Shown here: positions 1-64,000 of the stretch, piece after piece | How the letters are laid out: every line of letters starts with the position of its first letter | Numbering within the stretch: position 1 is the first letter of the stretch | DNA from: Tessaracoccus defluvii | Lineage (GTDB): Bacteria > Actinomycetota > Actinomycetes > Propionibacteriales > Propionibacteriaceae | Assembly: GCF_014489575.1 (NCBI RefSeq) | Contig: NZ_CP060789.1 | Span: 124,001-188,000 of the forward strand | Length of the DNA: 64,000 nt | Reading direction: 5' to 3' | Translations under genes and position numbers: made by a program | Notes under the pieces: generated by a model | The model's database searches: none | Told to the model about the DNA's origin: nothing | What the model saw: the letters and a program-made list of their open reading frames with translations, nothing else

Positions 1-873
1 CTCTACGAGCTCCCCTGTGATGTTGCGCACCTGAAGCGTGGTGACGTATTGCTGGCTGGGAACGCTATCCCTCGAGACGGGGCGTTTACCTGCCTCGTTC
101 TCTACTCGTCGGCGGATGGCGGGTACACCTGGAATCTTGAGTCTGTGATCGACGAGGGTGGGCCGTCTGTCTATGACAACTCATCTGACTCCGTGACAAC
201 AGCGATCTGGGAGCCTGATCTGGACGTGGTGGATGGGAAGCTGCTCTGCTATTTCGCCGACGAGCGGACGAAACCGGATCGAATGTTGCAGTCGATCCGG
301 CGGAGAACCTCAACGGACCTCCGAACGTGGTCTGACCTCGAACTGGTCAGTGGAGTAGCGAACAGCTACCACCGCCCCGGCATGTTTGTTGGTACGGGTG
401 CGTTGCCCGATGGATCCCGCCGTGCGGTCATCGAGGTCGTTGGGCCACACGACGTGCCTGTGTACCTGCTGGAGTCGCAGCCCGGCGAGGACTGGGGCGA
501 TCCGGGCGACCTTGGCCGACAACTGGTGGCTGATGATGGGGTGAGCCTGTCTGGGACTCCGACCATCGGCTGGCATGCGCTCCCGGATGGGCGAGTAGTC
601 CTCGTGGCCCTAGGCCGTCACTCGATGCGAGACGGGAGGGAGGGGAACCGGGGATTGGTCTCTCTGGACCTTGGGGACAGTTGGTCTTCATTTGAGCTGC
701 CCACACCAGCGGACCGAAGGATTCACGGTGATGCCTCCGGATATAGCCAGACGATCCGCTGGAATCAGGACGGACACCTTGTGCAGGCTACCTCGGTCCG
801 CAACGCGATCGGGTCCCATGACGTGGTGGTTACGCGTGCCCTGATGGTCCTGGACGTGGAGGTGGGAGCATGA
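1..873 (+). CDS. Asp-box (BNR) sialidase-fold protein, 5' end outside window
   Basis: The reading frame is open to the left edge, so the N-terminus is missing; the first in-window start-type codon is TTG at 49. Two Asp-box motifs (S-x-D-x-G-x-x-W) are visible: SADGGYTW, about 20 residues after that TTG, and SLDLGDSW near residue 205. Asp boxes mark the beta-propeller fold of sialidases and related exo-glycosidases. The segment WEPDLDVVDGKL also resembles propeller glycosidases. The substrate cannot be read from this fragment. The stop codon overlaps the next start (ATGA), so it is co-translated with the GH5-like and GH51 genes. That points to plant arabinoxylan-type glycan breakdown. The catalytic Arg triad of true sialidases is not evident, so a non-sialidase member of the fold is likely. 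Confidence 0.6.
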   Translation, partial: LYELPCDVAHLKRGDVLLAGNAIPRDGAFTCLVLYSSADGGYTWNLESVIDEGGPSVYDNSSDSVTTAIWEPDLDVVDGKLLCYFADERTKPDRMLQSIRRRTSTDLRTWSDLELVSGVANSYHRPGMFVGTGALPDGSRRAVIEVVGPHDVPVYLLESQPGEDWGDPGDLGRQLVADDGVSLSGTPTIGWHALPDGRVVLVALGRHSMRDGREGNRGLVSLDLGDSWSSFELPTPADRRIHGDASGYSQTIRWNQDGHLVQATSVRNAIGSHDVVVTRALMVLDVEVGA

Positions 874-1970
874 GCGCGCGTTGGAGCAAGGCGGAAGCTT
901 GGCGATGGTACGAGGAACGTCCGTGGATCACGGGGTGCAACTTCATTCCCAGTGGCGCTCCGCATGGGGCTTTGTGGCTCCTTCAGGAGCACGGCCATGA
1001 GAGTGCCTACCGGGACGCCGCTCGAGAGATCGCATTCGCATCGTGGATCGGGCTGAACAGTATTCGATTTTACCTGCCCTTCGAGGTCTGGAAGTACCAG
1101 CGGGAAGCCTTCTTCGCTCATCTGGACGAACTTCTGGCGTTGCTGGGGCGGTATGGGATGACTATGGTCCCTGTCTTGTTCAACGACTGCACCGTTCCAA
1201 AGGGACGGTGGCGGGAGGCCCGACTGGGCGCGCAACCGGCGCCTGTGCCAGGGTTCTTCGGCGGCGCTTCAGGTGGAGCGTTCGACGACGATGTGCAGGG
1301 GGGCGAGAACATCGGCTACCTCCCGTTTGACGAGCCTGGGTCAGCTGTGGTCATGCGTGAGTTCGTCGACTCACTTGCGTCGCGATACGGCCAGGATGAG
1401 CGCATCCTGATGTGGAACGTGTGGAACGAGATCGGAAACTCGAATCGGGGAGCACTTTCGCTCGAAATGATGCGCTCGGCATTCTCGTGGCTCCGAGAGG
1501 CAGGCGTCGCCCAGCCGCTCACGGCGGAAGTCTGGGGTGGTGGTGCAGGCGCTCCCCTTGATTGGGTGCATAACCCGACGGCGCTTCCCGAGGTGGAGCA
1601 CCGTGCCATGGAGCTTTCGGACATCGTGACGTTCCACTATTACGGGGACTATCTTCATGCGAAACAGTTGGTCGGCTACCTGCGGCGGTTTGAACGGCCC
1701 CTGGTGAATACGGAGTGGATGCACAGGCCGTACGGAAGTCTCATCGAGACGCACCTTCCCTTGTGGAAGCGTGAAGGCATCGGTAGCTACTTCTTCGGGT
1801 TGGTGAATGGCCAACCGCAGTTCCATAATGTGTGGGAGTTTATCAAGGGGCTCCCGAATATTGATACAACATTGTGGATGCATGATGTCGTGCACTCCGA
1901 TTTCACGCCGTACGATCCTGATGAGATCGAGGTCCTACGCTCCTGCAACCTCGGGTTGGGTGCGCGATGA
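870..1970 (+). CDS. GH5-like (clan GH-A) glycoside hydrolase
   Basis: A 366-residue TIM-barrel hydrolase. The motif WNVWNEIGN carries the Asn-Glu pair expected at the end of strand 4 (acid/base Glu187). VNTEWMH supplies the strand-7 nucleophile (Glu282). HYYGD lies between them, as is usual in clan A retaining enzymes. No signal peptide is seen, so it probably acts inside the cell on imported oligosaccharides. The start ATG overlaps the upstream stop by 4 nt, and its own stop overlaps the arabinofuranosidase start by 4 nt, giving a tight three-gene operon. The exact GH5 subfamily and substrate (xylo-, manno- or gluco-oligosaccharide) cannot be decided by eye. Confidence 0.7.
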   Translation: MSARWSKAEAWRWYEERPWITGCNFIPSGAPHGALWLLQEHGHESAYRDAAREIAFASWIGLNSIRFYLPFEVWKYQREAFFAHLDELLALLGRYGMTMVPVLFNDCTVPKGRWREARLGAQPAPVPGFFGGASGGAFDDDVQGGENIGYLPFDEPGSAVVMREFVDSLASRYGQDERILMWNVWNEIGNSNRGALSLEMMRSAFSWLREAGVAQPLTAEVWGGGAGAPLDWVHNPTALPEVEHRAMELSDIVTFHYYGDYLHAKQLVGYLRRFERPLVNTEWMHRPYGSLIETHLPLWKREGIGSYFFGLVNGQPQFHNVWEFIKGLPNIDTTLWMHDVVHSDFTPYDPDEIEVLRSCNLGLGAR

Positions 1971-4174
1971 AGGCATGGATGGAGGCTGGAGAGGCCGCCC
2001 CCACCCTGGTGACCACGGATGTCTCATCGTTGGGAGAGCGGGTCGACCCGCGGCTCTTCTCGCAGTTCTTCGAACACATGGCCGGGGCCACTGCCGGAGG
2101 AATCAGCGCCGAACTGCTTGCCAACGCGACCTTTGCTGCTAGCAGCGGGCTGACGCCCGACCAGGTTGATGTGTTGATCCGCAACGAGTCGGCCCTGCAG
2201 GCGTGGCATGCAGGTGACCCGGGCCCGTTGCGTGAGCGGTGGAGCGGGGCGCCGCTTCACGGAGGCTTCCCCACGGGCCTGGTCGAGCGTGTCGAGCCGG
2301 GGCTGCCGCTTGGATGGGCGGCCCTCGGCTCGCGGCCAGGATCCGCCCGAAGCTGTCCTGGACGGATCGGTGACGGCGTCAGGATCCAGGGCGAGACGCA
2401 GCTCGCTGTCGTCAACGACGAGGTGGCGCTGCTCGATGCCGTTCCTGGGCTGAAGCAGGGCATCCGCATCCCCACACATCGCTGCCGGTTCGTCGTTGTC
2501 AAGGTGGTGTCACGGCCGGTGAGCGGTGACGGACGTCTGGAGTTCATTCTCCGTCGGCGCACTGCTCGGCATGAGTCGGTGTGCGGATCGGTGGGGTCTG
2601 TACTGGCCAATGCAGAGGTGGCCGTGACCGCCAGCGCATGGCAGGCCTCCGAGGTGCTGCTTGAACTGCCCGACGACGCGGTTGTCGAGGCCAGCGAGGT
2701 CGTCGACCTCTGCCTCCGCTGGTTCCCCGGAGAAGGAGGCGCCGACCTCATCGTCGACCGTGTGTCGGCCATGCCAGGGGATCACATCGAAGGGTTCGAC
2801 CCCGAGGTGATTGAGCTTGCTCGGCAGGCGCGAATCCCGGAGATCCGATGGCCGGGAGGCAACTTTGCCTCCTATTACCACTGGAGGGACGGCGTCGGGC
2901 CTCAGGAACTGCGCCCTACCCGTCCGAATTACTCATGGGGCGGGTTGGAACAGAACGACATCGGCACCCACGAGTTCCTTCGGCTCTGTGAACTCATCGG
3001 TGCCGAACCCCACATCACCGTCAACTCCGGTACCGGGAGCTCCGCTGAGGCCGCCGACTGGGTTGAGTACTGCAACGGCGGCCCCGAGACGCGGATGGGT
3101 GCGCTCAGGGCCAGGAACGGTAGACCAGAGCCGTATCGGGTTCACGTCTGGGAGGTGGGTAACGAGAACTTCGGTACGTGGCAGGGCGGATATGTCGGCT
3201 CGGAGGAAAACGCCCGCCGCTTCGCCGAGTTCGCTCCCGTCATGCGGCAGGCCAGCCCCGAGGAGATCGAGATTCACGCGTGCGGAAGCTGGTTCGATCT
3301 GGTTCCGCCGAGCGCGGCCCTGGACGGCAGCGTCGCGGATGGCAGGTGGCACGACGAACTCATCCGCCAGGCGCCCGACGAGATCGATGTCGTCTCCCTC
3401 CACGCCCTCCCAGTCAACGATCAGCATTTCGATGGGCTCTCGGAGGCCGATGTTCACGGCGCGCTCATGGCCAACGTCGTCACCGCGGAGAGGCAACAGA
3501 TTCCCGCGTTGCTCGCCAAGCTCGACGGCGGACGGCGTCAGGCCGAGTTACCTCCGATCCGGCTGAGCATCACCGAATGGGGTCCCGTCGGCGCCCGGCG
3601 TGACCGGGTCCGCTGTGAGAATGCCGGGGGCGGCCTGTGGGGGATTGACTTTCTAGCGATGCTGACGCGCTTCGGTGAACGTGTCGCGATGGCGTCGCCG
3701 AACGGCTTCCTCCACGGCGGATCCATCAAGAAGGGCGGTGGCGTCGTCTACACCGACTCGGTCTTCGAGGTGACCAAGGCGATGGCCTCGCTCGCCGGTT
3801 CCCGGCCGGTGCGCCTGGGTGTGTCCGGGCCGACCTACGACGTCGTGAACCCACCCGACCTCGGGCTCGTCGAGCATGGCGTGCCGACGGTCGGAGTCAG
3901 CGCCTTCGTCCGCGGGGAGGAGCTGACCTACGTGCTGGTGAGCCGCAGGCTCCACGGGTCGGACGACGTCTCTGTGGCTGTGCCTGACGGCTGGCGTGGA
4001 GCCGTTGCCGAAGCGTTGTTCTGGCGCGTTGACGACATCGGGCTCACAGCCAGCCCCGCCGACCCCGTTCCGGTCACCTGGGAGCCGGGCGCAGTGAACG
4101 CCAGTCCGGTGGGCTTCAGCCTCCAGGTGCCAGCACGGAGCGCTTGGTGGGTCACGGTGAAGGCGATCCGATAG
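1967..4174 (+). CDS. GH51-type alpha-L-arabinofuranosidase
   Basis: A 735-residue protein of the GH51 type, which removes alpha-L-arabinofuranosyl side groups from arabinans or arabinoxylans. Early residues LFSQFFEHM match the family's N-terminal strand. IRWPGGNFASYYHW is the family's substrate-binding segment. WEVGNENFG near residue 400 holds the acid/base Glu, and LSITEWG near residue 537 holds the nucleophile. A beta-sandwich C-terminal domain follows. It is longer than the usual 500-residue enzymes because of an inserted jelly-roll-like region after residue 100 (roughly residues 120-270), as in the larger GH51 enzymes. There is no signal peptide. It is the last gene of the glycan operon; a 95-nt gap separates it from purC. 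Confidence 0.82.
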   Translation: MKAWMEAGEAAPTLVTTDVSSLGERVDPRLFSQFFEHMAGATAGGISAELLANATFAASSGLTPDQVDVLIRNESALQAWHAGDPGPLRERWSGAPLHGGFPTGLVERVEPGLPLGWAALGSRPGSARSCPGRIGDGVRIQGETQLAVVNDEVALLDAVPGLKQGIRIPTHRCRFVVVKVVSRPVSGDGRLEFILRRRTARHESVCGSVGSVLANAEVAVTASAWQASEVLLELPDDAVVEASEVVDLCLRWFPGEGGADLIVDRVSAMPGDHIEGFDPEVIELARQARIPEIRWPGGNFASYYHWRDGVGPQELRPTRPNYSWGGLEQNDIGTHEFLRLCELIGAEPHITVNSGTGSSAEAADWVEYCNGGPETRMGALRARNGRPEPYRVHVWEVGNENFGTWQGGYVGSEENARRFAEFAPVMRQASPEEIEIHACGSWFDLVPPSAALDGSVADGRWHDELIRQAPDEIDVVSLHALPVNDQHFDGLSEADVHGALMANVVTAERQQIPALLAKLDGGRRQAELPPIRLSITEWGPVGARRDRVRCENAGGGLWGIDFLAMLTRFGERVAMASPNGFLHGGSIKKGGGVVYTDSVFEVTKAMASLAGSRPVRLGVSGPTYDVVNPPDLGLVEHGVPTVGVSAFVRGEELTYVLVSRRLHGSDDVSVAVPDGWRGAVAEALFWRVDDIGLTASPADPVPVTWEPGAVNASPVGFSLQVPARSAWWVTVKAIR

Positions 4175-4257
4175 GGCCGTGATCCCGGGTTTGCAGCCGA
4201 TGATCTGACCCGGTCCACCCACGTGTGGACGACTCGGGGGCACGCGGTGGCGCGTCG

Positions 4258-4263
4258 TAGGAT
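4258..4263 (+). promoter_or_regulatory. purC -10 box, leaderless arrangement
   Basis: TAGGAT fits the actinobacterial TANNNT -10 consensus and ends 6 nt before the GTG of purC. A transcript starting about 7 nt downstream would begin at or next to the start codon. No Shine-Dalgarno sequence precedes the GTG, which supports leaderless translation. The same spacing recurs at purS and purL. Confidence 0.6.
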
Positions 4264-4269
4264 GAGCCC

Positions 4270-5154
4270 GTGAGCCAGTTCGGGGACCAGGTCAGACTTC
4301 CGCTGCGGCACGTGGGGAAGGTGCGTGAGCTCTACGACATCGTCGTCGATGGGCAGCCCCGCATCCTCATGGTCGCCACCGACAACATCTCCGCCTTCGA
4401 CCACGTGCTCAGCACCACCATCCCCGACAAGGGGGCCGTGCTGACGCAGCTGAGCCTCTGGTGGTTCGACGCCCTGCGCGACGTCGTCGACAACCACGTT
4501 GTCTCCACCGACGTGCCTGACGCCGTCGCCGGCAGGGCCACGATCGTCGAGGCGCTCGACATGGTCGAGGTCGAGTGCGTCGCCCGCGGCTACCTCACCG
4601 GCTCGGGCTGGGCCGAGTATCAGGTCTCGGGCACCGTGTGTGGCGTCCCGCTGCCTGCCGGTCTGCGCGACGGCGACCGGCTCCCGGAGCCGATCTTCAC
4701 CCCTGCCATCAAGGCGCCCGTGGGGGAGCACGACGAGAACGTCGACTACGCCACCATCGCCGCCCTCCACGGCGACGACCTCGCCGCCCGCCTGCGTGAC
4801 CTGACCCTGACCATCTACGCCAACGCCGCGGCGATCGCCGCCGAGAGGGGCATCATCCTGGCCGACACCAAGTTCGAGTTCGGACGGCGCCCCGACGGCG
4901 AACTCGTCCTCGCCGACGAGGTGCTGACCCCCGACTCCTCGCGGTTCTGGGACGCCGAGGCGTGGGCGCCGGGGGAGTCGCTGCCCAGCTTCGACAAGCA
5001 GTACGTCCGCGACTGGCTCGCCGGCGAATCCGGCTGGGACAAGGCCTCCGATACGCGGCCCCCCGCGCTGCCCGACGACGTCGTCGCCGTCACCCGGGAG
5101 CGCTACCTGGAGGCCTACCGCAGGATCACCGGGACGGAGTTCCAGCTCCGCTGA
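4270..5154 (+). CDS. purC: Phosphoribosylaminoimidazole-succinocarboxamide synthase (SAICAR synthase)
   Basis: PurC joins CAIR and aspartate with ATP to make SAICAR, step 8 of de novo purine synthesis. The 294-residue length is normal for the eukaryote-like/actinobacterial type. Seen in the sequence: the N-terminal GKVRELYD ATP-binding strand, DNISAFDHVL, the EVECVARGYLTGSGW segment, and DTKFEFG near the C-terminus. The GTG start is chosen because the -10 box sits just before it and the protein begins at the usual point. Close relatives purS, purQ and purL lie downstream but are split off by unrelated genes. Confidence 0.95.
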   Translation: MSQFGDQVRLPLRHVGKVRELYDIVVDGQPRILMVATDNISAFDHVLSTTIPDKGAVLTQLSLWWFDALRDVVDNHVVSTDVPDAVAGRATIVEALDMVEVECVARGYLTGSGWAEYQVSGTVCGVPLPAGLRDGDRLPEPIFTPAIKAPVGEHDENVDYATIAALHGDDLAARLRDLTLTIYANAAAIAAERGIILADTKFEFGRRPDGELVLADEVLTPDSSRFWDAEAWAPGESLPSFDKQYVRDWLAGESGWDKASDTRPPALPDDVVAVTRERYLEAYRRITGTEFQLR

Positions 5155-5168
5155 CTGCGGAGCGTCGA

Positions 5169-5199
5169 GCGCCGGTCTCCGGCGCGCCGCTGGAGCGGC
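5169..5199 (+). terminator. Twin GC hairpins after purC
   Basis: Two hairpins stand back to back after purC: GCGCCGG/CCGGCGC with a TCT loop (5169-5185) and GCCGCT/AGCGGC with a GG loop (5186-5199). There is no T-run, so termination is likely but not certain. Confidence 0.4.
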
Positions 5200-5273
5200 G
5201 GACCACGAGCGCCCGGCGGGGGAGAATGGTGGTGCTTCACCCGGCAGGAAGGGAGGAGGCCTATGGTCAAGGC

Positions 5274-6121
5274 ATGGCCATCAAGCTCGTCGCACTGCTC
5301 GACGGAACCCTGGTAGATCCCGCCCAGCCGATCGTGCGGGCCGACGACCAGGGGGTGGTGCGCGGCGACGGCGTCTTCGACGCGCTGCTCGCCGTCGACG
5401 GCGTCGTGCGCGACCTGGACCCCCATCTCGACCGACTCGCCCGCTCGGCCACCCTGCTCGACCTCCCGACCCCCGACGACGCCGGTTACCGGCGCGCCGT
5501 CGACGCGATCGTCGCAGCCTGGGACTGGGCGGCGGACCCCGAGGTGGTGCTCCGCCTCATCCAGACCCGGGGCCCCGAGGGCGCCGAGCATCCCAACGGC
5601 TGGGTCATGGCGGCGCCTCTCGACGCCGCGTCCCGCCGCCAAAGGGTCGACGGCGTCCGCGTCCTGCTGCTCGACCGTGGCTTCGAGGGCTCCGAGATCG
5701 CGCCGCTGCCGTGGCTCCTGCCCGGCGCCAAGTCGCTGTCCTACGGCATCAACATGGCCGCGAAGCGCTACGCAGTGGCCAACGGCGCCGACGACGTCAT
5801 CTTCTACGCCCGAGCGGCAAGCTGCTCGAGGGGCCGACGTCCAGCGTCGTGCTCGACCTCGACGGCGAGCTCGTCACCCCGCCGCTCGACGGCATCCTCC
5901 GCTCCATCACCATCGAGGAACTGCTGGCCAAGGCGCCCGACGCGGGCCTCACCGTCCGGGTCGCGGAACTCCAGCGCGACGATCTCGCCCGCTGCCGCGG
6001 CGCCTGGCTCCTGTCCAGCGGACGGATCCTGGCCCGCGTGACGCACGCCGACGGGACGCCGCTGCCCGCCTCGCCGCTCGACGCCGACCTGATGCGGCTG
6101 CTCGAGGTTCCAGTCGGGTGA
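5274..6121 (+). pseudogene. pabC: Aminodeoxychorismate lyase (class IV aminotransferase fold), one-base frameshift
   Basis: The fold is a PLP-dependent class IV enzyme. PabC lyases make p-aminobenzoate plus pyruvate from aminodeoxychorismate for folate synthesis. The first part reads MAIKLVALLDGTLV, DDQGVVRGDGVFDAL and PGAKSLSYGINMAAKRYA, where the Lys of PGAKSLSY is the expected PLP Schiff-base residue. After GADDVIFYA the frame breaks at the CCC at 5809-5811. Restoring one C gives APSGKLLEGPTSSVV, which then runs to TGA at 6119-6121, for 282 residues in all. Since both halves are well conserved, an assembly error is more likely than a dead gene. GGAGGAGG at 5252-5259 is the ribosome site. 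The stop overlaps the next start (TGATG). A D-amino-acid or branched-chain aminotransferase remains possible. Confidence 0.75.
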
Positions 6122-6744
6122 TGCTGGTCCCGCCCGACGTCACCTTCGACGCCGTCCCGCCGCAGGGGCGTGACCTGCTCGACGCGGTCGCCGTGCGCGC
6201 AAGGGCGCTGCTCGGCGGACACCTCGAGACGGACCGCGCTGGGGAGGTCGTGCGGCTGCGCATCACCGAGGTCGAGGCCTACGGAGGCGGCTTCGACCCC
6301 GCCTCGCACGCCTACCGCGGCCCTTCGGCCCGCAACGCGTCGATGTTCGGCCCGGGAGGGCACTGCTATGTGTACCGGCACCTCGGGATCCACACCTGCC
6401 TCAACGCCGTCGTCGCCGTCGACGGCACCCCCACCGGGGTGCTCATCCGGGCCGGCCGCATCGTCGACGGTGTGGAGACGGCGCGCGCCAGGCGGGCGGC
6501 CGTCGGGGTCACCCGGAGCGACGACGACCTGGCCGCCGGCCCCGCCCGGCTCACCGTCGCCCTCGGGGTGACGCTGACCGACGACGGGCTGCCGCTCGAC
6601 GGCACCGCCGGGCTGCTGCTGATGCCGCGGACGGGACCGGAGCCCGCCATCGCCGTCGGCCCGAGGATCGGGGTGGGGAAGGCGCGTGACTTCCCCCTGC
6701 GCTTCTGGGTCGCCAGCGACCCGACGGTCTCGCGGCCCCGCTAG
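6121..6744 (+). CDS. DNA-3-methyladenine glycosylase, AAG/MPG family
   Basis: A 207-residue enzyme of the Aag/MPG fold, which removes 3-methyladenine and other alkylated or deaminated purines in base excision repair. Visible family features are ITEVEAYGG near residue 45 (the catalytic Glu is here), DPASHAYRGPSARNASMFGPGGHCYVY, and a C-terminal VGKARDFPLRFW. The start overlaps the stop of the pabC frame by one base (TGATG), so the two are translationally coupled. The reading frame is open further upstream, but that part is only the shadow of pabC. Confidence 0.9.
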   Translation: MLVPPDVTFDAVPPQGRDLLDAVAVRARALLGGHLETDRAGEVVRLRITEVEAYGGGFDPASHAYRGPSARNASMFGPGGHCYVYRHLGIHTCLNAVVAVDGTPTGVLIRAGRIVDGVETARARRAAVGVTRSDDDLAAGPARLTVALGVTLTDDGLPLDGTAGLLLMPRTGPEPAIAVGPRIGVGKARDFPLRFWVASDPTVSRPR

Positions 6745-6821
6745 GGCGGATCCGGCATCCGACCCCGGGCGGACGCACGGCGTCGTACTGTCGCCCCAAC
6801 CGCATCCTCGGGGAGGGCGTC

Positions 6822-7790
6822 ATGGTCACCAGGGAAGACACGCACACGCTGACCTACTCCTGGCTCCGCTGGCTGTTGGCCCTGCTGCCGGGCGTGCTGT
6901 TCGTCGTCACCGTCGGCACCGCCGTCGCGCAGGGTGAGCTCGAGGGGTCCATCAGCGCCTACTACTGGGGCCCCGTACGGGACGTGTTCGTCGGCGTGCT
7001 GATCGCCGTCGCCGCGCTGCTGGTCGCCTACCAGGGGGCCACGACGATGGAGGACTACAACCTCAACGGCGCAGGCTTCTACGCCGTCTTCGTCGCGCTC
7101 GTCCCGACCGGGCTGGCGGAGAACCTCGAGAACCTGCGTGCAGGGGCGGACGCGTCGGAGGAGGGGATCAGCCCCGACCTGTTCGTGTGGTCGCTGCGGA
7201 TATCGCTAACCGTGGTGGTCCTGCTCGCGGTCGTCCTCGTGGGGCACGAACTGCGCAGCACGGAGCGGATCCGTCGACTGCTGACGGGCGACCGTTTCAC
7301 GCGCGCATTCGTGCTGGTGACGTTCGCGACGCTGCTGGCCTTCCTGGGGCTCGTGATGGCGCAGCTGTGGGGGCCCCGGGCGGCCGAGGTGCGGATGCGG
7401 GGACTCGCCGAGGTCCCTGTCCTGCGGGACATCCCCTTCCTCAACAGCCTCAGCATCCACGACCTGGCCGCCATCCTCCTGCTGTGCGCGCTGATCGCGG
7501 CCGTCTGGTCGCACGCCTGGCCGAGGACCGCGGCGGGGGAGGGGGAACAGCTACGGGCGGTCGACGTGTCCAGGCTGCCTGCCTACCGGGCGATCTTCTT
7601 CGCGATGCTGGCGGGGCCCGTCGTCGCGTGGGTCGCGTCGACCGTGTTCGCGCCCGGCCACGTCGTCATCTTCCTCGAGTGGTGGGTGATCGCGCTGTTC
7701 TGCACCTTCTGGGTGGTGGAGACCCTCCGCCAGGAGGCTGCGGAGCGGAGGCTGCTGGAGCGCGAGCGGGGCGGCTCAGTAGCGAAGTAA
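6822..7790 (+). CDS. Multi-pass membrane protein of unknown function
   Basis: A 322-residue protein with about eight hydrophobic spans: residues near 15-35, 55-75, 85-100, 125-145, 160-180, 205-225, 245-265 and 275-300. Between spans 1 and 2 lies SISAYYWGPVRDVFVG. It is followed by YQGATTMEDYNLNG, a pattern I associate with a family of uncharacterised actinobacterial and proteobacterial membrane proteins. No catalytic motif is seen. GGGGAGGG just before the ATG is a good ribosome site, and TACTGT around 6786-6791 could be the -10. It converges with the DUF2510 gene with almost no gap. Confidence 0.65.
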   Translation: MVTREDTHTLTYSWLRWLLALLPGVLFVVTVGTAVAQGELEGSISAYYWGPVRDVFVGVLIAVAALLVAYQGATTMEDYNLNGAGFYAVFVALVPTGLAENLENLRAGADASEEGISPDLFVWSLRISLTVVVLLAVVLVGHELRSTERIRRLLTGDRFTRAFVLVTFATLLAFLGLVMAQLWGPRAAEVRMRGLAEVPVLRDIPFLNSLSIHDLAAILLLCALIAAVWSHAWPRTAAGEGEQLRAVDVSRLPAYRAIFFAMLAGPVVAWVASTVFAPGHVVIFLEWWVIALFCTFWVVETLRQEAAERRLLERERGGSVAK

Positions 7791-7805
7791 CTGGGAGGAG
7801 GCGTC

Positions 7806-8651
7806 TCAGCGGGCGGTGCGCAGCGAGGCGACCGCCGTCGTCAGGCCGTCGGATCCCGTCGGGTCGGCGTCCACGATGCCTCCCCAGAAGACGCTGAGGT
7901 CCGCGTCGCCGGTGTCGACGGCGATCGCCTCGAAGGTGGCGCCGCCGCCGGGCGCCCTGGTCGACGTCGCATGAACCCTGACCTGCCACGCGTCCTGGCC
8001 ACCGACGGTGGTGGCCCTGCTCTCGAGCACGGTGTGGGAGTCGTAGCCGGAGAAGGACCCGCCGGTCACGTGACAGTCGACGACGTGGTGGGCGGCCGAG
8101 GCGATGTCGCCGAAGCCGTCGAGATCGCCGACCTCACCGACCGCGAGGAAGCTGATCCAGGAACCACCGTCGGGTGAGGCCCGGACCGCGCCCGCCTGGT
8201 CGGTCAGCACCCGCGACACGGTGTAGGCGCTCGGCTCCCACCCCGTCGGGATGTCGAAGGCCAGCCCGCCTCCCGTCGCGACCACCCGGTCGCGCCCGGC
8301 GGCCGCCGCGGTGGTGGGGGTCACGGCGGGGCAGTCCACGAGCGGTGATGGGCTCGGCAGGGCGGCGGGGGTGGAGCGGATCGGGCCGTCGTCCTGGACG
8401 GGGAGAGGGGAGAAGGGTGGTGTCGCGTCGGTCAGGCCGCTGAGCGGGGGGAGCCGGACGAGACCCCAGGCCGTCAGCGCGATCACGACCAGGCCGATCA
8501 CGACGATCACAGGAACGAGGGACAGGTTGGGCTTCGTCGGGTCCGGAGCTCCCGGCGCGCGCGTGGTGGAGACGCCCCAGCGGGCCCCGTCCCAGTGTCG
8601 GTAGTGCCCCGGGCGCCCCTCAGGGTCGGGATACCAGCCGGGTTTCGCCAT
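7806..8651 (-). CDS. DUF2510-domain membrane-anchored protein
   Basis: A 281-residue protein. Residues 1-30 (PGWYPDPEG then YRHWDGARWG) form the short Trp-rich DUF2510 module common in actinobacterial membrane proteins. One transmembrane segment follows at about 42-66 (VPVIVVIGLVVIALTAWG), then a Pro/Ser-rich linker and an extracytoplasmic domain of unknown function. The frame stays open upstream into purS, but the ATG at 8651 is chosen because the DUF2510 module starts there and TAGACT (8660-8665) lies 8 nt before it. The gene is divergent from purS, sharing a 94-nt promoter region. Confidence 0.75.
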   Translation of the reverse strand: MAKPGWYPDPEGRPGHYRHWDGARWGVSTTRAPGAPDPTKPNLSLVPVIVVIGLVVIALTAWGLVRLPPLSGLTDATPPFSPLPVQDDGPIRSTPAALPSPSPLVDCPAVTPTTAAAAGRDRVVATGGGLAFDIPTGWEPSAYTVSRVLTDQAGAVRASPDGGSWISFLAVGEVGDLDGFGDIASAAHHVVDCHVTGGSFSGYDSHTVLESRATTVGGQDAWQVRVHATSTRAPGGGATFEAIAVDTGDADLSVFWGGIVDADPTGSDGLTTAVASLRTAR

Positions 8652-8732
8652 GGGCGTGAAGTCTAGGTGCCGCCTGGGCCACGGGCTGCCCACCGGAGTG
8701 CGGGAGAGTCGGGTGCGGGCCGTGTCCTCGGC

Positions 8733-8738
8733 TACGAT
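8733..8738 (+). promoter_or_regulatory. purS-purQ -10 box, leaderless arrangement
   Basis: TACGAT fits TANNNT and ends 7 nt before the ATG at 8746. No Shine-Dalgarno sequence is present. It is the second of three purine promoters with this geometry. Confidence 0.5.
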
Positions 8739-8745
8739 GCGGAAC

Positions 8746-8985
8746 ATGCCACGCGTCGTCGTCAACGTCATGCCCAAGCCCGAGATCCTCGACCCCCAGG
8801 GGAAGGCCGTCACGGGTGCGCTCAAGCGGCTCGGCTTCCAGGGGCTCTCGGTCCGCCAGGGCAAGCGCTTCGAGATCGAGGTCGAGGGCGAAGTCACGCC
8901 CGAGGTGCTGGCGCAGATCGCTGAGGCTGCCGAGAAGCTGCTCGCCAACACCGTCATCGAGTCGTTCGACGTGGTAGCCGACTGA
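8746..8985 (+). CDS. purS: Phosphoribosylformylglycinamidine synthase subunit PurS
   Basis: A 79-residue small subunit of the three-part FGAM synthase (PurS-PurQ-PurL). It bridges the glutaminase PurQ and the synthetase PurL. The sequence starts [18 protein letters not shown] and includes the family's GKRFEIEV strand and ANTVIESF end. An in-frame ATG also lies at 8737; the start at 8746 gives the usual N-terminus and fits the -10 box. The stop overlaps the purQ start by one base (TGATG), so the subunits are coupled. Confidence 0.92.
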
Positions 8986-9653
8986 TGTCGCGCATCGGAG
9001 TCGTCACCTTCCCGGGTTCGCTCGACGACCAGGACGCGCTACGCGCCGTCCGGCTGGCGGGCGCGGAGGCCGTCCCGTTGTGGCACGGCTCCGACTCCAT
9101 CGACGGGGTGGACGCCATCATCCTGCCCGGCGGCTTCTCCTACGGTGACTACCTGCGCTGCGGCGCCATCGCCCGGTTCAGCCCGATCATGTCGACGGTG
9201 ATCGACGCGGCCAACGCGGGCATGCCGGTCCTCGGCATCTGCAACGGTTTTCAGCTGCTCTGTGAGGCCCACCTGCTCGAGGGTGCGATGATCCGTAACG
9301 CCGGTCAGCAGTTCATCTGCCGCGATGAGCGGCTGCGGGTCGAGACGATCGACACCACCTGGACCTGTGATTTCTCCAAGGGGCAGGAGATCACCATCGC
9401 GCTGAAGAACGGCGAGGGAAACTATCAGGCGTCCCCTGAGACGCTGCGGAAGCTGGAAGACAACGACCAGGTGGTGTTCCGCTACCTCGACAATCCCAAC
9501 GGTTCGGCCAACGACATCGCGGGGATCACGAACGATCGGGGCAATGTCGTCGGCCTGATGCCGCACCCCGAGCACAACGTCGAGGAGCTGACCGGCGCCT
9601 CGCTCGACGGCGCCGGGTTCTTCAGCTCGGTGCTCAGTTTTCTCGCGCGCTGA
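8985..9653 (+). CDS. purQ: Phosphoribosylformylglycinamidine synthase subunit PurQ (glutaminase)
   Basis: A class I glutamine amidotransferase of 222 residues that supplies ammonia to PurL. The nucleophile Cys86 sits in GICNGFQLL, and the His-Glu pair is in MPHPEHN near the C-terminus. [13 protein letters not shown] is the family signature. It is coupled to purS by a TGATG overlap. Just downstream the DNA becomes a patch of mobile-element debris, while the partner purL lies 6 kb further on. Confidence 0.96.
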
Positions 9654-9784
9654 CGCTGGCGCAGCCGTCGAATCCGGGCCCTCGCTCAGACTGAACTCAA
9701 CATTCACGTTCTCTGTTGCTTACCCACGGTAAGGGCCGATATGGTGCCCTCCAGGAGTACTGTCAGCCGACGCTTCTATGTTTG

Positions 9785-10006
9785 TCAAGTGTTGAGGAGA
9801 TTGAAGACTCGGCGGGCGATGGCTCGTTTCAGGCAGCGTTGGATGTGTCGGGTCGGGAGGCCTTCGGCGCGTCGGCGTTCGATGTAGGCCCGGGTTTCTG
9901 GGTGACCTCGCCAGCGGGTCAGCATGATCGTGTGGATCGCTTTGTTGAGGCGTCGGTCTCCGCCTCTGTTCAGCCGGTGACGGGTCGTGTTCCCCGATGA
10001 TGCTGG
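9785..10006 (-). mobile_element. IS110-family transposase remnant (C-terminal fragment)
   Basis: On the minus strand about 74 codons match the C-terminal part of IS110-type DEDD transposases: PASSGNTTRHRLNRGGDRRLN, then RGHPETRAYIERRRAEG and IQRCLKRAIARR, ending in a stop at 9785-9787. The catalytic N-terminal domain is absent. Upstream of PASSG the frame runs into unrelated SdrD-type coding sequence, so the element is truncated and immobile. The 131 bases between purQ and this fragment show no gene and are probably IS flank. Confidence 0.75.
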
Positions 10007-10337
10007 CAGGGGCGGCAAGCACGTCACGGACATCCACGGCAACGCCGTCGCCCCGGTCGTGACGGACGCTAACGGCAAGTACCTGTTCGAGAACCTGCCG
10101 GTCCTCGCAGCGGGTCAGTCCTACACCGTCCGCATCGACCTGGCGAAGTCGCAGACGGCGCTCAAGGGCCTCGTCCCGACCCAGGCACGCCAGGGTGACC
10201 GGATCGGCGACTCGGACGACTGGTCGGCGAGCAGCCAGGGCCTGACGCTGAACGGCGAGCAGGACCTCACGCTGGACTTCGGGTTCATCGTGCGGCCGGC
10301 CGACCCCAAGCCGGGCATGCCCAACACGGGCTTCTGA
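9987..10337 (+). pseudogene. Fragment of an SdrD B-like surface protein, 5' end lost at the IS junction
   Basis: The frame encodes one Ig-like SdrD/Cna-B module: VTDANGKYLFENLP, QSYTVRID, then QARQGDRIGDSDDW and LDFGFI. Such modules are stalk repeats in secreted adhesins. The first 10-15 codons belong to the IS110 remnant on the other strand, so the native N-terminus and signal peptide are gone and the ATG is fortuitous. The end is PGMPNTGF followed by stop. That resembles a sortase LPXTG box, but no hydrophobic span or basic tail follows. It is almost surely the non-functional tail of a formerly larger gene. Confidence 0.6.
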
Positions 10338-10348
10338 CCCGTCCCTGA

Positions 10349-10382
10349 CAGCTGCCCCGGAGGTGTTCCTCCGGGGCAGCTG
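10349..10382 (+). terminator. Rho-independent-type terminator
   Basis: A perfect 15-bp stem (CAGCTGCCCCGGAGG and its complement) with a TGTT loop, followed by CCGTTTT. It ends the SdrD-fragment transcript before pepN. Confidence 0.85.
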
Positions 10383-10459
10383 CCGTTTTCGGAGGGGAAA
10401 CCGGCTCTCAGGGTCGCACCCCGGAGGCGGTTCCCGCCCGCCCCGGCGTTGGTGGTTGG

Positions 10460-12952
10460 ATGGATTCCATGTCCGCCAACCTCACCCAGCTCGAGACGGC
10501 GGCCCGCGCGGCCGCCGTCACCCTCCACGCCTACCGCGTCGATGTCGACGTGCGCGACGCCCGCGACGAGGCGGTGACGCAGTTCCCCGTCGTCTCCGAG
10601 ATCGAGCTCACCACCACCGCCCCCGACACCTGGATCGACTTCATCGGCACCGTCGACGGCGTCACCGTCGACGGCGAGGCCCGCCCCGTCGACCACGATG
10701 GCGCACGCCTCCGGCTCACCGGCCTGACCACCGGCACGCCGATCGTCGTGCGCGTCGCGGGCCGAGGCGTGTACTCGCGCACCGGCGAGGGGCTGCACCG
10801 CTTCATCGACCCCGTCGACGGCGAGACCTACCTCTACACGCAGTACGAGCCGTCCGACGCGCGCCGCGTGTTCCCCAACTTCGAGCAGCCCGACATGCGC
10901 GCCCCCTTCACGTTCACGCTGACTGGCCCTGCGCAGTGGTGGCTCGGCTCCAACCAGCACGAGGAGAGCCGCCAGGAGGTGGCCGACGGCGTCGTCCGCG
11001 TCACCTTCGCTCCCTCCCAGCCGCTGTCGACCTACATCACCTGCCTCTGCGCCGGCCCCTACCACCGGGTGCAGGATGCCTGGGGCGAGCTCGAACTCGG
11101 GCTCCTGTGCCGCCGCAGCCTCGCCCCCTACCTCGACGCCGACGAGCTCTTCCGCGAGACGAAGGCCGGGTTCGGCTGGTTCACCACCCACTTCGGCGAC
11201 TACCCGTGGGGCACCAAGTACGACCAGATCTTCGTGCCCGAGTACAACCTCGGCGCCATGGAGAACCCGGGCCTTGTCACCTTCACCGAGGCCTACCTGT
11301 TCCGCTCGACGGCGACCCCGGCGCAGCTGCAGGCCCGCTGCAACACGCTGGTGCACGAGATGAGCCACATGTGGTTCGGCGACCTGGTGACGTGCCGCTG
11401 GTGGGGCGACCTGTGGCTCAAGGAGAGCTTCGCCGAGTTCATGGGCAGCCATGTCTCCGTCGAGGCCTGCGGGTTCGACGAGGGCTGGGTCAACTTCGCG
11501 ACGGGCCGCAAGGTCGGCGCCTACCAAGCCGACTCCATGCCCACCACGCACCCCGTCGTCGCCGGCATCGACGACCTCGAGGCCGCCAAGACCAACTTCG
11601 ACCGCATCACCTACTCCAAGGGTGCCTCCGCGCTGACGCAGCTGGTGCACTACGTCGGACTCGACGCCTTCCTCGCCGGTTCGCGCCGCTACTTCGCCGC
11701 CCACGCCTTCGGTTCCGGCACCCTCACCGACTTCGTCGCCGCGCTCGACGCCGAGACCGTTCAGGACCTCAGCGGCTGGATCGGCGCTTGGCTGGAGACC
11801 GCCGGCCACGACACGCTGCGGCCGGACGTCACCCTCGCCGACGACGGCACCGTCGCGACGCTGCGCATCGAACGCATCAGCCCCGACGACGCCCGCCGTC
11901 CCCACGCCACGACCGTCGGCCGCTACGGCCTCGTCGACGGAAAGCTCCGCCTTCTCGGCCGCGACGACGTCCTCATCGACGCCGACGTGACCGTCGTCGC
12001 CGTCCAGGACGGTGCCGCAGGCCCCGACCTCGTCCTCGTCAACGACCTCGACCGGACCTTCGCCGCGGTCGCGCTCGACGACCGCGGCCGCGACGTCCTG
12101 CTGCGCCACATAGGCGACCTCGAGCCGTTGGCCCGCGCGGTCGCCTGGACGGCGCTGTGGACCGAGTTGCGCACAGGCCGGCTGACGTCGCGCGACTTCG
12201 TCAGCGCCGTCCTCGGGGCGGGGGAGGCACAGAGCGGCCTGCTCGCCGCCGTGCTGAACTGGGCGCTGACCGCCGTCTCCCGCTACACGCCGGAGGCGGA
12301 GGCCTCCGTCCTCGCCGTCGCCTGGCGCGACGGTGCCCGGGAGGCGCTGACCGGCGCCGAGCCGGGCTCTGCCGCCCAGCTGCTGTGGGCGAAGGCCTAC
12401 CTGAGCGCCGCGGCCCTCGCCCCGCAGGACGTCGCCTGGGTGCTGGGCGGAGAGGTCCAGGGGCTGGAGGTCTCCGTCGACCTCACCTGGCTCGCGTGGC
12501 AGAGCCTCGCCACGCAGGGGAAGGCGACCGACACCGAGCTGGACGCCGTCCTCGCAGCCGACGACACCGCCGCCGGCAAGGTCGCCCGGCTCCGCTGCTG
12601 GGCGTCGCAACCCGACGGCGCCGTCAAGGCCGAGGCGTGGCGCAGGGCGCACGTCGTCGGCGGAGAGACGAACGAGCATGTCGATGCGCTGCTGGCCGGG
12701 GTCGGGGCGCTTGGCCAGGGCACGCTGCGGGCGCTGTTCGCCGATGCCTACTTCGACGGCCTGGAGAGCGTGTGGCGCGACCACCCGATCGAGATCGCCA
12801 TGCGGCTGGTCCGCGGCGGATTCCCCGACGACGGCCTCGGCGCCGGCTCCGACTGGCTAGCCGCCCACCCGCAGGCCCCCCGTACGCTGCGGCGGCTTGT
12901 GACCGAGGCGGTGCACGAGGCCGAGGTCGCGGCGACGGCCAGGCGCGACTGA
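10460..12952 (+). CDS. pepN: Aminopeptidase N (M1 zinc metallopeptidase)
   Basis: An 830-residue M1 aminopeptidase that removes N-terminal residues from peptides in the cytoplasm. The exopeptidase motif GAMENPG lies near residue 266. The zinc site is HEMSH at 299-303, with the third ligand Glu in KESFAEF about 19 residues later. A long helical ERAP1-like C-terminal domain follows. The length matches actinobacterial PepN. An alternative ATG three codons downstream (10469) is equally plausible. The gene stands alone and is bounded by hairpin terminators on both sides. Confidence 0.93.
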   Translation: MDSMSANLTQLETAARAAAVTLHAYRVDVDVRDARDEAVTQFPVVSEIELTTTAPDTWIDFIGTVDGVTVDGEARPVDHDGARLRLTGLTTGTPIVVRVAGRGVYSRTGEGLHRFIDPVDGETYLYTQYEPSDARRVFPNFEQPDMRAPFTFTLTGPAQWWLGSNQHEESRQEVADGVVRVTFAPSQPLSTYITCLCAGPYHRVQDAWGELELGLLCRRSLAPYLDADELFRETKAGFGWFTTHFGDYPWGTKYDQIFVPEYNLGAMENPGLVTFTEAYLFRSTATPAQLQARCNTLVHEMSHMWFGDLVTCRWWGDLWLKESFAEFMGSHVSVEACGFDEGWVNFATGRKVGAYQADSMPTTHPVVAGIDDLEAAKTNFDRITYSKGASALTQLVHYVGLDAFLAGSRRYFAAHAFGSGTLTDFVAALDAETVQDLSGWIGAWLETAGHDTLRPDVTLADDGTVATLRIERISPDDARRPHATTVGRYGLVDGKLRLLGRDDVLIDADVTVVAVQDGAAGPDLVLVNDLDRTFAAVALDDRGRDVLLRHIGDLEPLARAVAWTALWTELRTGRLTSRDFVSAVLGAGEAQSGLLAAVLNWALTAVSRYTPEAEASVLAVAWRDGAREALTGAEPGSAAQLLWAKAYLSAAALAPQDVAWVLGGEVQGLEVSVDLTWLAWQSLATQGKATDTELDAVLAADDTAAGKVARLRCWASQPDGAVKAEAWRRAHVVGGETNEHVDALLAGVGALGQGTLRALFADAYFDGLESVWRDHPIEIAMRLVRGGFPDDGLGAGSDWLAAHPQAPRTLRRLVTEAVHEAEVAATARRD

Positions 12953-12971
12953 CACCCATCCGCGGACGGGC

Positions 12972-13015
12972 CAGGGCCCCCGGCACGGATCCTCAGATCC
13001 GGGCCGGGGGCCCTG
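12972..13015. terminator. Bidirectional terminator between pepN and the subtilase gene
   Basis: An outer 13-bp perfect stem (CAGGGCCCCCGGC with its complement at 13003-13015) holds an inner GGATC/GATCC stem. The location between two converging stops suits a two-way terminator. Confidence 0.8.
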
Positions 13016-13049
13016 ACGTCACGGGTGAAGGAGGTGTCGGCCCCGCCGC

Positions 13050-15725
13050 CTATTTCTTCGGCTTCGGGCCGTTGCCCGTACCCGTGTCCGCGCCGTCGCC
13101 GTAGGCGATGGTCACGGGATCGAGGGCCATGGTCTCCCAGTGGGCCGGGTTCGACGGATCGCCCAGCGCCTTCAGCACGCGCAGTTCCAGCACGTAGCTG
13201 CCGTTATCGACGCGACGCACCTTCCCGTTCTTGCCGTTGTTGCCCTGGTAGGTGCCGTCCCACGCGATCGTGGCGATGTCGCCCAGGCGACCCAGCTCGA
13301 GGGTCTCCGCGTAGTTGATGAAGTTGCTGTGCACCTTCGCACCCTTCGTGCCGTCCGCCTTCGCCTTGTAGACGTCGATGTACAGGTTGGACACGGGGTA
13401 GGCCAGGTAGAGCGCCACGTACGGAACGTCGTTGCCGACCATCGAGTAGGTGTGGAACGGCTCCGCGGGGAACAGGTCCTCCCCGTCGACGAACGCGGTC
13501 GCGGCGAACTCGAGCGCAGTCAGCGCCTGGTAGTCGCCGGAGAGGCCCGCGAACGGGATCACCAGCTGGTCGGCATCCGACGTCAGGGTCACCCAGCCGC
13601 CGTAGATGATGCCGTCCTCGCCGAAGTCCTCGCCGATGCGCACCTGCACGGTGGCCGTTCCGCCTGCAGGGACGGTGACCGAGTTCGCGGTGAACTCGAC
13701 GTCGGCGTAGGCCGCGTAGAAGCTGATCGCGTCCGTTGCCCCGCCGGTGGCGATGCCGTTGGCGACGCCGAGCTGGTACGTGACCGCCTCGGCCGAAGAG
13801 TTCGACACGGTGATGGTGGTGGTGACGGGGCCCGCCTCACCCTCGCCGAGCGAGATCTTCTGCGGGGACACGGAGGTCGCCGTCGTCAGTGCCTGCGGGA
13901 TGTCGATGAGGCCGCCACCCTGCCGGTGCACCGGCTCCAGGTAGCCGTCGTCGCCCAGCAGACCCCAGGTGAACGGGTCGGCCGTGTTGGTCAGGAGCTT
14001 GCGCACCTCCAGCGGCGCCAGGTCACCCCTCGCCTCGAGGAGCAGCGCCGCGGCGCCTGCCACGTGCGGAGCCGACATCGAGGTGCCGCCCATGGTGGTG
14101 TGGCCGCCCTTCTCCAGCGGGTAGGTGGAGTAGATGCTGCCGCCGGGCGCCGAGACGTCCGGGTTCAGCGTCAGGTCGGCTGCCAGCCCGTACGAGCTGA
14201 AGTCGGACTGATAGCCGCCGGTCGGGTTCGGGAACCGCTTGGGCTCGGCAGAGAATTCGATCATCGTCGAACCACCGCCGGCGACGATCTCGGCCGCGAG
14301 CGCCGCGCCGTCGGTCTGCAGCAGGCTGACGGCCGGGATCGTGATCTCGGTATCGCCCTCGACGGTCATGTTGATGACGCCGGAGGTGTTGTTGTAGATC
14401 AGGGCGGCCTCGTAGCCGGCGTTCTGCGCGTTGAGCGTCTTCTCGTGGAAGCTGCACGTGCCTCGCGAGATCAGCAGCGCCAGGCCGGGGCCTGCGGCGT
14501 CGGGAACCGGCTCGCACGCGAGCACCGGGTCGGCCGCGACCAGGGTCAGCGTCTCGCCACCCGTCGGATCGGGGGCGCCGGTGGCACCCATGAAGGGGAA
14601 CTCGGTGCCTGCGGCGCTGGTCACGTAGTTCGCCATGTACTCCAGGTTGTCCACAGAGCCGACGGAGATGACCTTCTTCGCGACGGCCGGGGCTCCGCTC
14701 GAGAACGTGCCCGCCGTGCCCTCGTTGCCCTGCGAGACGACGACAACAACGCCGGCGTCGACGAGGCGGTCCGCCACCACGGCCGTCGGGTACGTCGGCC
14801 ACGTCTCGAAGGAAGCGCCCAGGCTCATGTTGATGACGTCCATGCCGTCCGCGTGGGCGCGCTCCATGGCCTGCAGGATCACGTCGGTGTCGCTACTGGC
14901 GTTCTCACCGCAGCCGAACACCCGGTAGGCGCCGAACGTCACCTCTGGGGCGACGCCGGTGACCTCGCCGTCGGCGCCGACGATGCCGGCCACGTGTGAG
15001 CCGTGGCCCATGCAGTCATCGGGGTAGGCGTCGGGGCGGGGCGTCGTGACGGCGGGGTCGGTGCCGCCGGCGTCGTAGTCGTCGCCGACGAAGTCCCAGC
15101 CGTACGCGACGCGCTCACCGGGGAAGTCGGCGGTCTGGTCATTGATGCCGGAGCCGCCGAGGTCGGGATGGTTGTAGTCGATGCCGCTGTCGATGATGCC
15201 GACTTTGATGCCCTTGCCCGTGAAGCCGAGCTCATTATTAGCGACGTCGGCCCCGGTCATCCCGCGGGCGGTGTCGATGTTGGGGACGGCGGCGTCGAGG
15301 GCCGGCCGGGTGACGGTGACCACCGGGTAGACCCCCTTGACGCCCGCGGTGGAGGCGAGCTTCTTCGCGCTGGCCAGGTCGGCCTTGACCGTCACACCGT
15401 TCCAGAGGCTGCTGTAGCTGCGGTTGACGGTGACGGTGGCGCCTGCGGCCTTCGCGGCCGCGACTGCCTTGTCCTGCGCCTTCTTCGCCGCTGCGGCCGA
15501 GCCGCCCTTGACCTGCGGGTTCCCGTCGACTTCGACGAACCAGCGGCCGGTCAGGGCGCCGCCGTCGAACGCCGCGAGCATCTCCTCGAACGACGGTCGC
15601 TCGACGGGGATGGGGGCGGGCAGATCGTCTGCGGTGGCTGTACCCAGTTGGCCGACGCATAATGCGGTGGCCAGCAGGGAGACGCCTACGGCACGGATCA
15701 CGGCGCCGATGCGTGGTTGGGACAT
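13050..15725 (-). CDS. Secreted subtilisin-family (S8) serine protease with PA domain
   Basis: An 891-residue extracellular protease. It has a signal peptide (residues 1-32, ending ATA-DD) and an inhibitor-I9-like propeptide to about residue 140. The S8 catalytic domain has Asp179 in [12 protein letters not shown], His241 in GHGSHVAG and Ser549 in [11 protein letters not shown]. Between His and Ser lies a protease-associated (PA) insert, typical of lactocepin/C5a-peptidase-like enzymes. The C-terminal third is a beta-sandwich Fn3-like region. There is no sortase signal, so it is probably released. The ribosome site GGGAGGAG precedes the ATG. It is divergent from purL across 182 bases. Confidence 0.9.
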
Positions 15726-15894
15726 GGGTTCTCCTCCCGGGTAGACGGCAGAGTGCCGCCAGCGGATGGGCGCACATTGCCACCGGGATGGCCCACAGTG
15801 GCCGGAATCGGCGATTCGGTTGTCTTTCGGCCCACGACCGTCGCGGCGTGACGTGTCGGAAGTGGCCGAAGGATGGCCCCCGCGTCGTTCCCGG

Positions 15895-15900
15895 TAGATT
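15895..15900 (+). promoter_or_regulatory. purL -10 box, leaderless arrangement
   Basis: TAGATT lies 7 nt before the GTG of purL. No ribosome-binding sequence lies between them, as at purC and purS. Confidence 0.55.
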
Positions 15901-15907
15901 GGCCCCC

Positions 15908-18163
15908 GTGGCAGACACTGTTGAGCACGCAGCCCAGACTCCCGAGCTTGAGCAGCCGTACGCGGCCCTCGGCGTGAAGGACGACGAGTACGCCAGGATC
16001 CGTGAGATCCTCGGGCGCCGTCCCACCTCGGCGGAACTGGCCATGTATTCCGTGATGTGGTCGGAGCACTGCTCCTACAAGTCGTCGAAGGTGCACCTGA
16101 AGAACTTCGGCACGCTCAGCCAGGAGACCCCACGCGGGCCGCTTCTGGCGGGCATCGGCGAGAACGCTGGCGTCGTCGACATCGGCGGCGGCTACGCCGT
16201 CACCTTCAAGGCGGAGTCGCACAACCACCCCTCGTACGTCGAGCCCTACCAGGGTGCGGCGACGGGCGTCGGCGGCATCGTCCGCGACATCCTCGCCATG
16301 GGAGCGCGCCCGATCGGCGTGATGGACTCGCTGCGTTTCGGGCCCCTCGACGAGCCCGACACCCACCGCGTGCTGCCCGGCGTCGTCGCCGGCGTCGGCG
16401 GCTACGGCAACTGCCTCGGGCTGCCCAACATCGGTGGCGAGGTCCAGTTCGACGCGTCCTACCTCGGCAACCCGCTGGTCAACGCCCTGTGCGTCGGCGT
16501 GCTCCGCCACGAGGACCTGCACCTCGCCCACGCCAGCGGCGTCGGCAACCAGGTGATCCTGTTCGGCGCGGCCACCGGCGGCGACGGCATCGGCGGCGCG
16601 TCCATCCTCGCGTCCGAGACCTTCGACGAGACCGGACCGGCGAAGCGGCCCAGCGTCCAGGTGGGCGACCCGTTCATGGAGAAGCTCCTGATCGAATGCA
16701 CGCTCGAGCTGTTCCAGGCCGGCATCGTCAACGGAATCCAGGACTTCGGCGCGGCGGGCATCTCGTGCGCCACCTCCGAGCTGGCGTCGGCGGGCGACGG
16801 CGGCATGTTCGTCAACCTCGACCTCGTCCCGCTGCGTGACCCGAACCTTGCTCCCGAGGAGATCCTCATGAGCGAGTCGCAGGAGCGGATGATGGCGGTC
16901 GTCGAGCCGGCCAATGTCGAGCGGTTCATGGAGATCTGCGCCAAGTGGGACGTGCTCGCCACCGTCATCGGCGAGGTCATCGAGGGTGACCGACTGATCA
17001 TCTCGTGGCACGGCGAGACCATCGTCGACGTCGACCCGAAGACGGTCGCCCACGACGGCCCGGTCTACGAGCGCCCCTACCACCGGCCGGAGTGGCTCGA
17101 CGCCGTCCAGGCCGACAGGGCAGAGGACCTGCCCCGCGACAACTCGCCCGGGGCCCTGCGTGCCACGCTGCTGGGCATCCTCGCCCACCCGAACGTGGCG
17201 GACAAGACCTGGGTCACGCAGCAGTACGACCGCTACGTCCGCGGCAACACCGTGCTCGCCCAGCCCGACAACTCCGGCATGCTGCGCATCGACGAGGAGT
17301 CCGGGCTCGGGATCGCGCTCGCGCTCGACGCCAACTCGCGGTTCACGTACCTGAACCCCTACCTCGGCGCACAGTTGTCGCTGGCAGAGGCGTACCGTAA
17401 CGTCGCCGTCTCCGGCGCCGAGCCGGTGGCGATCACGGACTGCCTCAACTTCGGCTCCCCGGAGGACCCCGAGGTGATGTGGACGTTCGTGGAGGCCATC
17501 CTCGGCCTCGTCGACGCCTGCCGGGAGCTCGGGGTGCCCGTCACGGGCGGCAACGTCTCCCTGTACAACCAGACGGCCTCCACGCCTATCCTGCCGACGC
17601 CGACCATCGGCGTCCTCGGCGTGATCGACGACGTCGCGACCCGGCTCCGCTCGGGCTTCACCCACGCGGGCGACGCGATCCTCCTGCTCGGCGAGACCCG
17701 CGAGGAGCTCTCCGGCTCGATCTGGGCCGCAGTCGCCGGCGACGGGCACCTGGGCGGGCAGCCGCCGAAGGTGGACCTGGCCGCCGAGGCCGCACTGGCC
17801 CGGGTCATGGGCGAGTCCGCGCGCCGCGGCCTGCTCAGCTCCGCGCACGACCTGAGCGACGGCGGCCTCGCCGTCGCGCTCGCCGAGTCGGCGTTCCGCG
17901 GTGGGCTCGGGTTCGCCGTGACGCTGCCCGGGACGGACGCCACCGTCGACCTCTTCTCCGAGTCCGCGGCCCGCGCCGTCGTGTCGCTGCCCGGCGACAC
18001 CGTGGCCGACTTCGAGGCGCTCTGCGCGGAACACGGAGTTCCGACCAGGCGGCTCGGCGAGGTCACGGGCGACGACGAACTGGAGTTCGTCGGGCTCGTC
18101 ACCACGCCGCTCGCGGAGGCTCGCGACGCGTGGTCGTCCACGCTGCCGGCGGCCCTGAACTGA
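15908..18163 (+). CDS. purL: Phosphoribosylformylglycinamidine synthase subunit PurL
   Basis: A 751-residue small-type PurL, the ATP-dependent synthetase of step 4 of purine synthesis, partnered by PurS and PurQ. Motifs seen are [12 protein letters not shown], the ADP/Mg motif [18 protein letters not shown], and the second repeat with NVSLYNQT and [16 protein letters not shown]. The frame is open upstream, but the GTG at 15908 gives the normal N-terminus ([20 protein letters not shown]) and matches the -10 box. A sulfotransferase gene follows after 26 bases. Confidence 0.95.
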
Positions 18164-18189
18164 GCTGAACCGGCCGGGGGAATGGGGCG

Positions 18190-19146
18190 GTGAACGGGCG
18201 GTCGGACGAGACGGCGGCCCGCCCGCGGGTCCTGTTCATCGGCGGCATCGGACGCAGCGGCACGACGGTGCTCGAGCGGAGTCTCGGAACCGACCCCCGC
18301 GTCGTCTCGCTCGGCGAGGTGACGCATCTGTGGCAACGCAGTCTCCTCGACGGTGAACTGTGCGGCTGCGGCCTCGCCTTCCGGGAATGCGAATTCTGGC
18401 GGCGGGTCGGGGACCAGGGGTTCGGCGGCTGGGACAGGGTCGACGCAGCCCGCCTGGTCGACCTCAAGGACCGGCTCGACCGCTCCCGCCACACGCCGCG
18501 CTATGCCACAGGTGCCGGTGCCGCGAAGTGGCGCGACGACCTGCAGGAGTACGCCGACCACTATCGCCGCGTCTACTCAGCCGCCCTCGAGGTGTCCGGC
18601 GCTCAGGTGGCCATCGACTCCAGCAAGCAGGCCTCCCTGCCGCATATCCTGCTCGGCCAGGGCCTCGACCTGTTGGTGCTCCACTGCGTGCGCGACAGCC
18701 GCGCCGTCGCCTACTCCTGGATGCAGAAGGTGACCAGGCCGGAGGGACGTGCCGGTGAGGAGCGGCAGTACATGAAGCAGTACTCGCCGGCCACCATCGC
18801 CGGCAAGTGGAACCTGCACAACGCCGTCGTGGACGCCCTCGCGTTGCGGGGGCACCGCCCGCTGCGGCTCCGCTACGAGGATTGGGTCGACGATCCCGTC
18901 GGCTCCGTGGCCCGCGTGCTCGCGTTCGCGGGGCTGGCCGTCGAGGGAGACTCAGGGCGCATCGGTGCCACCTGGGTCGACCTGGCGCCGGCCCACACCT
19001 GCAGCGGTAACCCCATGCGGTTCACCGTCGGACGGGTCGACATCCGCCGCGACCAACGGTGGGAGCAGGGCCTGTCACGTCGGGACAGGACCCTGGTCAC
19101 CGCGCTCACCTGGCCGTTCCTGCTGCGCTACGGCTACCGCCCCTGA
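18190..19146 (+). CDS. PAPS-dependent sulfotransferase
   Basis: A 318-residue sulfotransferase that would move sulfate from PAPS to a hydroxyl acceptor. The 5'-phosphosulfate loop is FIGGIGRSGTTVLERSL at residues 16-32. The 3'-phosphate segment is VRDSRAVAYSWM near residue 175. The family's typical CGCG-like stretch appears as LCGCGLAFRECEFW. There is no signal peptide or transmembrane span, so sulfation is probably cytoplasmic. The GTG start is preceded by a GGGGG stretch. It converges on the PAPS synthesis genes with a 4-nt gap, and a second sulfotransferase lies at 34228. Both would depend on those genes. Confidence 0.83.
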   Translation: MNGRSDETAARPRVLFIGGIGRSGTTVLERSLGTDPRVVSLGEVTHLWQRSLLDGELCGCGLAFRECEFWRRVGDQGFGGWDRVDAARLVDLKDRLDRSRHTPRYATGAGAAKWRDDLQEYADHYRRVYSAALEVSGAQVAIDSSKQASLPHILLGQGLDLLVLHCVRDSRAVAYSWMQKVTRPEGRAGEERQYMKQYSPATIAGKWNLHNAVVDALALRGHRPLRLRYEDWVDDPVGSVARVLAFAGLAVEGDSGRIGATWVDLAPAHTCSGNPMRFTVGRVDIRRDQRWEQGLSRRDRTLVTALTWPFLLRYGYRP

Positions 19147-19150
19147 CGGT

Positions 19151-20401
19151 TCAGCTGAGGAAGCCTGCCCCCACCGTCTTGTTCGTGGCCTCGTCGACGA
19201 GGATGACGGACCCTGTCTCCCGGTTGCGCTGGTAGCGGTCCATCATCAGCGGCCGGGTGCAACGCATCCGCACGCGTCCGATGTCGTTGAGACCCAGCGA
19301 ATCGACGCCCTCCACTCGGTGCAGGGTGTTGATGTCGACCCGGTAGAGGACCTCCTTGATCTTGACGCGTGCCCACGCCGTCGTGTGTTTGACGGCGAGG
19401 GTGCGGCCGGGCGTGAGCCGGGTCGTCTCGTCCATCCAGCACACGCGTAGATCCAGGTCCTGGATCTGCTCGGTCGGGTTCTCGGGGCGCACCAGGACGT
19501 CTCCGCGGGAGATGTCCAGCTCGTCGGAGAGGCGCAGCACCACCGACATCGGCGGGTAGGCCTTCTTGAGTGGGCCGGACGGCCCGTCGATGCCCTCGAC
19601 GGTGGTGGTGAAGCCGCTGGGCAGCACCATGATGTCGTCGCCGACCTTGATGACGCCGCTCGCCACGGCACCGGCGTAGCCGCGGTAGTCACGCACCTTC
19701 GACTGCTGTGGCCGGATGACGTACTGGACGGGGAAGCGGACATCGACAAGGTTGCGGTCGCTGGACACGTGCAGGTTCTCTAGGTGGTACAGCAGTGTCG
19801 GCCCGTCGTACCAGCCCAGATGTTCGCTGTGGCGGGTCACGTTGTCGCCCATCAGCGCCGAGATGGGGATGAAGGTGAGATCGGGCACGTTCAGGCGGGT
19901 GGCGAAGGCGGTGAACTCGCTCACCACAGCCTGATAGGCCGCCTCGGAGTAGTCGACGAGGTCCATCTTGTTGACGCACACCACCAGGTGCCGTACACCT
20001 AACAGCGTGGTCAGGAAGGCGTGTCGGCGGCTCTGCTCGGTCATCCCGTGGCGCACGTCGATCAGGATCAGGGCTGCGTCCGCGGTCGACGCCCCGGTCA
20101 CCATGTTGCGTGTGTACTGGGGATGTCCGGGGGTGTCCGCGATGATGAATTTGCGCCGGGGAGTGGCGAAGTAGCGGTAGGCGACGTCGATGGTGATGCC
20201 CTGCTCACGCTCAGCCCGGAGGCCGTCGGTGAGCAGCGCGAGGTCGACGTAGTCGTCGCCCCGCAGGCGGCTGACCCGCTCGACGGCCTCGTACTGGTCG
20301 ACGAAGATGCCCTTCGAGTCGTAGAGCAGGCGTCCGATCAGGGTCGACTTGCCATCATCCACGCTGCCGGCGGTGGCGAAGCGAAGCAGTCCTCGTGACA
20401 T
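19151..20401 (-). CDS. cysN: Sulfate adenylyltransferase large (GTPase) subunit
   Basis: A 416-residue EF-Tu-like GTPase that drives APS formation by CysD. The G1 loop is GSVDDGKST, the switch region is REQGITIDVAYR, G3 is DTPGHPQY and G4 is NKMDLVD. Two beta-barrel domains follow. There is no fused APS kinase at the C-terminus; the kinase is a separate gene here. The ATG overlaps the cysD stop (TGATG). In this locus no cysH, cysI or other sulfate-reduction gene appears, so the product is likely spent on sulfation. Confidence 0.95.
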   Translation of the reverse strand: MSRGLLRFATAGSVDDGKSTLIGRLLYDSKGIFVDQYEAVERVSRLRGDDYVDLALLTDGLRAEREQGITIDVAYRYFATPRRKFIIADTPGHPQYTRNMVTGASTADAALILIDVRHGMTEQSRRHAFLTTLLGVRHLVVCVNKMDLVDYSEAAYQAVVSEFTAFATRLNVPDLTFIPISALMGDNVTRHSEHLGWYDGPTLLYHLENLHVSSDRNLVDVRFPVQYVIRPQQSKVRDYRGYAGAVASGVIKVGDDIMVLPSGFTTTVEGIDGPSGPLKKAYPPMSVVLRLSDELDISRGDVLVRPENPTEQIQDLDLRVCWMDETTRLTPGRTLAVKHTTAWARVKIKEVLYRVDINTLHRVEGVDSLGLNDIGRVRMRCTRPLMMDRYQRNRETGSVILVDEATNKTVGAGFLS

Positions 20402-21303
20402 CAGAAGTACCCCTCTTTCTTCCTGTCTTCCATTGCGGCCTCGCTGACCCGGTCGTCGCCGCGCGTCGCGCCGCGCTCCGTGTAGCGGGTCACCGCGATC
20501 TCTTCCACGATCTTCTCGTTGGTGTCGGCCTGCGACTCGACGGCGGCCGTCAGGTTGGCGTCGCCCATGGTGCGGTAGCGCACCGCCCGGCGCGTCACCG
20601 TCTCGTTCTCCCGGGCAGGGACGAACTCGTTGACGACGTAGAGCATCGAGTCGCGCTCGACGACATCCCGCTCCGCGGCGTAGTAGAGCTCGGGGATGGG
20701 CAGGTCTTCGTGGGCGATGTACGCCCAGGTGTCGAGCTCCGTCCAGTTGGACAGGGGGAAGACCCGGATGCTCTCGCCCTGGTTGACCTTTCCGTTGTAC
20801 AGCCGCCACAGCTCCGGCCGCTGGTTCTTCGGGTCCCACTGACCGAACTCGTCACGGAACGAGAAGACGCGTTCCTTGGCCCTGGCCTTCTCCTCGTCGC
20901 GGCGGGCGCCGCCGAACAGGGCGTCGATGCCGTGGGCCTCTGCCGCACGCAGCAGTACCGGCGTCTGGATGCGGTTGCGGGATCCGCCGGGGGCCTCCTG
21001 CACGAACCCCTCGGCGATGGCGTCGGGTACGGAGGCCACGATCAACTCGACCTCGAGTTCGGCGATCCACCTGTCACGGAACCGTAGGACCTCGGGAAAA
21101 TTCAGCCCGGTGTCGACGTGCATGAACGGGAACGGGATCCGTGCGGGCTGGAACGCCTTGCGGGCCAACGCGCTCATCACGACGGAATCCTTGCCGCCTG
21201 AGAACAGGAGGCAGGGATGGCGCATCTCTGCCGCGACCTCACGGATGATGTGGATGCTCTCCGCCTCCAGCTCTTGCAGATGGCTCAGAGTCAACTTGCC
21301 CAT
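20401..21303 (-). CDS. cysD: Sulfate adenylyltransferase small subunit
   Basis: A 300-residue member of the PP-loop ATP pyrophosphatase family that makes APS from ATP and sulfate. The PP-loop is LLFSGGKDSVVM at about residues 32-43. HVDTGLNFPEVL and the C-terminal RKKEGYF are diagnostic. The frame is open upstream, but the ATG at 21303 is the conserved start. The last codons of cysQ overlap it by 13 nt, so translation is coupled. Confidence 0.96.
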   Translation of the reverse strand: MGKLTLSHLQELEAESIHIIREVAAEMRHPCLLFSGGKDSVVMSALARKAFQPARIPFPFMHVDTGLNFPEVLRFRDRWIAELEVELIVASVPDAIAEGFVQEAPGGSRNRIQTPVLLRAAEAHGIDALFGGARRDEEKARAKERVFSFRDEFGQWDPKNQRPELWRLYNGKVNQGESIRVFPLSNWTELDTWAYIAHEDLPIPELYYAAERDVVERDSMLYVVNEFVPARENETVTRRAVRYRTMGDANLTAAVESQADTNEKIVEEIAVTRYTERGATRGDDRVSEAAMEDRKKEGYF

Positions 21304-22064
21304 TTTTCTCCCTCCAGGGTGCGAATCAGCGCCAGCAGGCTGGCAGCCCTGTCCCGGCGACAGACGACGAGATCGGGCAGCCAGGGTGAGGCGGCGTTGT
21401 AGATGAGTGGCGAGCCGTCGATGCGGCTGGCGTGCAGGCCGACCCCGAGGGCGACGGCGGCCGGGGCGGCGGAGTCCCACTCATATTGGCCGCCGGCGTG
21501 GACATAGGCGTCGACGTCGCCGGTGACCACCGCCATCGTCTTGACCCCGGCCGACCCCATGGCCACGAACTCCACGGGCACGGCGTCGGCCAGATCACGC
21601 ACGAGCCCCGGGGGGCGCGTGCGGCTGACGGCTATCCGCAGGGGGCCGTCCCCCGTCCCCGGTGAGGGGAGCGGGGGATCATCGGAGCGGTAGACGAGGC
21701 TGCGGGCCGGCAGCCCGACGGCTCCGCCCGCCAACCCGACGGCTCTGGTCCAGAGGGCCACGTGGACGGCGTAGTCGTCGCGCCACCGGCCATCAGATGC
21801 CCGCTCGGCGAACTCGCGGCTACCGTCGAGTGGGTCGATGATCCAGACGCGGTCGGCCTCGAGCCGGGCCGGATTGTCCGCGGATTCCTCCGAGAGCACC
21901 GCATCGTGCGGGCGCTCGGCGGCCAGCCGCGCCAGAAGGTACCGGTTCGAGGCGAGGTCGCCCTCGGTGCCGGTCGGGGATCCCCTGCGTCGCAGCCCCT
22001 CGAGCAGTTCACCTGCGCCGGTCGCGAGCGACGCGGCCAGCTCCAGGTCAGGATCGACAGGCAT
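21291..22064 (-). CDS. cysQ: 3'(2'),5'-bisphosphate nucleotidase, CysQ type
   Basis: A 257-residue FIG-superfamily phosphatase that turns PAP, the by-product of sulfotransferases, into AMP. The metal-binding motifs are SEESAD near residue 65, IDPLDGSREF near residue 85 and WDSAAPAAV near residue 210. It sits in the middle of the PAPS synthesis genes, which favours the PAP role over inositol phosphatase. It overlaps cysD downstream and cysC upstream by a few bases. Confidence 0.88.
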   Translation of the reverse strand: MPVDPDLELAASLATGAGELLEGLRRRGSPTGTEGDLASNRYLLARLAAERPHDAVLSEESADNPARLEADRVWIIDPLDGSREFAERASDGRWRDDYAVHVALWTRAVGLAGGAVGLPARSLVYRSDDPPLPSPGTGDGPLRIAVSRTRPPGLVRDLADAVPVEFVAMGSAGVKTMAVVTGDVDAYVHAGGQYEWDSAAPAAVALGVGLHASRIDGSPLIYNAASPWLPDLVVCRRDRAASLLALIRTLEGEKWAS

Positions 22065-22935
22065 CAGTTGCCTCCTTCCGGCGTGAGAACGGCGGCGATC
22101 TGTTCGGCCGCCTCCTCGGGGGTGTGGGTGGTCGTGTCCACGGTCACCGTCGGCTGCTGCGGCTCCTCGTACGGCGCCGAGACGCCGGTGAAGTTCTCCA
22201 GCAGGCCGGAGCGCGCCAGCGAGTAGAGTCCCTTGCGGTCCCGCGCCTCGCAGTCCGCCAGCGGAGTGGCCAGCCACACCTCCACGAAGGTGGCGCCAGC
22301 GCGTTCGGCCATGCCGCGGGCCTCGGCGCGTTGCTCCGCGTAGGGGGCGATGAGCGCGGTGATCGCGATGCCACCGGCTCCGGCGAGCAGGGAGGCCACC
22401 CAGGACACTCTCCGCACGTTCGTCGCCCTGCTCGCCTCGTCGAAGCCGAGGTCGGGGGAGAGGAAGCGGCGTACATCGTCGCCGTCCAGCAACGTCACGG
22501 GTCTCGGATCGCCGACGAGTCGCTCGCGCAGGGCCCGCCCCACCGTGGACTTGCCCGCCCCGGACAGCCCGGTCAGAAAGACGACGGCCCGCCCCTGCTC
22601 GGCGGTGCGGCCGGCTCGGGATGCGTCGCAGGCAGTTCGGCGGCCAGCAGGTCGACCGCGCCCGGCAGGTGCCAGTCGATCTCCTCGACCGGGCGCAGAC
22701 TCTGCGCCTCCAGCCTGTCACCGGTGAGAGTCGCCACCAGCAGAGGGGTGCTGTCGGGGTCACGGACCACGAAAGTCCGGGCCCGGCCCACGGCTCGGCG
22801 ACCGGCCTGGGTCAGGCGCAGGGGGGTGCCGAGCCGCCCCTGCTGGAACAGCTCGACTCGGGCCAGGTCGGATCCGCGGACGAACAGCGAGGGCAGTGAG
22901 GCGATCCACGCCCAGTCGGGATGTCGGTCAGGCAT
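22064..22935 (-). pseudogene. cysC: Adenylylsulfate (APS) kinase with extra N-terminal domain, one-base frameshift
   Basis: The C-terminal part is APS kinase, which makes PAPS: FLTGLSGAGKST is the P-loop, then LDGDDVRRFLSPDLGF and ENFTGVSAPYEEP. No start codon precedes the P-loop in its own frame. Instead a 121-codon frame begins at ATG 22935 (MPDRHPDWAWIASLPSLFVR...) and ends just before it. Adding one C/G to the run at 22592-22595 joins the two as SRG-RAVVFLTG, giving 290 residues. The N-terminal 110 residues look like a PUA-type domain akin to the front of ATP sulfurylases, with LFQQGRLGTPLRL and VRDPDSTPLLVATL. I cannot name it firmly. The start overlaps the flippase stop by 8 nt. Confidence 0.75.
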
Positions 22936-24448
22936 TCCTCCTCCTTCCGGGAAGCAGAGCGCGCAGCGCTCGGAGCCGGAGGACCGAGCGGTTGCGCCAG
23001 AGGGCGGCGGCGTAGACGCAACCGCCCAGGACAAGGAGTCCGATGAGGGTGAACACGTTCGCATGGCCGGTCAGCGTCAGGATCGCGCCCGGAACCGCGA
23101 AGGCCACGACCGCACTGACGGCGACGATGACGCTCGCCCGGGAGATGGGGCTGAGCCCGACGTGCAGCCCGACCTGGACGTAGGCGAGCACGGACTTGGT
23201 CACGATGGCGGCGCACCAGGCTACTGCCGCCCCGAGGATCCCGAGCGGAGGGATCAGCACCAGGCAGCCGACGAGGTCGATCACCAGCGCGGCGAGGGCG
23301 TTCCCGAGGCTCAGCCAGCTGCGTCCCGCCATCAGGAGGATGGTGTCGATCGGCCCGGCGGCGATGCCGACGAGCATGCCGACCGCCATCACGAGCACGA
23401 CGGCCACGCCGTCGGCCGCGAAGCCGCTGCCGAACAGCTGCAGGTAGACCCCGGCCATCGAGGCCACCACCAGGTAGATGGGCCAGGCGACGGCGATGTT
23501 CCAGGCCGTGGTCGTGCGAAAGACCTCACCGAGGGCCGCTCTCTGCTCGGTGGCCAGCAGGTGGGTGAAGCGGGGCTGCACCACCTGGGCGATGGCCTGC
23601 TGTCCGAGTTGCCCCAGCGGCACGAACCGCGTTGCCGCTGTGTAGACGGCGGCGGCCGCCGGGGTGAGCATCGCGGCGATGAGGATGATGTCGAGGCGCT
23701 GCACGATCAGCTGGGCCACCTGGGCAATGCTCCGTGGGGCCGTGAACAGCCAGAACTCCCGCACCGCACCAGGAGCCCTGCCCCGGGGCGCGTCCGCCGG
23801 GAACGTCCGTCTCGTGACGCGCAGCAGCCCGATGACGGCGACGGGGGCCAGCAGGACGGCGGGTGCCACCCACGCCACCGCCAGCGGGATGAGGCCGGTG
23901 GCGGCCGCGGCGCAGGCCGCGACGAGCCCCAGCTGCATCAGGCTGCGGGCGAGCTTGTCGATCAGCACCGTCTGGGCGATGTTGGCGAAGGCCCGGCTCG
24001 CTCCCAGCGCCCAGTGGCCCACAGCGGCGGCGACCACGGCGACCGAGAAGACACGGATCAGGCCCGGGCCCTCGTCCCCGGAGATGCCGATGGCCACCGC
24101 GATCGGGGCGGCGGCGACCCAGAGCCCGACCGCTGCGACGGCACTGACCGTGACGGTTACCAGCGCCGTGTTGCTGAGGCAGGCCCGCGCCCAGTCCCAC
24201 CGACCCTCGGCGACGTGGCGCAGGACGAACCGTCCGAGCCCGGTCTCGATGCCGAGACCGGCGACGGCCAGCACGATGAGGAACAGGGAGGAGGCGCTGA
24301 ACAGCGCGCCGGCGTCGTCCTTCGAGAAGGCCTGGGTGATGACCACGACGACGGCGAAGTTGGCGACGGCCGCCACGCCTGCCCCGGCGAGCGCCGCGGT
24401 GCCGCCCCGGGCTATCCGCTCGAGCTGGCTCCCCGCGACGCTGGACAT
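22928..24448 (-). CDS. Wzx-type polysaccharide flippase
   Basis: A 506-residue MATE/MOP-superfamily protein with about 12-14 hydrophobic spans. It would flip undecaprenyl-linked repeat units across the membrane. The family pattern FSKDDAGALFSASSLFLI, the FVPLGQLGQQAIAQVVQPRF segment and the general layout match PST-type exporters. It lies between a Wzz-type gene and the PAPS genes, with one-to-few-base junctions, so it belongs to one polysaccharide operon. Substrate specificity cannot be read from the sequence. Confidence 0.8.
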   Translation of the reverse strand: MSSVAGSQLERIARGGTAALAGAGVAAVANFAVVVVITQAFSKDDAGALFSASSLFLIVLAVAGLGIETGLGRFVLRHVAEGRWDWARACLSNTALVTVTVSAVAAVGLWVAAAPIAVAIGISGDEGPGLIRVFSVAVVAAAVGHWALGASRAFANIAQTVLIDKLARSLMQLGLVAACAAAATGLIPLAVAWVAPAVLLAPVAVIGLLRVTRRTFPADAPRGRAPGAVREFWLFTAPRSIAQVAQLIVQRLDIILIAAMLTPAAAAVYTAATRFVPLGQLGQQAIAQVVQPRFTHLLATEQRAALGEVFRTTTAWNIAVAWPIYLVVASMAGVYLQLFGSGFAADGVAVVLVMAVGMLVGIAAGPIDTILLMAGRSWLSLGNALAALVIDLVGCLVLIPPLGILGAAVAWCAAIVTKSVLAYVQVGLHVGLSPISRASVIVAVSAVVAFAVPGAILTLTGHANVFTLIGLLVLGGCVYAAALWRNRSVLRLRALRALLPGRRRNA

Positions 24449-25807
24449 CTAGATCCGCCTCACCACAACCGCGCCGAGTGCGCGTTCCGCCCACCTGCCG
24501 GCGCCGCGGGGCGCCGCGTCGGCCGTCTCCAGGATGACGCGGTCGGCGAGGGGACCGACGGCCGTCGCGGCATACGAGTCCTCCCCTCCCGCGGCGATGA
24601 GGACGATGTCCGCCTGCTCTCGCAGGGACTGCACGAGAGCGCCCATGCGGGGGGAAAGCAGACGGTCCTCGGACCCGTCCAGATCGCCACGGGCGATGAG
24701 TGTGTGCGGCGCACTGATTTCGATGTCGGCGGCGTCGTCGGCGAGGAGATCGGCGAGCGTGGCGTCCACCGCGCCGTCGCGGCAGGCGCCGGAGGTGTCG
24801 ACGACCACCGTCGCGTTCCCCGTGGCGGCGACGGCACGGGCGAGGTGGTCGACTGTACGGGGAGGCTCGCCGTCGAGGGTGGCCACGAGCCAGGTCAGGG
24901 GGCGGCGGGTGTCGGCGGTCAGCGCCGCGAGGGCGAGGCCGCGCAGTGACCCGGAGACCGGCTCGGCATCGTGTGTGGCGAGATCCTCGGGGCCGAGGGA
25001 GGCCAGGAGAGGCAGCCGGATCGCGCCCAGCGGGCCGAAGGGACGCCGCCGGAGGAGGTGGATGAGGGCACCGAGGAGGAAGCCCGCGACGAGACCCGCG
25101 GCTGCCAGTGCCCACCACTCGCGCCAGGTGGGCGGCGCCTGCACCCGTGCGGGCGTCACCACCTGTCCCGGATCGAAGGGCCCTGCCCGGAGTTGCGCGA
25201 CGCGCGACTGGAGAGACACCAGCTGCGTGTTGATCGTGTTGAGCTGCGCGGTCAGGCTGATGACCTGTTCGGCGGGGGCCGCGGACAGCTGCTCCTGGAC
25301 GGCGTCGCGTTCCTCCTGCCGCGCGGTGATGTCCTCGCGGAGTCGGTTGATCTGCATCTCCGACTGGCTGACTGCGCGGTCGCGGCGGGCCGCGAGGAAG
25401 TCGACGGCGAAGGCCTGTGCGAGTTCGGCTGCCGCCTCGGGGCGGCGCGTGGCCACTGCGATGCGGATCAGCTGGGTGTTGGTGGGGACGGTGATCGTGA
25501 GGCTGCCCACCAGGGCGTCCGGCGTGAAGTCGGTGCCCGTCGAGGCGATCACCCGGTTCACGACCTCCTCCGAGCTCACCAGCTGGGCTTCGGTGACCAT
25601 ATTCGTGAGGTTGTCGCCGCGGGTGCTGGTGGAGAAGGGGTTCCCGTCGAGGGGATTGAGCAGGATCGTTGCCATGGCCTCCGAACCGGCCGGACGCAGC
25701 AGGCCCGCCGCCGCACCGGCAATCCCACCGAGCAGTGCGAGCACGAGCGCGGCCACGAGCGCGCGGCGCCGCGAACGCCAACGGTGCCCCCGCTCGGATC
25801 CGGCCAT
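24449..25807 (-). CDS. Wzz-type chain-length protein with degenerate tyrosine-kinase-like domain
   Basis: 452 residues. An N-terminal transmembrane span (about 16-37) is followed by a Wzz periplasmic domain with a coiled-coil hairpin (about 145-200), then a second span (about 225-248). The cytoplasmic C-terminal part has the layout of a BY-kinase (VVVDTSGACRDG, then ADIVLIAAGG), but the Walker A site is replaced by LDGEPPRTV with no Gly-Lys-Ser/Thr. There is no tyrosine cluster at the end. It probably regulates chain length without kinase activity. TACTGT at 25850-25855 may be its -10. Confidence 0.75.
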   Translation of the reverse strand: MAGSERGHRWRSRRRALVAALVLALLGGIAGAAAGLLRPAGSEAMATILLNPLDGNPFSTSTRGDNLTNMVTEAQLVSSEEVVNRVIASTGTDFTPDALVGSLTITVPTNTQLIRIAVATRRPEAAAELAQAFAVDFLAARRDRAVSQSEMQINRLREDITARQEERDAVQEQLSAAPAEQVISLTAQLNTINTQLVSLQSRVAQLRAGPFDPGQVVTPARVQAPPTWREWWALAAAGLVAGFLLGALIHLLRRRPFGPLGAIRLPLLASLGPEDLATHDAEPVSGSLRGLALAALTADTRRPLTWLVATLDGEPPRTVDHLARAVAATGNATVVVDTSGACRDGAVDATLADLLADDAADIEISAPHTLIARGDLDGSEDRLLSPRMGALVQSLREQADIVLIAAGGEDSYAATAVGPLADRVILETADAAPRGAGRWAERALGAVVVRRI

Positions 25808-25838
25808 GTCGTACCCCCACCATCTACGCTCCAGCCGC

Positions 25839-25891
25839 GGAATGTCGGGACAGTATCACGCGGTGGGGCGTCATTCGGGGAATGTCAGGAC
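25839..25891. repeat. Direct repeats GGAATGTCRGGAC, 40 bp apart
   Basis: GGAATGTCGGGAC (25839-25851) and GGAATGTCAGGAC (25879-25891) differ at one base. The first abuts the putative -10 of the Wzz-type gene; the second runs into the terminator stem. They may be regulator sites or chance. Confidence 0.35.
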
Positions 25892-25918
25892 CCCCTCCGC
25901 GGTGCGGAGGGGGTCCTG
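25886..25918 (-). terminator. Terminator after the secreted GH26-like gene
   Basis: A perfect 15-bp stem CAGGACCCCCTCCGC with a GGT loop, 20 bases past the stop of the minus-strand gene to its right. It isolates that gene from the Wzz-type promoter. Confidence 0.8.
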
Positions 25919-25937
25919 ATAACGGGTTACCGCAGGA

Positions 25938-27386
25938 TCACTGCTTCGGGAAGGTAGGCGAGGCCTTGAGAGCCCGGCCGAAATCAGCCTTCTTCGCAGC
26001 GGTGGTCAGGTTGTAGCTCTGCTTCAGATTCAGGTGGCTGTCGAAGTAGGACATGGCGATGGCGCCGGTGTCCTGCAGCTCCTGGCGGGTGGTGGAGATC
26101 CAGTTCGGGTAGTCGAGCGCCCCGGGATCGCTCACGCCGGTCTCGGCGAGGCCCCACTCCACGTCCTTGGTCTTCGCCCAGGCGGAGATCTTGTCGAAGT
26201 ACTTCGACTTGAGGCTCGCCTCGGGGTACTTGGTGACGCCGTTCGACGTGGTGGCGTAGAAGCTGTAGATGTCGAAGCCGGCGACGTCGACCTTCGTGTT
26301 GGGCCACATGTTCTCGATGCGGTACTCGGCCGGGCCGTACCACTGGTTCCAGCCGGTCAGCACGACGGAGAACGCGACGTTGTCAGAGCCGCTACGCACG
26401 ATCGGGCCGAGGCGCTCCTGCATGCGCTTCCACTCTTTGATGTCACCGTCCTTCTCGGGCTCGTGGTGGAAGGCCAGCCAGACGGGACCCTCGAGGGCGT
26501 CGAGCTGCTTGACCAGGTCCTTGGCCCAGGCGTCACCCTTTCCGTTGGCCATGTCGGTCCAGGAGTAGGGCAGCTTGAAGCTGATCCACGGGATCCGGCC
26601 GGCGGCGAGGTCCGTCTTGGAGACGGAGACGGCCTTGCTGACCTGGGTGCCCTGGTAGTAGGTGCGGCGGACGCCGAAACGCTGGCCCAGCGATGCCTCG
26701 AACGCGGAGGGATCGGTGTTGCTGCCGTGGGCCGCGCCGACGAGCGGAGCGCAGTCACCGAGGCCGCGCAGGTCGAGGCGGCAGCCGTCGGAGAGCGTGT
26801 AGCCGGGGGTCTGAACGGGCGGAGGAGTCACCGTCTCCTGGCCGGAGGTCAAGGTGACGTCGTCCACGATGATGTCCTGGCCGGGGCCGACATTCCAGGC
26901 CACGACGTTGACGTCGAGGGCGTTGGCCGCCTTCGTCGTGGTGAAGTTGAGCTTCACCGTCTGCCAGGTGTTGGCCGACGACACGGTGTAGCCGGCCGCG
27001 TGGCTGATGGAGGAGCCGCCGCCGACCTCACGGACGCGCAGCTGGCCCTTGGTGCCGGCTGTGGTGGCCCGGACGCGGGCGGTGGCCGTGTACTCGACAC
27101 CGGCGGCGCCGTTCGTGACGGTGTTCGTGGCGTCGTTCAGGGCGACGGTGTTGCCGGCCTTGGTCGCGCGGATCAGCGCGGCTGGGTTGCCGGAGATCGA
27201 GGTGGCTGAGAGCGTCGCTGTGGAGGTGTTGACCTTCCAGCCCGTGGTTGAGTTAGAGAAGTCGGGGTTCTTGACCAGGTTCGCGGGAGCGGCGAACGCG
27301 GGCGTCGTCGGGAGGACGGCGGCGGTCAGACCAGCGGCCAGCAGCGCCACCGTGAAGCGGCGAGCGGTCTTGGGGGAACGCGGCAT
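25938..27386 (-). CDS. Secreted GH26-like glycoside hydrolase with N-terminal carbohydrate-binding module
   Basis: 482 residues. There is a signal peptide with cleavage near residue 32 (PAFA-AP). A CBM4/9-like jelly roll follows at about 35-185 (NLVKNPDFSNSTTGW at its front, DIIVDDVTL at its back). The catalytic part from about 200 is GH26-like: WLAFHHEPEKD holds the expected His-Glu acid/base, FDIYSF follows, and WGLAETGV holds the nucleophile Glu. GH26 enzymes cut beta-mannans and some mixed-linkage glycans. Inside a polysaccharide locus it may trim or release the organism's own polymer. An inverted-repeat operator and TAGGAT -10 lie upstream. Confidence 0.7.
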   Translation of the reverse strand: MPRSPKTARRFTVALLAAGLTAAVLPTTPAFAAPANLVKNPDFSNSTTGWKVNTSTATLSATSISGNPAALIRATKAGNTVALNDATNTVTNGAAGVEYTATARVRATTAGTKGQLRVREVGGGSSISHAAGYTVSSANTWQTVKLNFTTTKAANALDVNVVAWNVGPGQDIIVDDVTLTSGQETVTPPPVQTPGYTLSDGCRLDLRGLGDCAPLVGAAHGSNTDPSAFEASLGQRFGVRRTYYQGTQVSKAVSVSKTDLAAGRIPWISFKLPYSWTDMANGKGDAWAKDLVKQLDALEGPVWLAFHHEPEKDGDIKEWKRMQERLGPIVRSGSDNVAFSVVLTGWNQWYGPAEYRIENMWPNTKVDVAGFDIYSFYATTSNGVTKYPEASLKSKYFDKISAWAKTKDVEWGLAETGVSDPGALDYPNWISTTRQELQDTGAIAMSYFDSHLNLKQSYNLTTAAKKADFGRALKASPTFPKQ

Positions 27387-27447
27387 TTCGAGTCTTTCGG
27401 GTAGGGGAGCGGACTTGCGTACTGAGAGTAAGCCTCACCTGTGAGAA

Positions 27448-27453
27448 ATCCTA
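27448..27453 (-). promoter_or_regulatory. -10 box for the GH26-like gene
   Basis: TAGGAT on the minus strand (27453 down to 27448) fits TANNNT and lies next to the inverted repeat at 27456-27488. A regulator bound there would overlap the -35 to -10 region. Confidence 0.45.
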
Positions 27454-27455
27454 AT

Positions 27456-27488
27456 TTTTCTCAGGTTGAGTCTGTGAACCTGAGAAAA
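27456..27488. promoter_or_regulatory. Operator-like inverted repeat between divergent genes
   Basis: TTTTCTCAGGTT (27456-27467) and AACCTGAGAAAA (27477-27488) form a perfect 12-bp inverted repeat with a 9-nt spacer. A related third half-site ACCTGTGAGAAAT lies at 27438-27450. The position between the -10 boxes of two divergent genes fits a shared regulator. A hairpin with A/T ends could also act as a terminator, but no gene reads into it. Confidence 0.5.
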
Positions 27489-27518
27489 CAGGTGCTCGTC
27501 ACGGGAGCGGGTCGGCCC

Positions 27519-27524
27519 TAGACT
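27519..27524 (+). promoter_or_regulatory. -10 box for the lipoprotein gene
   Basis: TAGACT lies 35 nt before the ATG at 27560. GGGGAGGAG at 27546-27554 is a clear ribosome site. Confidence 0.45.
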
Positions 27525-27559
27525 GAGTAGTCAAGTCTACGTTCTGGGGAGGAGCGGCC

Positions 27560-28186
27560 ATGATCAGGCTTGTCTCATCGATCGTCGCGTGCGTCGTTCT
27601 CACAGCCTGCTCCGGCCCTGCGCCGGAGCCCTCCATGGTGGCCAGCGTCAGCCCTTCTTCTGTCGCTCCCGAGTCGTCGGCCAGCGTGAGCCCTTCCTCT
27701 GCTTCTCCCGTGTCGTCGGTCAGCCCCAGCGTCGGGCTGCCCACGGCCTCCCCGTCTCCCGGTGCGGCCGCGACCCCGGCGTCGACGACGACCCCGGGCG
27801 GCGGCACCTCTACGATCGCGGGCCCACTGCCGGAGAACCAGCCGCCGCCGAAGCAGACCACCAAGCCGCCGGTCGCTGGGTGTGGCGTGTCGCAGTCCGA
27901 TGTGGAGCCGCTGTATCACACGTTCGCGCGCGTGGTGGACTCCGTCGGACGCCCCGATCAGGGGTCGTACACCGGCCCGTTGGTGACGCTGGTCGACTCC
28001 CTGGGGCGCGAGGCGGCGGACGCGTGTCCCGGTGGGGATCTGGTCCAGCAGATGGCTGGGCTGGCGCGACAGATCGACCAGGCAGCCAAGGACGGCAACC
28101 CCGACCTGGATGGGATCAACGAGTTCCGGCTCACGGGCAACGACTGGCTCGATGGTCTGGGCTTGCTTCCTTCGCTGTTGAGCTGA
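27560..28186 (+). CDS. Putative lipoprotein of unknown function
   Basis: 208 residues. The lipobox LTAC places the lipidated Cys at 17. A long Ser/Pro/Thr-rich low-complexity linker (about 20-105) suits a cell-wall-spanning stalk. The remaining 100 residues (GCGVSQSDVEPLYHTFARVVDSVG onward) form a small, mainly helical domain with two cysteines that I do not recognise. It is the only plus-strand gene inside the minus-strand polysaccharide block and shares a divergent promoter region with the GH26-like gene. A cell-envelope role is possible but not shown. Confidence 0.6.
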   Translation: MIRLVSSIVACVVLTACSGPAPEPSMVASVSPSSVAPESSASVSPSSASPVSSVSPSVGLPTASPSPGAAATPASTTTPGGGTSTIAGPLPENQPPPKQTTKPPVAGCGVSQSDVEPLYHTFARVVDSVGRPDQGSYTGPLVTLVDSLGREAADACPGGDLVQQMAGLARQIDQAAKDGNPDLDGINEFRLTGNDWLDGLGLLPSLLS

Positions 28187-28210
28187 ATCTCACGCGCAGT
28201 GGACAGGGAA

Positions 28211-28235
28211 GGGGCGGGCGCCGAGCGCCCGCCCC
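28211..28235. terminator. Bidirectional hairpin terminator
   Basis: A perfect 11-bp stem GGGGCGGGCGC with a CGA loop lies between the converging lipoprotein and WecG/TagA genes. Confidence 0.65.
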
Positions 28236-28248
28236 CATGCAGCCCGCG

Positions 28249-29004
28249 TCAGGCTCTGGCTGGGGTTCCCCGTCCGTTCCAGAGGGTGTCGCCGGCGATG
28301 CTGGCGCAGGTGGCCAGGCCTCGTGCGTAGCGTGGCAGCAGCCGCGTTGGAGCCTGCGCCACCCGTGCAATCCACTCCAGGCCGGGCCGCCGCAGCACTT
28401 CCGGCGCTCTCGTCTCGGTGCCCGCCAGGAATCCGAACCAGCCTCCGCAGGTCACCACCAGGGTGGAGGGCAACTCGGATAAGTGCTCACGCACCCACAG
28501 CATCTCCTTCGGGGCCCCGAGACCGAGGACGATGACGTCGGGCCGCGCGGCGCTCACTCGGGCTAGCACCTCGGTCCAATCGTCGTGGAACCCATGCTCG
28601 ACCAGCACGATGTCAGCGACGGCGGTGGCGTGCAGTGCCTCTGCTGCGGCCGTGACCGTGGGTAGTTCCCCGCCTACCAGGGCAGTCCTGGCCTTCCTTC
28701 CAAGCAGTCTGCCGACGTGGTCGAGGATGTCCCACCCCGCATCGGTCGTGGGGGTGCGCTCGATGCGCTGGGCCCCGGCGAGCCGGGCCAGCAGGACCAC
28801 GGACCCACCGTCGGCGCAGACCAGTTCCGCGTCGTTCATCTCAGCGACGAACTCCCGGTCGTCGGCCGCGTTCAGGCCGCCGACGTGCAGCGCGTAGAAG
28901 CGGCGCGGACCCTGAGGGTCCATGGCCAGGTCTGCAGCGGCATGGACCGCCTCCCAGTAGCTGAGATCAGCCACGGGGAAGGGGCCCACGCGGACGCTGT
29001 CCAT
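28249..29004 (-). CDS. WecG/TagA/CpsF-family glycosyltransferase (GT26)
   Basis: A 251-residue transferase of the family that adds N-acetylmannosaminuronate, N-acetylmannosamine or glucose to lipid-linked intermediates. Family marks are LNAADDREFV near the front, the Asp-Gly in ADGGSVV, VIVLGLGAPKEMLW and CGGWFGFLAGTETRAPEVLRR. The family is peripheral to the membrane and works on undecaprenyl-linked acceptors. The ATG at 29004 overlaps the upstream stop (TGATG); a GTG one codon earlier is possible. It is co-transcribed with the PKD surface protein. Confidence 0.85.
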   Translation of the reverse strand: MDSVRVGPFPVADLSYWEAVHAAADLAMDPQGPRRFYALHVGGLNAADDREFVAEMNDAELVCADGGSVVLLARLAGAQRIERTPTTDAGWDILDHVGRLLGRKARTALVGGELPTVTAAAEALHATAVADIVLVEHGFHDDWTEVLARVSAARPDVIVLGLGAPKEMLWVREHLSELPSTLVVTCGGWFGFLAGTETRAPEVLRRPGLEWIARVAQAPTRLLPRYARGLATCASIAGDTLWNGRGTPARA

Positions 29005-32000
29005 CACTGCGCCTGGAGGGCGAGGGCAGTGACCACCACGCGGTTCGCCGAACCGGAAAGGGTGATCGTGACGGGGTCGAACGACCCTGCCGTGAGGTAG
29101 CCGCCGGAGTCAGCGAGCCAGGCGTGGACCGCGCCACTCGGAGAGCCCGTGCTGGCGCTTCGCTCTGTCAGTGAAGGTGGCAGCGTCGCGGTCAGTGCCG
29201 AGTTGGCCTTCACTCCCATGTAGACGACTGGCAGGGCGTGTCCCTGCAGGTCCAGAGCGGGACTCTGTCCCGAACTGGATGCGTTGACGCTGGTGGCGCC
29301 GTTGTCGATCACGCTCAGCGTGCCCGTGCTGGAGCGGTAGGCCGCCACCGTGAGGTCGCCCTTGGCGTAGGCCGAAAGAGCGACCGCGACGGTCGAACCG
29401 GGATCGGTGGCCGTCGCTACCTTGCTCCAGGCGCGAACGGCGATGCCGCTGCCGTCGGTGGCCCGGACCTCGGTCCATCCGGTCGGCGCGGTGATCGTCG
29501 CGGTGCTGTTGATCGTCAGGAACAGCAGCAGGGCGTCCCCTTCCACTGCGGAGGCTGGGATCTGGGCGGTGTGGTTGTTGCGGTTCCCGTTGGTCGAGGC
29601 GGCCGCGACGAAGGCCACGGATGCCGCGCTCGGCTCACGGGCCTGCACCGACTGCTGGGTCTGATCTGTCGCAGCATCGTTGTCGGTCACGGTGAGCGTG
29701 ACCGTGTAGGTGCCGGCTGCAGCGTACTCGTGCTGTGTCGACTCGCCCGTGCCGGTGGTGCCGTCGCCGAAGTTCCACGCGTATGCGGAGATCGTCCCGT
29801 CCGGATCGGCGGAATCGCCTGCGTCGAACGAACACTCGAGCAACGTGCATGTGGCCGAGAAGTCAGCGGTCGGGGCCTGGTTCACGCGGGTGACGGTGAC
29901 CGGGTGGGTGGTGGTGGAGGTCTCCGACGCCGCCGTGGTGATCGTGAGGGTCACCGTGAAGGTGCCGCTCGCCGTGTAGGCGTGCGACGCCTGGGCCCCC
30001 GAGCCGGTGTGGCCGTCGCCGAAGTTCCACGCGTAGCTCGTGATCGTGGATCCAGGTGCGTTGGAGCCCGCCGCGTCGAAGGTGCAGGTCAGCGAGGTGC
30101 AGGAACTGGTGAAGGCGGCTGTGGGCGGGAGGCCCGCGCCCTGGCCGTTCGCGCCCTGGTACAGGAACAGGGCGCGGGAATTCCAGTTGACGCCGTCCAC
30201 GCCCGGGCCGGAGACCACCTGTGCGGTGTTGGCTACCGGAGCCCCGTTGACGGGGCCGTGCTGCCAGGTGATCGAGCGGAGGGTGCCGTCGGCCGTCGCC
30301 CAGTAGAGCTTGTCTCCGCCCAGGAACATGCCGCGGACCTGCGAGAAGTTGATGCCGGTGACCCCTGTCGAGGCCGTGAGGGGCAGTGCGCCCACGATGT
30401 CGCTCTCGAGGTTGATGTAGCGGTAGTACAGCGTGGAACTGTTGTTCAGGGTGTAGTAGATGCGCCCCGAGTCATAGAACATGCCGGTCGCCGCCGCGAT
30501 GTCGTTGCGCCAGTTCTGCAGCACCGCCAGCTCGTCGTGTCCGTTCACGGGCGTGGGTGTTCCGTACGTGCTGCCGTTGAAGGTGCGCCGTGACATCAGG
30601 CCGTCCGACGTCGCGAGATACAGCTCACCGTTGACCATGAAGGCGCCACGCACCCCCGCCCAGGTGATCCCGCCCTCGGCGACAGCCGCGGTCGCGCCGG
30701 CTGTCGTGCCGTTGAACGAGCGCCGGGCCAGCGGCGGGGTGCCGCCCTGCGCGGCCACCGCGTACACGTTGTTCGGGAAGGGGGCCGTGCTGTAGGCCGG
30801 GACCTGGAGGCCCGCGGCGGGGAACATGGCGATGCGTCCGTGGTACTCCCAGGCCCCGATCCGGTCGGTGTCGGAGGCCACCCAGAGGCCCTGCGCGGTG
30901 TTCAGGAGATCGAAGACGCCGACCCCCCGGGCGCGCGTCGGGTTCCAGCTGAACGGTATGCCGTTGAGGGGTTGAGCGCAGCGATGCCGGGCCGGGAGAC
31001 CGCCCCCGGGCCGATGCGGTCGCCGGCGTACGGGTTGTTCCACCAGCGCTGGTGGCCGCCGATGTAGACGGCGGTGTCGGTCACCTCGACGGCGTACGAC
31101 GTGTCGCCGCCCGTGTAGTCGACCCACGACGGGGCGATCGCCGTCCCGGTGGAGGTCGTCTCGAACCGCGAGGCGGTGTCGCAGGCGATGTTGGTTCCGT
31201 AGCCGCGGTAGGCGCCCGTCGTGGAGACCACGAAGAAGCTGCCGTCAGGGGCGTAGTCCACGTCGCGCATGTAGGTGTCGAAGGCGCGTGCACACGCGGC
31301 AGTGAAGAAGTCGGTCTGGAAGTTCGCGGGCGTGGCCGAGGGCCCCGAGACGTCGAGCACGAAGAGCTGGTGGTTGCGGACGCCGTCGAGGGTGTCGAAG
31401 TTGCCGACCGCCGTCAGTCGCCCGCCGCCGTGGTCGATCTTCATCACGTTGGTGAAGCTGCCCTCGAGGTGGACACCGGCGATCGTGCGGTTGAAGTACG
31501 CGTCGAACGCGCCCGTGGCCGCGTTGAGCGTGGCGAGGGCCGGCCTGGCCTGGCCGCGGATGTGGGTGAATGTTCCGGCGACCCAGAGCCTGCCGTTCAG
31601 CAGGGCCAGGTCCTTGACGACGCCCGTCGGGGAGCCGCCGTTGAACGTCGTGACGAGAGAGCCATCGGAGACCCTGATGCGGGCCAGGTTGCGCACGCTC
31701 TGGCCGGCGATGCTCGTGAAGCTGCCGCCCACGTACACGGTGCCGTCACCGGCGGGCAGGACCACGTTGACCGTGCCGTTGGGTGCTGGGTTGAAGGCGG
31801 TGCTGATCGCGCCTGTCGAGGCGTCGAAGGCCATCAGACGGTTGCGTGTCAGGACCGTGTTGCTGTTGTTGTTGCGGACCTGGCTGAACGAGCCGCCGGC
31901 GACCATCGTCGATCCCACCTGGACGACCGAGTACACGGAGCCGTCGAGTGCGTGGGGCGTGAACCCCGCTGGGTCGTCGCTGACCAGCCTGCCCGCCGGT

Positions 32001-32095
32001 TGGGACACTGCGGCCGCCGGCTCTCCTCCCAGAGTCAGTGTCTGGAGGGCGGCGAGAACGGCCGCCAGAATCAGAACGAGAGAGCGTCGCATCAT
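29004..32095 (-). pseudogene. Large secreted beta-propeller/PKD surface protein, one-base frameshift
   Basis: With one base restored the protein has 1030 residues. A signal peptide (residues 1-29) is followed by propeller-like repeats to about residue 650, with recurring units such as VYVGGSFTSIAG and LWVAGTFTHIRG. Two PKD domains follow (YAWNFGDGHTG and YAWNFGDGTTG), then a C-terminal beta domain of unknown type (residues about 830-1030). The frame breaks after GIAALNP at the GGGG run 30968-30971; one more base gives ALNPLNGIPFSWNP and reads through. PKD and propeller domains usually bind glycans or proteins at the surface. Being embedded in the polysaccharide operon, it may hold or organise the polymer. 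There is no sortase signal. Confidence 0.72.
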
Positions 32096-32137
32096 CTACC
32101 CCAATTCGATGCAGAGCCAGAATTGAGGCTAAGTATG

Positions 32138-32167
32138 GCCCTAGCACGGCCGGGCGGCAATAGTCAA
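32138..32167 (-). promoter_or_regulatory. Promoter for the surface protein-WecG/TagA unit
   Basis: On the minus strand TTGACT (32167-32162) is followed after 18 nt by TAGGGC (32143-32138). The -35 is a good match and the -10 is imperfect. The palindrome at 32174-32189 ends 6 bases upstream of the -35, the usual place for an activator. Confidence 0.4.
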
Positions 32168-32173
32168 GTTTTT

Positions 32174-32221
32174 CTAGCCGATCGGCTAGTCAAAGTGAGC
32201 TTTTTCTGGCCGATCGGCTAG
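32174..32221. promoter_or_regulatory. Twin 16-bp palindromes, 32 bp apart
   Basis: CTAGCCGATCGGCTAG at 32174-32189 is a perfect palindrome. CTGGCCGATCGGCTAG at 32206-32221 is the same with one change. Their centres are 32 bp apart, three turns of DNA. Each has a T-run on its left. The second copy is inside the last codons of the polymerase gene; the first is just upstream of the -35 of the surface protein gene. There is no loop and no T-run after the stem in the reading direction, so a terminator is unlikely. A dimeric activator or repressor binding twice is the best reading. Confidence 0.6.
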
Positions 32222-34241
32222 TGGCCCCGGTGGCGAGGCCCACGATGAGCCCGATCCCGAGGCCGCTCGCGCCGAACATCGGCAGCTCACGCGGCACTTC
32301 CGTCGCAGCGTCCCGGCGGATCGCCTCGCCCGCCTGCGTGGGCGTCAGCAGGTTGTCGTCGATGGCCTCGACCACCTCGGCGATCTCCGGGGAGTCAGTG
32401 GTCCCCGTCTCCTCCGTGAGGTCCGCCAGGCGGCCGTAGAGCGTGGCGAGGACCCGGCCCTGCCGGGTCGAGAGATACGCGCTCCTCGTCTCCAGGTAGG
32501 CCTGTGTCACGGCGTCGAGGGTCGGCCCGAGTGCAGCCGCGTCGGGGCCCCGGAGACTGACCACGAGGACGTCCGACGAGGGGACGGCCGAGATCCGCAG
32601 CCGCGCCCGCAGCTCCTCCTGGCCCTCGACGGAGGGGACGACCCGGGCGAGCGTCTGCTGCGCCACCAGGAGCGAGGCCTCCGTGTCCACCGTGATGCGC
32701 CGCGGCGCCCTGGCCTCGAGAGCCAGCGGCAGATGCGTCGGCGTCTCGATGAGCATGACGTACTGTGTCGCTACGAACTCCCGGGGAGCGAGGAAGCCCG
32801 CGCCCAGGCCCGCCGCCAACCCCGCGAGCCCCATGACCACGAGCTGTGTCCGGTGGCGCCGAACGGCCGCGAGGAGGTCGCGCGGTGAGCCCGGGGGGCC
32901 AGTCGCCCTCCCGTCGCGCCAGGCGAGCCCCGCTGCCACGAAGACGATCATCAGCGGGAGGCCGAGGGTGTCGTAGACGAACATCTGGATGAGGAAGAAC
33001 AGGATGACCAGGGTCCCCAGTTCCGCGGGGAGCGTCAGGGAACGGGCGGCGTGGACCAGTGCGATCAGCAGGAAGAGGAGGAAGAACGCTGCCCCGACCA
33101 GTCCGTGGGAGAAGATCAGCATCCACAGGTGACCCTGCGTGCCGAGCGGCGGCACCCCGCAGGCCGGACAGTCAGGGGTCGACCCGCCCGCGATGGAGGC
33201 GAAGCTGCCCTGCACGTCGCGTGTGCCGCCGAACCCGATGACCGGCGACGCATTGACGGTCGCGGAGACCGTGTCGATGAGCAGCTGCTCGCGCCGGTCG
33301 TTGCTGTGCTGGTTCGCGAAGCGTTCGCCCACGAGGTCGCCGAGCGGGCTGGCCACGAACGCGACGGCTGCGATGCCGAGCAGGACGGCCGCAGCCACGA
33401 GCGCCCCGAAACGGCCGCGACGGGCGAGGACGACCACCACATAGAGGACCCCGAAAGCCAGGCACGCCCACAGCCCCCGGTTCAGCGAGTAGACGATGGG
33501 GACGAGGCTGACGAGCACCACCGGTGCCACGGCGAGCCGCTGCCAGCGACGCGTTGAGCGCAGCCAGCCCACCAGGAGGAAGGGCAGGCTCAGGGCGATG
33601 GCGCTGCCCCAGGTGTTGGCGTACCGGAAGGGGGCCTTCGGCCGCGCCTCGGCCCGGCCGAGGACCGTCTGGATGTCGGCGAGGCCGGGATGGATCAGCG
33701 ACCTGACGAACCCGTTGGCGGTGAACCCTCTGGGTAGCACCAGCTCGAGCAGCGAGCGCAGGCCGAGGTTCGGCGTCAACATGCCGGCGACGCCCCCGAG
33801 GGTCGCCCACACATAGATCCAGCCGACCGCGATGGCCACTGTGACGAAGGGCAGCTCCCTGCGATCGTGGCTGAGAACCCAGACCACGGCGACGCCGCAG
33901 GACAGGTACATCGCAAGTCCGAAGGCCCAGACGATGAGCCGTCCGACGCCTCCAGCATCGGGCACGGCCCCCGGCGCGATCGTCGACTGTGCGGCAACCG
34001 AGAGGACCACCCAGACCAGGAACGCGCCGTACCAGCCGAAGCCCCGGGGGAGGCGGACGCCGCCGCGACGGCGCAGCTGGACGACCATCACCGCCGCGGC
34101 CACCGCGGGCATGAAAGAGGCCAGGCCGAGAAGCCACCAGAGGGGGTACCCGACGGTGAGCGCGGTCAGCGGCCAGTGCGCCGGCCAGCTCCGGTGCCGG
34201 GAGTGGCCGGTGAGGACGGCGCTCGACTCAGTCGTCGACAT
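32190..34241 (-). CDS. Wzy-type polymerase/O-antigen-ligase-like protein fused to a Wzz-type domain
   Basis: 683 residues. The first 455 hold about 11 hydrophobic spans with the O-antigen ligase/polymerase layout, including a large outer loop with the conserved-type GFGGTRD and GTQGHLWMLIFSHGLVG. Residues about 465-683 are a Wzz-like unit: a span (VVMGLAGLAAGLGAGFL), an extracytoplasmic alpha/beta domain, and a last span (GASGLGIGLIVGLATG). Wzy joins repeat units and Wzz sets length; here both are on one chain. The ATG at 34241 is preferred over a GTG at 34250; the start overlaps the sulfotransferase gene by 14 nt. Confidence 0.72.
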   Translation of the reverse strand: MSTTESSAVLTGHSRHRSWPAHWPLTALTVGYPLWWLLGLASFMPAVAAAVMVVQLRRRGGVRLPRGFGWYGAFLVWVVLSVAAQSTIAPGAVPDAGGVGRLIVWAFGLAMYLSCGVAVVWVLSHDRRELPFVTVAIAVGWIYVWATLGGVAGMLTPNLGLRSLLELVLPRGFTANGFVRSLIHPGLADIQTVLGRAEARPKAPFRYANTWGSAIALSLPFLLVGWLRSTRRWQRLAVAPVVLVSLVPIVYSLNRGLWACLAFGVLYVVVVLARRGRFGALVAAAVLLGIAAVAFVASPLGDLVGERFANQHSNDRREQLLIDTVSATVNASPVIGFGGTRDVQGSFASIAGGSTPDCPACGVPPLGTQGHLWMLIFSHGLVGAAFFLLFLLIALVHAARSLTLPAELGTLVILFFLIQMFVYDTLGLPLMIVFVAAGLAWRDGRATGPPGSPRDLLAAVRRHRTQLVVMGLAGLAAGLGAGFLAPREFVATQYVMLIETPTHLPLALEARAPRRITVDTEASLLVAQQTLARVVPSVEGQEELRARLRISAVPSSDVLVVSLRGPDAAALGPTLDAVTQAYLETRSAYLSTRQGRVLATLYGRLADLTEETGTTDSPEIAEVVEAIDDNLLTPTQAGEAIRRDAATEVPRELPMFGASGLGIGLIVGLATGATSRSARKSSL

Positions 34242-35130
34242 CCCCGTCACCCTGACGCCAGTGCGGCGTCCGGCCCATGAGCGCTGCGAGCGCCCTGTCG
34301 TCCTCGGCGAAGGAGTCCATCAGCCGCCGGCGGAGGGCAGTGTCCATCGGGTCCCGTGACTGGGCGTTGTGCCTGCCCACCTCCTCCGGCTGCCAGGGAG
34401 CGAGGCCGAGAGCGTCGAACAGCGCCGTCAGCTCGCCGGGATCGGTGAAGAGCCTGTCGGCGTCGACGATGTGCACCCGTTCGCTCCCCACGGCATCGAT
34501 GAACCGTTGGATCTGCACTGCGTAACGCCCGCGGGCGAGATAGCTGTGGTGGCGGTGATGGTGACTGAGGTAGGTCGGGTCCGCACGGATCCGGTCCTCC
34601 TCTCCGGCCAGTCGCTCCGGTTCCAGGGCGATGGCCGTCTCGAAATCCTCGGTCTCGAAGCCGCGGACGAACTCGTGGCGGTGCGCTGAGTAGGCCCGCT
34701 CGACGGGATCGCGCACCATCACCACGATGTGCACCCCGGGCAGTTCGCGGCCGATGCGTTCCGCAGCCAGCGGATGGAACAGGTAGTAGCCGGACGACTC
34801 GAAGGTCTTGGCGCGCCCTCCGGTGCGGCGCCGCGCCGGCCATGCCAGCGGGAAGTGGCCGCGGTACCACCGCTGGCCCCTGGCGTGATGGATGTCGAAG
34901 TACCAGATGCCCTTGCTCACCGTCGGGCGCACGACGTCCGGGTGTTCACTCAGCACCCGGAACAACGTCGTCGTCCCCGCCCGGGACGCGCCCACCACGA
35001 TGAAGCTGGGTTGCAGGCGGAAGCGGGCGGTGAGCATCCCCCAGCCGAGCACCATCCTCCGCAGCAGCGCGCGCGCCGGCGCCGGCATCGCGTCCCTCGA
35101 TCTCCCGGTCAACGCACGCAGCGATCCCAT
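34228..35130 (-). CDS. PAPS-dependent carbohydrate sulfotransferase
   Basis: A 300-residue enzyme of the heparan/NodH-like sulfotransferase type. The 5'-PSB loop is VVGASRAGTTTLFRVL at about 44-59, with the catalytic Lys candidate in SKGIWYFD. The 3'-phosphate segment is VMVRDPVERAYSAHRHE at about 137-153. The C-terminal RHNAQSRDPM resembles the PAP-binding end of carbohydrate sulfotransferases. It is the second sulfotransferase of the locus and the one embedded directly between polymerase and other polymer genes. This is the strongest sign that the polymer itself is sulfated. Confidence 0.85.
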   Translation of the reverse strand: MGSLRALTGRSRDAMPAPARALLRRMVLGWGMLTARFRLQPSFIVVGASRAGTTTLFRVLSEHPDVVRPTVSKGIWYFDIHHARGQRWYRGHFPLAWPARRRTGGRAKTFESSGYYLFHPLAAERIGRELPGVHIVVMVRDPVERAYSAHRHEFVRGFETEDFETAIALEPERLAGEEDRIRADPTYLSHHHRHHSYLARGRYAVQIQRFIDAVGSERVHIVDADRLFTDPGELTALFDALGLAPWQPEEVGRHNAQSRDPMDTALRRRLMDSFAEDDRALAALMGRTPHWRQGDGDVDD

Positions 35131-35134
35131 GACC

Positions 35135-36364
35135 TCAATCCCCCCTCAGATGGCCGGTCCGTGCCAGCCAGGCCGACAGCGCCAGGATGCAGGCATTCAG
35201 GCGTGACCCGACGAGGTGTCCGCTGGCCGACGTCGCCTGGAGCAGATAGCGCTCGATGATGGCGGCCAGGTACACCGCGCCGACGGTGTGTGCGGCGCGG
35301 GCATCGCCGACCCCGCGGAGGGCCTGTTCCATCCCACGCGTCACCGCCGCCTCGTCGGGGCCAGCGGCCCGCACGGCCAGGTTGACGCAGTGATGGAACC
35401 GGTCGAGGCCGCGCACGACGTCCGTCTCGAAGCGTTCGAAGTCCCACAGCTGGAGGCCGCCACGGGCGCCTCTCGCCATGTTCCAGGGGGTCCAGTCCCC
35501 GTGCCAGGCGCCCGTCTCCAGCGTGTCCGGGGCTGCCCGCTCGACCGCCGCGACAAGGTCCGCGGGGCGGGGGTCGGAGGCGGCACGGAGGCTGGCCGAC
35601 ATCCTCCGCCACTGGGGCACAGCGGTGAGCGGCATGTACCCGCCGTCGAAGGCCCGGGAGAAGGCGTCCATCTCCGCGGAGGGGGCGAGGGCATCGCCGC
35701 GGCGGGGGCGACGTGAGCGCAGGGCCGTCATGGTCACGACCGGGTGCCCCCGCCAGGTGGTCTGTGCCACGAGCCCAGGGGTCTCGATGCCAGGCACGGC
35801 GCCGTGGACTCTCCGCAGGGCGTCCGCCTCGCGCAGGAGGTGGGGGGCCGAGTCGGGCGAGAGCCCCACCTTCGCGAATGCCAGCGTGCGGCCCCGGGCG
35901 TCGAAGGCCTGCACCACGGGTTTGCGGTTGACCCTCTCGGTGCCGATCGTCACGGCGATCCGCACAGGTTCGCCCAGCACGCCGGCGAGGTGCGCGCCCA
36001 GCGACCCATCCCCGTCGTCGCGGATGACGATGCGGCCCCCTCCCGCGAGACGGGCCGGTCCCACCGCGCGGACCACGACGGCGCCGAGTGCCCGCGCGAC
36101 GCCCTCCCGCGGGCCCAGGGCGGAGCTGTACCGGCGCAGCGCCCCCGCCGCTGCGCGCCCGTCGTCAGGGACGAGGGCGCGCGGGCGGCCGCTGCCGGGG
36201 ACCGGGACGAGTGCTGCAGCGCCGGGCGCGACGTATCGCCGACGGGAGAGGGCGATGTCGGCCCCGGGCCAGAGGTCGGAGACCGTCGACATGAGGTCGG
36301 CGAGGGCTCCGGTGCCCCCGTCGGGCAGGGCCGCTCCGGCTACGCGGATTCGTCGGCCGACCAT
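35135..36364 (-). CDS. Aminoglycoside-phosphotransferase-fold (APH-like) kinase of unknown substrate
   Basis: 409 residues. Residues from about 150 have the APH/choline-kinase fold: HLLREADALRRVHG in the N-lobe, catalytic WHGDWTPWNMA near residue 290 and the metal-binding LWDFERFETD about 20 residues later. The first 140 residues have no domain I recognise. Such kinases phosphorylate sugars, lipids or small molecules; in polysaccharide loci they may modify a repeat unit. It sits 4 nt from the sulfotransferase and is divergent from the GT2 gene. TAGCAT (36373-36378) is 8 nt before the ATG, so it may be leaderless. Confidence 0.65.
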   Translation of the reverse strand: MVGRRIRVAGAALPDGGTGALADLMSTVSDLWPGADIALSRRRYVAPGAAALVPVPGSGRPRALVPDDGRAAAGALRRYSSALGPREGVARALGAVVVRAVGPARLAGGGRIVIRDDGDGSLGAHLAGVLGEPVRIAVTIGTERVNRKPVVQAFDARGRTLAFAKVGLSPDSAPHLLREADALRRVHGAVPGIETPGLVAQTTWRGHPVVTMTALRSRRPRRGDALAPSAEMDAFSRAFDGGYMPLTAVPQWRRMSASLRAASDPRPADLVAAVERAAPDTLETGAWHGDWTPWNMARGARGGLQLWDFERFETDVVRGLDRFHHCVNLAVRAAGPDEAAVTRGMEQALRGVGDARAAHTVGAVYLAAIIERYLLQATSASGHLVGSRLNACILALSAWLARTGHLRGD

Positions 36365-36434
36365 GAAGGTGCATGCTATATCTAGTCGATCCGATCCGCG
36401 GGGGAACTCCCGCAGCAGTGGAGGGGGATCGATC

Positions 36435-37370
36435 GTGACCGACCAAGTTGTGCCTCCGCCCGAGAGGGCCCCGGCGATCGACGTGGTGATCTGCACCCAC
36501 AACCGTCCGGACCTGCTGCGCGTCGCCGTCGACGCCGTGCTGGCCCAGGACTACGCGGGCAAGGTGACCGTGGTTGTCGTGTTCGACCGCAGCGAGCCCG
36601 ACCTCTCCCTTGAGCGGCACGATCCTGCACGGCGGGTGCTGGTCGTGACCAACACCCGTACCGGGGGACTGGCGGGGGCCCGTAACTCGGGCGTCCTGGC
36701 CGGTGGGTCGCCACTGGTCGCGTTCTGTGACGATGACGACGCCTGGGAGCCGGACAAGCTCACCAGACAGGTGCGCAGGCTCCTCTACACCGGCGCGCTC
36801 ACCTGCGTCACCGGCATCCGGATCCAGTACGGCGACCACAGCAGTGTCCGGCTCGCCCGCGCGGATGAGATGACGCTGGAGCGGCTGGTGCGCCGTCGTG
36901 TCATGCCGGCCCACCCCTCGTCGGTACTGGTGCGCCGTGAGGCTCTCCTCGGGCCGATCGGCCTGGTCGACGAGCACATCCCCGGCAGTTACGCAGAGGA
37001 CTACGACTGGATCCTGCGGGCAGCGCTCGCGGGCGACATCTGCGTCGTGGAGGAGCCGCTCGTCCGCGTGATGTGGGGACAGTCGCTCTTTTCGGGACGG
37101 TGGCGCACCATCATCGAGGCACTCGACTACATGGTCGACAAGTTCCCCCAGTTCCAGGCGGACCGGGGGGCGCTGGCACGCATCCGTGGTCAGCAGGCCT
37201 TCGGCCACGCGGCGTTGGGGGAACGTCGGCGATCGCTGGGGAAGGTGTGGGAGACGATGCGGCTCAATCCGGCGGAGCCACGTGCCTGGGTCGCGCTGCC
37301 GGTGGCTGTGGGACTGGTGAAGGCCGACACCGTGATGGGCGCGCTGCACCGCCGGGGGCACGGGATCTGA
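36435..37370 (+). CDS. GT2-family glycosyltransferase
   Basis: A 311-residue GT-A fold transferase. VVICTHNRPDLLR is the N-terminal nucleotide-sugar strand, FCDDDDAWEPDKL contains the metal-binding DxD, and YAEDYDWILRAAL has the expected ED of the acceptor site. It would add one sugar to the lipid-linked repeat unit from an NDP-sugar in the cytoplasm. The frame is open far upstream, but the GTG at 36435 has GGAGGGGG 7 nt before it and gives the usual N-terminus. It heads the plus-strand arm of the polysaccharide locus, ahead of the priming transferase. Confidence 0.87.
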   Translation: MTDQVVPPPERAPAIDVVICTHNRPDLLRVAVDAVLAQDYAGKVTVVVVFDRSEPDLSLERHDPARRVLVVTNTRTGGLAGARNSGVLAGGSPLVAFCDDDDAWEPDKLTRQVRRLLYTGALTCVTGIRIQYGDHSSVRLARADEMTLERLVRRRVMPAHPSSVLVRREALLGPIGLVDEHIPGSYAEDYDWILRAALAGDICVVEEPLVRVMWGQSLFSGRWRTIIEALDYMVDKFPQFQADRGALARIRGQQAFGHAALGERRRSLGKVWETMRLNPAEPRAWVALPVAVGLVKADTVMGALHRRGHGI

Positions 37371-37383
37371 TTTTCCCAAACTC

Positions 37384-37412
37384 TTGAGCTGAGCCGCTTC
37401 CGGTGTAACAAT
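37384..37412 (+). promoter_or_regulatory. Promoter candidate for the priming transferase
   Basis: TTGAGC (37384-37389), 16 nt, then TAACAAT (37406-37412), in an AT-richer stretch after the GT2 stop. The start codon is 71 nt downstream. Confidence 0.35.
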
Positions 37413-37482
37413 GCGGAATCGGTGATCGCCTCTGGGGGGTGTGGGGATCCCTCGGACGCCGCGGTCGCAGAGGGATGGAATC

Positions 37483-38939
37483 ATGACCGCAGCGGATCTT
37501 GAGATTCGGATCGGATGGGGGCTGGTCGGCGAAGCTGCCGCCAGGCTTGTGGAAGGCAGTACACACCGGAAACGACTGCTCCTGGCGGCCGCAGACGGTG
37601 GTGTGATCGCCTTCGTGGGTGTCGTCGCACATACCGTCCGCTTCGGGTGGCCGACCGACGCGGGGCTGTTGCCCTTCTGGATCTTCGCCGCGCTGCCGCT
37701 GGCGTGGCTCTCCCTGTTGACGGTGGTGGGCGCCTATTCGCTGCCGCAGCTCCAGACCGGCATGGACGAGTACCACCGGGTGAACCTGGCGTCGCTCACG
37801 CTCGCGGGGGTGATCGGCGTCGGCTGCTATCTGCTGGAGGTCGAGCTGTCGCGGACCTTCTTCCTCATCACGTTCGTTGCCGGCGTCCCCCTGCTCCTGG
37901 CAATCCGGCTGATCCGGCGCAGGCTCTGCAACCACCTGCGGACGCTGGGCATGCTGACTGTGCCGGTCGTGGTGGCCGGATCCGCAGAGCACGTCGACGA
38001 GGTCGTGCGCGCCCTGCACCGCGAGAAGTGGCTCGGCTACCGGGTCGTCGGCGCGCTCACGCCCGACGACATCCGGGAGACTCCCGCCGGGACTCCCGTG
38101 CTCGGCTCCGTCGCAGACGTGGCGGAGATCGTCGCAGACATCGACCTCGAGGCGGTCATCTTCGCCGAGGGGTCCTTCGCGACGTCGCAGGAGTTCAAAC
38201 GCCTCGCCTGGTCGCTGGAGCGACACTCGACGCAGACCATCGTCGCGCCCGCGCTCAGCGACGTCTCGGCGGGACGCCTCGCCGTCCGCCCCATCGCGGG
38301 GCTGCCGTTGGTCTTCGTCGACCGGCCCCACGCCGTCGCGGCCTCCCGCTGGGGCAAGCGGATCTTCGACGTCGTCGGTTCGGCCACCCTGCTCCTGCTG
38401 AGCGCACCCGTCATCGGGCTTGCGGCGGTGGCCATCTGGTGGGAGGACCGCGGCCCCGTCTTCTTCCGGCAGACCCGCGTTGGCCGCTGGGGGAGGAGTT
38501 CGAGTGCTTCAAGATGCGCTCCATGGTCGTCGACGCGGAGGCGCGGAAGGCGGAACTGGAGGCGCACAACGAGGGGGCCGGGGTGCTGTTCAAGATGACC
38601 CATGACCCCCGCATCACGCGCGTCGGACGGTTCATCCGCCGGTTCTCCATCGACGAGTTGCCGCAGTTCCTCAACGTGCTGCGCGGCGACATGAGCCTGG
38701 TGGGCCCCCGTCCGGCGCTGCCGAACGAGGTGGCCCGCTACGACAGCGACACCACGCGCCGACTCGACGTGCGCCCCGGCCTGACCGGCCTGTGGCAGGT
38801 GTCCGGACGGTCGAACCTGTCGTGGGACGAGACCGTCCGCCTCGACGTGTACTACGTGGACAACTGGTCGATGATGGCCGACATCATCATCATCGCCAGG
38901 ACGGCCAGGGCTGTGCTCGGGTCGCAGGGGGCCTACTGA
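37483..38939 (+). pseudogene. Polyprenyl-phosphate sugar phosphotransferase (priming enzyme), one-base frameshift
   Basis: The first enzyme of polymer synthesis: it puts a sugar-1-phosphate on undecaprenyl phosphate. The N-terminal part has four to five spans and a CoA-binding-like domain (VPVVVAGSAEHVDEVV). The C-terminal catalytic unit begins FRQTRVGRWG and continues EEFECFKMRSMV, DELPQFLNVLRGDMSLVGPRPALP and RPGLTGLWQVSGR. The frame breaks in the G-run 38489-38493; one more G gives RWGEEFECFKMRSM and a 485-residue protein of normal length. The break hits a highly conserved site, so an assembly error is likely. ATG 37483 is preferred over GTG 37441. Confidence 0.85.
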
Positions 38940-38963
38940 TGGCGACGCCGAAGGTGCGCTCGA

Positions 38964-38969
38964 TAGGCT
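38964..38969 (+). promoter_or_regulatory. Leaderless -10 box for the dipeptidase
   Basis: TAGGCT ends 6 nt before the ATG at 38976. The geometry matches the purine promoters. Confidence 0.5.
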
Positions 38970-38975
38970 GAGGGC

Positions 38976-40298
38976 ATGAGCCTCACCGAAGCCGTCTCCT
39001 CCATCCTCCCCTCCGTCCTCGCCGACCTGCGGCGCCTGATCGCCATCCCATCGGTTTCCTCGCTGCCCGAGCACGACGACGACGTCATCGCCGCGGCCGA
39101 GCTGGTCGCCGACCTGCTGCGGGCAGAGGGCTGCCCCGACGTGCGGCTGCTCACCGCCGGCGGGAAGCCTGCCGTGTACGGCCACTACCCGGCGCCGGAG
39201 GGGGCGCCGACGGTGCTGCTCTACGCCCACTACGACGTTCAGCCCACCGGCGACGAGACGATCTGGACCACGCCCGCCTTCAACCCGACGGAGCGCGACG
39301 GTCGCCTGTACGCCCGCGGCTCCGCCGACGACAAGGGCGGCATCGCCGTCCACCTCGGTGCGATGCGGGCCTTCGGCGGGAAGCCGCCGGTCGGCGTGAA
39401 GATCTTCGTCGAGGGCGAGGAGGAGATCGGCTCTCCCAGCATGGCGGCGCTGCTCGACCAGGCCGGCGACCTGCTGCGCGCCGACGCCTTCGTGATCGCG
39501 GACGCCGTCAACTGGAAGGTGGGGGAGCCTGCCCTGACGGCATCGCTGCGCGGCGTCGTCGACGCCGTCGTCCGCGTGTCCACCCTGGAGGGTGGCCTGC
39601 ACTCCGGCCAGTTCGGCGGCGTGGCTCCGGACGCGCTCAGCGCGCTCTGCCGCCTCCTCGCCACGCTGCACGACGACGCGGGCAACCCGGCGATCGCCGG
39701 GCTCGTCTCGTCTCCGCCCGCCGAGGTCGACTACGAGGAGGACAGGCTCCGTGCGGAGGCGGGGCTGCTCGACGGCGTCCACTGGATCGGCGAGGGCAGC
39801 TTCACCGACCGGATGTGGACGAAGCCCGCCGTCTCGGTGCTGGCCATCGACGCGACCCCCGTGCGGGACGCGTCCAACACGCTGGTGCCGACGGCGCGCG
39901 CCAAGGTCAGCGTCCGCATCGCCCCGAACCAGGACCCGGCCGACGCCGAGGCGGCACTGCGCGACCACCTGCTGAGCCACGCCCCGTGGGGCGCGCGGGT
40001 CGAGGTGGAGGCCGGCCAGTCCGGCGCCGGCGCCGCGATCAGCCTCGACAGTGACATCGCCCGCGCCGCCCTCGACGGGCTCCGCGAGGGGTTCGGCGTG
40101 GAGCCGGTCCGGATCGGCACCGGAGGCAGCATCCCGATCGTCGCCGAGTTCGCCGACCGCAACCCCGGCGCGCCGATCCTCCTGACGGCCGTCGTCGACC
40201 CGACGTCGCGCATGCACTCCGACAACGAGTCGCTCGACCTCGCCGACCTGGGCAAGGCGACGCTGGCCGAGGCGCTGTTCCTGCAGAAGCTCGTCTGA
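38976..40298 (+). CDS. M20-family dipeptidase
   Basis: A 440-residue zinc peptidase of the M20 type, cytoplasmic, cleaving dipeptides. The metal and catalytic motifs are YAHYDVQPTGD (His-x-Asp), GSADDKGG with the bridging Asp, and EGEEEIGS with the general-base Glu pair. The dimerisation domain follows, with a late His in PTSRMHSDNE. It stands 10 nt upstream of aspA and probably shares its transcript. Confidence 0.9.
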   Translation: MSLTEAVSSILPSVLADLRRLIAIPSVSSLPEHDDDVIAAAELVADLLRAEGCPDVRLLTAGGKPAVYGHYPAPEGAPTVLLYAHYDVQPTGDETIWTTPAFNPTERDGRLYARGSADDKGGIAVHLGAMRAFGGKPPVGVKIFVEGEEEIGSPSMAALLDQAGDLLRADAFVIADAVNWKVGEPALTASLRGVVDAVVRVSTLEGGLHSGQFGGVAPDALSALCRLLATLHDDAGNPAIAGLVSSPPAEVDYEEDRLRAEAGLLDGVHWIGEGSFTDRMWTKPAVSVLAIDATPVRDASNTLVPTARAKVSVRIAPNQDPADAEAALRDHLLSHAPWGARVEVEAGQSGAGAAISLDSDIARAALDGLREGFGVEPVRIGTGGSIPIVAEFADRNPGAPILLTAVVDPTSRMHSDNESLDLADLGKATLAEALFLQKLV

Positions 40299-40308
40299 GG
40301 GCCGGGGC

Positions 40309-41790
40309 ATGGTGCGAATCGAGCGTGACTCCCTCGGGGAGCTTGAGCTGCCGGACGACGTGTACTGGGGGATCAACACGGCCCGTGCGATGGAGAACTT
40401 CCGGATCAGCCGCCGGGAGATCAGCGTCTATCCCGACCTGCTCGTGGCGTACGCGCAGGTGAAGCAGGCCGCCGCCCGCGCGAACCGCGACATCGGGGTG
40501 CTCGACGAGGAGCGGGCCGCGCTCATCGACCGGGCAGCGCAGGACATCATCGACGGCCGGCTCCACGACCAGTTCGTCGTCGGCGTCATCCAGGGTGGGG
40601 CAGGCACCTCCACGAACATGAACGTCAACGAGGTGATCGCCAACCGCGCCCTCGAACTGGCGGGCCGTCCCTTCGGCGACTACGGCTACCTGTCACCCCT
40701 CGACCACGTGAACCGGTCGCAGTCCACCAACGACACCTATCCGAGCGCCGTCAAGCTGGCGCTGGTCTACGCGCTGACCCGGCTCGGGCAGGAGCTGGGG
40801 CTGCTCCGCAACTCCTTCGCCGGGAAGGGGCGCGAGTTCCGCGACGTCCTCAAGGTCGGCCGCACGCAGCTGCAGGACGCCGTCCCCATGACCCTCGGCC
40901 AGGAGTTCTGGGGATTCTCCACGACGCTCGGCGAGGACATCAACCTCGTCGACCTGACCGTCCCCGCCCTGTATGAGCTCAACCTGGGGGCCACCGCCAT
41001 CGGCACCGGGATCACGGCATCGCCGGACTACGCGCCCGCCGTCCTCGAGCACCTGCGGCGCATCACCGGCATCGACGGCCTGCGCAACGCGGCGGACCTC
41101 ATCGAGGCCACCAGCGACACCGGCGTGTTCATGACGGTCTCCGCCACGCTGAGGCGCACCGCCATGAAGCTGTCGAAGATCTGCAATGACCTGCGCCTCC
41201 TGAGCTCCGGCCCCCAGGTCGGCTTCGGTGAGATCAACCTGCCCGCGAAGCAGGCAGGCAGCTCGATCATGCCGGGAAAGGTCAACCCCGTGATTCCGGA
41301 GGCGGTCAATCAGGTCGCTTTCATCGTCGCCGGATCGGACGTCACGATCGCCATGGCCTCCGAGGCCGGTCAGCTGCAGCTGAACGCCTTCGAGCCGGTG
41401 ATGGCCCACGTGCTGATGCAGAACTCGGCGTGGCTGCGCCGATCCGTGCGGACCCTGCGCATCAACTGCATCGACGACATCACCGCCAACATCGACCGGC
41501 TGCAGACGCAGGTCGACACGTCGGTCGGGGTGGTGACGGCGTTGACGCCGGTCATCGGGTACGAACGGGCGGCCACCCTGGCGAAGCGGGCGCTCGCCGA
41601 CGGCGACTCGATCCGGGAACTGGTGCTGGACCAGGAGTTGATGAGCCCGGAGGACCTGGACGCGGCGCTCGACCCGGCTGGCCTGTCCGGCGGTCTCCTC
41701 GACACCGGCCCGATGCCGGCGCTGACGCCCGGTGTCATCGCCCGGCTCGAGGCGGCACTGGATGCGGCCGACAGGACGAACGACGCCTGA
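40309..41790 (+). CDS. aspA: Aspartate ammonia-lyase
   Basis: A 493-residue fumarase/aspartase-superfamily enzyme that splits aspartate into fumarate and ammonia. The signature GSSIMPGKVNPV is near residue 325. GGAGTSTNMNVNEVIANR and SQSTNDTYPSAVK are the other two conserved regions. The front (RIERDSLGELELPDDVYWGINTARA) is that of aspartase rather than fumarase. Paired with a dipeptidase, it can feed amino-acid carbon into fumarate, useful for anaerobic growth. Confidence 0.9.
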   Translation: MVRIERDSLGELELPDDVYWGINTARAMENFRISRREISVYPDLLVAYAQVKQAAARANRDIGVLDEERAALIDRAAQDIIDGRLHDQFVVGVIQGGAGTSTNMNVNEVIANRALELAGRPFGDYGYLSPLDHVNRSQSTNDTYPSAVKLALVYALTRLGQELGLLRNSFAGKGREFRDVLKVGRTQLQDAVPMTLGQEFWGFSTTLGEDINLVDLTVPALYELNLGATAIGTGITASPDYAPAVLEHLRRITGIDGLRNAADLIEATSDTGVFMTVSATLRRTAMKLSKICNDLRLLSSGPQVGFGEINLPAKQAGSSIMPGKVNPVIPEAVNQVAFIVAGSDVTIAMASEAGQLQLNAFEPVMAHVLMQNSAWLRRSVRTLRINCIDDITANIDRLQTQVDTSVGVVTALTPVIGYERAATLAKRALADGDSIRELVLDQELMSPEDLDAALDPAGLSGGLLDTGPMPALTPGVIARLEAALDAADRTNDA

Positions 41791-41815
41791 CCCGCGGCGC
41801 GGGCAGACTGTGCGC

Positions 41816-42835
41816 ATGCGGCACCTGCTCCCCGTCCTCGCGTTGTCCATCGCGCTGACGGCGTGCACCGCCGTGCCGACCATCGACCCGTCGCCGACCG
41901 CTATCCCGTCGCCGACCGTCACCCCGTCGCCGACCGTCACCCCGTCGCCGACCGTCGACCCGGCCGATCTGGTCACGTCCACCTTCGTCCACCTCGAGGA
42001 CCTGCAGAAGGTGGCCGACGATGCCGGCGGCAGCAGGGCGACCGGCACCGAGGGCTACGCAGGGTCGCTCGCCTACGCCGAGCGGGTCCTCACCGCGGCC
42101 GGATTCACCGTCACGAGGCAGGAAGCCGAGGCGCCCGGTCGGCGGCCCCCGGCCGACGAGCCCGGCGCGATCGTCCCGGTGGTCAACCTCATCGCGGAAG
42201 GGCCGGCAGCGCCGTCCGGACGGGTCGTCATGCTCGGCGCGCACCTCGACTCGGTGGGGGCGGGGCCGGGCATCAACGACAACGCGTCCGGCGTCGCGCT
42301 CACACTGGCCCTCGCCGAGCAACTGGCGGCCGAGGACGGGGCGGCAGGGCTGCGGGTGGCGCTCTGGGACGCCGAGGAACTCGGGCTCCTGGGGTCAGGC
42401 GCCTATCTGCGTGGGCTCGCGCCCGACGAGGTCGGCCGGATCTCCGCCTACATCAACCTCGACATGGTCGCGTCCCCGAACGGTCTCGTCGGCATCTACG
42501 GCGACGGCCCGGCCCGGCGGGCCCTCGAGCAGCCGCTGCGCGACCGCGGCCGCGACTACGAGGGCGTCTCGATCGACGGCGCGTCCGATCACGCCTGGTT
42601 CGACGGGCAGGGGATCAGCGTCGCCGGCCTGTACACGGGGGCGGGGGAGTCCCTCAGCGCGGCCGAGTCGGAGGTGTTCGGCGGGACGGCGGACGCGGCG
42701 CGCGACGTGTGCTACCACCGCGCCTGCGACACCGTCGCGTCCGTGGACACACCCGAGGTGCGCTCCCGGCTCCTGGTGATCGCCGACGCGTCGCTGCAGG
42801 GCCTGCGCACCCTGCTGGGCGAGGTGCAGGGCTGA
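41816..42835 (+). CDS. M28-family peptidase, lipoprotein
   Basis: 339 residues. The lipobox LTAC gives lipidated Cys17. A Pro-Ser-Pro-Thr linker (about 23-45) is followed by an M28 zinc aminopeptidase domain. Zinc ligands are visible in GAHLDSV, INDNASGVA (bridging Asp), WDAEELGLLG (catalytic Glu pair), YINLDMV and a late His in CYHRACDT. It works outside the membrane, releasing amino acids. The linker is encoded by four 18-bp repeats. The frame is open further upstream but the ATG at 41816 starts the signal peptide. Confidence 0.85.
   Translation: MRHLLPVLALSIALTACTAVPTIDPSPTAIPSPTVTPSPTVTPSPTVDPADLVTSTFVHLEDLQKVADDAGGSRATGTEGYAGSLAYAERVLTAAGFTVTRQEAEAPGRRPPADEPGAIVPVVNLIAEGPAAPSGRVVMLGAHLDSVGAGPGINDNASGVALTLALAEQLAAEDGAAGLRVALWDAEELGLLGSGAYLRGLAPDEVGRISAYINLDMVASPNGLVGIYGDGPARRALEQPLRDRGRDYEGVSIDGASDHAWFDGQGISVAGLYTGAGESLSAAESEVFGGTADAARDVCYHRACDTVASVDTPEVRSRLLVIADASLQGLRTLLGEVQG
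41888..41959 (+). repeat. Four 18-bp tandem repeats within the M28 gene
   Basis: Four units of CCGTCGCCGACCGYYAYC type encode the Pro-Ser-Pro-Thr linker between lipidated Cys and enzyme. Units 2 and 3 are identical. Copy number may vary between strains. Confidence 0.85.
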
Positions 42836-42844
42836 TGATCAGGC

Positions 42845-43108
42845 TCAGGCCGAGGGGGCGTCCAGGTTCGCGGCGATCATGCCGGCGATCCGTTCGACCG
42901 CCTCGCCGTTCTCAGAGGTGACCGTCACTTGGGCTCCGAGTTCGGCGCCGAGGGTCATGATGAGCAGCGAGCTTGCGGCGTCGACGGTGAGGCCGTCGAC
43001 CGACAGGACGATCTCGTCGTCATACTCGGCGGCCGCCGCCGCGATAAGGACGGCGGGGCGTGCGTGGAGTCCCACCGTGGATCCGACGACCGTGGTCCGA
43101 CTGGGCAC
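42845..43108 (-). CDS. ptsH: HPr phosphocarrier protein of the PTS
   Basis: 87 residues. His15 in GLHARPA is the site phosphorylated by enzyme I. Ser46 lies in the DAASSLLIMTLGA helix at the regulatory position, though the usual Lys-Ser-Ile-Leu context is changed. The GTG start has GAGAGGAG just before it. No enzyme I or II is next to it. It sits downstream of the glucosidase gene in the same direction, separated by 68 bases. Confidence 0.9.
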   Translation of the reverse strand: MPSRTTVVGSTVGLHARPAVLIAAAAAEYDDEIVLSVDGLTVDAASSLLIMTLGAELGAQVTVTSENGEAVERIAGMIAANLDAPSA

Positions 43109-43176
43109 GTGTGACTCCTCTCGCCGTTGACGCGCTCATCATACCCGGCTTCGACAAGCCACTTCACCGGGCCGGG

Positions 43177-44796
43177 TCAGATCGCCGTCAGCCACACCGT
43201 CGCATCGGTGGGGAGCTCGTCGCCGTCGATGTCGACGCTGGACAGCAGCACCGCGTAGCCGCTGGGAAGCGGCACCGGGGCCCCGAGGACGTTGGTCATG
43301 ACCCGGACGGCGCCGTTGTCGAAGGCGACGATGTGATCGGGGGCATCGACCCAGGCGATCTCGCCCCGGCCGAGGTCGAGCCGCTTCCTGGCGGCCAACG
43401 CGCCCCGGTATAGCGACCAGGTCGAGCCGGGCACGTCGACCTGTCGGTCGGCGGCCAGGCCGCGGTACGCCTCCGGCTGCGGCAGCCAGGTCGCGCCCGT
43501 GGGGGAGAACCCGAGCCCGGGCTCGTCCGCGGTCCACGGCATGGGGATCCGGCAGCCGTCGCGGCCGACGCGGGTGAACCCGGAACGGACCCAGGTGGGG
43601 TCCTGCCGCAGGTCGTCCGGCAGCGTCGTGTGCTCGGGCAGGCCGAGTTCCTCGCCCTGGTACAGGTAGGCGGAGCCTGGCAGGCCCAGCATCATGAGGC
43701 TGGCGGCCCGTGCGCGGCGCAGGCCGATGACGTTGTCCGGCTGTTCGTCGCGGACGCCGATGCCCTCGTGGCTCGCGCCCGGGTCGGCGAGGCCGAACCG
43801 GCTGGCGTGGCGGACGACGTCGTGGTTGCTCAGCACCCAGGTGGTGGGCGCCCCGACGGCCCGGTCCGCGGCGCGGGTGGCGCTGATCGTGGCGCGGTAC
43901 TCGGCGGCGTCCCAGCGACAGTCGAGGAATTCGAAGTTGAAGGCCGTGTGCATCTCGTCCGGGCGCAGGTACATCGCCAGGCGCGTGGGATCCGGCACCC
44001 AGGCCTCCGCCACCAGGGAGCGGTCGCCGTCGTAGGAGTCGAGGATCCTCCGCCAGCGGCGGTACACCTCGTGGACGCCGTCCTGGTCCCACATGGGGCC
44101 GCTCTGGCCGTCGAGCATGCTCTGCTCCTCGTCCCAGTCGGGGAGCCCCTCGGCCTTGACCAGCGAGTGGGCCACGTCGATGCGGAACCCGTCGACGCCA
44201 CGGTCGAGCCAGAACCGCAGGACGTCGTCGAAGCCGCTGCGGACCTTCTCGCTGCTCCAGTCGAGGTCGGGCTGCTTCACGTCGAAGAGATGCAGGTACC
44301 ACTGCTCCGGGGTGCCGTCCGGGGCGGTGAGCCGCGTCCAGCCCCTGCCGCCGAAGACGGACTTCCAGTTGTTCGGGGGCAGCTCGCCGTTCTCGCCTGC
44401 GCCGTCGCGGAACAGGTAGTACTCGCGCTCGGGGGAGCCGGGAGGCGCGGCGATCGCGGCCTGGAACCAGGCGTGCTCGTCCGAGGTGTGGTTGGGCACC
44501 AGGTCGACGACGACGCGGAGGCCACGCGCGTGCGCCTCCGCGATCAGGCGCTGCGCGTCCTCGAGGGAGCCGAACATCGGATCGATGTCCATGTAGTCGG
44601 CGACGTCGTAGCCGGCGTCGGCCATGGGGGAGCGGTAGAAGGGGGAGAACCAGACGGCGTCGACGCCCAGCTTCGCCAGGTAGTCCAGCTTCGTGATGGA
44701 GCCGGGGAGGTCGCCGTAGCCGTCGCCGGTGGAGTCGGCGAAGGAGCGCGGGTAGATCTGGTAAATGACGGCGTCGCGCCACCACTCAGCGGTCAT
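43177..44796 (-). CDS. GH13 alpha-glucosidase
   Basis: A 539-residue GH13 enzyme of the oligo-1,6-glucosidase/alpha-glucosidase group, cytoplasmic. The front is WWRDAVIYQIYPRSF. The conserved regions are VVVDLVPNHT, GFRIDVAHS (nucleophile Asp near 210), VAEAW (acid/base Glu) and LSNHDVVRH (third Asp). It would hydrolyse the maltose-type sugars imported by the divergent ABC system. The ATG at 44796 overlaps the LacI regulator gene by 11 nt, so the two are co-translated. Confidence 0.9.
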   Translation of the reverse strand: MTAEWWRDAVIYQIYPRSFADSTGDGYGDLPGSITKLDYLAKLGVDAVWFSPFYRSPMADAGYDVADYMDIDPMFGSLEDAQRLIAEAHARGLRVVVDLVPNHTSDEHAWFQAAIAAPPGSPEREYYLFRDGAGENGELPPNNWKSVFGGRGWTRLTAPDGTPEQWYLHLFDVKQPDLDWSSEKVRSGFDDVLRFWLDRGVDGFRIDVAHSLVKAEGLPDWDEEQSMLDGQSGPMWDQDGVHEVYRRWRRILDSYDGDRSLVAEAWVPDPTRLAMYLRPDEMHTAFNFEFLDCRWDAAEYRATISATRAADRAVGAPTTWVLSNHDVVRHASRFGLADPGASHEGIGVRDEQPDNVIGLRRARAASLMMLGLPGSAYLYQGEELGLPEHTTLPDDLRQDPTWVRSGFTRVGRDGCRIPMPWTADEPGLGFSPTGATWLPQPEAYRGLAADRQVDVPGSTWSLYRGALAARKRLDLGRGEIAWVDAPDHIVAFDNGAVRVMTNVLGAPVPLPSGYAVLLSSVDIDGDELPTDATVWLTAI

Positions 44797-45784
44797 GGAC
44801 GGGTCCTGTCGATCGACGGATGATGAGGTCGGGGTGGAAGAGTATCTCGGCGGGATCCGCCGGCGCGCCGGCCATGGCGGACAGAAGCGCCTCGACGGCC
44901 GCCTGGCACAGGGCCGCGATCGGCTGCCGGACGGTGGTGAGGGCGGGGCTGGTGAAGGGCATGAGGGCGGAGTCGTCGTAGCCGACGATCGAGATGTCGT
45001 CGGGGACCTCGAGGCCACGCGAACGGACCTCCCGGATCGCGCCGAGCGCCATCACATCCGAGCCGCACACGATGGCGGTGTGTCCGGCGTCGAGCAGACG
45101 CGACGCCGCGGCCTGGCCGCCCTCGATGCTGAAGATGGTCGACACGATGGACTCGGCCGGGAGGCCGAGGGCGAGGAACGCCTCGGCCTTGCGCTGCGCG
45201 GGCAGGTAGCGCTGCTGTCCCAGCGCCAGACCGATCCGGGTGTGGCCGTAGCGGCGCAGATGGCCGACGGACTGGGAGATGGCCTCCGCGTCGGAGGTGT
45301 TGAAGAACGCGCCGGGGATCGTGGCGTCGTAGGCGTTGATGAAGACGGTCGGCATCCCGCCCGCCAGGAGCCTCTGATAATGGTCGTTGGTGCCGAGCGT
45401 GTCCGCGGCGGTGCCGGAGACGGAGATCAGGCCGTCGACGGCCACGCCGGCGAGAAGGTCCAGGTACTGGTCCTCGCTCGTGCCGCCGGGGCCGGAGGTG
45501 CACAGCACCATCCTCCGGTCGGCGGCGGCGAGTTGGATCACCAGTTCGTTCGCGAACGAGCCGAAGGTGGGGTTGCCGAGTTCGGGGACCATGACGGCGA
45601 TCAGGCCCTCGTGGGTGCCCTGGGGGTCGTCGATGCGGTACCCGAGCGTCTCCAGCCCCGCCAGCACCGCGGTGCGGGTCGCCTCCGCCACGCCGGGCTT
45701 GCCGTTGACGACGCGCGAGACGGTCGCTGTCGAGACCCCGACGACCTTGGCGACGTCGGCCAGCTTGACGCGTGGGGTGAGCAC
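44786..45784 (-). CDS. LacI-family transcriptional regulator
   Basis: A 332-residue LacI/GalR repressor. The helix-turn-helix and hinge are VKLADVAKVVGVSTATVSRVVNG at residues 5-27. The sugar-binding domain includes VDGLISVSGT and ITSIVGYDD-like DDISIVGYDD. The GTG start has GAGAGGAGAG before it. It is divergent from malE, with several TTGCAA-type half-sites between them, so it most likely represses both its own operon and malEFG and is released by a maltose-type sugar. Confidence 0.9.
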   Translation of the reverse strand: MLTPRVKLADVAKVVGVSTATVSRVVNGKPGVAEATRTAVLAGLETLGYRIDDPQGTHEGLIAVMVPELGNPTFGSFANELVIQLAAADRRMVLCTSGPGGTSEDQYLDLLAGVAVDGLISVSGTAADTLGTNDHYQRLLAGGMPTVFINAYDATIPGAFFNTSDAEAISQSVGHLRRYGHTRIGLALGQQRYLPAQRKAEAFLALGLPAESIVSTIFSIEGGQAAASRLLDAGHTAIVCGSDVMALGAIREVRSRGLEVPDDISIVGYDDSALMPFTSPALTTVRQPIAALCQAAVEALLSAMAGAPADPAEILFHPDLIIRRSTGPVHDR

Positions 45785-45839
45785 GTCCTCTCCTCTCCAT
45801 CGAGCTGAGTGCGGGATGTTCCGGCCAGTTTTGCAGACC

Positions 45840-45977
45840 TTGCAGATTGTTGCAATGAACGGGAGCGTGCCGTGTGCGCCTGTCCTGCAAGTCGTTGCGG
45901 GAACTTCCATAACAGTTTGGTAAACCCGGCTGAAAAACGCTGCAACGCTCTTGCAAGTCCTTCGGAAACGGTTACGC
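45840..45977. promoter_or_regulatory. Operator cluster between regulator and malE
   Basis: Sites built from TGCAA/TTGCA repeat: TTGCAGATTGTTGCAA (45840-45855), CTGCAAGTCGTTGCGG (45885-45900) and TGCAACGCTCTTGCA (45941-45955). GGAAACGGTTACGC (45964-45977) has a CG-centred LacI-type look. The third overlaps the probable malE -35. Confidence 0.65.
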
Positions 45978-45978
45978 T
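45951..45978 (+). promoter_or_regulatory. malE promoter candidate
   Basis: TTGCAA (45951-45956), 16 nt, TACGCT (45973-45978). AAGGAG at 46017-46022 is the ribosome site for the ATG at 46029. The -35 lies in an operator, as expected for repression. Confidence 0.5.
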
Positions 45979-46028
45979 TCTGGCAGCGGGTCGGCATCGA
46001 AGCGACCCGGACGACCAAGGAGAAAACA

Positions 46029-47279
46029 ATGCGCAAGAGCCTCATCGCCGTTGCCGCGGCCGGCATCACGCTCAGCCTCGCCGCGTGCGCAGGTGCCGGC
46101 ACCACCCCTTCCTCGACCCCGACCCCGTCGCCCACCGCGGCTACGCCGACGGCCACCGGATCGGCCCCGCAGGCGTCCGGCTCGCTGACGGTCTGGGTGG
46201 ACGAGACCCGCATCGACGCCTTCAAGACGCTGGGTGAGGCCTTCCTCGCCTCCACGGGGGTTGCCCTGGACGTGGTGCAGAAGCCGTCGCAGGACATCAA
46301 GACCGACTTCATCGCCCAGGTCCCCACCGGACAGGGCCCCGACCTCATCGTCGGAGCCCACGACTGGGTGGGTGACCTGCAGGCCAACGGCGTCATCGCC
46401 CCCGTCGAGCTCGGAGACAGGGTCGACGCGCTCAACCCCAACGCCGTCCAGGGCTTCTCGTTCGACGGTCAGCTGTTCGGGGTGCCGTACGCGATGGAGA
46501 ACATCGCCCTGGTGCGCAACAACGGCATGGTCTCCGACACGCCCGCGACGTTCGACGAACTCGTCGCCCAGGGCAAGGCCGCCGAGGGAGCGGAGTTCCC
46601 CATCGTCATCCAGCAGGGCCCGCAGGGTGACGCCTACCATCTGTACCCGCTGCAGACCTCCTTCGGGGCCCCCGTGTTCAAGTCCGATGAGAACGGCTAC
46701 ACGAGCGAGCTCGGCATGGCGGGGCCCGAGGGCATCGCGTTCGCCAACTACCTGAAGAAGCTCGCCGACGAGAAGGTCCTGTCGTCCTCCATCGGCGGCG
46801 ACCAGGCCCGCCAGGCGTTCCTCGACCAGAAGACCCCCTACATCGTCACAGGTCCCTGGAACATCACAGCCTTCCAGGAGGCGGGCATCGACGTCTCCGT
46901 ACTGCCCGTCCCCTCGGCAGGCGGCCAGCCGTCCGCCCCGTTCCTCGGCGTGCAGGGCGTCTACCTGTCCTCGAAGTCCGAGAACGCGCTGCTGGCCAAC
47001 CAGTTCCTCGAGTACATGACCACCGCGGAGGCCCAGGACAAGCTCTACGAGCTCGGCGGTCGCGAGCCCGCGCTCACCGAGTCGGCAGCCGCGATCGATG
47101 ACGAGATCCTGAAGGGCTTCGCTGAGGCGGGCAAGGACGGCCAGCCGATGCCGGCCATCCCGGAGATGGGTGCGGTGTGGACGTTCTGGGGCGCCGCCCA
47201 GCTGAGCATCATCGACGGCACCGCCGCACCGGACGCCGCCTGGACCGAGATGATCGCCAACATCGAGTCGAAGTTCTGA
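46029..47279 (+). CDS. malE: Maltose-type ABC transporter substrate-binding lipoprotein
   Basis: 416 residues. The lipobox LAAC gives lipidated Cys20, then a Thr/Pro-rich linker to about 50. The mature domain SLTVWVDETRIDAF, GPDLIVGAHDWVGDL and GVPYAMENIALVRN matches maltose/maltodextrin-binding proteins. It captures sugar outside the membrane for MalFG. The frame is open upstream, but the ATG at 46029 has a good ribosome site and starts the signal peptide. Confidence 0.88.
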   Translation: MRKSLIAVAAAGITLSLAACAGAGTTPSSTPTPSPTAATPTATGSAPQASGSLTVWVDETRIDAFKTLGEAFLASTGVALDVVQKPSQDIKTDFIAQVPTGQGPDLIVGAHDWVGDLQANGVIAPVELGDRVDALNPNAVQGFSFDGQLFGVPYAMENIALVRNNGMVSDTPATFDELVAQGKAAEGAEFPIVIQQGPQGDAYHLYPLQTSFGAPVFKSDENGYTSELGMAGPEGIAFANYLKKLADEKVLSSSIGGDQARQAFLDQKTPYIVTGPWNITAFQEAGIDVSVLPVPSAGGQPSAPFLGVQGVYLSSKSENALLANQFLEYMTTAEAQDKLYELGGREPALTESAAAIDDEILKGFAEAGKDGQPMPAIPEMGAVWTFWGAAQLSIIDGTAAPDAAWTEMIANIESKF

Positions 47280-47306
47280 CCACGGACGCAGCGCTGCTGC
47301 CCGATA

Positions 47307-47338
47307 CTGGGGGCCGGGGCCACAGCTCCGGCCCCCAG
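47307..47338 (+). terminator. Stem-loop between malE and malF
   Basis: An 11-bp perfect stem CTGGGGGCCGG with a 10-nt loop and no T-run. Such loops after binding-protein genes usually stabilise or attenuate the transcript so that malE is made in excess over malFG. Confidence 0.55.
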
Positions 47339-47366
47339 CCGTCGCAACGGAGCGAAGGGACAAGCC

Positions 47367-48941
47367 TTGACCACCACACCGACCAGACAGGCGCCGCGGC
47401 TGTCGCACGCGCGTGACCTGAGCCGGCCGGGCTTCTACGTGAAGCTCGTGCTGATGATGCTCGTCAACGCCTTCGGGCTCTACGGCATCCTCGCCGCCTA
47501 CGGCCAGGAGGAATGGGCGATGCTCGCCTTCCTGGTCGCCACCCTGATCGTCGTCGACTACGTCTACTTCTCCCGGCGCTCGATCCCCGCCAAATACCTG
47601 GTCCCCGGCCTGATCTTCCTGATCGTGTTCCAGATCTACGTGATGCTGAACACGGCTTACGTCGCGTTCACCAACTACGGCGACGGTCACAACGATGCCA
47701 AGGGGCCCGCGATCACGCAGATCATGAAGACCGCCGACAGGAAGGTCGAGGGGACCCCCACCTATCCCGTCACCGTCCTCGACCGCGACGGCAGCATCGC
47801 CTTCGCCATCGTCGACGGCGACGAGGCGAGGGTCGGCGACGCGGAGACCCCGCTCGAGACCGTTCCCGACGCGACGATCGACGCAGGCAAGGTCACCGCG
47901 GTGCCCGGCGCCGAGGTTCTCAACCTCGCCCAGATCCAGGAGCGGCAGCGCGAGGTCCTCGACCTGCGCGTCTCGATGACCGACGACCCCGCCGACGGCT
48001 GGCTCCGCACCGACAGCGGCACGATGGCCTTCGTGGCGAAGTCGCTGCTCACCTACGACGAGGCGTCCGACACGTTCACCGATCAGGACGGCAAGGTCTT
48101 CACGGCGGATGAGAGCCGCGGGCTCTTCGTCGCGGAGGACGGCGCCACGTTGACCCCCGGCTGGCGGGTCCTGGTCGGCTTCGACAACTTCGCGCAGATG
48201 TTCACGGACTCCCGGCTGAGCACGCCGTTCTTCAAGTCGCTCGTCTGGACGTTCGTCTTCTCGATCCTGTCGGTGCTGACGACCTTCGCGCTCGGCCTGT
48301 TCCTGGCCATCATCTACAACGATCCCCGGGTCAAGGGCCGCACGTTCTACCGGGCGATGTTCATCCTCCCGTACGCCTTCCCCGGCTTCCTCGCGGCGCT
48401 GGTGTGGCGCGGCCTGCTGAACCGCGAGTTCGGCTACATCAACGAGGTGCTGCTGGGTGGCCTGGACATCAACTGGCTGGGTGACCCGACGCTGGCGCGG
48501 TTGTCGATCATCGGCGTGAACCTGTGGCTCGGCTTCCCGTACATGTTCCTGGTGGCCACCGGCGCGCTCCAGTCCATCCCGGGCGAGCTCACCGAGGCGG
48601 GCATCATGGACGGCGCCGGCCCCCTGCGCCGCTTCGCGTCCATCACGCTGCCGCTGCTGCTCGTGTCGGTGGCCCCGTTGCTCATCGCGAGCTTCGCCTT
48701 CAACTTCAACAACTTCGCGCTGATCTACATGCTGACAGGCGGCGGCCCCAACTATCCGGGGGCGCCCTACCCGATCGGCGAGACCGACCTGCTCATCTCG
48801 ATGGTCTACGCCATCGCGTTCGAGAGCGGGAACAAGCAGTACGGCCTGGCGAGCGCCATGTCCATCGCCATCTTCGCGGTGGTCGGCGTCATCTCCTGGC
48901 TCGGCTTCCGGCAGACCCGCAAGCTTGAGGAGATCATGTGA
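47367..48941 (+). CDS. malF: Maltose-type ABC transporter permease MalF
   Basis: 524 residues. Three N-terminal spans are followed by a long outer loop (about 95-270, the MalF P2-like domain), then the six-span permease core. The inner loop that touches the ATPase reads ELTEAGIMDGAGPLRRF. The start is TTG at 47367 with AAGGGA before it; no better start exists. No malK ATPase gene is present in this locus, so a shared ATPase elsewhere is expected, as is common in actinobacteria. Confidence 0.88.
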   Translation: MTTTPTRQAPRLSHARDLSRPGFYVKLVLMMLVNAFGLYGILAAYGQEEWAMLAFLVATLIVVDYVYFSRRSIPAKYLVPGLIFLIVFQIYVMLNTAYVAFTNYGDGHNDAKGPAITQIMKTADRKVEGTPTYPVTVLDRDGSIAFAIVDGDEARVGDAETPLETVPDATIDAGKVTAVPGAEVLNLAQIQERQREVLDLRVSMTDDPADGWLRTDSGTMAFVAKSLLTYDEASDTFTDQDGKVFTADESRGLFVAEDGATLTPGWRVLVGFDNFAQMFTDSRLSTPFFKSLVWTFVFSILSVLTTFALGLFLAIIYNDPRVKGRTFYRAMFILPYAFPGFLAALVWRGLLNREFGYINEVLLGGLDINWLGDPTLARLSIIGVNLWLGFPYMFLVATGALQSIPGELTEAGIMDGAGPLRRFASITLPLLLVSVAPLLIASFAFNFNNFALIYMLTGGGPNYPGAPYPIGETDLLISMVYAIAFESGNKQYGLASAMSIAIFAVVGVISWLGFRQTRKLEEIM

Positions 48942-49831
48942 TGGCCGTCAAGAAGCTCACCAACGGCGACAACGACACCCGGCTCCGTGGGCTGCGCTGG
49001 TGGGGTCAGGTGGGCTGGAAGCATGTGTTCGCGATCGTCATGATCGTCTACTGCGTGTTCCCGCTCCTGTACGTCCTGTCCGCCTCGGTCAACCCGAACG
49101 GCACCCTCACCGGCTCCACCAACCTGTTCAGCGCCTTCACGGGCGAGCACTACACGGACCTCATGAAGGGCGACTTCCCGCAGTGGATGCGCAACTCCTT
49201 CTTCGTGTCCAGCGTCACCGCGGTCGGCACCGTCGTCATGGGGGCCGCGGCCGCCTACGCTTTCAGCCGGTTCCGCTTCACGGGTCGCCGGGGTGGCCTG
49301 ACGGCGCTGCTGATCATCCAGATGTTCCCGCAGATGCTGGCCTTCGTCGCGATCTTCCTGCTGGTGCTGAGCCTCGGGAAGGTGTTCCCGTTCCTCGACA
49401 TCGGCTCGCACATCACGCTGATCATGGTCTACCTGGGCGGGGCGCTCGGCTCCAACACGTTCCTCATGTACGGCTTCTTCAACACGATCCCCATCGAGTT
49501 GGACGAGGCCGCCAAGATCGACGGCGCCACGCACGCCCAGATCTTCTGGGGCATCGTGATGCGGCTGGTCACCCCCATCCTCGCGGTGGTGGGCCTGCTG
49601 AGCTTCGTCGGCTCGTACGGCGAGTTCATCCTCGCCCGCATCGTGCTGGCCCGCCCGGAGAACTACACCCTGGCCGTCGGCCTGTACGTGTGGGGCAACG
49701 ACGAGCGCAACGCGCCGTGGTCGCTGTTCGCGGCGGGTGCCGTGGTCGCCGCCGTCCCGATCATCATCCTGTTCATGTACCTGCAGAAGTACATCGTGGC
49801 CGGGCTGACGGCCGGCGGCGTCAAGGGCTGA
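48941..49831 (+). CDS. malG: Maltose-type ABC transporter permease MalG
   Basis: A 296-residue, six-span permease partner of MalF. The ATPase-contact loop is ELDEAAKIDGATHAQIFW near residue 187. Start overlap with malF is TGATG; a GTG one codon earlier (48938) is possible. It is the last gene of the unit and converges on the HTH regulator with a 4-nt gap. Confidence 0.88.
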   Translation: MAVKKLTNGDNDTRLRGLRWWGQVGWKHVFAIVMIVYCVFPLLYVLSASVNPNGTLTGSTNLFSAFTGEHYTDLMKGDFPQWMRNSFFVSSVTAVGTVVMGAAAAYAFSRFRFTGRRGGLTALLIIQMFPQMLAFVAIFLLVLSLGKVFPFLDIGSHITLIMVYLGGALGSNTFLMYGFFNTIPIELDEAAKIDGATHAQIFWGIVMRLVTPILAVVGLLSFVGSYGEFILARIVLARPENYTLAVGLYVWGNDERNAPWSLFAAGAVVAAVPIIILFMYLQKYIVAGLTAGGVKG

Positions 49832-49835
49832 ACGC

Positions 49836-50471
49836 TCAGGCCGACATGGTCACTTCGGCCCGGCACGTCCGCGGGCCGATGTCGATGCGGCCGGCGGTCA
49901 GCCCAGAGCGGCTGGCCTCGAGGTAGCCGTCGAGGAAGCCCTGGTGCATGGCGCAGATGAACGGCAACTGCTCCGGATCGATGCTGGCCCGGAAGGGGCA
50001 GCGGGCGAAGGTGAGCGTCGAGGTCGTGACGTCATGCGAGGTGCCGAAGCCGCGTTCTGCGAGGTGGTCGACCAGATCGCCGAACGCGTCGGCCGGGGAC
50101 GCGTCCTGGGTCGCGATGCCGGCACCCCACGTCCGGCCGGCCTGCTCGGCCCGGGTCAGGGCGTTCTCGGCCGGGGCGACGAACTGCGCGAGCAGGACCT
50201 GGGTGACCTCCAGCAGGTGCAGGTTGGTCATCGTCGGGGCCTCGCTCGTCGCGCTGAACGCGAGCGGAGGCCGGCCTGGTTGCCCGGCGGCCACCGTCTG
50301 CCGACGTGCGTAGCTGGAGTCGACGAGCGCGTCGAGATGGAAACGGGCGGAGTTCTTGTGCAGTCCGAGTTCGTCAGCAACCTCCGTGACCTGAAGGGGA
50401 ACAGGAGCGGACTGCAAGAGGGCGAGGACCTTCGCCCTCGTCGGCCCGAGGCCGTGCTGCGTGCTTGACAT
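49836..50471 (-). CDS. HTH regulator with cysteine-rich C-terminal domain (possible Fe-S or redox sensor)
   Basis: 211 residues. A winged-helix domain comes first: LGPTRAKVLALLQ, VTEVADELGLHKNSARFHLDALV. The C-terminal half has Cys158, Cys173 and Cys203, with CPF and CAMHQGF motifs resembling the cluster-binding end of SufR-type regulators, which bind [4Fe-4S]. It is divergent from moaA and sits beside the nar cluster, so it is a good candidate for sensing oxygen, NO or cofactor state there. Without structure or homology search the cluster is only inferred. Confidence 0.65.
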   Translation of the reverse strand: MSSTQHGLGPTRAKVLALLQSAPVPLQVTEVADELGLHKNSARFHLDALVDSSYARRQTVAAGQPGRPPLAFSATSEAPTMTNLHLLEVTQVLLAQFVAPAENALTRAEQAGRTWGAGIATQDASPADAFGDLVDHLAERGFGTSHDVTTSTLTFARCPFRASIDPEQLPFICAMHQGFLDGYLEASRSGLTAGRIDIGPRTCRAEVTMSA

Positions 50472-50483
50472 GAGAACCTTCTA

Positions 50484-50553
50484 CCAAATGGTTGGCCGTC
50501 ACCGTAGTCCGGGGTCCAACACGGCGGAGTTTATCCGTATAGTTCGGCGGATA
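50484..50553. promoter_or_regulatory. moaA promoter region with two inverted repeats
   Basis: TATAGT (50538-50543) is a strong -10. It lies inside the spacer of an inverted repeat, TATCCG (50532-50537) and CGGATA (50548-50553). A second dyad, CCAAATGGTTGG (50484-50495), is 13 bases upstream of the divergent regulator's start. These suit autoregulation by that protein. Confidence 0.5.
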
Positions 50554-50592
50554 CCATGGGGGCTCGGGTAACGGACCGGTGGAAGGACTGAT

Positions 50593-51621
50593 GTGGCCGT
50601 GGGTGTGCGATCCGAGTTGACCGACGCGTTCGGACGGACCGCGCGCGACCTGCGGGTCTCGCTGACCGACCGCTGCAACCTGCGCTGCAGCTACTGCATG
50701 CCCCCGGAGGGATTGCCCTGGCTGCCGACCGAGGAGGTCCTCACCGACGCAGAGGTCGGCCAGGTGCTGCGCGTCGCTGTGGAGATGCTCGGCGTACGGC
50801 GGATCCGGTTCACCGGGGGAGAGCCGCTGCTCCGGCCGGGGCTGGTCGGCATCGTCGCGCACGCCGCCACCCTGCGGGGCGAGGCGGGCAGGCCGGAACT
50901 CGCGCTGACCACCAACGGGCTCGGCCTCGACAAGAAGATCGGGGCGCTCGCCGACGCGGGCCTCGACCGCCTCAACGTCTCCCTCGACTCCCTGGATGCG
51001 GGCCGCTACGCGCAGCTGACGCTCCGTGACCGCCTTCCCGACGTGCTGACGGGGCTGGCGGCCGTCGACCGGCGGGGGATCGGGCCGGTCAAGATCAACG
51101 CGGTGATCCGTCGGGGCGTCAACGAGGAGGACATCGTTCCGCTGGCCGAGTTCTGCCTCGCCCGCGGCTACCAGCTGCGGTTCATCGAGCAGATGCCGCT
51201 CGGCCCGGCCCACGAGTGGGCCCGCAGCGCCATGGTGACCGCAGACGAGATCCTCGGAGCGCTCCAGCAACGGTTCACGCTGTCTGCCGCGGAGGAGCCG
51301 CGCGGCGCCGCGCCCGCGCAGCTGTGGCGGGTCGAGCCGGAGGGATCGATCCCGGGTGGGGTGGTCGGCGTCATCGCCTCGGTGACCCGCCCGTTCTGCG
51401 GCGACTGCGACCGCACCAGGATCACCGCGGACGGGCAGGTGCGCTCCTGCCTGTTCTCGCGCCGGGAGACGGACCTGCGCGCCGTACTCCGGGGCGGCGG
51501 GAGCGACGACGACCTGGCAGAGGCTTGGGTCGGGGCGCACCGGGTCAAGCCGCGGGCACACGGCATCGACGAGGACGGATTCCTGCCGCCGATCCGTACC
51601 ATGAGCGCCATCGGCGGCTGA
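50593..51621 (+). CDS. moaA: GTP 3',8-cyclase MoaA (molybdenum cofactor step 1)
   Basis: A 342-residue radical SAM enzyme. The first cluster motif is CNLRCSYC (C-x3-C-x2-C), the SAM-binding stretch is FTGGEPLLR, and the second cluster is CGDCDRTRITADGQVRSC. The C-terminal Gly-Gly needed for activity is present (MSAIGG). GTG at 50593 has GGAAGG before it. MoaC, the partner for cyclic pyranopterin formation, is not in the window. Confidence 0.96.
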   Translation: MAVGVRSELTDAFGRTARDLRVSLTDRCNLRCSYCMPPEGLPWLPTEEVLTDAEVGQVLRVAVEMLGVRRIRFTGGEPLLRPGLVGIVAHAATLRGEAGRPELALTTNGLGLDKKIGALADAGLDRLNVSLDSLDAGRYAQLTLRDRLPDVLTGLAAVDRRGIGPVKINAVIRRGVNEEDIVPLAEFCLARGYQLRFIEQMPLGPAHEWARSAMVTADEILGALQQRFTLSAAEEPRGAAPAQLWRVEPEGSIPGGVVGVIASVTRPFCGDCDRTRITADGQVRSCLFSRRETDLRAVLRGGGSDDDLAEAWVGAHRVKPRAHGIDEDGFLPPIRTMSAIGG

Positions 51622-51637
51622 CCGGAAGGGGACCCAG

Positions 51638-51877
51638 ATGGACGTGCGATTCTTCGCCGGGGCGGCGGAGGCCGCGGGCGTGGAGGCGCTGACCGTGGAC
51701 GCGGCCGGGATGTCCGGGCGCGACCTCGTGGCGCACCTCGCCGACGGCAACGACCGGCTCGCGAAGGTGCTGGGCGTCAGCTCGCTGCTGGCGGACGGCG
51801 CCCGGCTGACCGATCTCGACGCCGAGGTCGGCGGCGTGGCCAGCCTCGACGTGCTGCCACCGTTCGCCGGGGGATAG
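51638..51877 (+). CDS. moaD: MoaD small subunit of molybdopterin synthase
   Basis: A 79-residue ubiquitin-like sulfur carrier ending in Gly-Gly (PPFAGG), which is thiocarboxylated and gives sulfur to precursor Z with MoaE. The front MDVRFFAGAAEAAG is typical. The partner moaE is 10 kb away on the far side of the nar genes. Confidence 0.9.
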   Translation: MDVRFFAGAAEAAGVEALTVDAAGMSGRDLVAHLADGNDRLAKVLGVSSLLADGARLTDLDAEVGGVASLDVLPPFAGG

Positions 51878-51883
51878 GCACCG

Positions 51884-52462
51884 GTGAGCTGGGGGATCCT
51901 CCTGGGCGGTGGCCGATCGAGCCGGATGGGCTCCGACAAGCTGGAACTCGACCGCGAGGGCAGGTCGGTGGCCACGTGGGCGGTGGCGGCGTTGACCGCC
52001 GTCGCCGACAAGGTGGTCTTCGTCTCGCCCGAGCGCCCCGGCCTCGACAGCGGGGCTCTGCTCTACGCCCTCGAGGACCCGCCCTTCGGCGGGCCCGTCG
52101 CCGGCCTCGTCGCCGGCCTCGAACTGGTGCCGGTCGACGTCGGCGACGTCTACGTGCTCGCCGGCGACCTCGCCTGGCCGGACGCGGTGGTCCGGCGGCT
52201 GGCGCGTGCGCCCCTCGGGCCGGACGGCGTCGCCCTCGTCGACGCGGAGGGCTGGACCCAGTATCTGGCCGCGCGCTACCGCACCGCCGCCCTCCGGCAG
52301 AAGCTGGCCGAACTGGAGGGTGAACGCGACGTTTCCGTGCGCCGGGCGCTGCACGGCCTTAGGCTGGCGACGGTCCCGGTGCCCGACGCAGTGGTGGGCG
52401 ATCTGGACACTCCGGAGCAGGCGGCCGACCTGGGTTTCACAACGCCAGACGCGCATAAATAA
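51884..52462 (+). CDS. mobA: Molybdenum cofactor guanylyltransferase
   Basis: 192 residues. The nucleotide-binding loop is LLGGGRSSRMGSDK at the front, with PFGGPVAGL and a VLAGDLAWP where the usual catalytic LAGDMP-like motif lies. It attaches GMP to Moco to form the bis-MGD that NarG needs. GTG start, 6 nt after moaD. Its place directly before narG fits that role. Confidence 0.85.
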   Translation: MSWGILLGGGRSSRMGSDKLELDREGRSVATWAVAALTAVADKVVFVSPERPGLDSGALLYALEDPPFGGPVAGLVAGLELVPVDVGDVYVLAGDLAWPDAVVRRLARAPLGPDGVALVDAEGWTQYLAARYRTAALRQKLAELEGERDVSVRRALHGLRLATVPVPDAVVGDLDTPEQAADLGFTTPDAHK

Positions 52463-52472
52463 CCCTCCGCGC

Positions 52473-52497
52473 GTTTGTCCAACCCGATAGGACAAAC
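52473..52497. promoter_or_regulatory. Operator-like inverted repeat before narG
   Basis: GTTTGTCC (52473-52480) and GGACAAAC (52490-52497) form a perfect 8-bp dyad with a 9-nt spacer, 27 bases before the narG ATG. It does not match the FNR half-site TTGAT. Confidence 0.55.
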
Positions 52498-52524
52498 TCT
52501 CCTGGTTTCTGGTTAGCTGTGCCC

Positions 52525-55500
52525 ATGAGCTCTGAAACCGCACGCCTCGACGGCCCCGCTTCGGACGCACTCCTGAAGCTCGGGAAGTTCTTCACGAAGT
52601 GGGAGGAGACCGACGACGGTCGCGCCGTCTTCCGCGAGGGTGGCAGGGCCGGGGATGTCTTCTACCGTGATCGCTGGAGCCACGACAAGGTTGTCCGCTC
52701 CACCCACGGCGTGAACTGCACCGGCTCCTGCTCCTGGAAGGTCTACGTCAAGGACGGGATCATCACCTGGGAGTCCCAGCAGACCGACTATCCGACCACC
52801 GGCCCCGACCGCCCCGAGTACGAGCCCCGCGGCTGCCCCCGCGGCGCCGCGTTCTCCTGGTACACCTACTCGCCGACCCGGGTGCGCTTCCCGTACGCCC
52901 GCGGTGTGCTGGTGGAGATGTACCGCGAGGCGAAGAAGCGCCTCGGCGACCCCGTGGAGGCGTTCCGCGAGGTGGCGGAGGACCCGGTCAAGCGGCGCCG
53001 CTACCAGCAGGCCCGCGGCAAGGGCGGCCTGGTGCGCATCACCTGGGACGAGGCGCTCGAGATCGCCTCCGCGTCGTACGTCAACACGATCAAGAACTAC
53101 GGCCCCGACCGCTGCGTCTCGTTCTCGCCCATCCCGGCCATGAGCATGGTTTCGCACGCGATCGGCACCCGCTTCACGCACCTCATCGGCGGGGCGATGA
53201 CCAGCTTCTACGACTGGTACGCCGACCTGCCCGTCGCCAGCCCGCAGGTGTTCGGCGACCAGACCGATGTGCCGGAGTCCGGCGACTGGTGGGACGCCAC
53301 GTACCTGATGATGTGGGGCTCCAACGTGCCGGTCACCCGCACCCCGGACGCGCACTGGATGGCAGAGGTCCGCTACCGCGGCACCAAGGTCGTCACCGTC
53401 AGCCCCGACTACGCCGACAACGTGAAGTTCGCCGACGAATGGCTGCCCGCGCAGGCCGGCACGGATGCCGCCCTCGCGATGGCGATGGGGCACGTGATCC
53501 TGAAGGAGAACTTCGTCGACAGGAAGGTCGACTACTTCGACTCCTACGTGAAGCAGTACACCGACCTCGGCATGCTGATCACGCTGGTCGAGCATCCCGA
53601 CGGCCACGGCCTCGTGCCCGGCAAGTTCCTGACCGCCGACAACCTCGCCGGGCATGAGAGCGCCGACGCCGCGTTCAAGACGGTCGTGTGGGACGAGGCC
53701 ACCGGCGCCCCCGCCGTGCCGAACGGTTCGATGGGCCACCGGTACAACGAGGAGGGCGTGGGCCAGTGGAACCTCGACCTCGGTGACATCCGCCCCGCAC
53801 TGACCCTGCTCGATCAGGACGGCGCCGAGGCCGTCGAGGTCGCGCTGCCGTGCTTCGAGGACCCGCGCGGCCAGGGCTCCATCATCCGGCGCGGCCTCCC
53901 GGCCCGCATGGTCGAGGGACGCCTGGTCACCACCGTCTTCGACCTCATGCTCGCCCAGTACGGTGTGCGCCGCGAGGGGCTGCCGGGCGTCTGGGCCGAA
54001 AGCTACGACGACCCGACCGTCCCCTACACCCCGGCCTGGCAGGCGGAGATCACCTCCGTCCCCGCCGAGGCCTGCCTCCGCATCGCCCGCGAGTTCGCCG
54101 ACAACTCGGCCGAGTCCAAGGGCCGCACGATGATCATCATCGGCGCAGGCATCTGCCACTGGTTCCACGCCGACGTCACCTACCGCGCGATCATCGGCCT
54201 GCTGATGATGACCGGCTGCATCGGCCGCAACGGTGGCGGCTGGGCCCACTACGTCGGCCAGGAGAAGTGCCGCCCCATGACGGGCTGGTTCAACATGGCC
54301 AACGCGCTCGACTGGTCGCGGCCGCCGCGCACCATGATCGGCACCGGGTACTGGTACATGCACACCGACCAGTGGCGCACCGACGGCTTCTCCGCCGACA
54401 GGATCAAGTCGCCCCTGTCGACCGGCAGCCTTGACGGCATGCATACCGCCGACTCGATGGCGCTGGCGCACCGGCTCGGCTGGATGCCGTTCTACCCGCA
54501 GTTCGACGCGAACCCGCTGGACCTCGCCGACGAGGCCGTCGCCGCCGTCGAACGGGGGGAGGCCGAGTCTCCGCAGGCCTATGTCGCCGCGAAGCTGAAG
54601 TCCGGCGAGCTGAAGTCGGCGGTGGAGGACATCGACGCGCCGCAGAACTGGCCGCGCACCATGATCCTGTGGCGCTCGAACCTGTTCGGCAGCTCGGCGA
54701 AGGGCAACGAGTACTTCCTCAAGCACCTCCTCGGCACGCACAACAACGTGATGCCCAACGACCACGGCGCCGACGAGCGGCCGGAGGTCGTCACGTGGCA
54801 CGACGAGGCGCCCGAGGGGAAGCTCGACCTGCTCATCACGGCCGACTTCCGCATGACGAGCTCGACGCTGCTGTCCGACATCGTGCTCCCCGCCGCCACC
54901 TGGTACGAGAAGCACGACCTGAGCTCGACCGACATGCACCCCTACGTGCACGCGTTCACGCCGGCCATCGACCCGCCGTGGGAGACGCGCACCGACTTCG
55001 ACGTGTTCGCCGACCTGGCGATCAAGTTCTCGGAGATGGCCAAGGGCCGCCTCGACACGCGCCGTGACCTCGTCGCCGTCCCGCTGCAGCACGACACGCA
55101 GGGGCAGATCGCGCAGCCCGGTGGGCACGTTCCCGACTGGCGCGGCACCGACCTGCCAGCCGTGCCGGGGAAGAACCTGCCGGTGCTCGCCGTCGTCGAG
55201 CGCGACTACACCGCCATCGCCGACAAGCTGCTGACCGTCGGGCCGCTGGCCGAGAAGCTCGGCTTCACGATCAAGAACATCACCTACGACGTGTCGCACC
55301 AGGTCGACCGGCTCGCCAACCTGCACGGCGTCTACCCGTCGGGTCCGGCCGCCGGTCGCCCCGCGATCAACACGGACGCGAGGATGGCCGAGGCGATCCT
55401 GACGTTCTCCGGCACCACGAACGGCGAGCTGGCCACGCAGGGGTTCCGCACCCTGGAACGCAAGACCGGGCGGAAGCTGGCCGACCTGTCTGCGGGCTCG

Positions 55501-56235
55501 GAGGAGAAGCTGATCACCTTCGCGGCGACGCAGGCGTCGCCGCAGCCGGTGATCACCTCGCCGGAGTGGTCCGGCTCGGAGACGGGCGGACGGCGCTACG
55601 CGGCGTTCACCATCAACACCGAGCGGCTGAAGCCGTGGCACACCCTCACGGGACGGATGCACTTCTTCCTCGACCACGACTGGATGACCGACGCGGGCGA
55701 GAACCTGCCGACGTACCGGCCGCCGCTCGACATGACCCAGGCGTACGGCGAGCCCGAGCTGGGGCCGAACGGTGAGAAGGCGATCACGCTGCGCTACCTG
55801 ACGGTGCACAACAAGTGGTCGATCCACTCGGAGTACCAGGACAACCTGTTCATGTTGTCCCTGGGCCGCGGCGGGCCGCAGGCGTGGTTGAGCGTCGCGG
55901 ACGCGAAGTCGATCGGCGTGGCCGACAACGACTGGATCGAGCTGACGAACGCGAACGGCGTCTTCGTCGCCCGCGCCGTCGTCACCCCGAAGCTGCCCGA
56001 CGGCATCTGCTACGTGCAGCACGCGCAGGAGCGCACCATCGACGTGCCGAAGTCGGAGGCCACCGGCCGCCGCGGCGGCATCCACAACTCGGTGACCCGC
56101 ATCCTGCTCAAGGCGACGCACCTGATCGGCGGCTACGCCCATCAGGCCTACGCCTTCAACTACATCGGCCCCACCGGCGTGCAGCGGGACATCGTCTCGA
56201 CCGTGCGCCGCCGCTCCCAGGAGGTGCAGTACTGA
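52525..56235 (+). CDS. narG: Respiratory nitrate reductase alpha subunit
   Basis: A 1236-residue Mo-bis-MGD catalytic subunit that reduces nitrate to nitrite. The FS0 cluster ligands are in HGVNCTGSC near residue 66 and a downstream Cys in RGCPRG. YEPRGCPRGAAFSWY, WGSNVPVTRTPDAHW and the C-terminal AYAFNYIGPTG are NarG hallmarks. No Tat signal is evident at the front; NarG faces the cytoplasm. ATG 52525 is preferred over GTG 52519. The stop overlaps narH (TGATG). Confidence 0.97.
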   Translation: MSSETARLDGPASDALLKLGKFFTKWEETDDGRAVFREGGRAGDVFYRDRWSHDKVVRSTHGVNCTGSCSWKVYVKDGIITWESQQTDYPTTGPDRPEYEPRGCPRGAAFSWYTYSPTRVRFPYARGVLVEMYREAKKRLGDPVEAFREVAEDPVKRRRYQQARGKGGLVRITWDEALEIASASYVNTIKNYGPDRCVSFSPIPAMSMVSHAIGTRFTHLIGGAMTSFYDWYADLPVASPQVFGDQTDVPESGDWWDATYLMMWGSNVPVTRTPDAHWMAEVRYRGTKVVTVSPDYADNVKFADEWLPAQAGTDAALAMAMGHVILKENFVDRKVDYFDSYVKQYTDLGMLITLVEHPDGHGLVPGKFLTADNLAGHESADAAFKTVVWDEATGAPAVPNGSMGHRYNEEGVGQWNLDLGDIRPALTLLDQDGAEAVEVALPCFEDPRGQGSIIRRGLPARMVEGRLVTTVFDLMLAQYGVRREGLPGVWAESYDDPTVPYTPAWQAEITSVPAEACLRIAREFADNSAESKGRTMIIIGAGICHWFHADVTYRAIIGLLMMTGCIGRNGGGWAHYVGQEKCRPMTGWFNMANALDWSRPPRTMIGTGYWYMHTDQWRTDGFSADRIKSPLSTGSLDGMHTADSMALAHRLGWMPFYPQFDANPLDLADEAVAAVERGEAESPQAYVAAKLKSGELKSAVEDIDAPQNWPRTMILWRSNLFGSSAKGNEYFLKHLLGTHNNVMPNDHGADERPEVVTWHDEAPEGKLDLLITADFRMTSSTLLSDIVLPAATWYEKHDLSSTDMHPYVHAFTPAIDPPWETRTDFDVFADLAIKFSEMAKGRLDTRRDLVAVPLQHDTQGQIAQPGGHVPDWRGTDLPAVPGKNLPVLAVVERDYTAIADKLLTVGPLAEKLGFTIKNITYDVSHQVDRLANLHGVYPSGPAAGRPAINTDARMAEAILTFSGTTNGELATQGFRTLERKTGRKLADLSAGSEEKLITFAATQASPQPVITSPEWSGSETGGRRYAAFTINTERLKPWHTLTGRMHFFLDHDWMTDAGENLPTYRPPLDMTQAYGEPELGPNGEKAITLRYLTVHNKWSIHSEYQDNLFMLSLGRGGPQAWLSVADAKSIGVADNDWIELTNANGVFVARAVVTPKLPDGICYVQHAQERTIDVPKSEATGRRGGIHNSVTRILLKATHLIGGYAHQAYAFNYIGPTGVQRDIVSTVRRRSQEVQY

Positions 56236-57815
56236 TGGCGAAGAAGCGTCGCGTCATGGCCCAGGTGGCCATGGTCATGAACCTGGACAAGTGCATCGGC
56301 TGTCACACATGCTCGGTGACCTGCAAGCAGGCCTGGACCAACCGGGCCGGCACCGAGTACGTGTGGTTCAACAACGTCGAGACCCGCCCGGGCCTGGGCT
56401 ATCCCCGCCGGTACGAGGATCAGGAGCAGTGGCAGGGCGGCTGGGTCCGCACCAAGTCCGGCCGGCTCAAGCTGCGCTCCGGTGGCCGCTTCAAGAAGCT
56501 GCTGAGCATCTTCGCCTCCCCGGTGCAGCCTGGCCTCGAGGACTACTACGAGCCGTGGACCTACGACTACGAGCAGCTGATCCAGGCGCCGCTGGGCGAC
56601 GACTTCCCTGTTGCGCGTCCGAAGTCGCTGATCACGGGCGACAACATGGCCATCAAGGCCTCCGCCAACTGGGACGACTCGCTGGGTGGCATCTCCGAGA
56701 CGATCGACCAGGACCCCATCGTGCAGAAGCTGCGCGATGAGGCCAACATGTCGATCAAGGCGGAGTACGAGAAGACCTTCATGTTCTTCGTGCCGCGCAT
56801 CTGCGAACACTGCCTCAACCCGTCCTGCATGGCGTCGTGCCCCTCCGGCGCGATCTACAAGCGGGCCGAGGACGGCATCGTGCTCGTCGACCAGGACCGG
56901 TGCCGCGGCTGGCGGCAGTGCATCACGGGCTGCCCCTACAAGAAGATCTACTTCAACCACCGCTCCGGCAAGGCCGAGAAGTGCACCTTCTGCTACCCGC
57001 GCCTCGAGGTGGGACTCCCGACGGTGTGCGCCGAGACGTGCGTGGGTCGACTGCGCTACATCGGCGTCATCCTCTACGACGCTGACCGTGTCACGGAAGC
57101 GGCGCTGGCCGACGAGAAGGACCTGTACCAGGCCCAGCTCGACCTGATGCTCGACCCCAACGACCCGCAGGTCATCGCGGACGCCCAGGCGAACGACGTG
57201 CCGACCGACTGGATCGCCGCCGCGCAGAAGTCGCCGGTGTACGCGCTGATCAAGCACTTCAAGGTGGCGCTGCCGCTGCACCCGGAGTACCGCACCATGC
57301 CGATGGTCTGGTACGTGCCGCCGCTGAGCCCCGTCGTCGATCTCCTCAAGTCGCAGGGGCACGACTCGGAGGCGGGCGGCAACCTGTTCGGGGCCATCGA
57401 CACCCTCCGGATCCCCGTGGAGTACCTGGCCGAGCTGTTCTCGGCCGGCGACACCGAGGTGGTCACGGGCGTGCTGCAGAAGCTGGCGGCGATGCGTTCC
57501 TACATGCGCGACGTGACGCTCGGCAGGGAGCGGCAGCCCGAGCTGGCCGAGGCGGTCGGCATGGAGCCCTCCGCGCTCGAGCAGATGTACCGGCTGCTGG
57601 CGATCGCCAAGTACGAGGACCGCTACGTGATCCCGAAGGCGCACCGGGAGCAGGCCCACAACCTGGAGGAGATGGGCTGCTCGCTCGACTTCGAGGGCGG
57701 GCCCGGCTCGGGCGGCAACGGGCCCTTCGGCTCGTCGTCCGGCCGGGTGGTGCCGGTCGCGATCGAGAGCTACGCCGACGCGAAGGCGCGGCAGCGCGAC
57801 GCGAGCGGGGCCTGA
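56235..57815 (+). CDS. narH: Respiratory nitrate reductase beta subunit
   Basis: A 526-residue electron-transfer subunit with four Fe-S clusters. The cysteine groups are CIGCHTCSVTCK, CEHCLNPSCMASCPSGA, CRGWRQCITGCPYKK (the Trp marks the [3Fe-4S] site) and CTFCYPRLEVG. It passes electrons from the NarI hemes to NarG. The long C-terminal region follows. Both ends overlap neighbours by one base. Confidence 0.97.
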   Translation: MAKKRRVMAQVAMVMNLDKCIGCHTCSVTCKQAWTNRAGTEYVWFNNVETRPGLGYPRRYEDQEQWQGGWVRTKSGRLKLRSGGRFKKLLSIFASPVQPGLEDYYEPWTYDYEQLIQAPLGDDFPVARPKSLITGDNMAIKASANWDDSLGGISETIDQDPIVQKLRDEANMSIKAEYEKTFMFFVPRICEHCLNPSCMASCPSGAIYKRAEDGIVLVDQDRCRGWRQCITGCPYKKIYFNHRSGKAEKCTFCYPRLEVGLPTVCAETCVGRLRYIGVILYDADRVTEAALADEKDLYQAQLDLMLDPNDPQVIADAQANDVPTDWIAAAQKSPVYALIKHFKVALPLHPEYRTMPMVWYVPPLSPVVDLLKSQGHDSEAGGNLFGAIDTLRIPVEYLAELFSAGDTEVVTGVLQKLAAMRSYMRDVTLGRERQPELAEAVGMEPSALEQMYRLLAIAKYEDRYVIPKAHREQAHNLEEMGCSLDFEGGPGSGGNGPFGSSSGRVVPVAIESYADAKARQRDASGA

Positions 57816-58425
57816 TGTCCGCCGTCGTCTTCCAGGCGGCCGGCCTGCTCCTGTCCTACCCGGACGAGGAGCTGCTCGGGCGTCTCGACCTGATCGAGTC
57901 GGCGGTGGCCGAGACCCGTGCCGCCGGCCGGTTCGCCGCGACGTTTGCCCACCTGCGGTCCCTGCCGCTGATGGAACTGCAGTCGTGGCACGTGCAGGAG
58001 TTCGATCTGTCGCGCCGCCACGCGCTGCACCTGACGTACTGGACCGACGGCGACACCCGCCGCCGCGGCGAGGTGCTGGCAGGCATCAAGCAGATCTACC
58101 GCGACTCGGGCTGTTCGTCGATCTCGACGGCGAGCTGCCCGACTACCTGCCCATGGTGCTCGAGTTCGCGGCGATGGGGGACCCCCGCCGCGGTGTCGGC
58201 ATCCTGAACGACTACCGGGCCTCGCTTGAGCTGCTCCGCATCGGGCTCACCGAGGACGGCCTGCCGCAGGCCGGTGTCGTCGCGGCCATCTGCGACGCAC
58301 TCGGAGGGCCGTCGCCGCGGACCCGCGCCGAGGTGCGGGACCTGCTGACCACCCCGCCCACCGAGACCGTCGGCCTCGAGCCGACGTTCCTGCCCTACCC
58401 GCAACTGCAAGGAGAAGCGAGATGA
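57815..58425 (+). pseudogene. narJ: Nitrate reductase chaperone NarJ, one-base frameshift
   Basis: NarJ is a private chaperone that loads cofactor into NarG. The front half (FQAAGLLLSYPDEELL, FDLSRRHALHLTYWTDGDTRRRGE) and the back half (FVDLDGELPDYLPMVLEFAA) are in different frames. The break is at the GGG 58108-58110. One more G gives YRDSGLFVDLDGELPDYLP and a 203-residue protein. With narG, narH and narI intact, real loss of NarJ would cripple the enzyme, so an assembly error is favoured. Confidence 0.88.
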
Positions 58426-59180
58426 CGTTCCTGCTCTGGGGCGTGCTGCCCTATCTGGTGCTGCTGATCCTCGTCGGCGGGCTGATCTGGCGCTACCGCT
58501 ACGACCAGTTCGGCTGGACGACCCGCAGCTCGCAGCTCTACGAGTCGAAGCTCCTGAAGATCGGCTCGCCGCTGTTCCACTTCGCCCTCATCGCCGTCCT
58601 CATGGGCCACATCGTCGGCCTGCTGATCCCGAAGGCGTTCACTGACTGGATCGGCGTGGACCAGGAGACCTACCACATGTTCGCCTTCTGGGGCGGCGGG
58701 GCGGCGGGCGTCGCGCTGGTCGTCGGCCTCACCCTGCTGATCGTGCGGCGCCGCACCCACGGGGCCGTGTTCGCGGCGACCACCTGGAACGACAAGCTCA
58801 TGTACCTGGTGCTCGCCACCGCCGTGGGCCTCGGCATGGTCGCCACCCTCACCGGCGACAAGACGCCCACGGGCGCCGAACACAACTACCGCGAGACGGT
58901 CTCCGTCTGGTTCCGGTCGCTGTTCGGGCTCCAGCCCGACGTCGAGGCCATGACGGCGGCGACCTGGCAGTTCCAGCTGCATGTCCTGATCGGGCTGACG
59001 CTGTTCGCGATCATCCCGTTCACCCGGCTCGTGCACGCCTTCTCGGCACCGTTCCACTACCTGTTCCGGCCCTACATCGTCTACCGCAGGCGTGACGCGT
59101 CGCCCGCACGTTCCGCGACGGTCAAGGGACGCGGCTGGGATCCCGTCGGCATGCGAGACAACGAGAAGACCCGCCGGTGA
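58422..59180 (+). CDS. narI: Respiratory nitrate reductase gamma subunit (cytochrome b)
   Basis: A 252-residue, five-span subunit that oxidises menaquinol and anchors NarGH. Heme b ligands are expected among the His in PLFHFALI, MGHIVG, FQLHVLIG and RLVHAFSAP. Its GAEHNYRET outer loop is typical. The ATG overlaps the narJ stop by 4 nt. Confidence 0.95.
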   Translation: MTFLLWGVLPYLVLLILVGGLIWRYRYDQFGWTTRSSQLYESKLLKIGSPLFHFALIAVLMGHIVGLLIPKAFTDWIGVDQETYHMFAFWGGGAAGVALVVGLTLLIVRRRTHGAVFAATTWNDKLMYLVLATAVGLGMVATLTGDKTPTGAEHNYRETVSVWFRSLFGLQPDVEAMTAATWQFQLHVLIGLTLFAIIPFTRLVHAFSAPFHYLFRPYIVYRRRDASPARSATVKGRGWDPVGMRDNEKTRR

Positions 59181-60520
59181 ACAAGAGCCTCATCGAGGTC
59201 CCGCCCATCCACGACACCGGCAAGGGGGCCGGCCGCGTCCTGACGATGTCGAGCGTCGCGTTCACCCTCATGTTCGCGGTGTGGCTGATGTTCGGCATCC
59301 TCGGTGTCCCCATCCAGAAGGAGTTCGGGCTCAGCGACGAGCAGCTCAGCTGGGTCACCGCGCTCGCCGTCCTCAACGGTTCGATGTGGCGGCTGCCCGC
59401 CGGCATCATCACCGAGCGGATCGGCGGGCGGAAGGTCACGCTGTTCCTGCTGTTCGCGACGGCGATCCCCGCCTACCTGGTGTCCTTCGCCGACAACTAC
59501 GCGATGCTGCTCGTGCTCGCCTTCCTGGTCGGCTTCGCGGGCAACCTGTTCTCCGTCGGCACGGCCTGGAACTCGGCCTGGTTCGGCAAGGAGCGCCAGG
59601 GCCTCGCGCTCGGCGTGTTCGGCGCGGGCAACGTGGGCGCCTCCGTCACGAAGTTCATCGGCCCGCCGCTCATCGCTGCCACCGTCGGCAGCACCTACGT
59701 CCTGGGGGTCCAGGGCGGCTGGCGGCTCATCCCTGTCATCTACGCCGTCCTGCTGGTGGTCGTCGGCATCGCCACCTGGGCGATCGTGCCGCGGGTCGAC
59801 CGCGCCACCGGGGCGTCCAAGCCCATCCGGGAGATGCTCCGGCCGCTCAGCAACGTGCGGGTGTGGCGGTTCAGCCTCTACTACGTCGCGGTGTTCGGCG
59901 CGTACGTGGCACTGTCGGCCTGGCTGCCCAAGTACTACGTCGACAACTTCGACGTCAGTCTCACCATCGCCGGCCTCCTGACGGCGACCTTCATCTTCCC
60001 CGCGTCGCTGCTGCGGCCCGTCGGTGGGTGGATGAGCGACCGGTGGGGCGCCAGGAAGGTGATGTACGCCACGTTCGGCCTCATGCTGGCCTCCAGCGGC
60101 ATCCTCATGATGCCCAACGGCTTCATCACCATCACGCACCCCGACGGCGCCCAGACCCAGCACATGCACTACACGATGAGCCTGTTCTGGTTCGTGGTGC
60201 TCGTCTTCATCCTCGGCTGCGCCATGGGCTTCGGCAAGGCCGCCGTGTTCAAGCACATCCCGGAGTACTTCCCCGACAACGTCGGCTCCGTCGGCGGCCT
60301 CGTGGGCATGCTCGGCGGGCTCGGCGGCTTCTTCCTGCCGCCGCTGTTCGCCTACACCAAGACCTGGTCGGGCTTCCCGACCAGCACGTTCTTCTGCATC
60401 TTCATCCTCGTCGCGATCTGCGGCCTGTGGATGCACGTCACCATCGTCAAGATGCTGCACGACAAGGCCCCCGATCTGGCCCGCAGCATCGATCGACCTC
60501 TTGAGAAGGAGCACTCGTGA
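59177..60520 (+). CDS. narK: NarK-type nitrate/nitrite transporter (copy 1)
   Basis: A 447-residue, 12-span MFS transporter. The nitrate signature appears in FAGNLFSVGTAWNSAWF with FGAGNVGASVTKFIGPPL. The MFS Arg-rich loop is ERIGGRKVT. The GTG start overlaps narI. The two copies differ clearly in sequence. Family knowledge suggests one acts as proton/nitrate symporter and one as nitrate/nitrite exchanger, but which is which is not certain here. Confidence 0.9.
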   Translation: MNKSLIEVPPIHDTGKGAGRVLTMSSVAFTLMFAVWLMFGILGVPIQKEFGLSDEQLSWVTALAVLNGSMWRLPAGIITERIGGRKVTLFLLFATAIPAYLVSFADNYAMLLVLAFLVGFAGNLFSVGTAWNSAWFGKERQGLALGVFGAGNVGASVTKFIGPPLIAATVGSTYVLGVQGGWRLIPVIYAVLLVVVGIATWAIVPRVDRATGASKPIREMLRPLSNVRVWRFSLYYVAVFGAYVALSAWLPKYYVDNFDVSLTIAGLLTATFIFPASLLRPVGGWMSDRWGARKVMYATFGLMLASSGILMMPNGFITITHPDGAQTQHMHYTMSLFWFVVLVFILGCAMGFGKAAVFKHIPEYFPDNVGSVGGLVGMLGGLGGFFLPPLFAYTKTWSGFPTSTFFCIFILVAICGLWMHVTIVKMLHDKAPDLARSIDRPLEKEHS

Positions 60521-61911
60521 GCAGCCCGACCAAACTGGAGACCAACGGCGACTGGCTCGTCTCCTGGGACCCCGAGGACGAGACCAAGTGGGACAAGCGG
60601 CTGGCCTGGAACACGCTGACGGTGACCACCGTCTCGCTGACCCTGTGCTTCGTCGCCTGGTTCCTGCCCAGCGCCATCGTCCCGAAGCTCAACGCGCTCG
60701 GCTACAGCTTCACGCACAACCAGCTGTTCCTGCTGACGTCGATGCCCGGCCTGTCGGGCGGCCTGCTCCGCCTGGTCTGGATGGTCCTGCCGCCCAAGAT
60801 CGGCTCGAGGAAGATGGTGGCGCTCACCACGCTGCTGCTGCTCCTGCCGATGCTGGGGTGGGGCTTCGAGGTCACCAACCCTGACGTCCCGTACTGGCGC
60901 CTGCTCGCATTGGCGTTCCTCGCCGGCATCGGCGGCGGCGCGTTCTCCGGGTTCATGCCGTCGACGTCCTTCTTCTTCCCGAAGGCGAAGCAGGGCACCG
61001 CGCTCGGCATCCAGGCCGGCATCGGCAACTTCGGCGTCTCGCTGGTCCAGCTGCTGACGCCGTGGCTGATCGGCTTCGGGCTGTTCGGGTTCCTCGGCTC
61101 CCAGACGCTCACCGTCCCGAGCATGGAGCCGCGCACCGTCTGGTACCAGAACGCGGCGCTCGTCTACATCCCGCTCATCATCGTGGTCGCCGTCTGGGCG
61201 TGGATCGTGCTGCGCTCCGTGCCCATCAAGGCGAGCGTGCGCCAGCAGTTCGACATCTTCCGGAACCAGGACACCTGGTGGATGACCCTGCTGTACATCA
61301 TGACCTTCGGCACCTTCTCGGGTCTGTCCGCCCAGTTCGCGCTGCTCATGATCAACCTGTACGGCGCGGGCAATGCCGACATCGTGCAGGGAACCGGCGC
61401 CGACGCCGTCGTGCTGATCGCCGGCTACGCCGTCGTCGATCCAGTCAAGTTCGTGTTCCTCGGCCCGCTCATCAGCGCGGGTGCCCGGGTGGCGTTCTCG
61501 CCCCTGACCGACCGCATGGGGGGCGCCATCTGGACGCTCATCTCCGGCATCGGCATCCTCGGCTCGATCATCTTCACGATCCCGGCGCTCACGCCCGACG
61601 TCTCCAGTGCGGAGGCGCTGCGCGGCGACTTCAACCAGTTCCTCTGGGGCATGCTGTTGATCTTCCTGTTCACCGGCATCGGCAACGCGTCGACGTTCAA
61701 GCAGATGCCGATGATCTTCGAGAAGCGGCAGGCGGGCGGCGTGATCGGGTGGACGGCGGCCATCGCGGCCTTCGGCCCGTTCCTGTTCGGCGTCGGGCTC
61801 ACCCTGATGAGCGCCACCACCTTCTACATCATCGGCGCGGCCTGGGCGGTAATGTGCATCGCGATCACGTGGTGGCGCTACGCCCGTCCGGGTGCTCCCA
61901 AGCCGAGCTGA
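60517..61911 (+). CDS. narK: NarK-type nitrate/nitrite transporter (copy 2)
   Basis: A 464-residue, 12-span MFS transporter. The nitrate signature is GIGGGAFSGFMPSTSFFF and GIQAGIGNFGVSLVQLL. It differs from copy 1 in having a hydrophilic front of about 35 residues and a longer middle. The GTG start overlaps the upstream stop by 4 nt, so it is the last gene of the nar transcript. Confidence 0.9.
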   Translation: MSSPTKLETNGDWLVSWDPEDETKWDKRLAWNTLTVTTVSLTLCFVAWFLPSAIVPKLNALGYSFTHNQLFLLTSMPGLSGGLLRLVWMVLPPKIGSRKMVALTTLLLLLPMLGWGFEVTNPDVPYWRLLALAFLAGIGGGAFSGFMPSTSFFFPKAKQGTALGIQAGIGNFGVSLVQLLTPWLIGFGLFGFLGSQTLTVPSMEPRTVWYQNAALVYIPLIIVVAVWAWIVLRSVPIKASVRQQFDIFRNQDTWWMTLLYIMTFGTFSGLSAQFALLMINLYGAGNADIVQGTGADAVVLIAGYAVVDPVKFVFLGPLISAGARVAFSPLTDRMGGAIWTLISGIGILGSIIFTIPALTPDVSSAEALRGDFNQFLWGMLLIFLFTGIGNASTFKQMPMIFEKRQAGGVIGWTAAIAAFGPFLFGVGLTLMSATTFYIIGAAWAVMCIAITWWRYARPGAPKPS

Positions 61912-61932
61912 CCCGGAAGGTCACGTCTTTTC

Positions 61933-61962
61933 GGCGGGTCAACCGGATCCGGTTGGCCCGCC
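61933..61962 (+). terminator. Hairpin between narK copy 2 and moaE
   Basis: A 14-bp stem with one wobble pair (GGCGGGTCAACCGG against CCGGTTGGCCCGCC) and a two-base loop. There is no T-run. It may lower read-through from nar into the Moco genes. Confidence 0.55.
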
Positions 61963-61981
61963 CTCAGCTCGGAGGTGTCTC

Positions 61982-62407
61982 TTGACGGCGAGAATCGCTG
62001 TGGCCGACGTCAGCCACGAGGAGGTGGACGGTGCCGCCGTGCTCGCCCTGGTGGGCGACGACCGGGCAGGCGCCGTCGTCACCTTCGCGGGCGTCGTGCG
62101 TAACCACGATGACGGCAAGGCCGTGACCGGCATCGAGTACGTCGGGCATCCGTCGGCCTCCGAGACGATGGCCGAGGTGGTCGCCGAGTTCGCGGAGCGC
62201 GACGGCGTGCACGCCATCGCGGCGCGACACAGGGTCGGGGTGCTGGGCATCGGAGGGGTCGCCCTCTATGTGGCGGTGGCCGCGTCGCACCGGAAGCAGG
62301 CCTTCGACTGCGCCTCCGACCTGGTGGACACCGTCAAGGAGAGGCTCCCGATCTGGAAGAAGCAGCTCCTGGCCGACGGCACCCACGAATGGTCGCAGTG
62401 CCCGTGA
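61982..62407 (+). CDS. moaE: MoaE large subunit of molybdopterin synthase
   Basis: 141 residues, catalytic partner of MoaD. GAVVTFAGVVRNHDDGKAV, IEYVGHPSASETM, ARHRVGVLGIGGVALYVAVAASHR and the Lys pair in WKKQLLADG are the family motifs. The start is TTG at 61982, chosen because GGAGGT lies 5 nt before it. Confidence 0.93.
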   Translation: MTARIAVADVSHEEVDGAAVLALVGDDRAGAVVTFAGVVRNHDDGKAVTGIEYVGHPSASETMAEVVAEFAERDGVHAIAARHRVGVLGIGGVALYVAVAASHRKQAFDCASDLVDTVKERLPIWKKQLLADGTHEWSQCP

Positions 62408-63141
62408 CGGGGCTCTCCGCCGAGCAGCGGGAGCGCTACGTCCGCAACCTCGACATCGTCGGCATGGGGGAGGCCGGGCAGCTCCGGCTGCTCGCGTCGT
62501 CGGTCCTGGTGATCGGGGCCGGCGGGCTCGGCTCGGCCGCGCTGCCGTACCTGGCGGCGGCAGGGGTCGGCCGGATCGGCGTGGTCGACGGCGACGCCGT
62601 CGAGCTGAAGAACATGCAGCGCCAGGTGCTGCACACGGACATCGGCCGCAACAAGGCCGAGTCGGGGGGCGAGCGGCTGCGGGCGCTGAACCCGGACGTC
62701 GCCGTCGAGGTGTTTCCGGAGTACCTGACCCCGGAGCGGGCGAGGGAACTGTTCGCGGGCTACGACCTGGTGCTGGACTGCACCGACACGTTCGGCGCGA
62801 AGTTCATGCTGTCCGATGCCGCCGAGGCGGTCGGTGCGCGCCTGGTGTGGGCGTCGGCCGTCGGCATGCAGGGCCAGTGCTCGGTCTTCGGTGTGCCCGA
62901 CGCCGACGGCAACCGGCTCTACCTGCGCGACCTGATCCCCGACGAACCGGCCGACGGACACTATCCGAAGGCCACCGACATCGGGGTGCTCGGCGCCATG
63001 GTGGGCCAGGTCGGGGCGTTGGAGGCGGTCGAGGCCATCAAGCTCCTGGCGGGTTTCGGAACGCCCCTGGTGGGCCGGGTCGCGGTGCTGGACGCCAGGA
63101 CCTCGCGCTGGTCTGAGCTGCCGCTGCGGAGGGCCCGCTGA
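62404..63141 (+). CDS. moeB: Molybdopterin-synthase adenylyltransferase, MoeB/ThiF type
   Basis: A 245-residue E1-like enzyme that adenylates the MoaD C-terminus. The ATP-binding loop is VIGAGGLGS, with DGDAVELKNMQRQ and LDCTDTFGAKF downstream. It lacks a rhodanese domain, so sulfur comes from another protein, and the usual zinc Cys pairs are not visible. GTG 62404 overlaps the moaE stop (GTGA); an ATG at 62389 is an alternative. Confidence 0.88.
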   Translation: MTGLSAEQRERYVRNLDIVGMGEAGQLRLLASSVLVIGAGGLGSAALPYLAAAGVGRIGVVDGDAVELKNMQRQVLHTDIGRNKAESGGERLRALNPDVAVEVFPEYLTPERARELFAGYDLVLDCTDTFGAKFMLSDAAEAVGARLVWASAVGMQGQCSVFGVPDADGNRLYLRDLIPDEPADGHYPKATDIGVLGAMVGQVGALEAVEAIKLLAGFGTPLVGRVAVLDARTSRWSELPLRRAR

Positions 63142-64000
63142 TGCGCACGGTCGAGGAACACCTCGCGCGGGTACTGACGCTCGCGTCCCGGCTGCCGGTC
63201 GAGGAGGCGTCGGTGTCGGACGGCATCGGCCGCGTGCTGGGCGCCGACCTGGTCGCCGTCGTCGACGTGCCGCCCTTCGACAACTCCGCCATGGACGGGT
63301 TCGCCGTCCGTGCCGCCGACCTGTCGCCCGGCGCGCGGCTGGCTGTCGTCGGCGACATCCCCGCCGGCGCAACGACCGTGCCGACGGTGGGCGAGGGACA
63401 GGCCGCCCGCATCATGACGGGGGCCCCGTTGCCGCCCGGCGCCGACGCCGTCGTACCTGTCGAGCAGACCGACCAGCCGACGGGTGACGTGGCGCTGCCC
63501 GCGACGGTGCTGGTCGCCGAGCCGGTGTCGCAGGGCCGGCACGTGCGCCGTCGGGGGGAAGACATCCGGGCCGGGGAGACCGGGCTGCCAGCGGGCCTGC
63601 GGTGGACCGCGGCGGCGGCCTCCGCGGCTGTGTCGCTCGGCCATGGGAGCGTGCCGCTGGTGCGCCGGCCGCGGGTGGCCGTGCTGTCGACGGGCTCCGA
63701 GCTCGTCCCCGCCGGGGAGCCGCTCGGCTTCGGCCGGATCCCCGACTCCAACTCTGTGCTCCTGGCAGGGCTCTGTCGCGGCTGGGGCGCCGAGGTGATC
63801 TCGGCGACCGCCGTCGACGACGACCCCGACCACTTCCGGGCCGCGCTCGCCGCCGCGCTGTCGGCCGACCTGGTGCTGACGTCCGGGGGAGTGTCGGTGG
63901 GTGCGTTCGAGGTGGTGCGGCAGGTGGTCGAGGGCGACGTCTCTTTCGACAAGGTGGCCATGCAGCCCGGCAAGCCGCAGGCCTCCGGGACGCTGACCGC
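63141..64000 (+). CDS. moeA: Molybdopterin molybdenumtransferase, 3' end outside window
   Basis: The first 286 codons of a MoeA protein that inserts molybdenum into adenylated molybdopterin. Visible marks are VPPFDNSAMDGFAV near residue 43, MTGAPLPPGADAVVPVEQ, VLSTGSELVPAG and LTSGGVSVGAFEVV. The start overlaps moeB (TGATG). The gene continues past the right edge. Confidence 0.93.
   Translation, partial: MRTVEEHLARVLTLASRLPVEEASVSDGIGRVLGADLVAVVDVPPFDNSAMDGFAVRAADLSPGARLAVVGDIPAGATTVPTVGEGQAARIMTGAPLPPGADAVVPVEQTDQPTGDVALPATVLVAEPVSQGRHVRRRGEDIRAGETGLPAGLRWTAAAASAAVSLGHGSVPLVRRPRVAVLSTGSELVPAGEPLGFGRIPDSNSVLLAGLCRGWGAEVISATAVDDDPDHFRAALAAALSADLVLTSGGVSVGAFEVVRQVVEGDVSFDKVAMQPGKPQASGTLT

Follow-up and report, generated by a model that had tools for sequence, protein, structure and literature searches.

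PAPS synthesis genes within a Wzx/Wzy-type polysaccharide locus of Tessaracoccus defluvii: a probable route to a sulfated extracellular polymer

What does a bacterium do with PAPS when the genes that make it are set among those for a polysaccharide? The question is raised by positions 18190-38939 of a 64,000-nucleotide stretch of the Tessaracoccus defluvii genome (the window; contig NZ_CP060789.1). The answer that we favor, at a probability of about 0.8, is that this DNA directs Wzx/Wzy-dependent synthesis of an extracellular polysaccharide, with sulfate added in the cytoplasm to the lipid-linked repeat unit.

Profile searches and inspection of open reading frames recovered across 18190-38939 all the genes named by an earlier note on this DNA. 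The two PAPS sulfotransferases that it placed at 18190 and 34228 are both Sulfotransfer_3 proteins, i.e., STa (WpsB-like; 18190-19146, plus strand; 6.6e-12) and STb (WpsH-like; 34228-35130, minus strand; 3.2e-11). Its single tight operon was likewise borne out, as wzz, wzx, cysC, cysQ, cysD, and cysN abut or overlap on the minus strand. This block comprises the sulfate adenylyltransferase GTPase subunit gene cysN, without a CysC fusion (19151-20401, start placed at MSRGLL; GTP_EFTU, 7.7e-40), the sulfate adenylyltransferase subunit gene cysD (20401-21303; PAPS_reduct domain), the PAP phosphatase gene cysQ (21291-22064; Inositol_P family, 7.2e-25), the APS kinase part of cysC (22064-22597; APS_kinase, 3.7e-53; P-loop GLSGAGKST) with an N-terminal piece in a different frame (22573-22935), and the genes for a Wzx flippase (22928-24448; MatE, 0.0072; 14 hydrophobic segments) and a Wzz-type chain-length protein (24449-25807; TIGR01006, 4.8e-8, far under the cut-off; 2 hydrophobic segments). 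The same strand encodes a secreted GH26-like protein with an N-terminal CBM_4_9 domain (25938-27386), a WecG/TagA/CpsF glycosyltransferase (28249-29007; 5.2e-36), a beta-propeller and PKD surface protein (29004-32095; PKD_4, 1.7e-39; DUF5122, 5.5e-11), a Wzy-like polymerase (32190-34250; Wzy_C, 5.4e-7, 29.9 bits versus a cut-off of 31.7; 12 hydrophobic segments), and a WpsI-like kinase-like protein (35135-36364); a GT2 glycosyltransferase (36438-37370) and a priming sugar transferase (37441-38939; Bac_transf, 1.2e-51) lie on the plus strand. The GT2 and WecG-type transferases, Wzx, Wzy, Wzz, both sulfotransferases, and the kinase-like protein all fall within 18190-37370. The family-model scores of Wzx, Wzy, and Wzz are weak by themselves; these identities rest also on the conserved neighborhood and the many hydrophobic segments. 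The GH26-like enzyme of the earlier note stands in a narrower form: its sole family hit is CBM_4_9 (4.7e-9), the GH26 motifs were read by eye, and no GH26 match was obtained among family models or solved structures, for which reason the label is kept at "GH26-like."

A frame break near 38490 interrupts the priming gene and one near 30960 the propeller/PKD gene; with cysC, three genes of the locus change frame, as might be expected of a locus that is decaying in the window's strain and makes no product there, although relatives do. In cysC, the APS-kinase frame, which ends at 22064, has no start codon ahead of the P-loop, and the 120-residue piece at 22573-22935 comes before it in a different frame; this piece had no Pfam hit and matches, at 45% over 74 residues, the N-terminal piece of the CysC frame of locus L060, where both pieces share one frame. 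The propeller/PKD gene, broken between its propeller part (30902-32095) and its PKD part (29004 to about 30962), is a single frame in relatives such as G083. Breaks also occur outside the locus, however, in an aminotransferase-like gene that flanks the locus at about 5.8 kb, similarly broken by comparison with four same-genus relatives, and possibly again near 58.1 kb, by comparison with two; they point to sequencing indels as the probable cause of all three. The remaining locus genes are full length, and decay is hence improbable.

Both sulfotransferases keep the PAPS-site Arg/Ser pair, with Arg168 and Ser176 of STa present in 100% of 40 aligned rows and Arg140 and Ser148 of STb in 100% of 76; an Arg and a Ser eight residues apart form, in this sulfotransferase family, the 3'-phosphate site. 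Neither protein has a transmembrane segment. Among solved structures, 13 of the 14 chains matched by STb are heparan sulfate sulfotransferases (best, 1.2e-15), and its top match, 3rnl, is named plainly "Sulfotransferase"; STa has no relative by sequence there.

The earlier note had proposed a search of related genomes for the same colocalized set, and the same block was found in many actinobacteria. Of 394 genomes sampled from the class, the window's own counted, 69 have STb, and these represent 35 of the 138 genera. Its partners over 80 loci include the kinase-like protein (79), Wzy (78), Wzx (72), GT2 (70), STa (39), and the GH26-like protein (23). In 20 f40 regions, Wzx, Wzy, and the kinase-like protein occur 20 times each, STa 19 times, and CysC 12 times. 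All six STb-bearing Kribbella-family genomes have cysQ-cysD-cysN near STb plus a CysD-CysH pair elsewhere. Against sulfation, STb occurs in none of 38 same-genus genomes, and CysC is found no farther than 10 kb from STb in 38/80 loci and CysN in 28/80, a minority in each case, partly because the flanks end. The weak family-model scores of Wzx, Wzy, and Wzz and the frame breaks in three locus genes also weigh against it.

PAPS could instead be used mainly for another acceptor, such as a lipid, a small molecule, or the product of a third sulfotransferase, leaving the polymer sulfated little or not at all. Of the three Sulfotransfer_3 genes in the genome (the only sulfotransferase family searched genome-wide), two are at the locus and the third, which has ABC-transporter genes on one side and an FGGY kinase on the other at C1:2837 kb, would offer such an outlet. 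Even in distant families, however, STb adjoins the kinase-like gene and Wzy, and it resembles polysaccharide sulfotransferases; we consider this diversion of PAPS unlikely.

The sulfur genes of the whole genome (3.86 Mb in one contig, completeness given as 98.21%, PurL closest to Tessaracoccus) bear directly on sulfation of the polymer. Profile searches found one PAPS_reduct domain, that of the locus CysD, one APS kinase, the locus CysC, and no NIR_SIR domain. The genome can thus make PAPS but is without CysH and CysI, extending to its entire length the absence of cysH and cysI that the earlier note had reported for the locus; assimilatory sulfate reduction, defined as CysH plus CysI in the genome, is lacking. 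This is not a failure of the searches, since they were positive in same-genus genomes (PAPS_reduct in 17 of 38, NIR_SIR in 18 of 38). Any PAPS made here is therefore off the known route to cysteine. As grounds against its own reading, the earlier note had named the absence of a second cysND-cysHI set together with a need for these genes in cysteine synthesis; there is indeed no second set, and the need is excluded by the known pathway, cysHI being missing altogether. In a tree, the window CysD clusters with CysD from STb-type loci, apart from ten same-genus copies. That the cys genes serve assimilation to cysteine and lie beside the polysaccharide locus by accident is scarcely credible and was rejected: CysND is the first step of sulfate assimilation in many bacteria and PAPS_reduct and NIR_SIR occur jointly in 17 of the 38 same-genus genomes, but here CysH and CysI are missing, CysD stands apart from the same-genus copies tested, and the cys genes form one interlocking block with wzx and wzz.

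The claim that the sulfate goes onto the polymer is thus supported by the lack of CysH and CysI, the retained PAPS-site residues, the recurrence of the block, and the grouping of CysD; from these we infer the acceptor, the order of steps, and sulfate on the product. CysND would convert sulfate to APS and CysC would convert APS to PAPS, while the priming enzyme, WecG, and GT2 would build the repeat unit, onto which STb and STa would transfer sulfate from PAPS, CysQ clearing the by-product PAP. Wzx would then flip the unit, Wzy polymerize it, and Wzz set the length, with the GH26-like and propeller/PKD proteins predicted to work outside the cell. Retention of PAPS synthesis without CysH and CysI amounts to a natural experiment favoring sulfation. 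The host genus is not known to form sporangia.

The comparison with sporangium formation arises from wps-1 (WpsA-WpsK) of Actinoplanes missouriensis, for which a sulfated polymer is predicted and which is needed for normal sporangia (PMC13390465). Judged on printed gene content and order, the window locus is of the same type. Both have GT2, a WecG-family transferase, GH26 (GH26-like in the window), Wzx, the kinase-like protein, Wzy, Wzz, and two sulfotransferases of different kinds, one of the heparan sulfate type; f40 genomes show a wps-1-like gene order with homologous genes. A further point of likeness is the Sat/APS-kinase family gene beside wps-1, a cluster that also lists WpsD (DUF4262) and WpsF (methyltransferase). 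The window differs in having cysN, cysD, cysQ, the priming enzyme, and the propeller/PKD protein inside the locus and a host genome that lacks sulfate reduction. The neighboring gene, AMIS_7390, is among the mutants with defective sporangia, a need left unexplained by the authors (PMC13390465). PAPS supply would explain it and is a testable answer. AMIS_7390 was not coactivated with wps-1 on day 3 (PMC13390465), which counts against sulfation. The earlier note's remark that few sulfated polymers are described in actinobacteria was fair, but a matching cluster, wps-1, has been in print since June 2026 (PMC13390465); the wps-1 type being already known, the window locus adds another member.

Bacterial sulfated polysaccharides have been called exclusive to cyanobacteria (PMC13390465, PMC8205485). 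The capsule of Cobetia marina KMM 1449, a sulfated polymer of solved structure, contradicts this (PMC11766843). Like the window, its cluster combines cysN/cysC, cysD, and cysQ with polysaccharide genes and a sulfotransferase; unlike the window, it is gammaproteobacterial, follows an ABC-transporter pathway, and has fused CysN/CysC and a sulfate permease gene. The xss cluster of Synechocystis sp. PCC 6803, whose polymer, synechan, was shown to contain sulfate, shares with the window the Wzx/Wzy pathway and two sulfotransferases of distinct subfamilies but is cyanobacterial, with eight glycosyltransferases and its own regulators; the words "PAPS" and "cysC" are absent from that text (PMC8205485). 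Literature searches for Kribbella, Streptosporangiaceae, and Tessaracoccus gave no paper matching all terms, and those for actinobacteria and Nocardioides surfaced one paper each, one describing a sulfatase database and the other the capsule of Cobetia. With the same kit in many actinobacteria, such polymers may be much commoner there than thought.

A broader reading is possible but doubtful, namely that a sulfated matrix polymer is old and widespread in actinobacteria, served by a dedicated PAPS route (an APS kinase fused to a catalytically dead ATP sulfurylase, plus CysND), and that this glycan, or one of its building blocks, is also the substrate of the nearly constant companion kinase. The CysC proteins of homologous loci carry a fused sulfurylase-like domain, and none of 56 locus CysC frames has the canonical motif Q-x-R-N-P-x-H-x-x-H, for which 1i2d served as the solved reference of active ATP sulfurylase (Sat); by this motif, the domain appears to have lost its activity. 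The joint reading is put forward somewhat more tentatively because 3cr8, which the fusion matches best among solved structures, shows similar changes in this motif. In the assembly of animal glycosaminoglycans, sulfation is accompanied by sugar phosphorylation, and the two would, if the reading is true, be coupled in an actinobacterial polymer.

In the alignment of the kinase-like protein, HGD...N and WDxER are invariant. On visual inspection the protein resembled APH, but Pfam APH scored only 0.008, under the cut-off. A model built from 26 of the 79 kinase-bearing loci (pLDDT, 90.4) matches APH/fructosamine-3-kinase folds and settles the predicted fold, leaving the substrate aside. The gene had been overlooked by the earlier note, yet it encodes the most constant partner of STb.

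Every gene that the earlier note had named for this locus was found in the window. The genes wzz, wzx, cysC, cysQ, cysD and cysN run on the minus strand from position 25807 down to 19151, with neighbors abutting or overlapping, and a sulfotransferase gene, STa (18190-19146, plus strand), is oriented facing this run. A second minus-strand run comprises the kinase-like gene (35135-36364), a further sulfotransferase gene, STb (34228-35130), wzy, the propeller/PKD gene and wecG; the GT2 and priming enzyme genes lie on the plus strand. The locus is flanked by purL on one side and an M20 peptidase gene on the other. The encoded PurL shares 88-89% identity with named Tessaracoccus proteins and 88% with one from an Arachnia MAG, which puts the genome in or close to Tessaracoccus. 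In 19 purL-adjacent stretches from same-genus genomes (two shorter than 6 kb; M20 match in 13), the window's sulfotransferase, cys, Wzx and Wzy genes had no match at an E value of 1e-6; the stretch from G028 did contain a priming-enzyme homologue. One frame change is present in each of cysC, the priming gene and the propeller/PKD gene, the homologues of which are in a single frame, sequencing indels being the likeliest cause. An aminotransferase class IV(-like) gene likewise changes frame, at about 5804-5810 of the window, relative to four same-genus relatives, and there is a possible further break near 58.1 kb.

Examination of the whole genome (3,864,792 bases in a single contig; completeness 98.21, contamination 4.19) identified a single PAPS_reduct domain, that of the locus CysD, a single APS kinase, the locus CysC, and no NIR_SIR domain (the sulfite and nitrite reductase family). 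The genome thus lacks both CysH and CysI, the sulfate reduction enzymes whose presence elsewhere in the genome the earlier note had proposed to check. In the same searches NIR_SIR was detected in 18 of the 38 same-genus genomes and PAPS_reduct in 17, all among those 18. Neither domain was found in the other 20, indicating that sulfate assimilation is patchy in the genus. Across all 96 genomes searched, including the window's own, PAPS_reduct was present in 70 and NIR_SIR in 69; only the window's genome and G039, a 540-contig draft, had the former without the latter, and only G018 the reverse. The observed gene set stands, and the interpretation placed on it, i.e., that the polymer is predicted to be sulfated, is supported. 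Sulfotransfer_3 matches occurred at three places in the genome, two of them inside the locus. The third gene (C1:2837429; 10950-11885 of the fetched locus L159) lies between ABC-transporter genes and an FGGY-family carbohydrate kinase gene.

None of the 38 same-genus genomes contained a match to STb. At E values up to 0.001 STb matched in 28 of the 96 relatives (own genome included), mostly from other families of the order, some of these matches being distant paralogues; at up to 1e-30, it was found in 69 of 394 genomes of the class and in 100 of 121 of family f40. In the best 80 of 86 named STb loci (flanks of up to 10 kb, some ended early by contig ends), matches to window proteins were most frequent for the kinase (79), Wzy (78), Wzx (72) and GT2 (70), followed by WecG, Wzz and STa (39 each), CysC (38), PKD (35), propeller (34), the C-terminal part of the priming enzyme (29), CysN (28), CysQ (27), CysD (25) and the GH26-like enzyme (23). 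Kinase, Wzy and Wzx were together in 19 of the 40-kb STb regions of 20 relatives, all three being absent from that of G055 (38% STb), and in 20/20 further regions from the class. Twenty regions from 19 chosen f40 genomes contained Wzx, Wzy and kinase in all cases, STa in 19, GT2 and Wzz in 18, WecG in 15, CysC in 12 and CysN in 2. Since every set was picked by STb and some genomes are shared between sets, these counts describe the neighborhood of STb only. The co-localized set thus recurs in related genomes, with the PAPS genes often, not always, in the cluster. In family f2, STb was present in 6 of 16 genomes, all six with cysQ-cysD-cysN within the fetched 40 kb plus a CysD-CysH pair elsewhere. 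More than two PAPS_reduct matches were also found in 3 of the 10 f2 genomes without STb, so additional copies occur where STb is absent as well.

A CysD tree was built by a quick method with midpoint rooting and without bootstrap. Its 51 rows comprised the window copy, 30 locus-borne copies and 20 selected from positions outside STb loci, 10 of the latter coming from the 17 same-genus genomes with PAPS_reduct. The window CysD grouped with those of L060 (an actinobacterial MAG, 82%), L090 (an uncultured Arachnia) and six f2 loci (SH-aLRT 98), and all ten same-genus copies fell in a separate group (100). Streptosporangiaceae locus copies formed a third group, and hence locus-borne CysD is not one clade.

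CysC was matched in 56 of 120 loci searched. Of these 56 frames, 53 bore an ATP-sulfurylase signature at the N terminus, but the canonical catalytic ATP-sulfurylase motif was absent from all 56. Fusions of this kind were seen in L235 (3465-4985), L238, L242, L115 and other loci. An f40 example matched PUA_2, ATP-sulfurylase and APS_kinase; compared with the solved 1i2d its catalytic motif is replaced, but its best match, 3cr8, is likewise noncanonical. In L060 and the window the sulfurylase-like part is further reduced, and Pfam detects no sulfurylase domain in either CysC. Judging from sequence, the sulfurylase part of the fusions would be inactive and the locus CysC proteins would convert CysND-derived APS to PAPS.

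The earliest publication on this kind of locus that literature searches turned up dates from 2026 and presents it as a prediction. In the accessible text, Tezuka and Ohnishi describe the same gene set in wps-1 of Actinoplanes missouriensis and predict a sulfated polymer (PMC13390465); our comparison is with the printed description. Apart from wpsD, every wps-1 gene is required for sporangia to form normally. The effect of losing wpsE is mild, and a wpsB mutant has a normal appearance but releases about one-tenth as many spores (PMC13390465). Loss of the neighboring AMIS_7390, a gene of the Sat/APS-kinase family, caused a severe defect that the authors called "unexpected" and, in that text, discussed with sulfur amino acids without a link to sulfation (PMC13390465). 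In f40, CysC lies beyond Wzz in 10 of 12 CysC-bearing regions (the other two have no Wzz match), the place of AMIS_7390 beside wps-1 as described. The simplest reading is that AMIS_7390 is needed for PAPS supply, although it was not activated alongside wps-1 on day 3 (PMC13390465). New here are the PAPS module inside the locus, the host without sulfate reduction, the breadth across the class and this proposed reading of AMIS_7390.

Against solved structures STb gave 14 matches, of which 13 are heparan sulfate sulfotransferases and the other is 3rnl, labeled simply "Sulfotransferase" (6.7e-21). STb and STa both have an Arg and a Ser at a spacing of eight residues, a pair that we take to be the 3'-phosphate site; conservation of the pair is 100% across 76 aligned rows for STb and 40 for STa. 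A simple hydropathy scan found no transmembrane segment in either sulfotransferase, suggesting that the repeat unit would be sulfated before export. The most constant neighbor of STb, in 79 of the best 80 named loci (L060-L139), is the APH/fructosamine-3-kinase-like protein encoded at 35135-36364. It keeps H-G-D...N and W-D-x-E-R, and its kinase active site is complete. Structural matches to its model (pLDDT 90.4) are with phosphotransferases for macrolides and aminoglycosides and with a putative fructosamine-3-kinase. Query-normalized TM-scores for the 50 matches listed range only from 0.34 to 0.44, which places the N-terminal part of the protein outside the structural matches.
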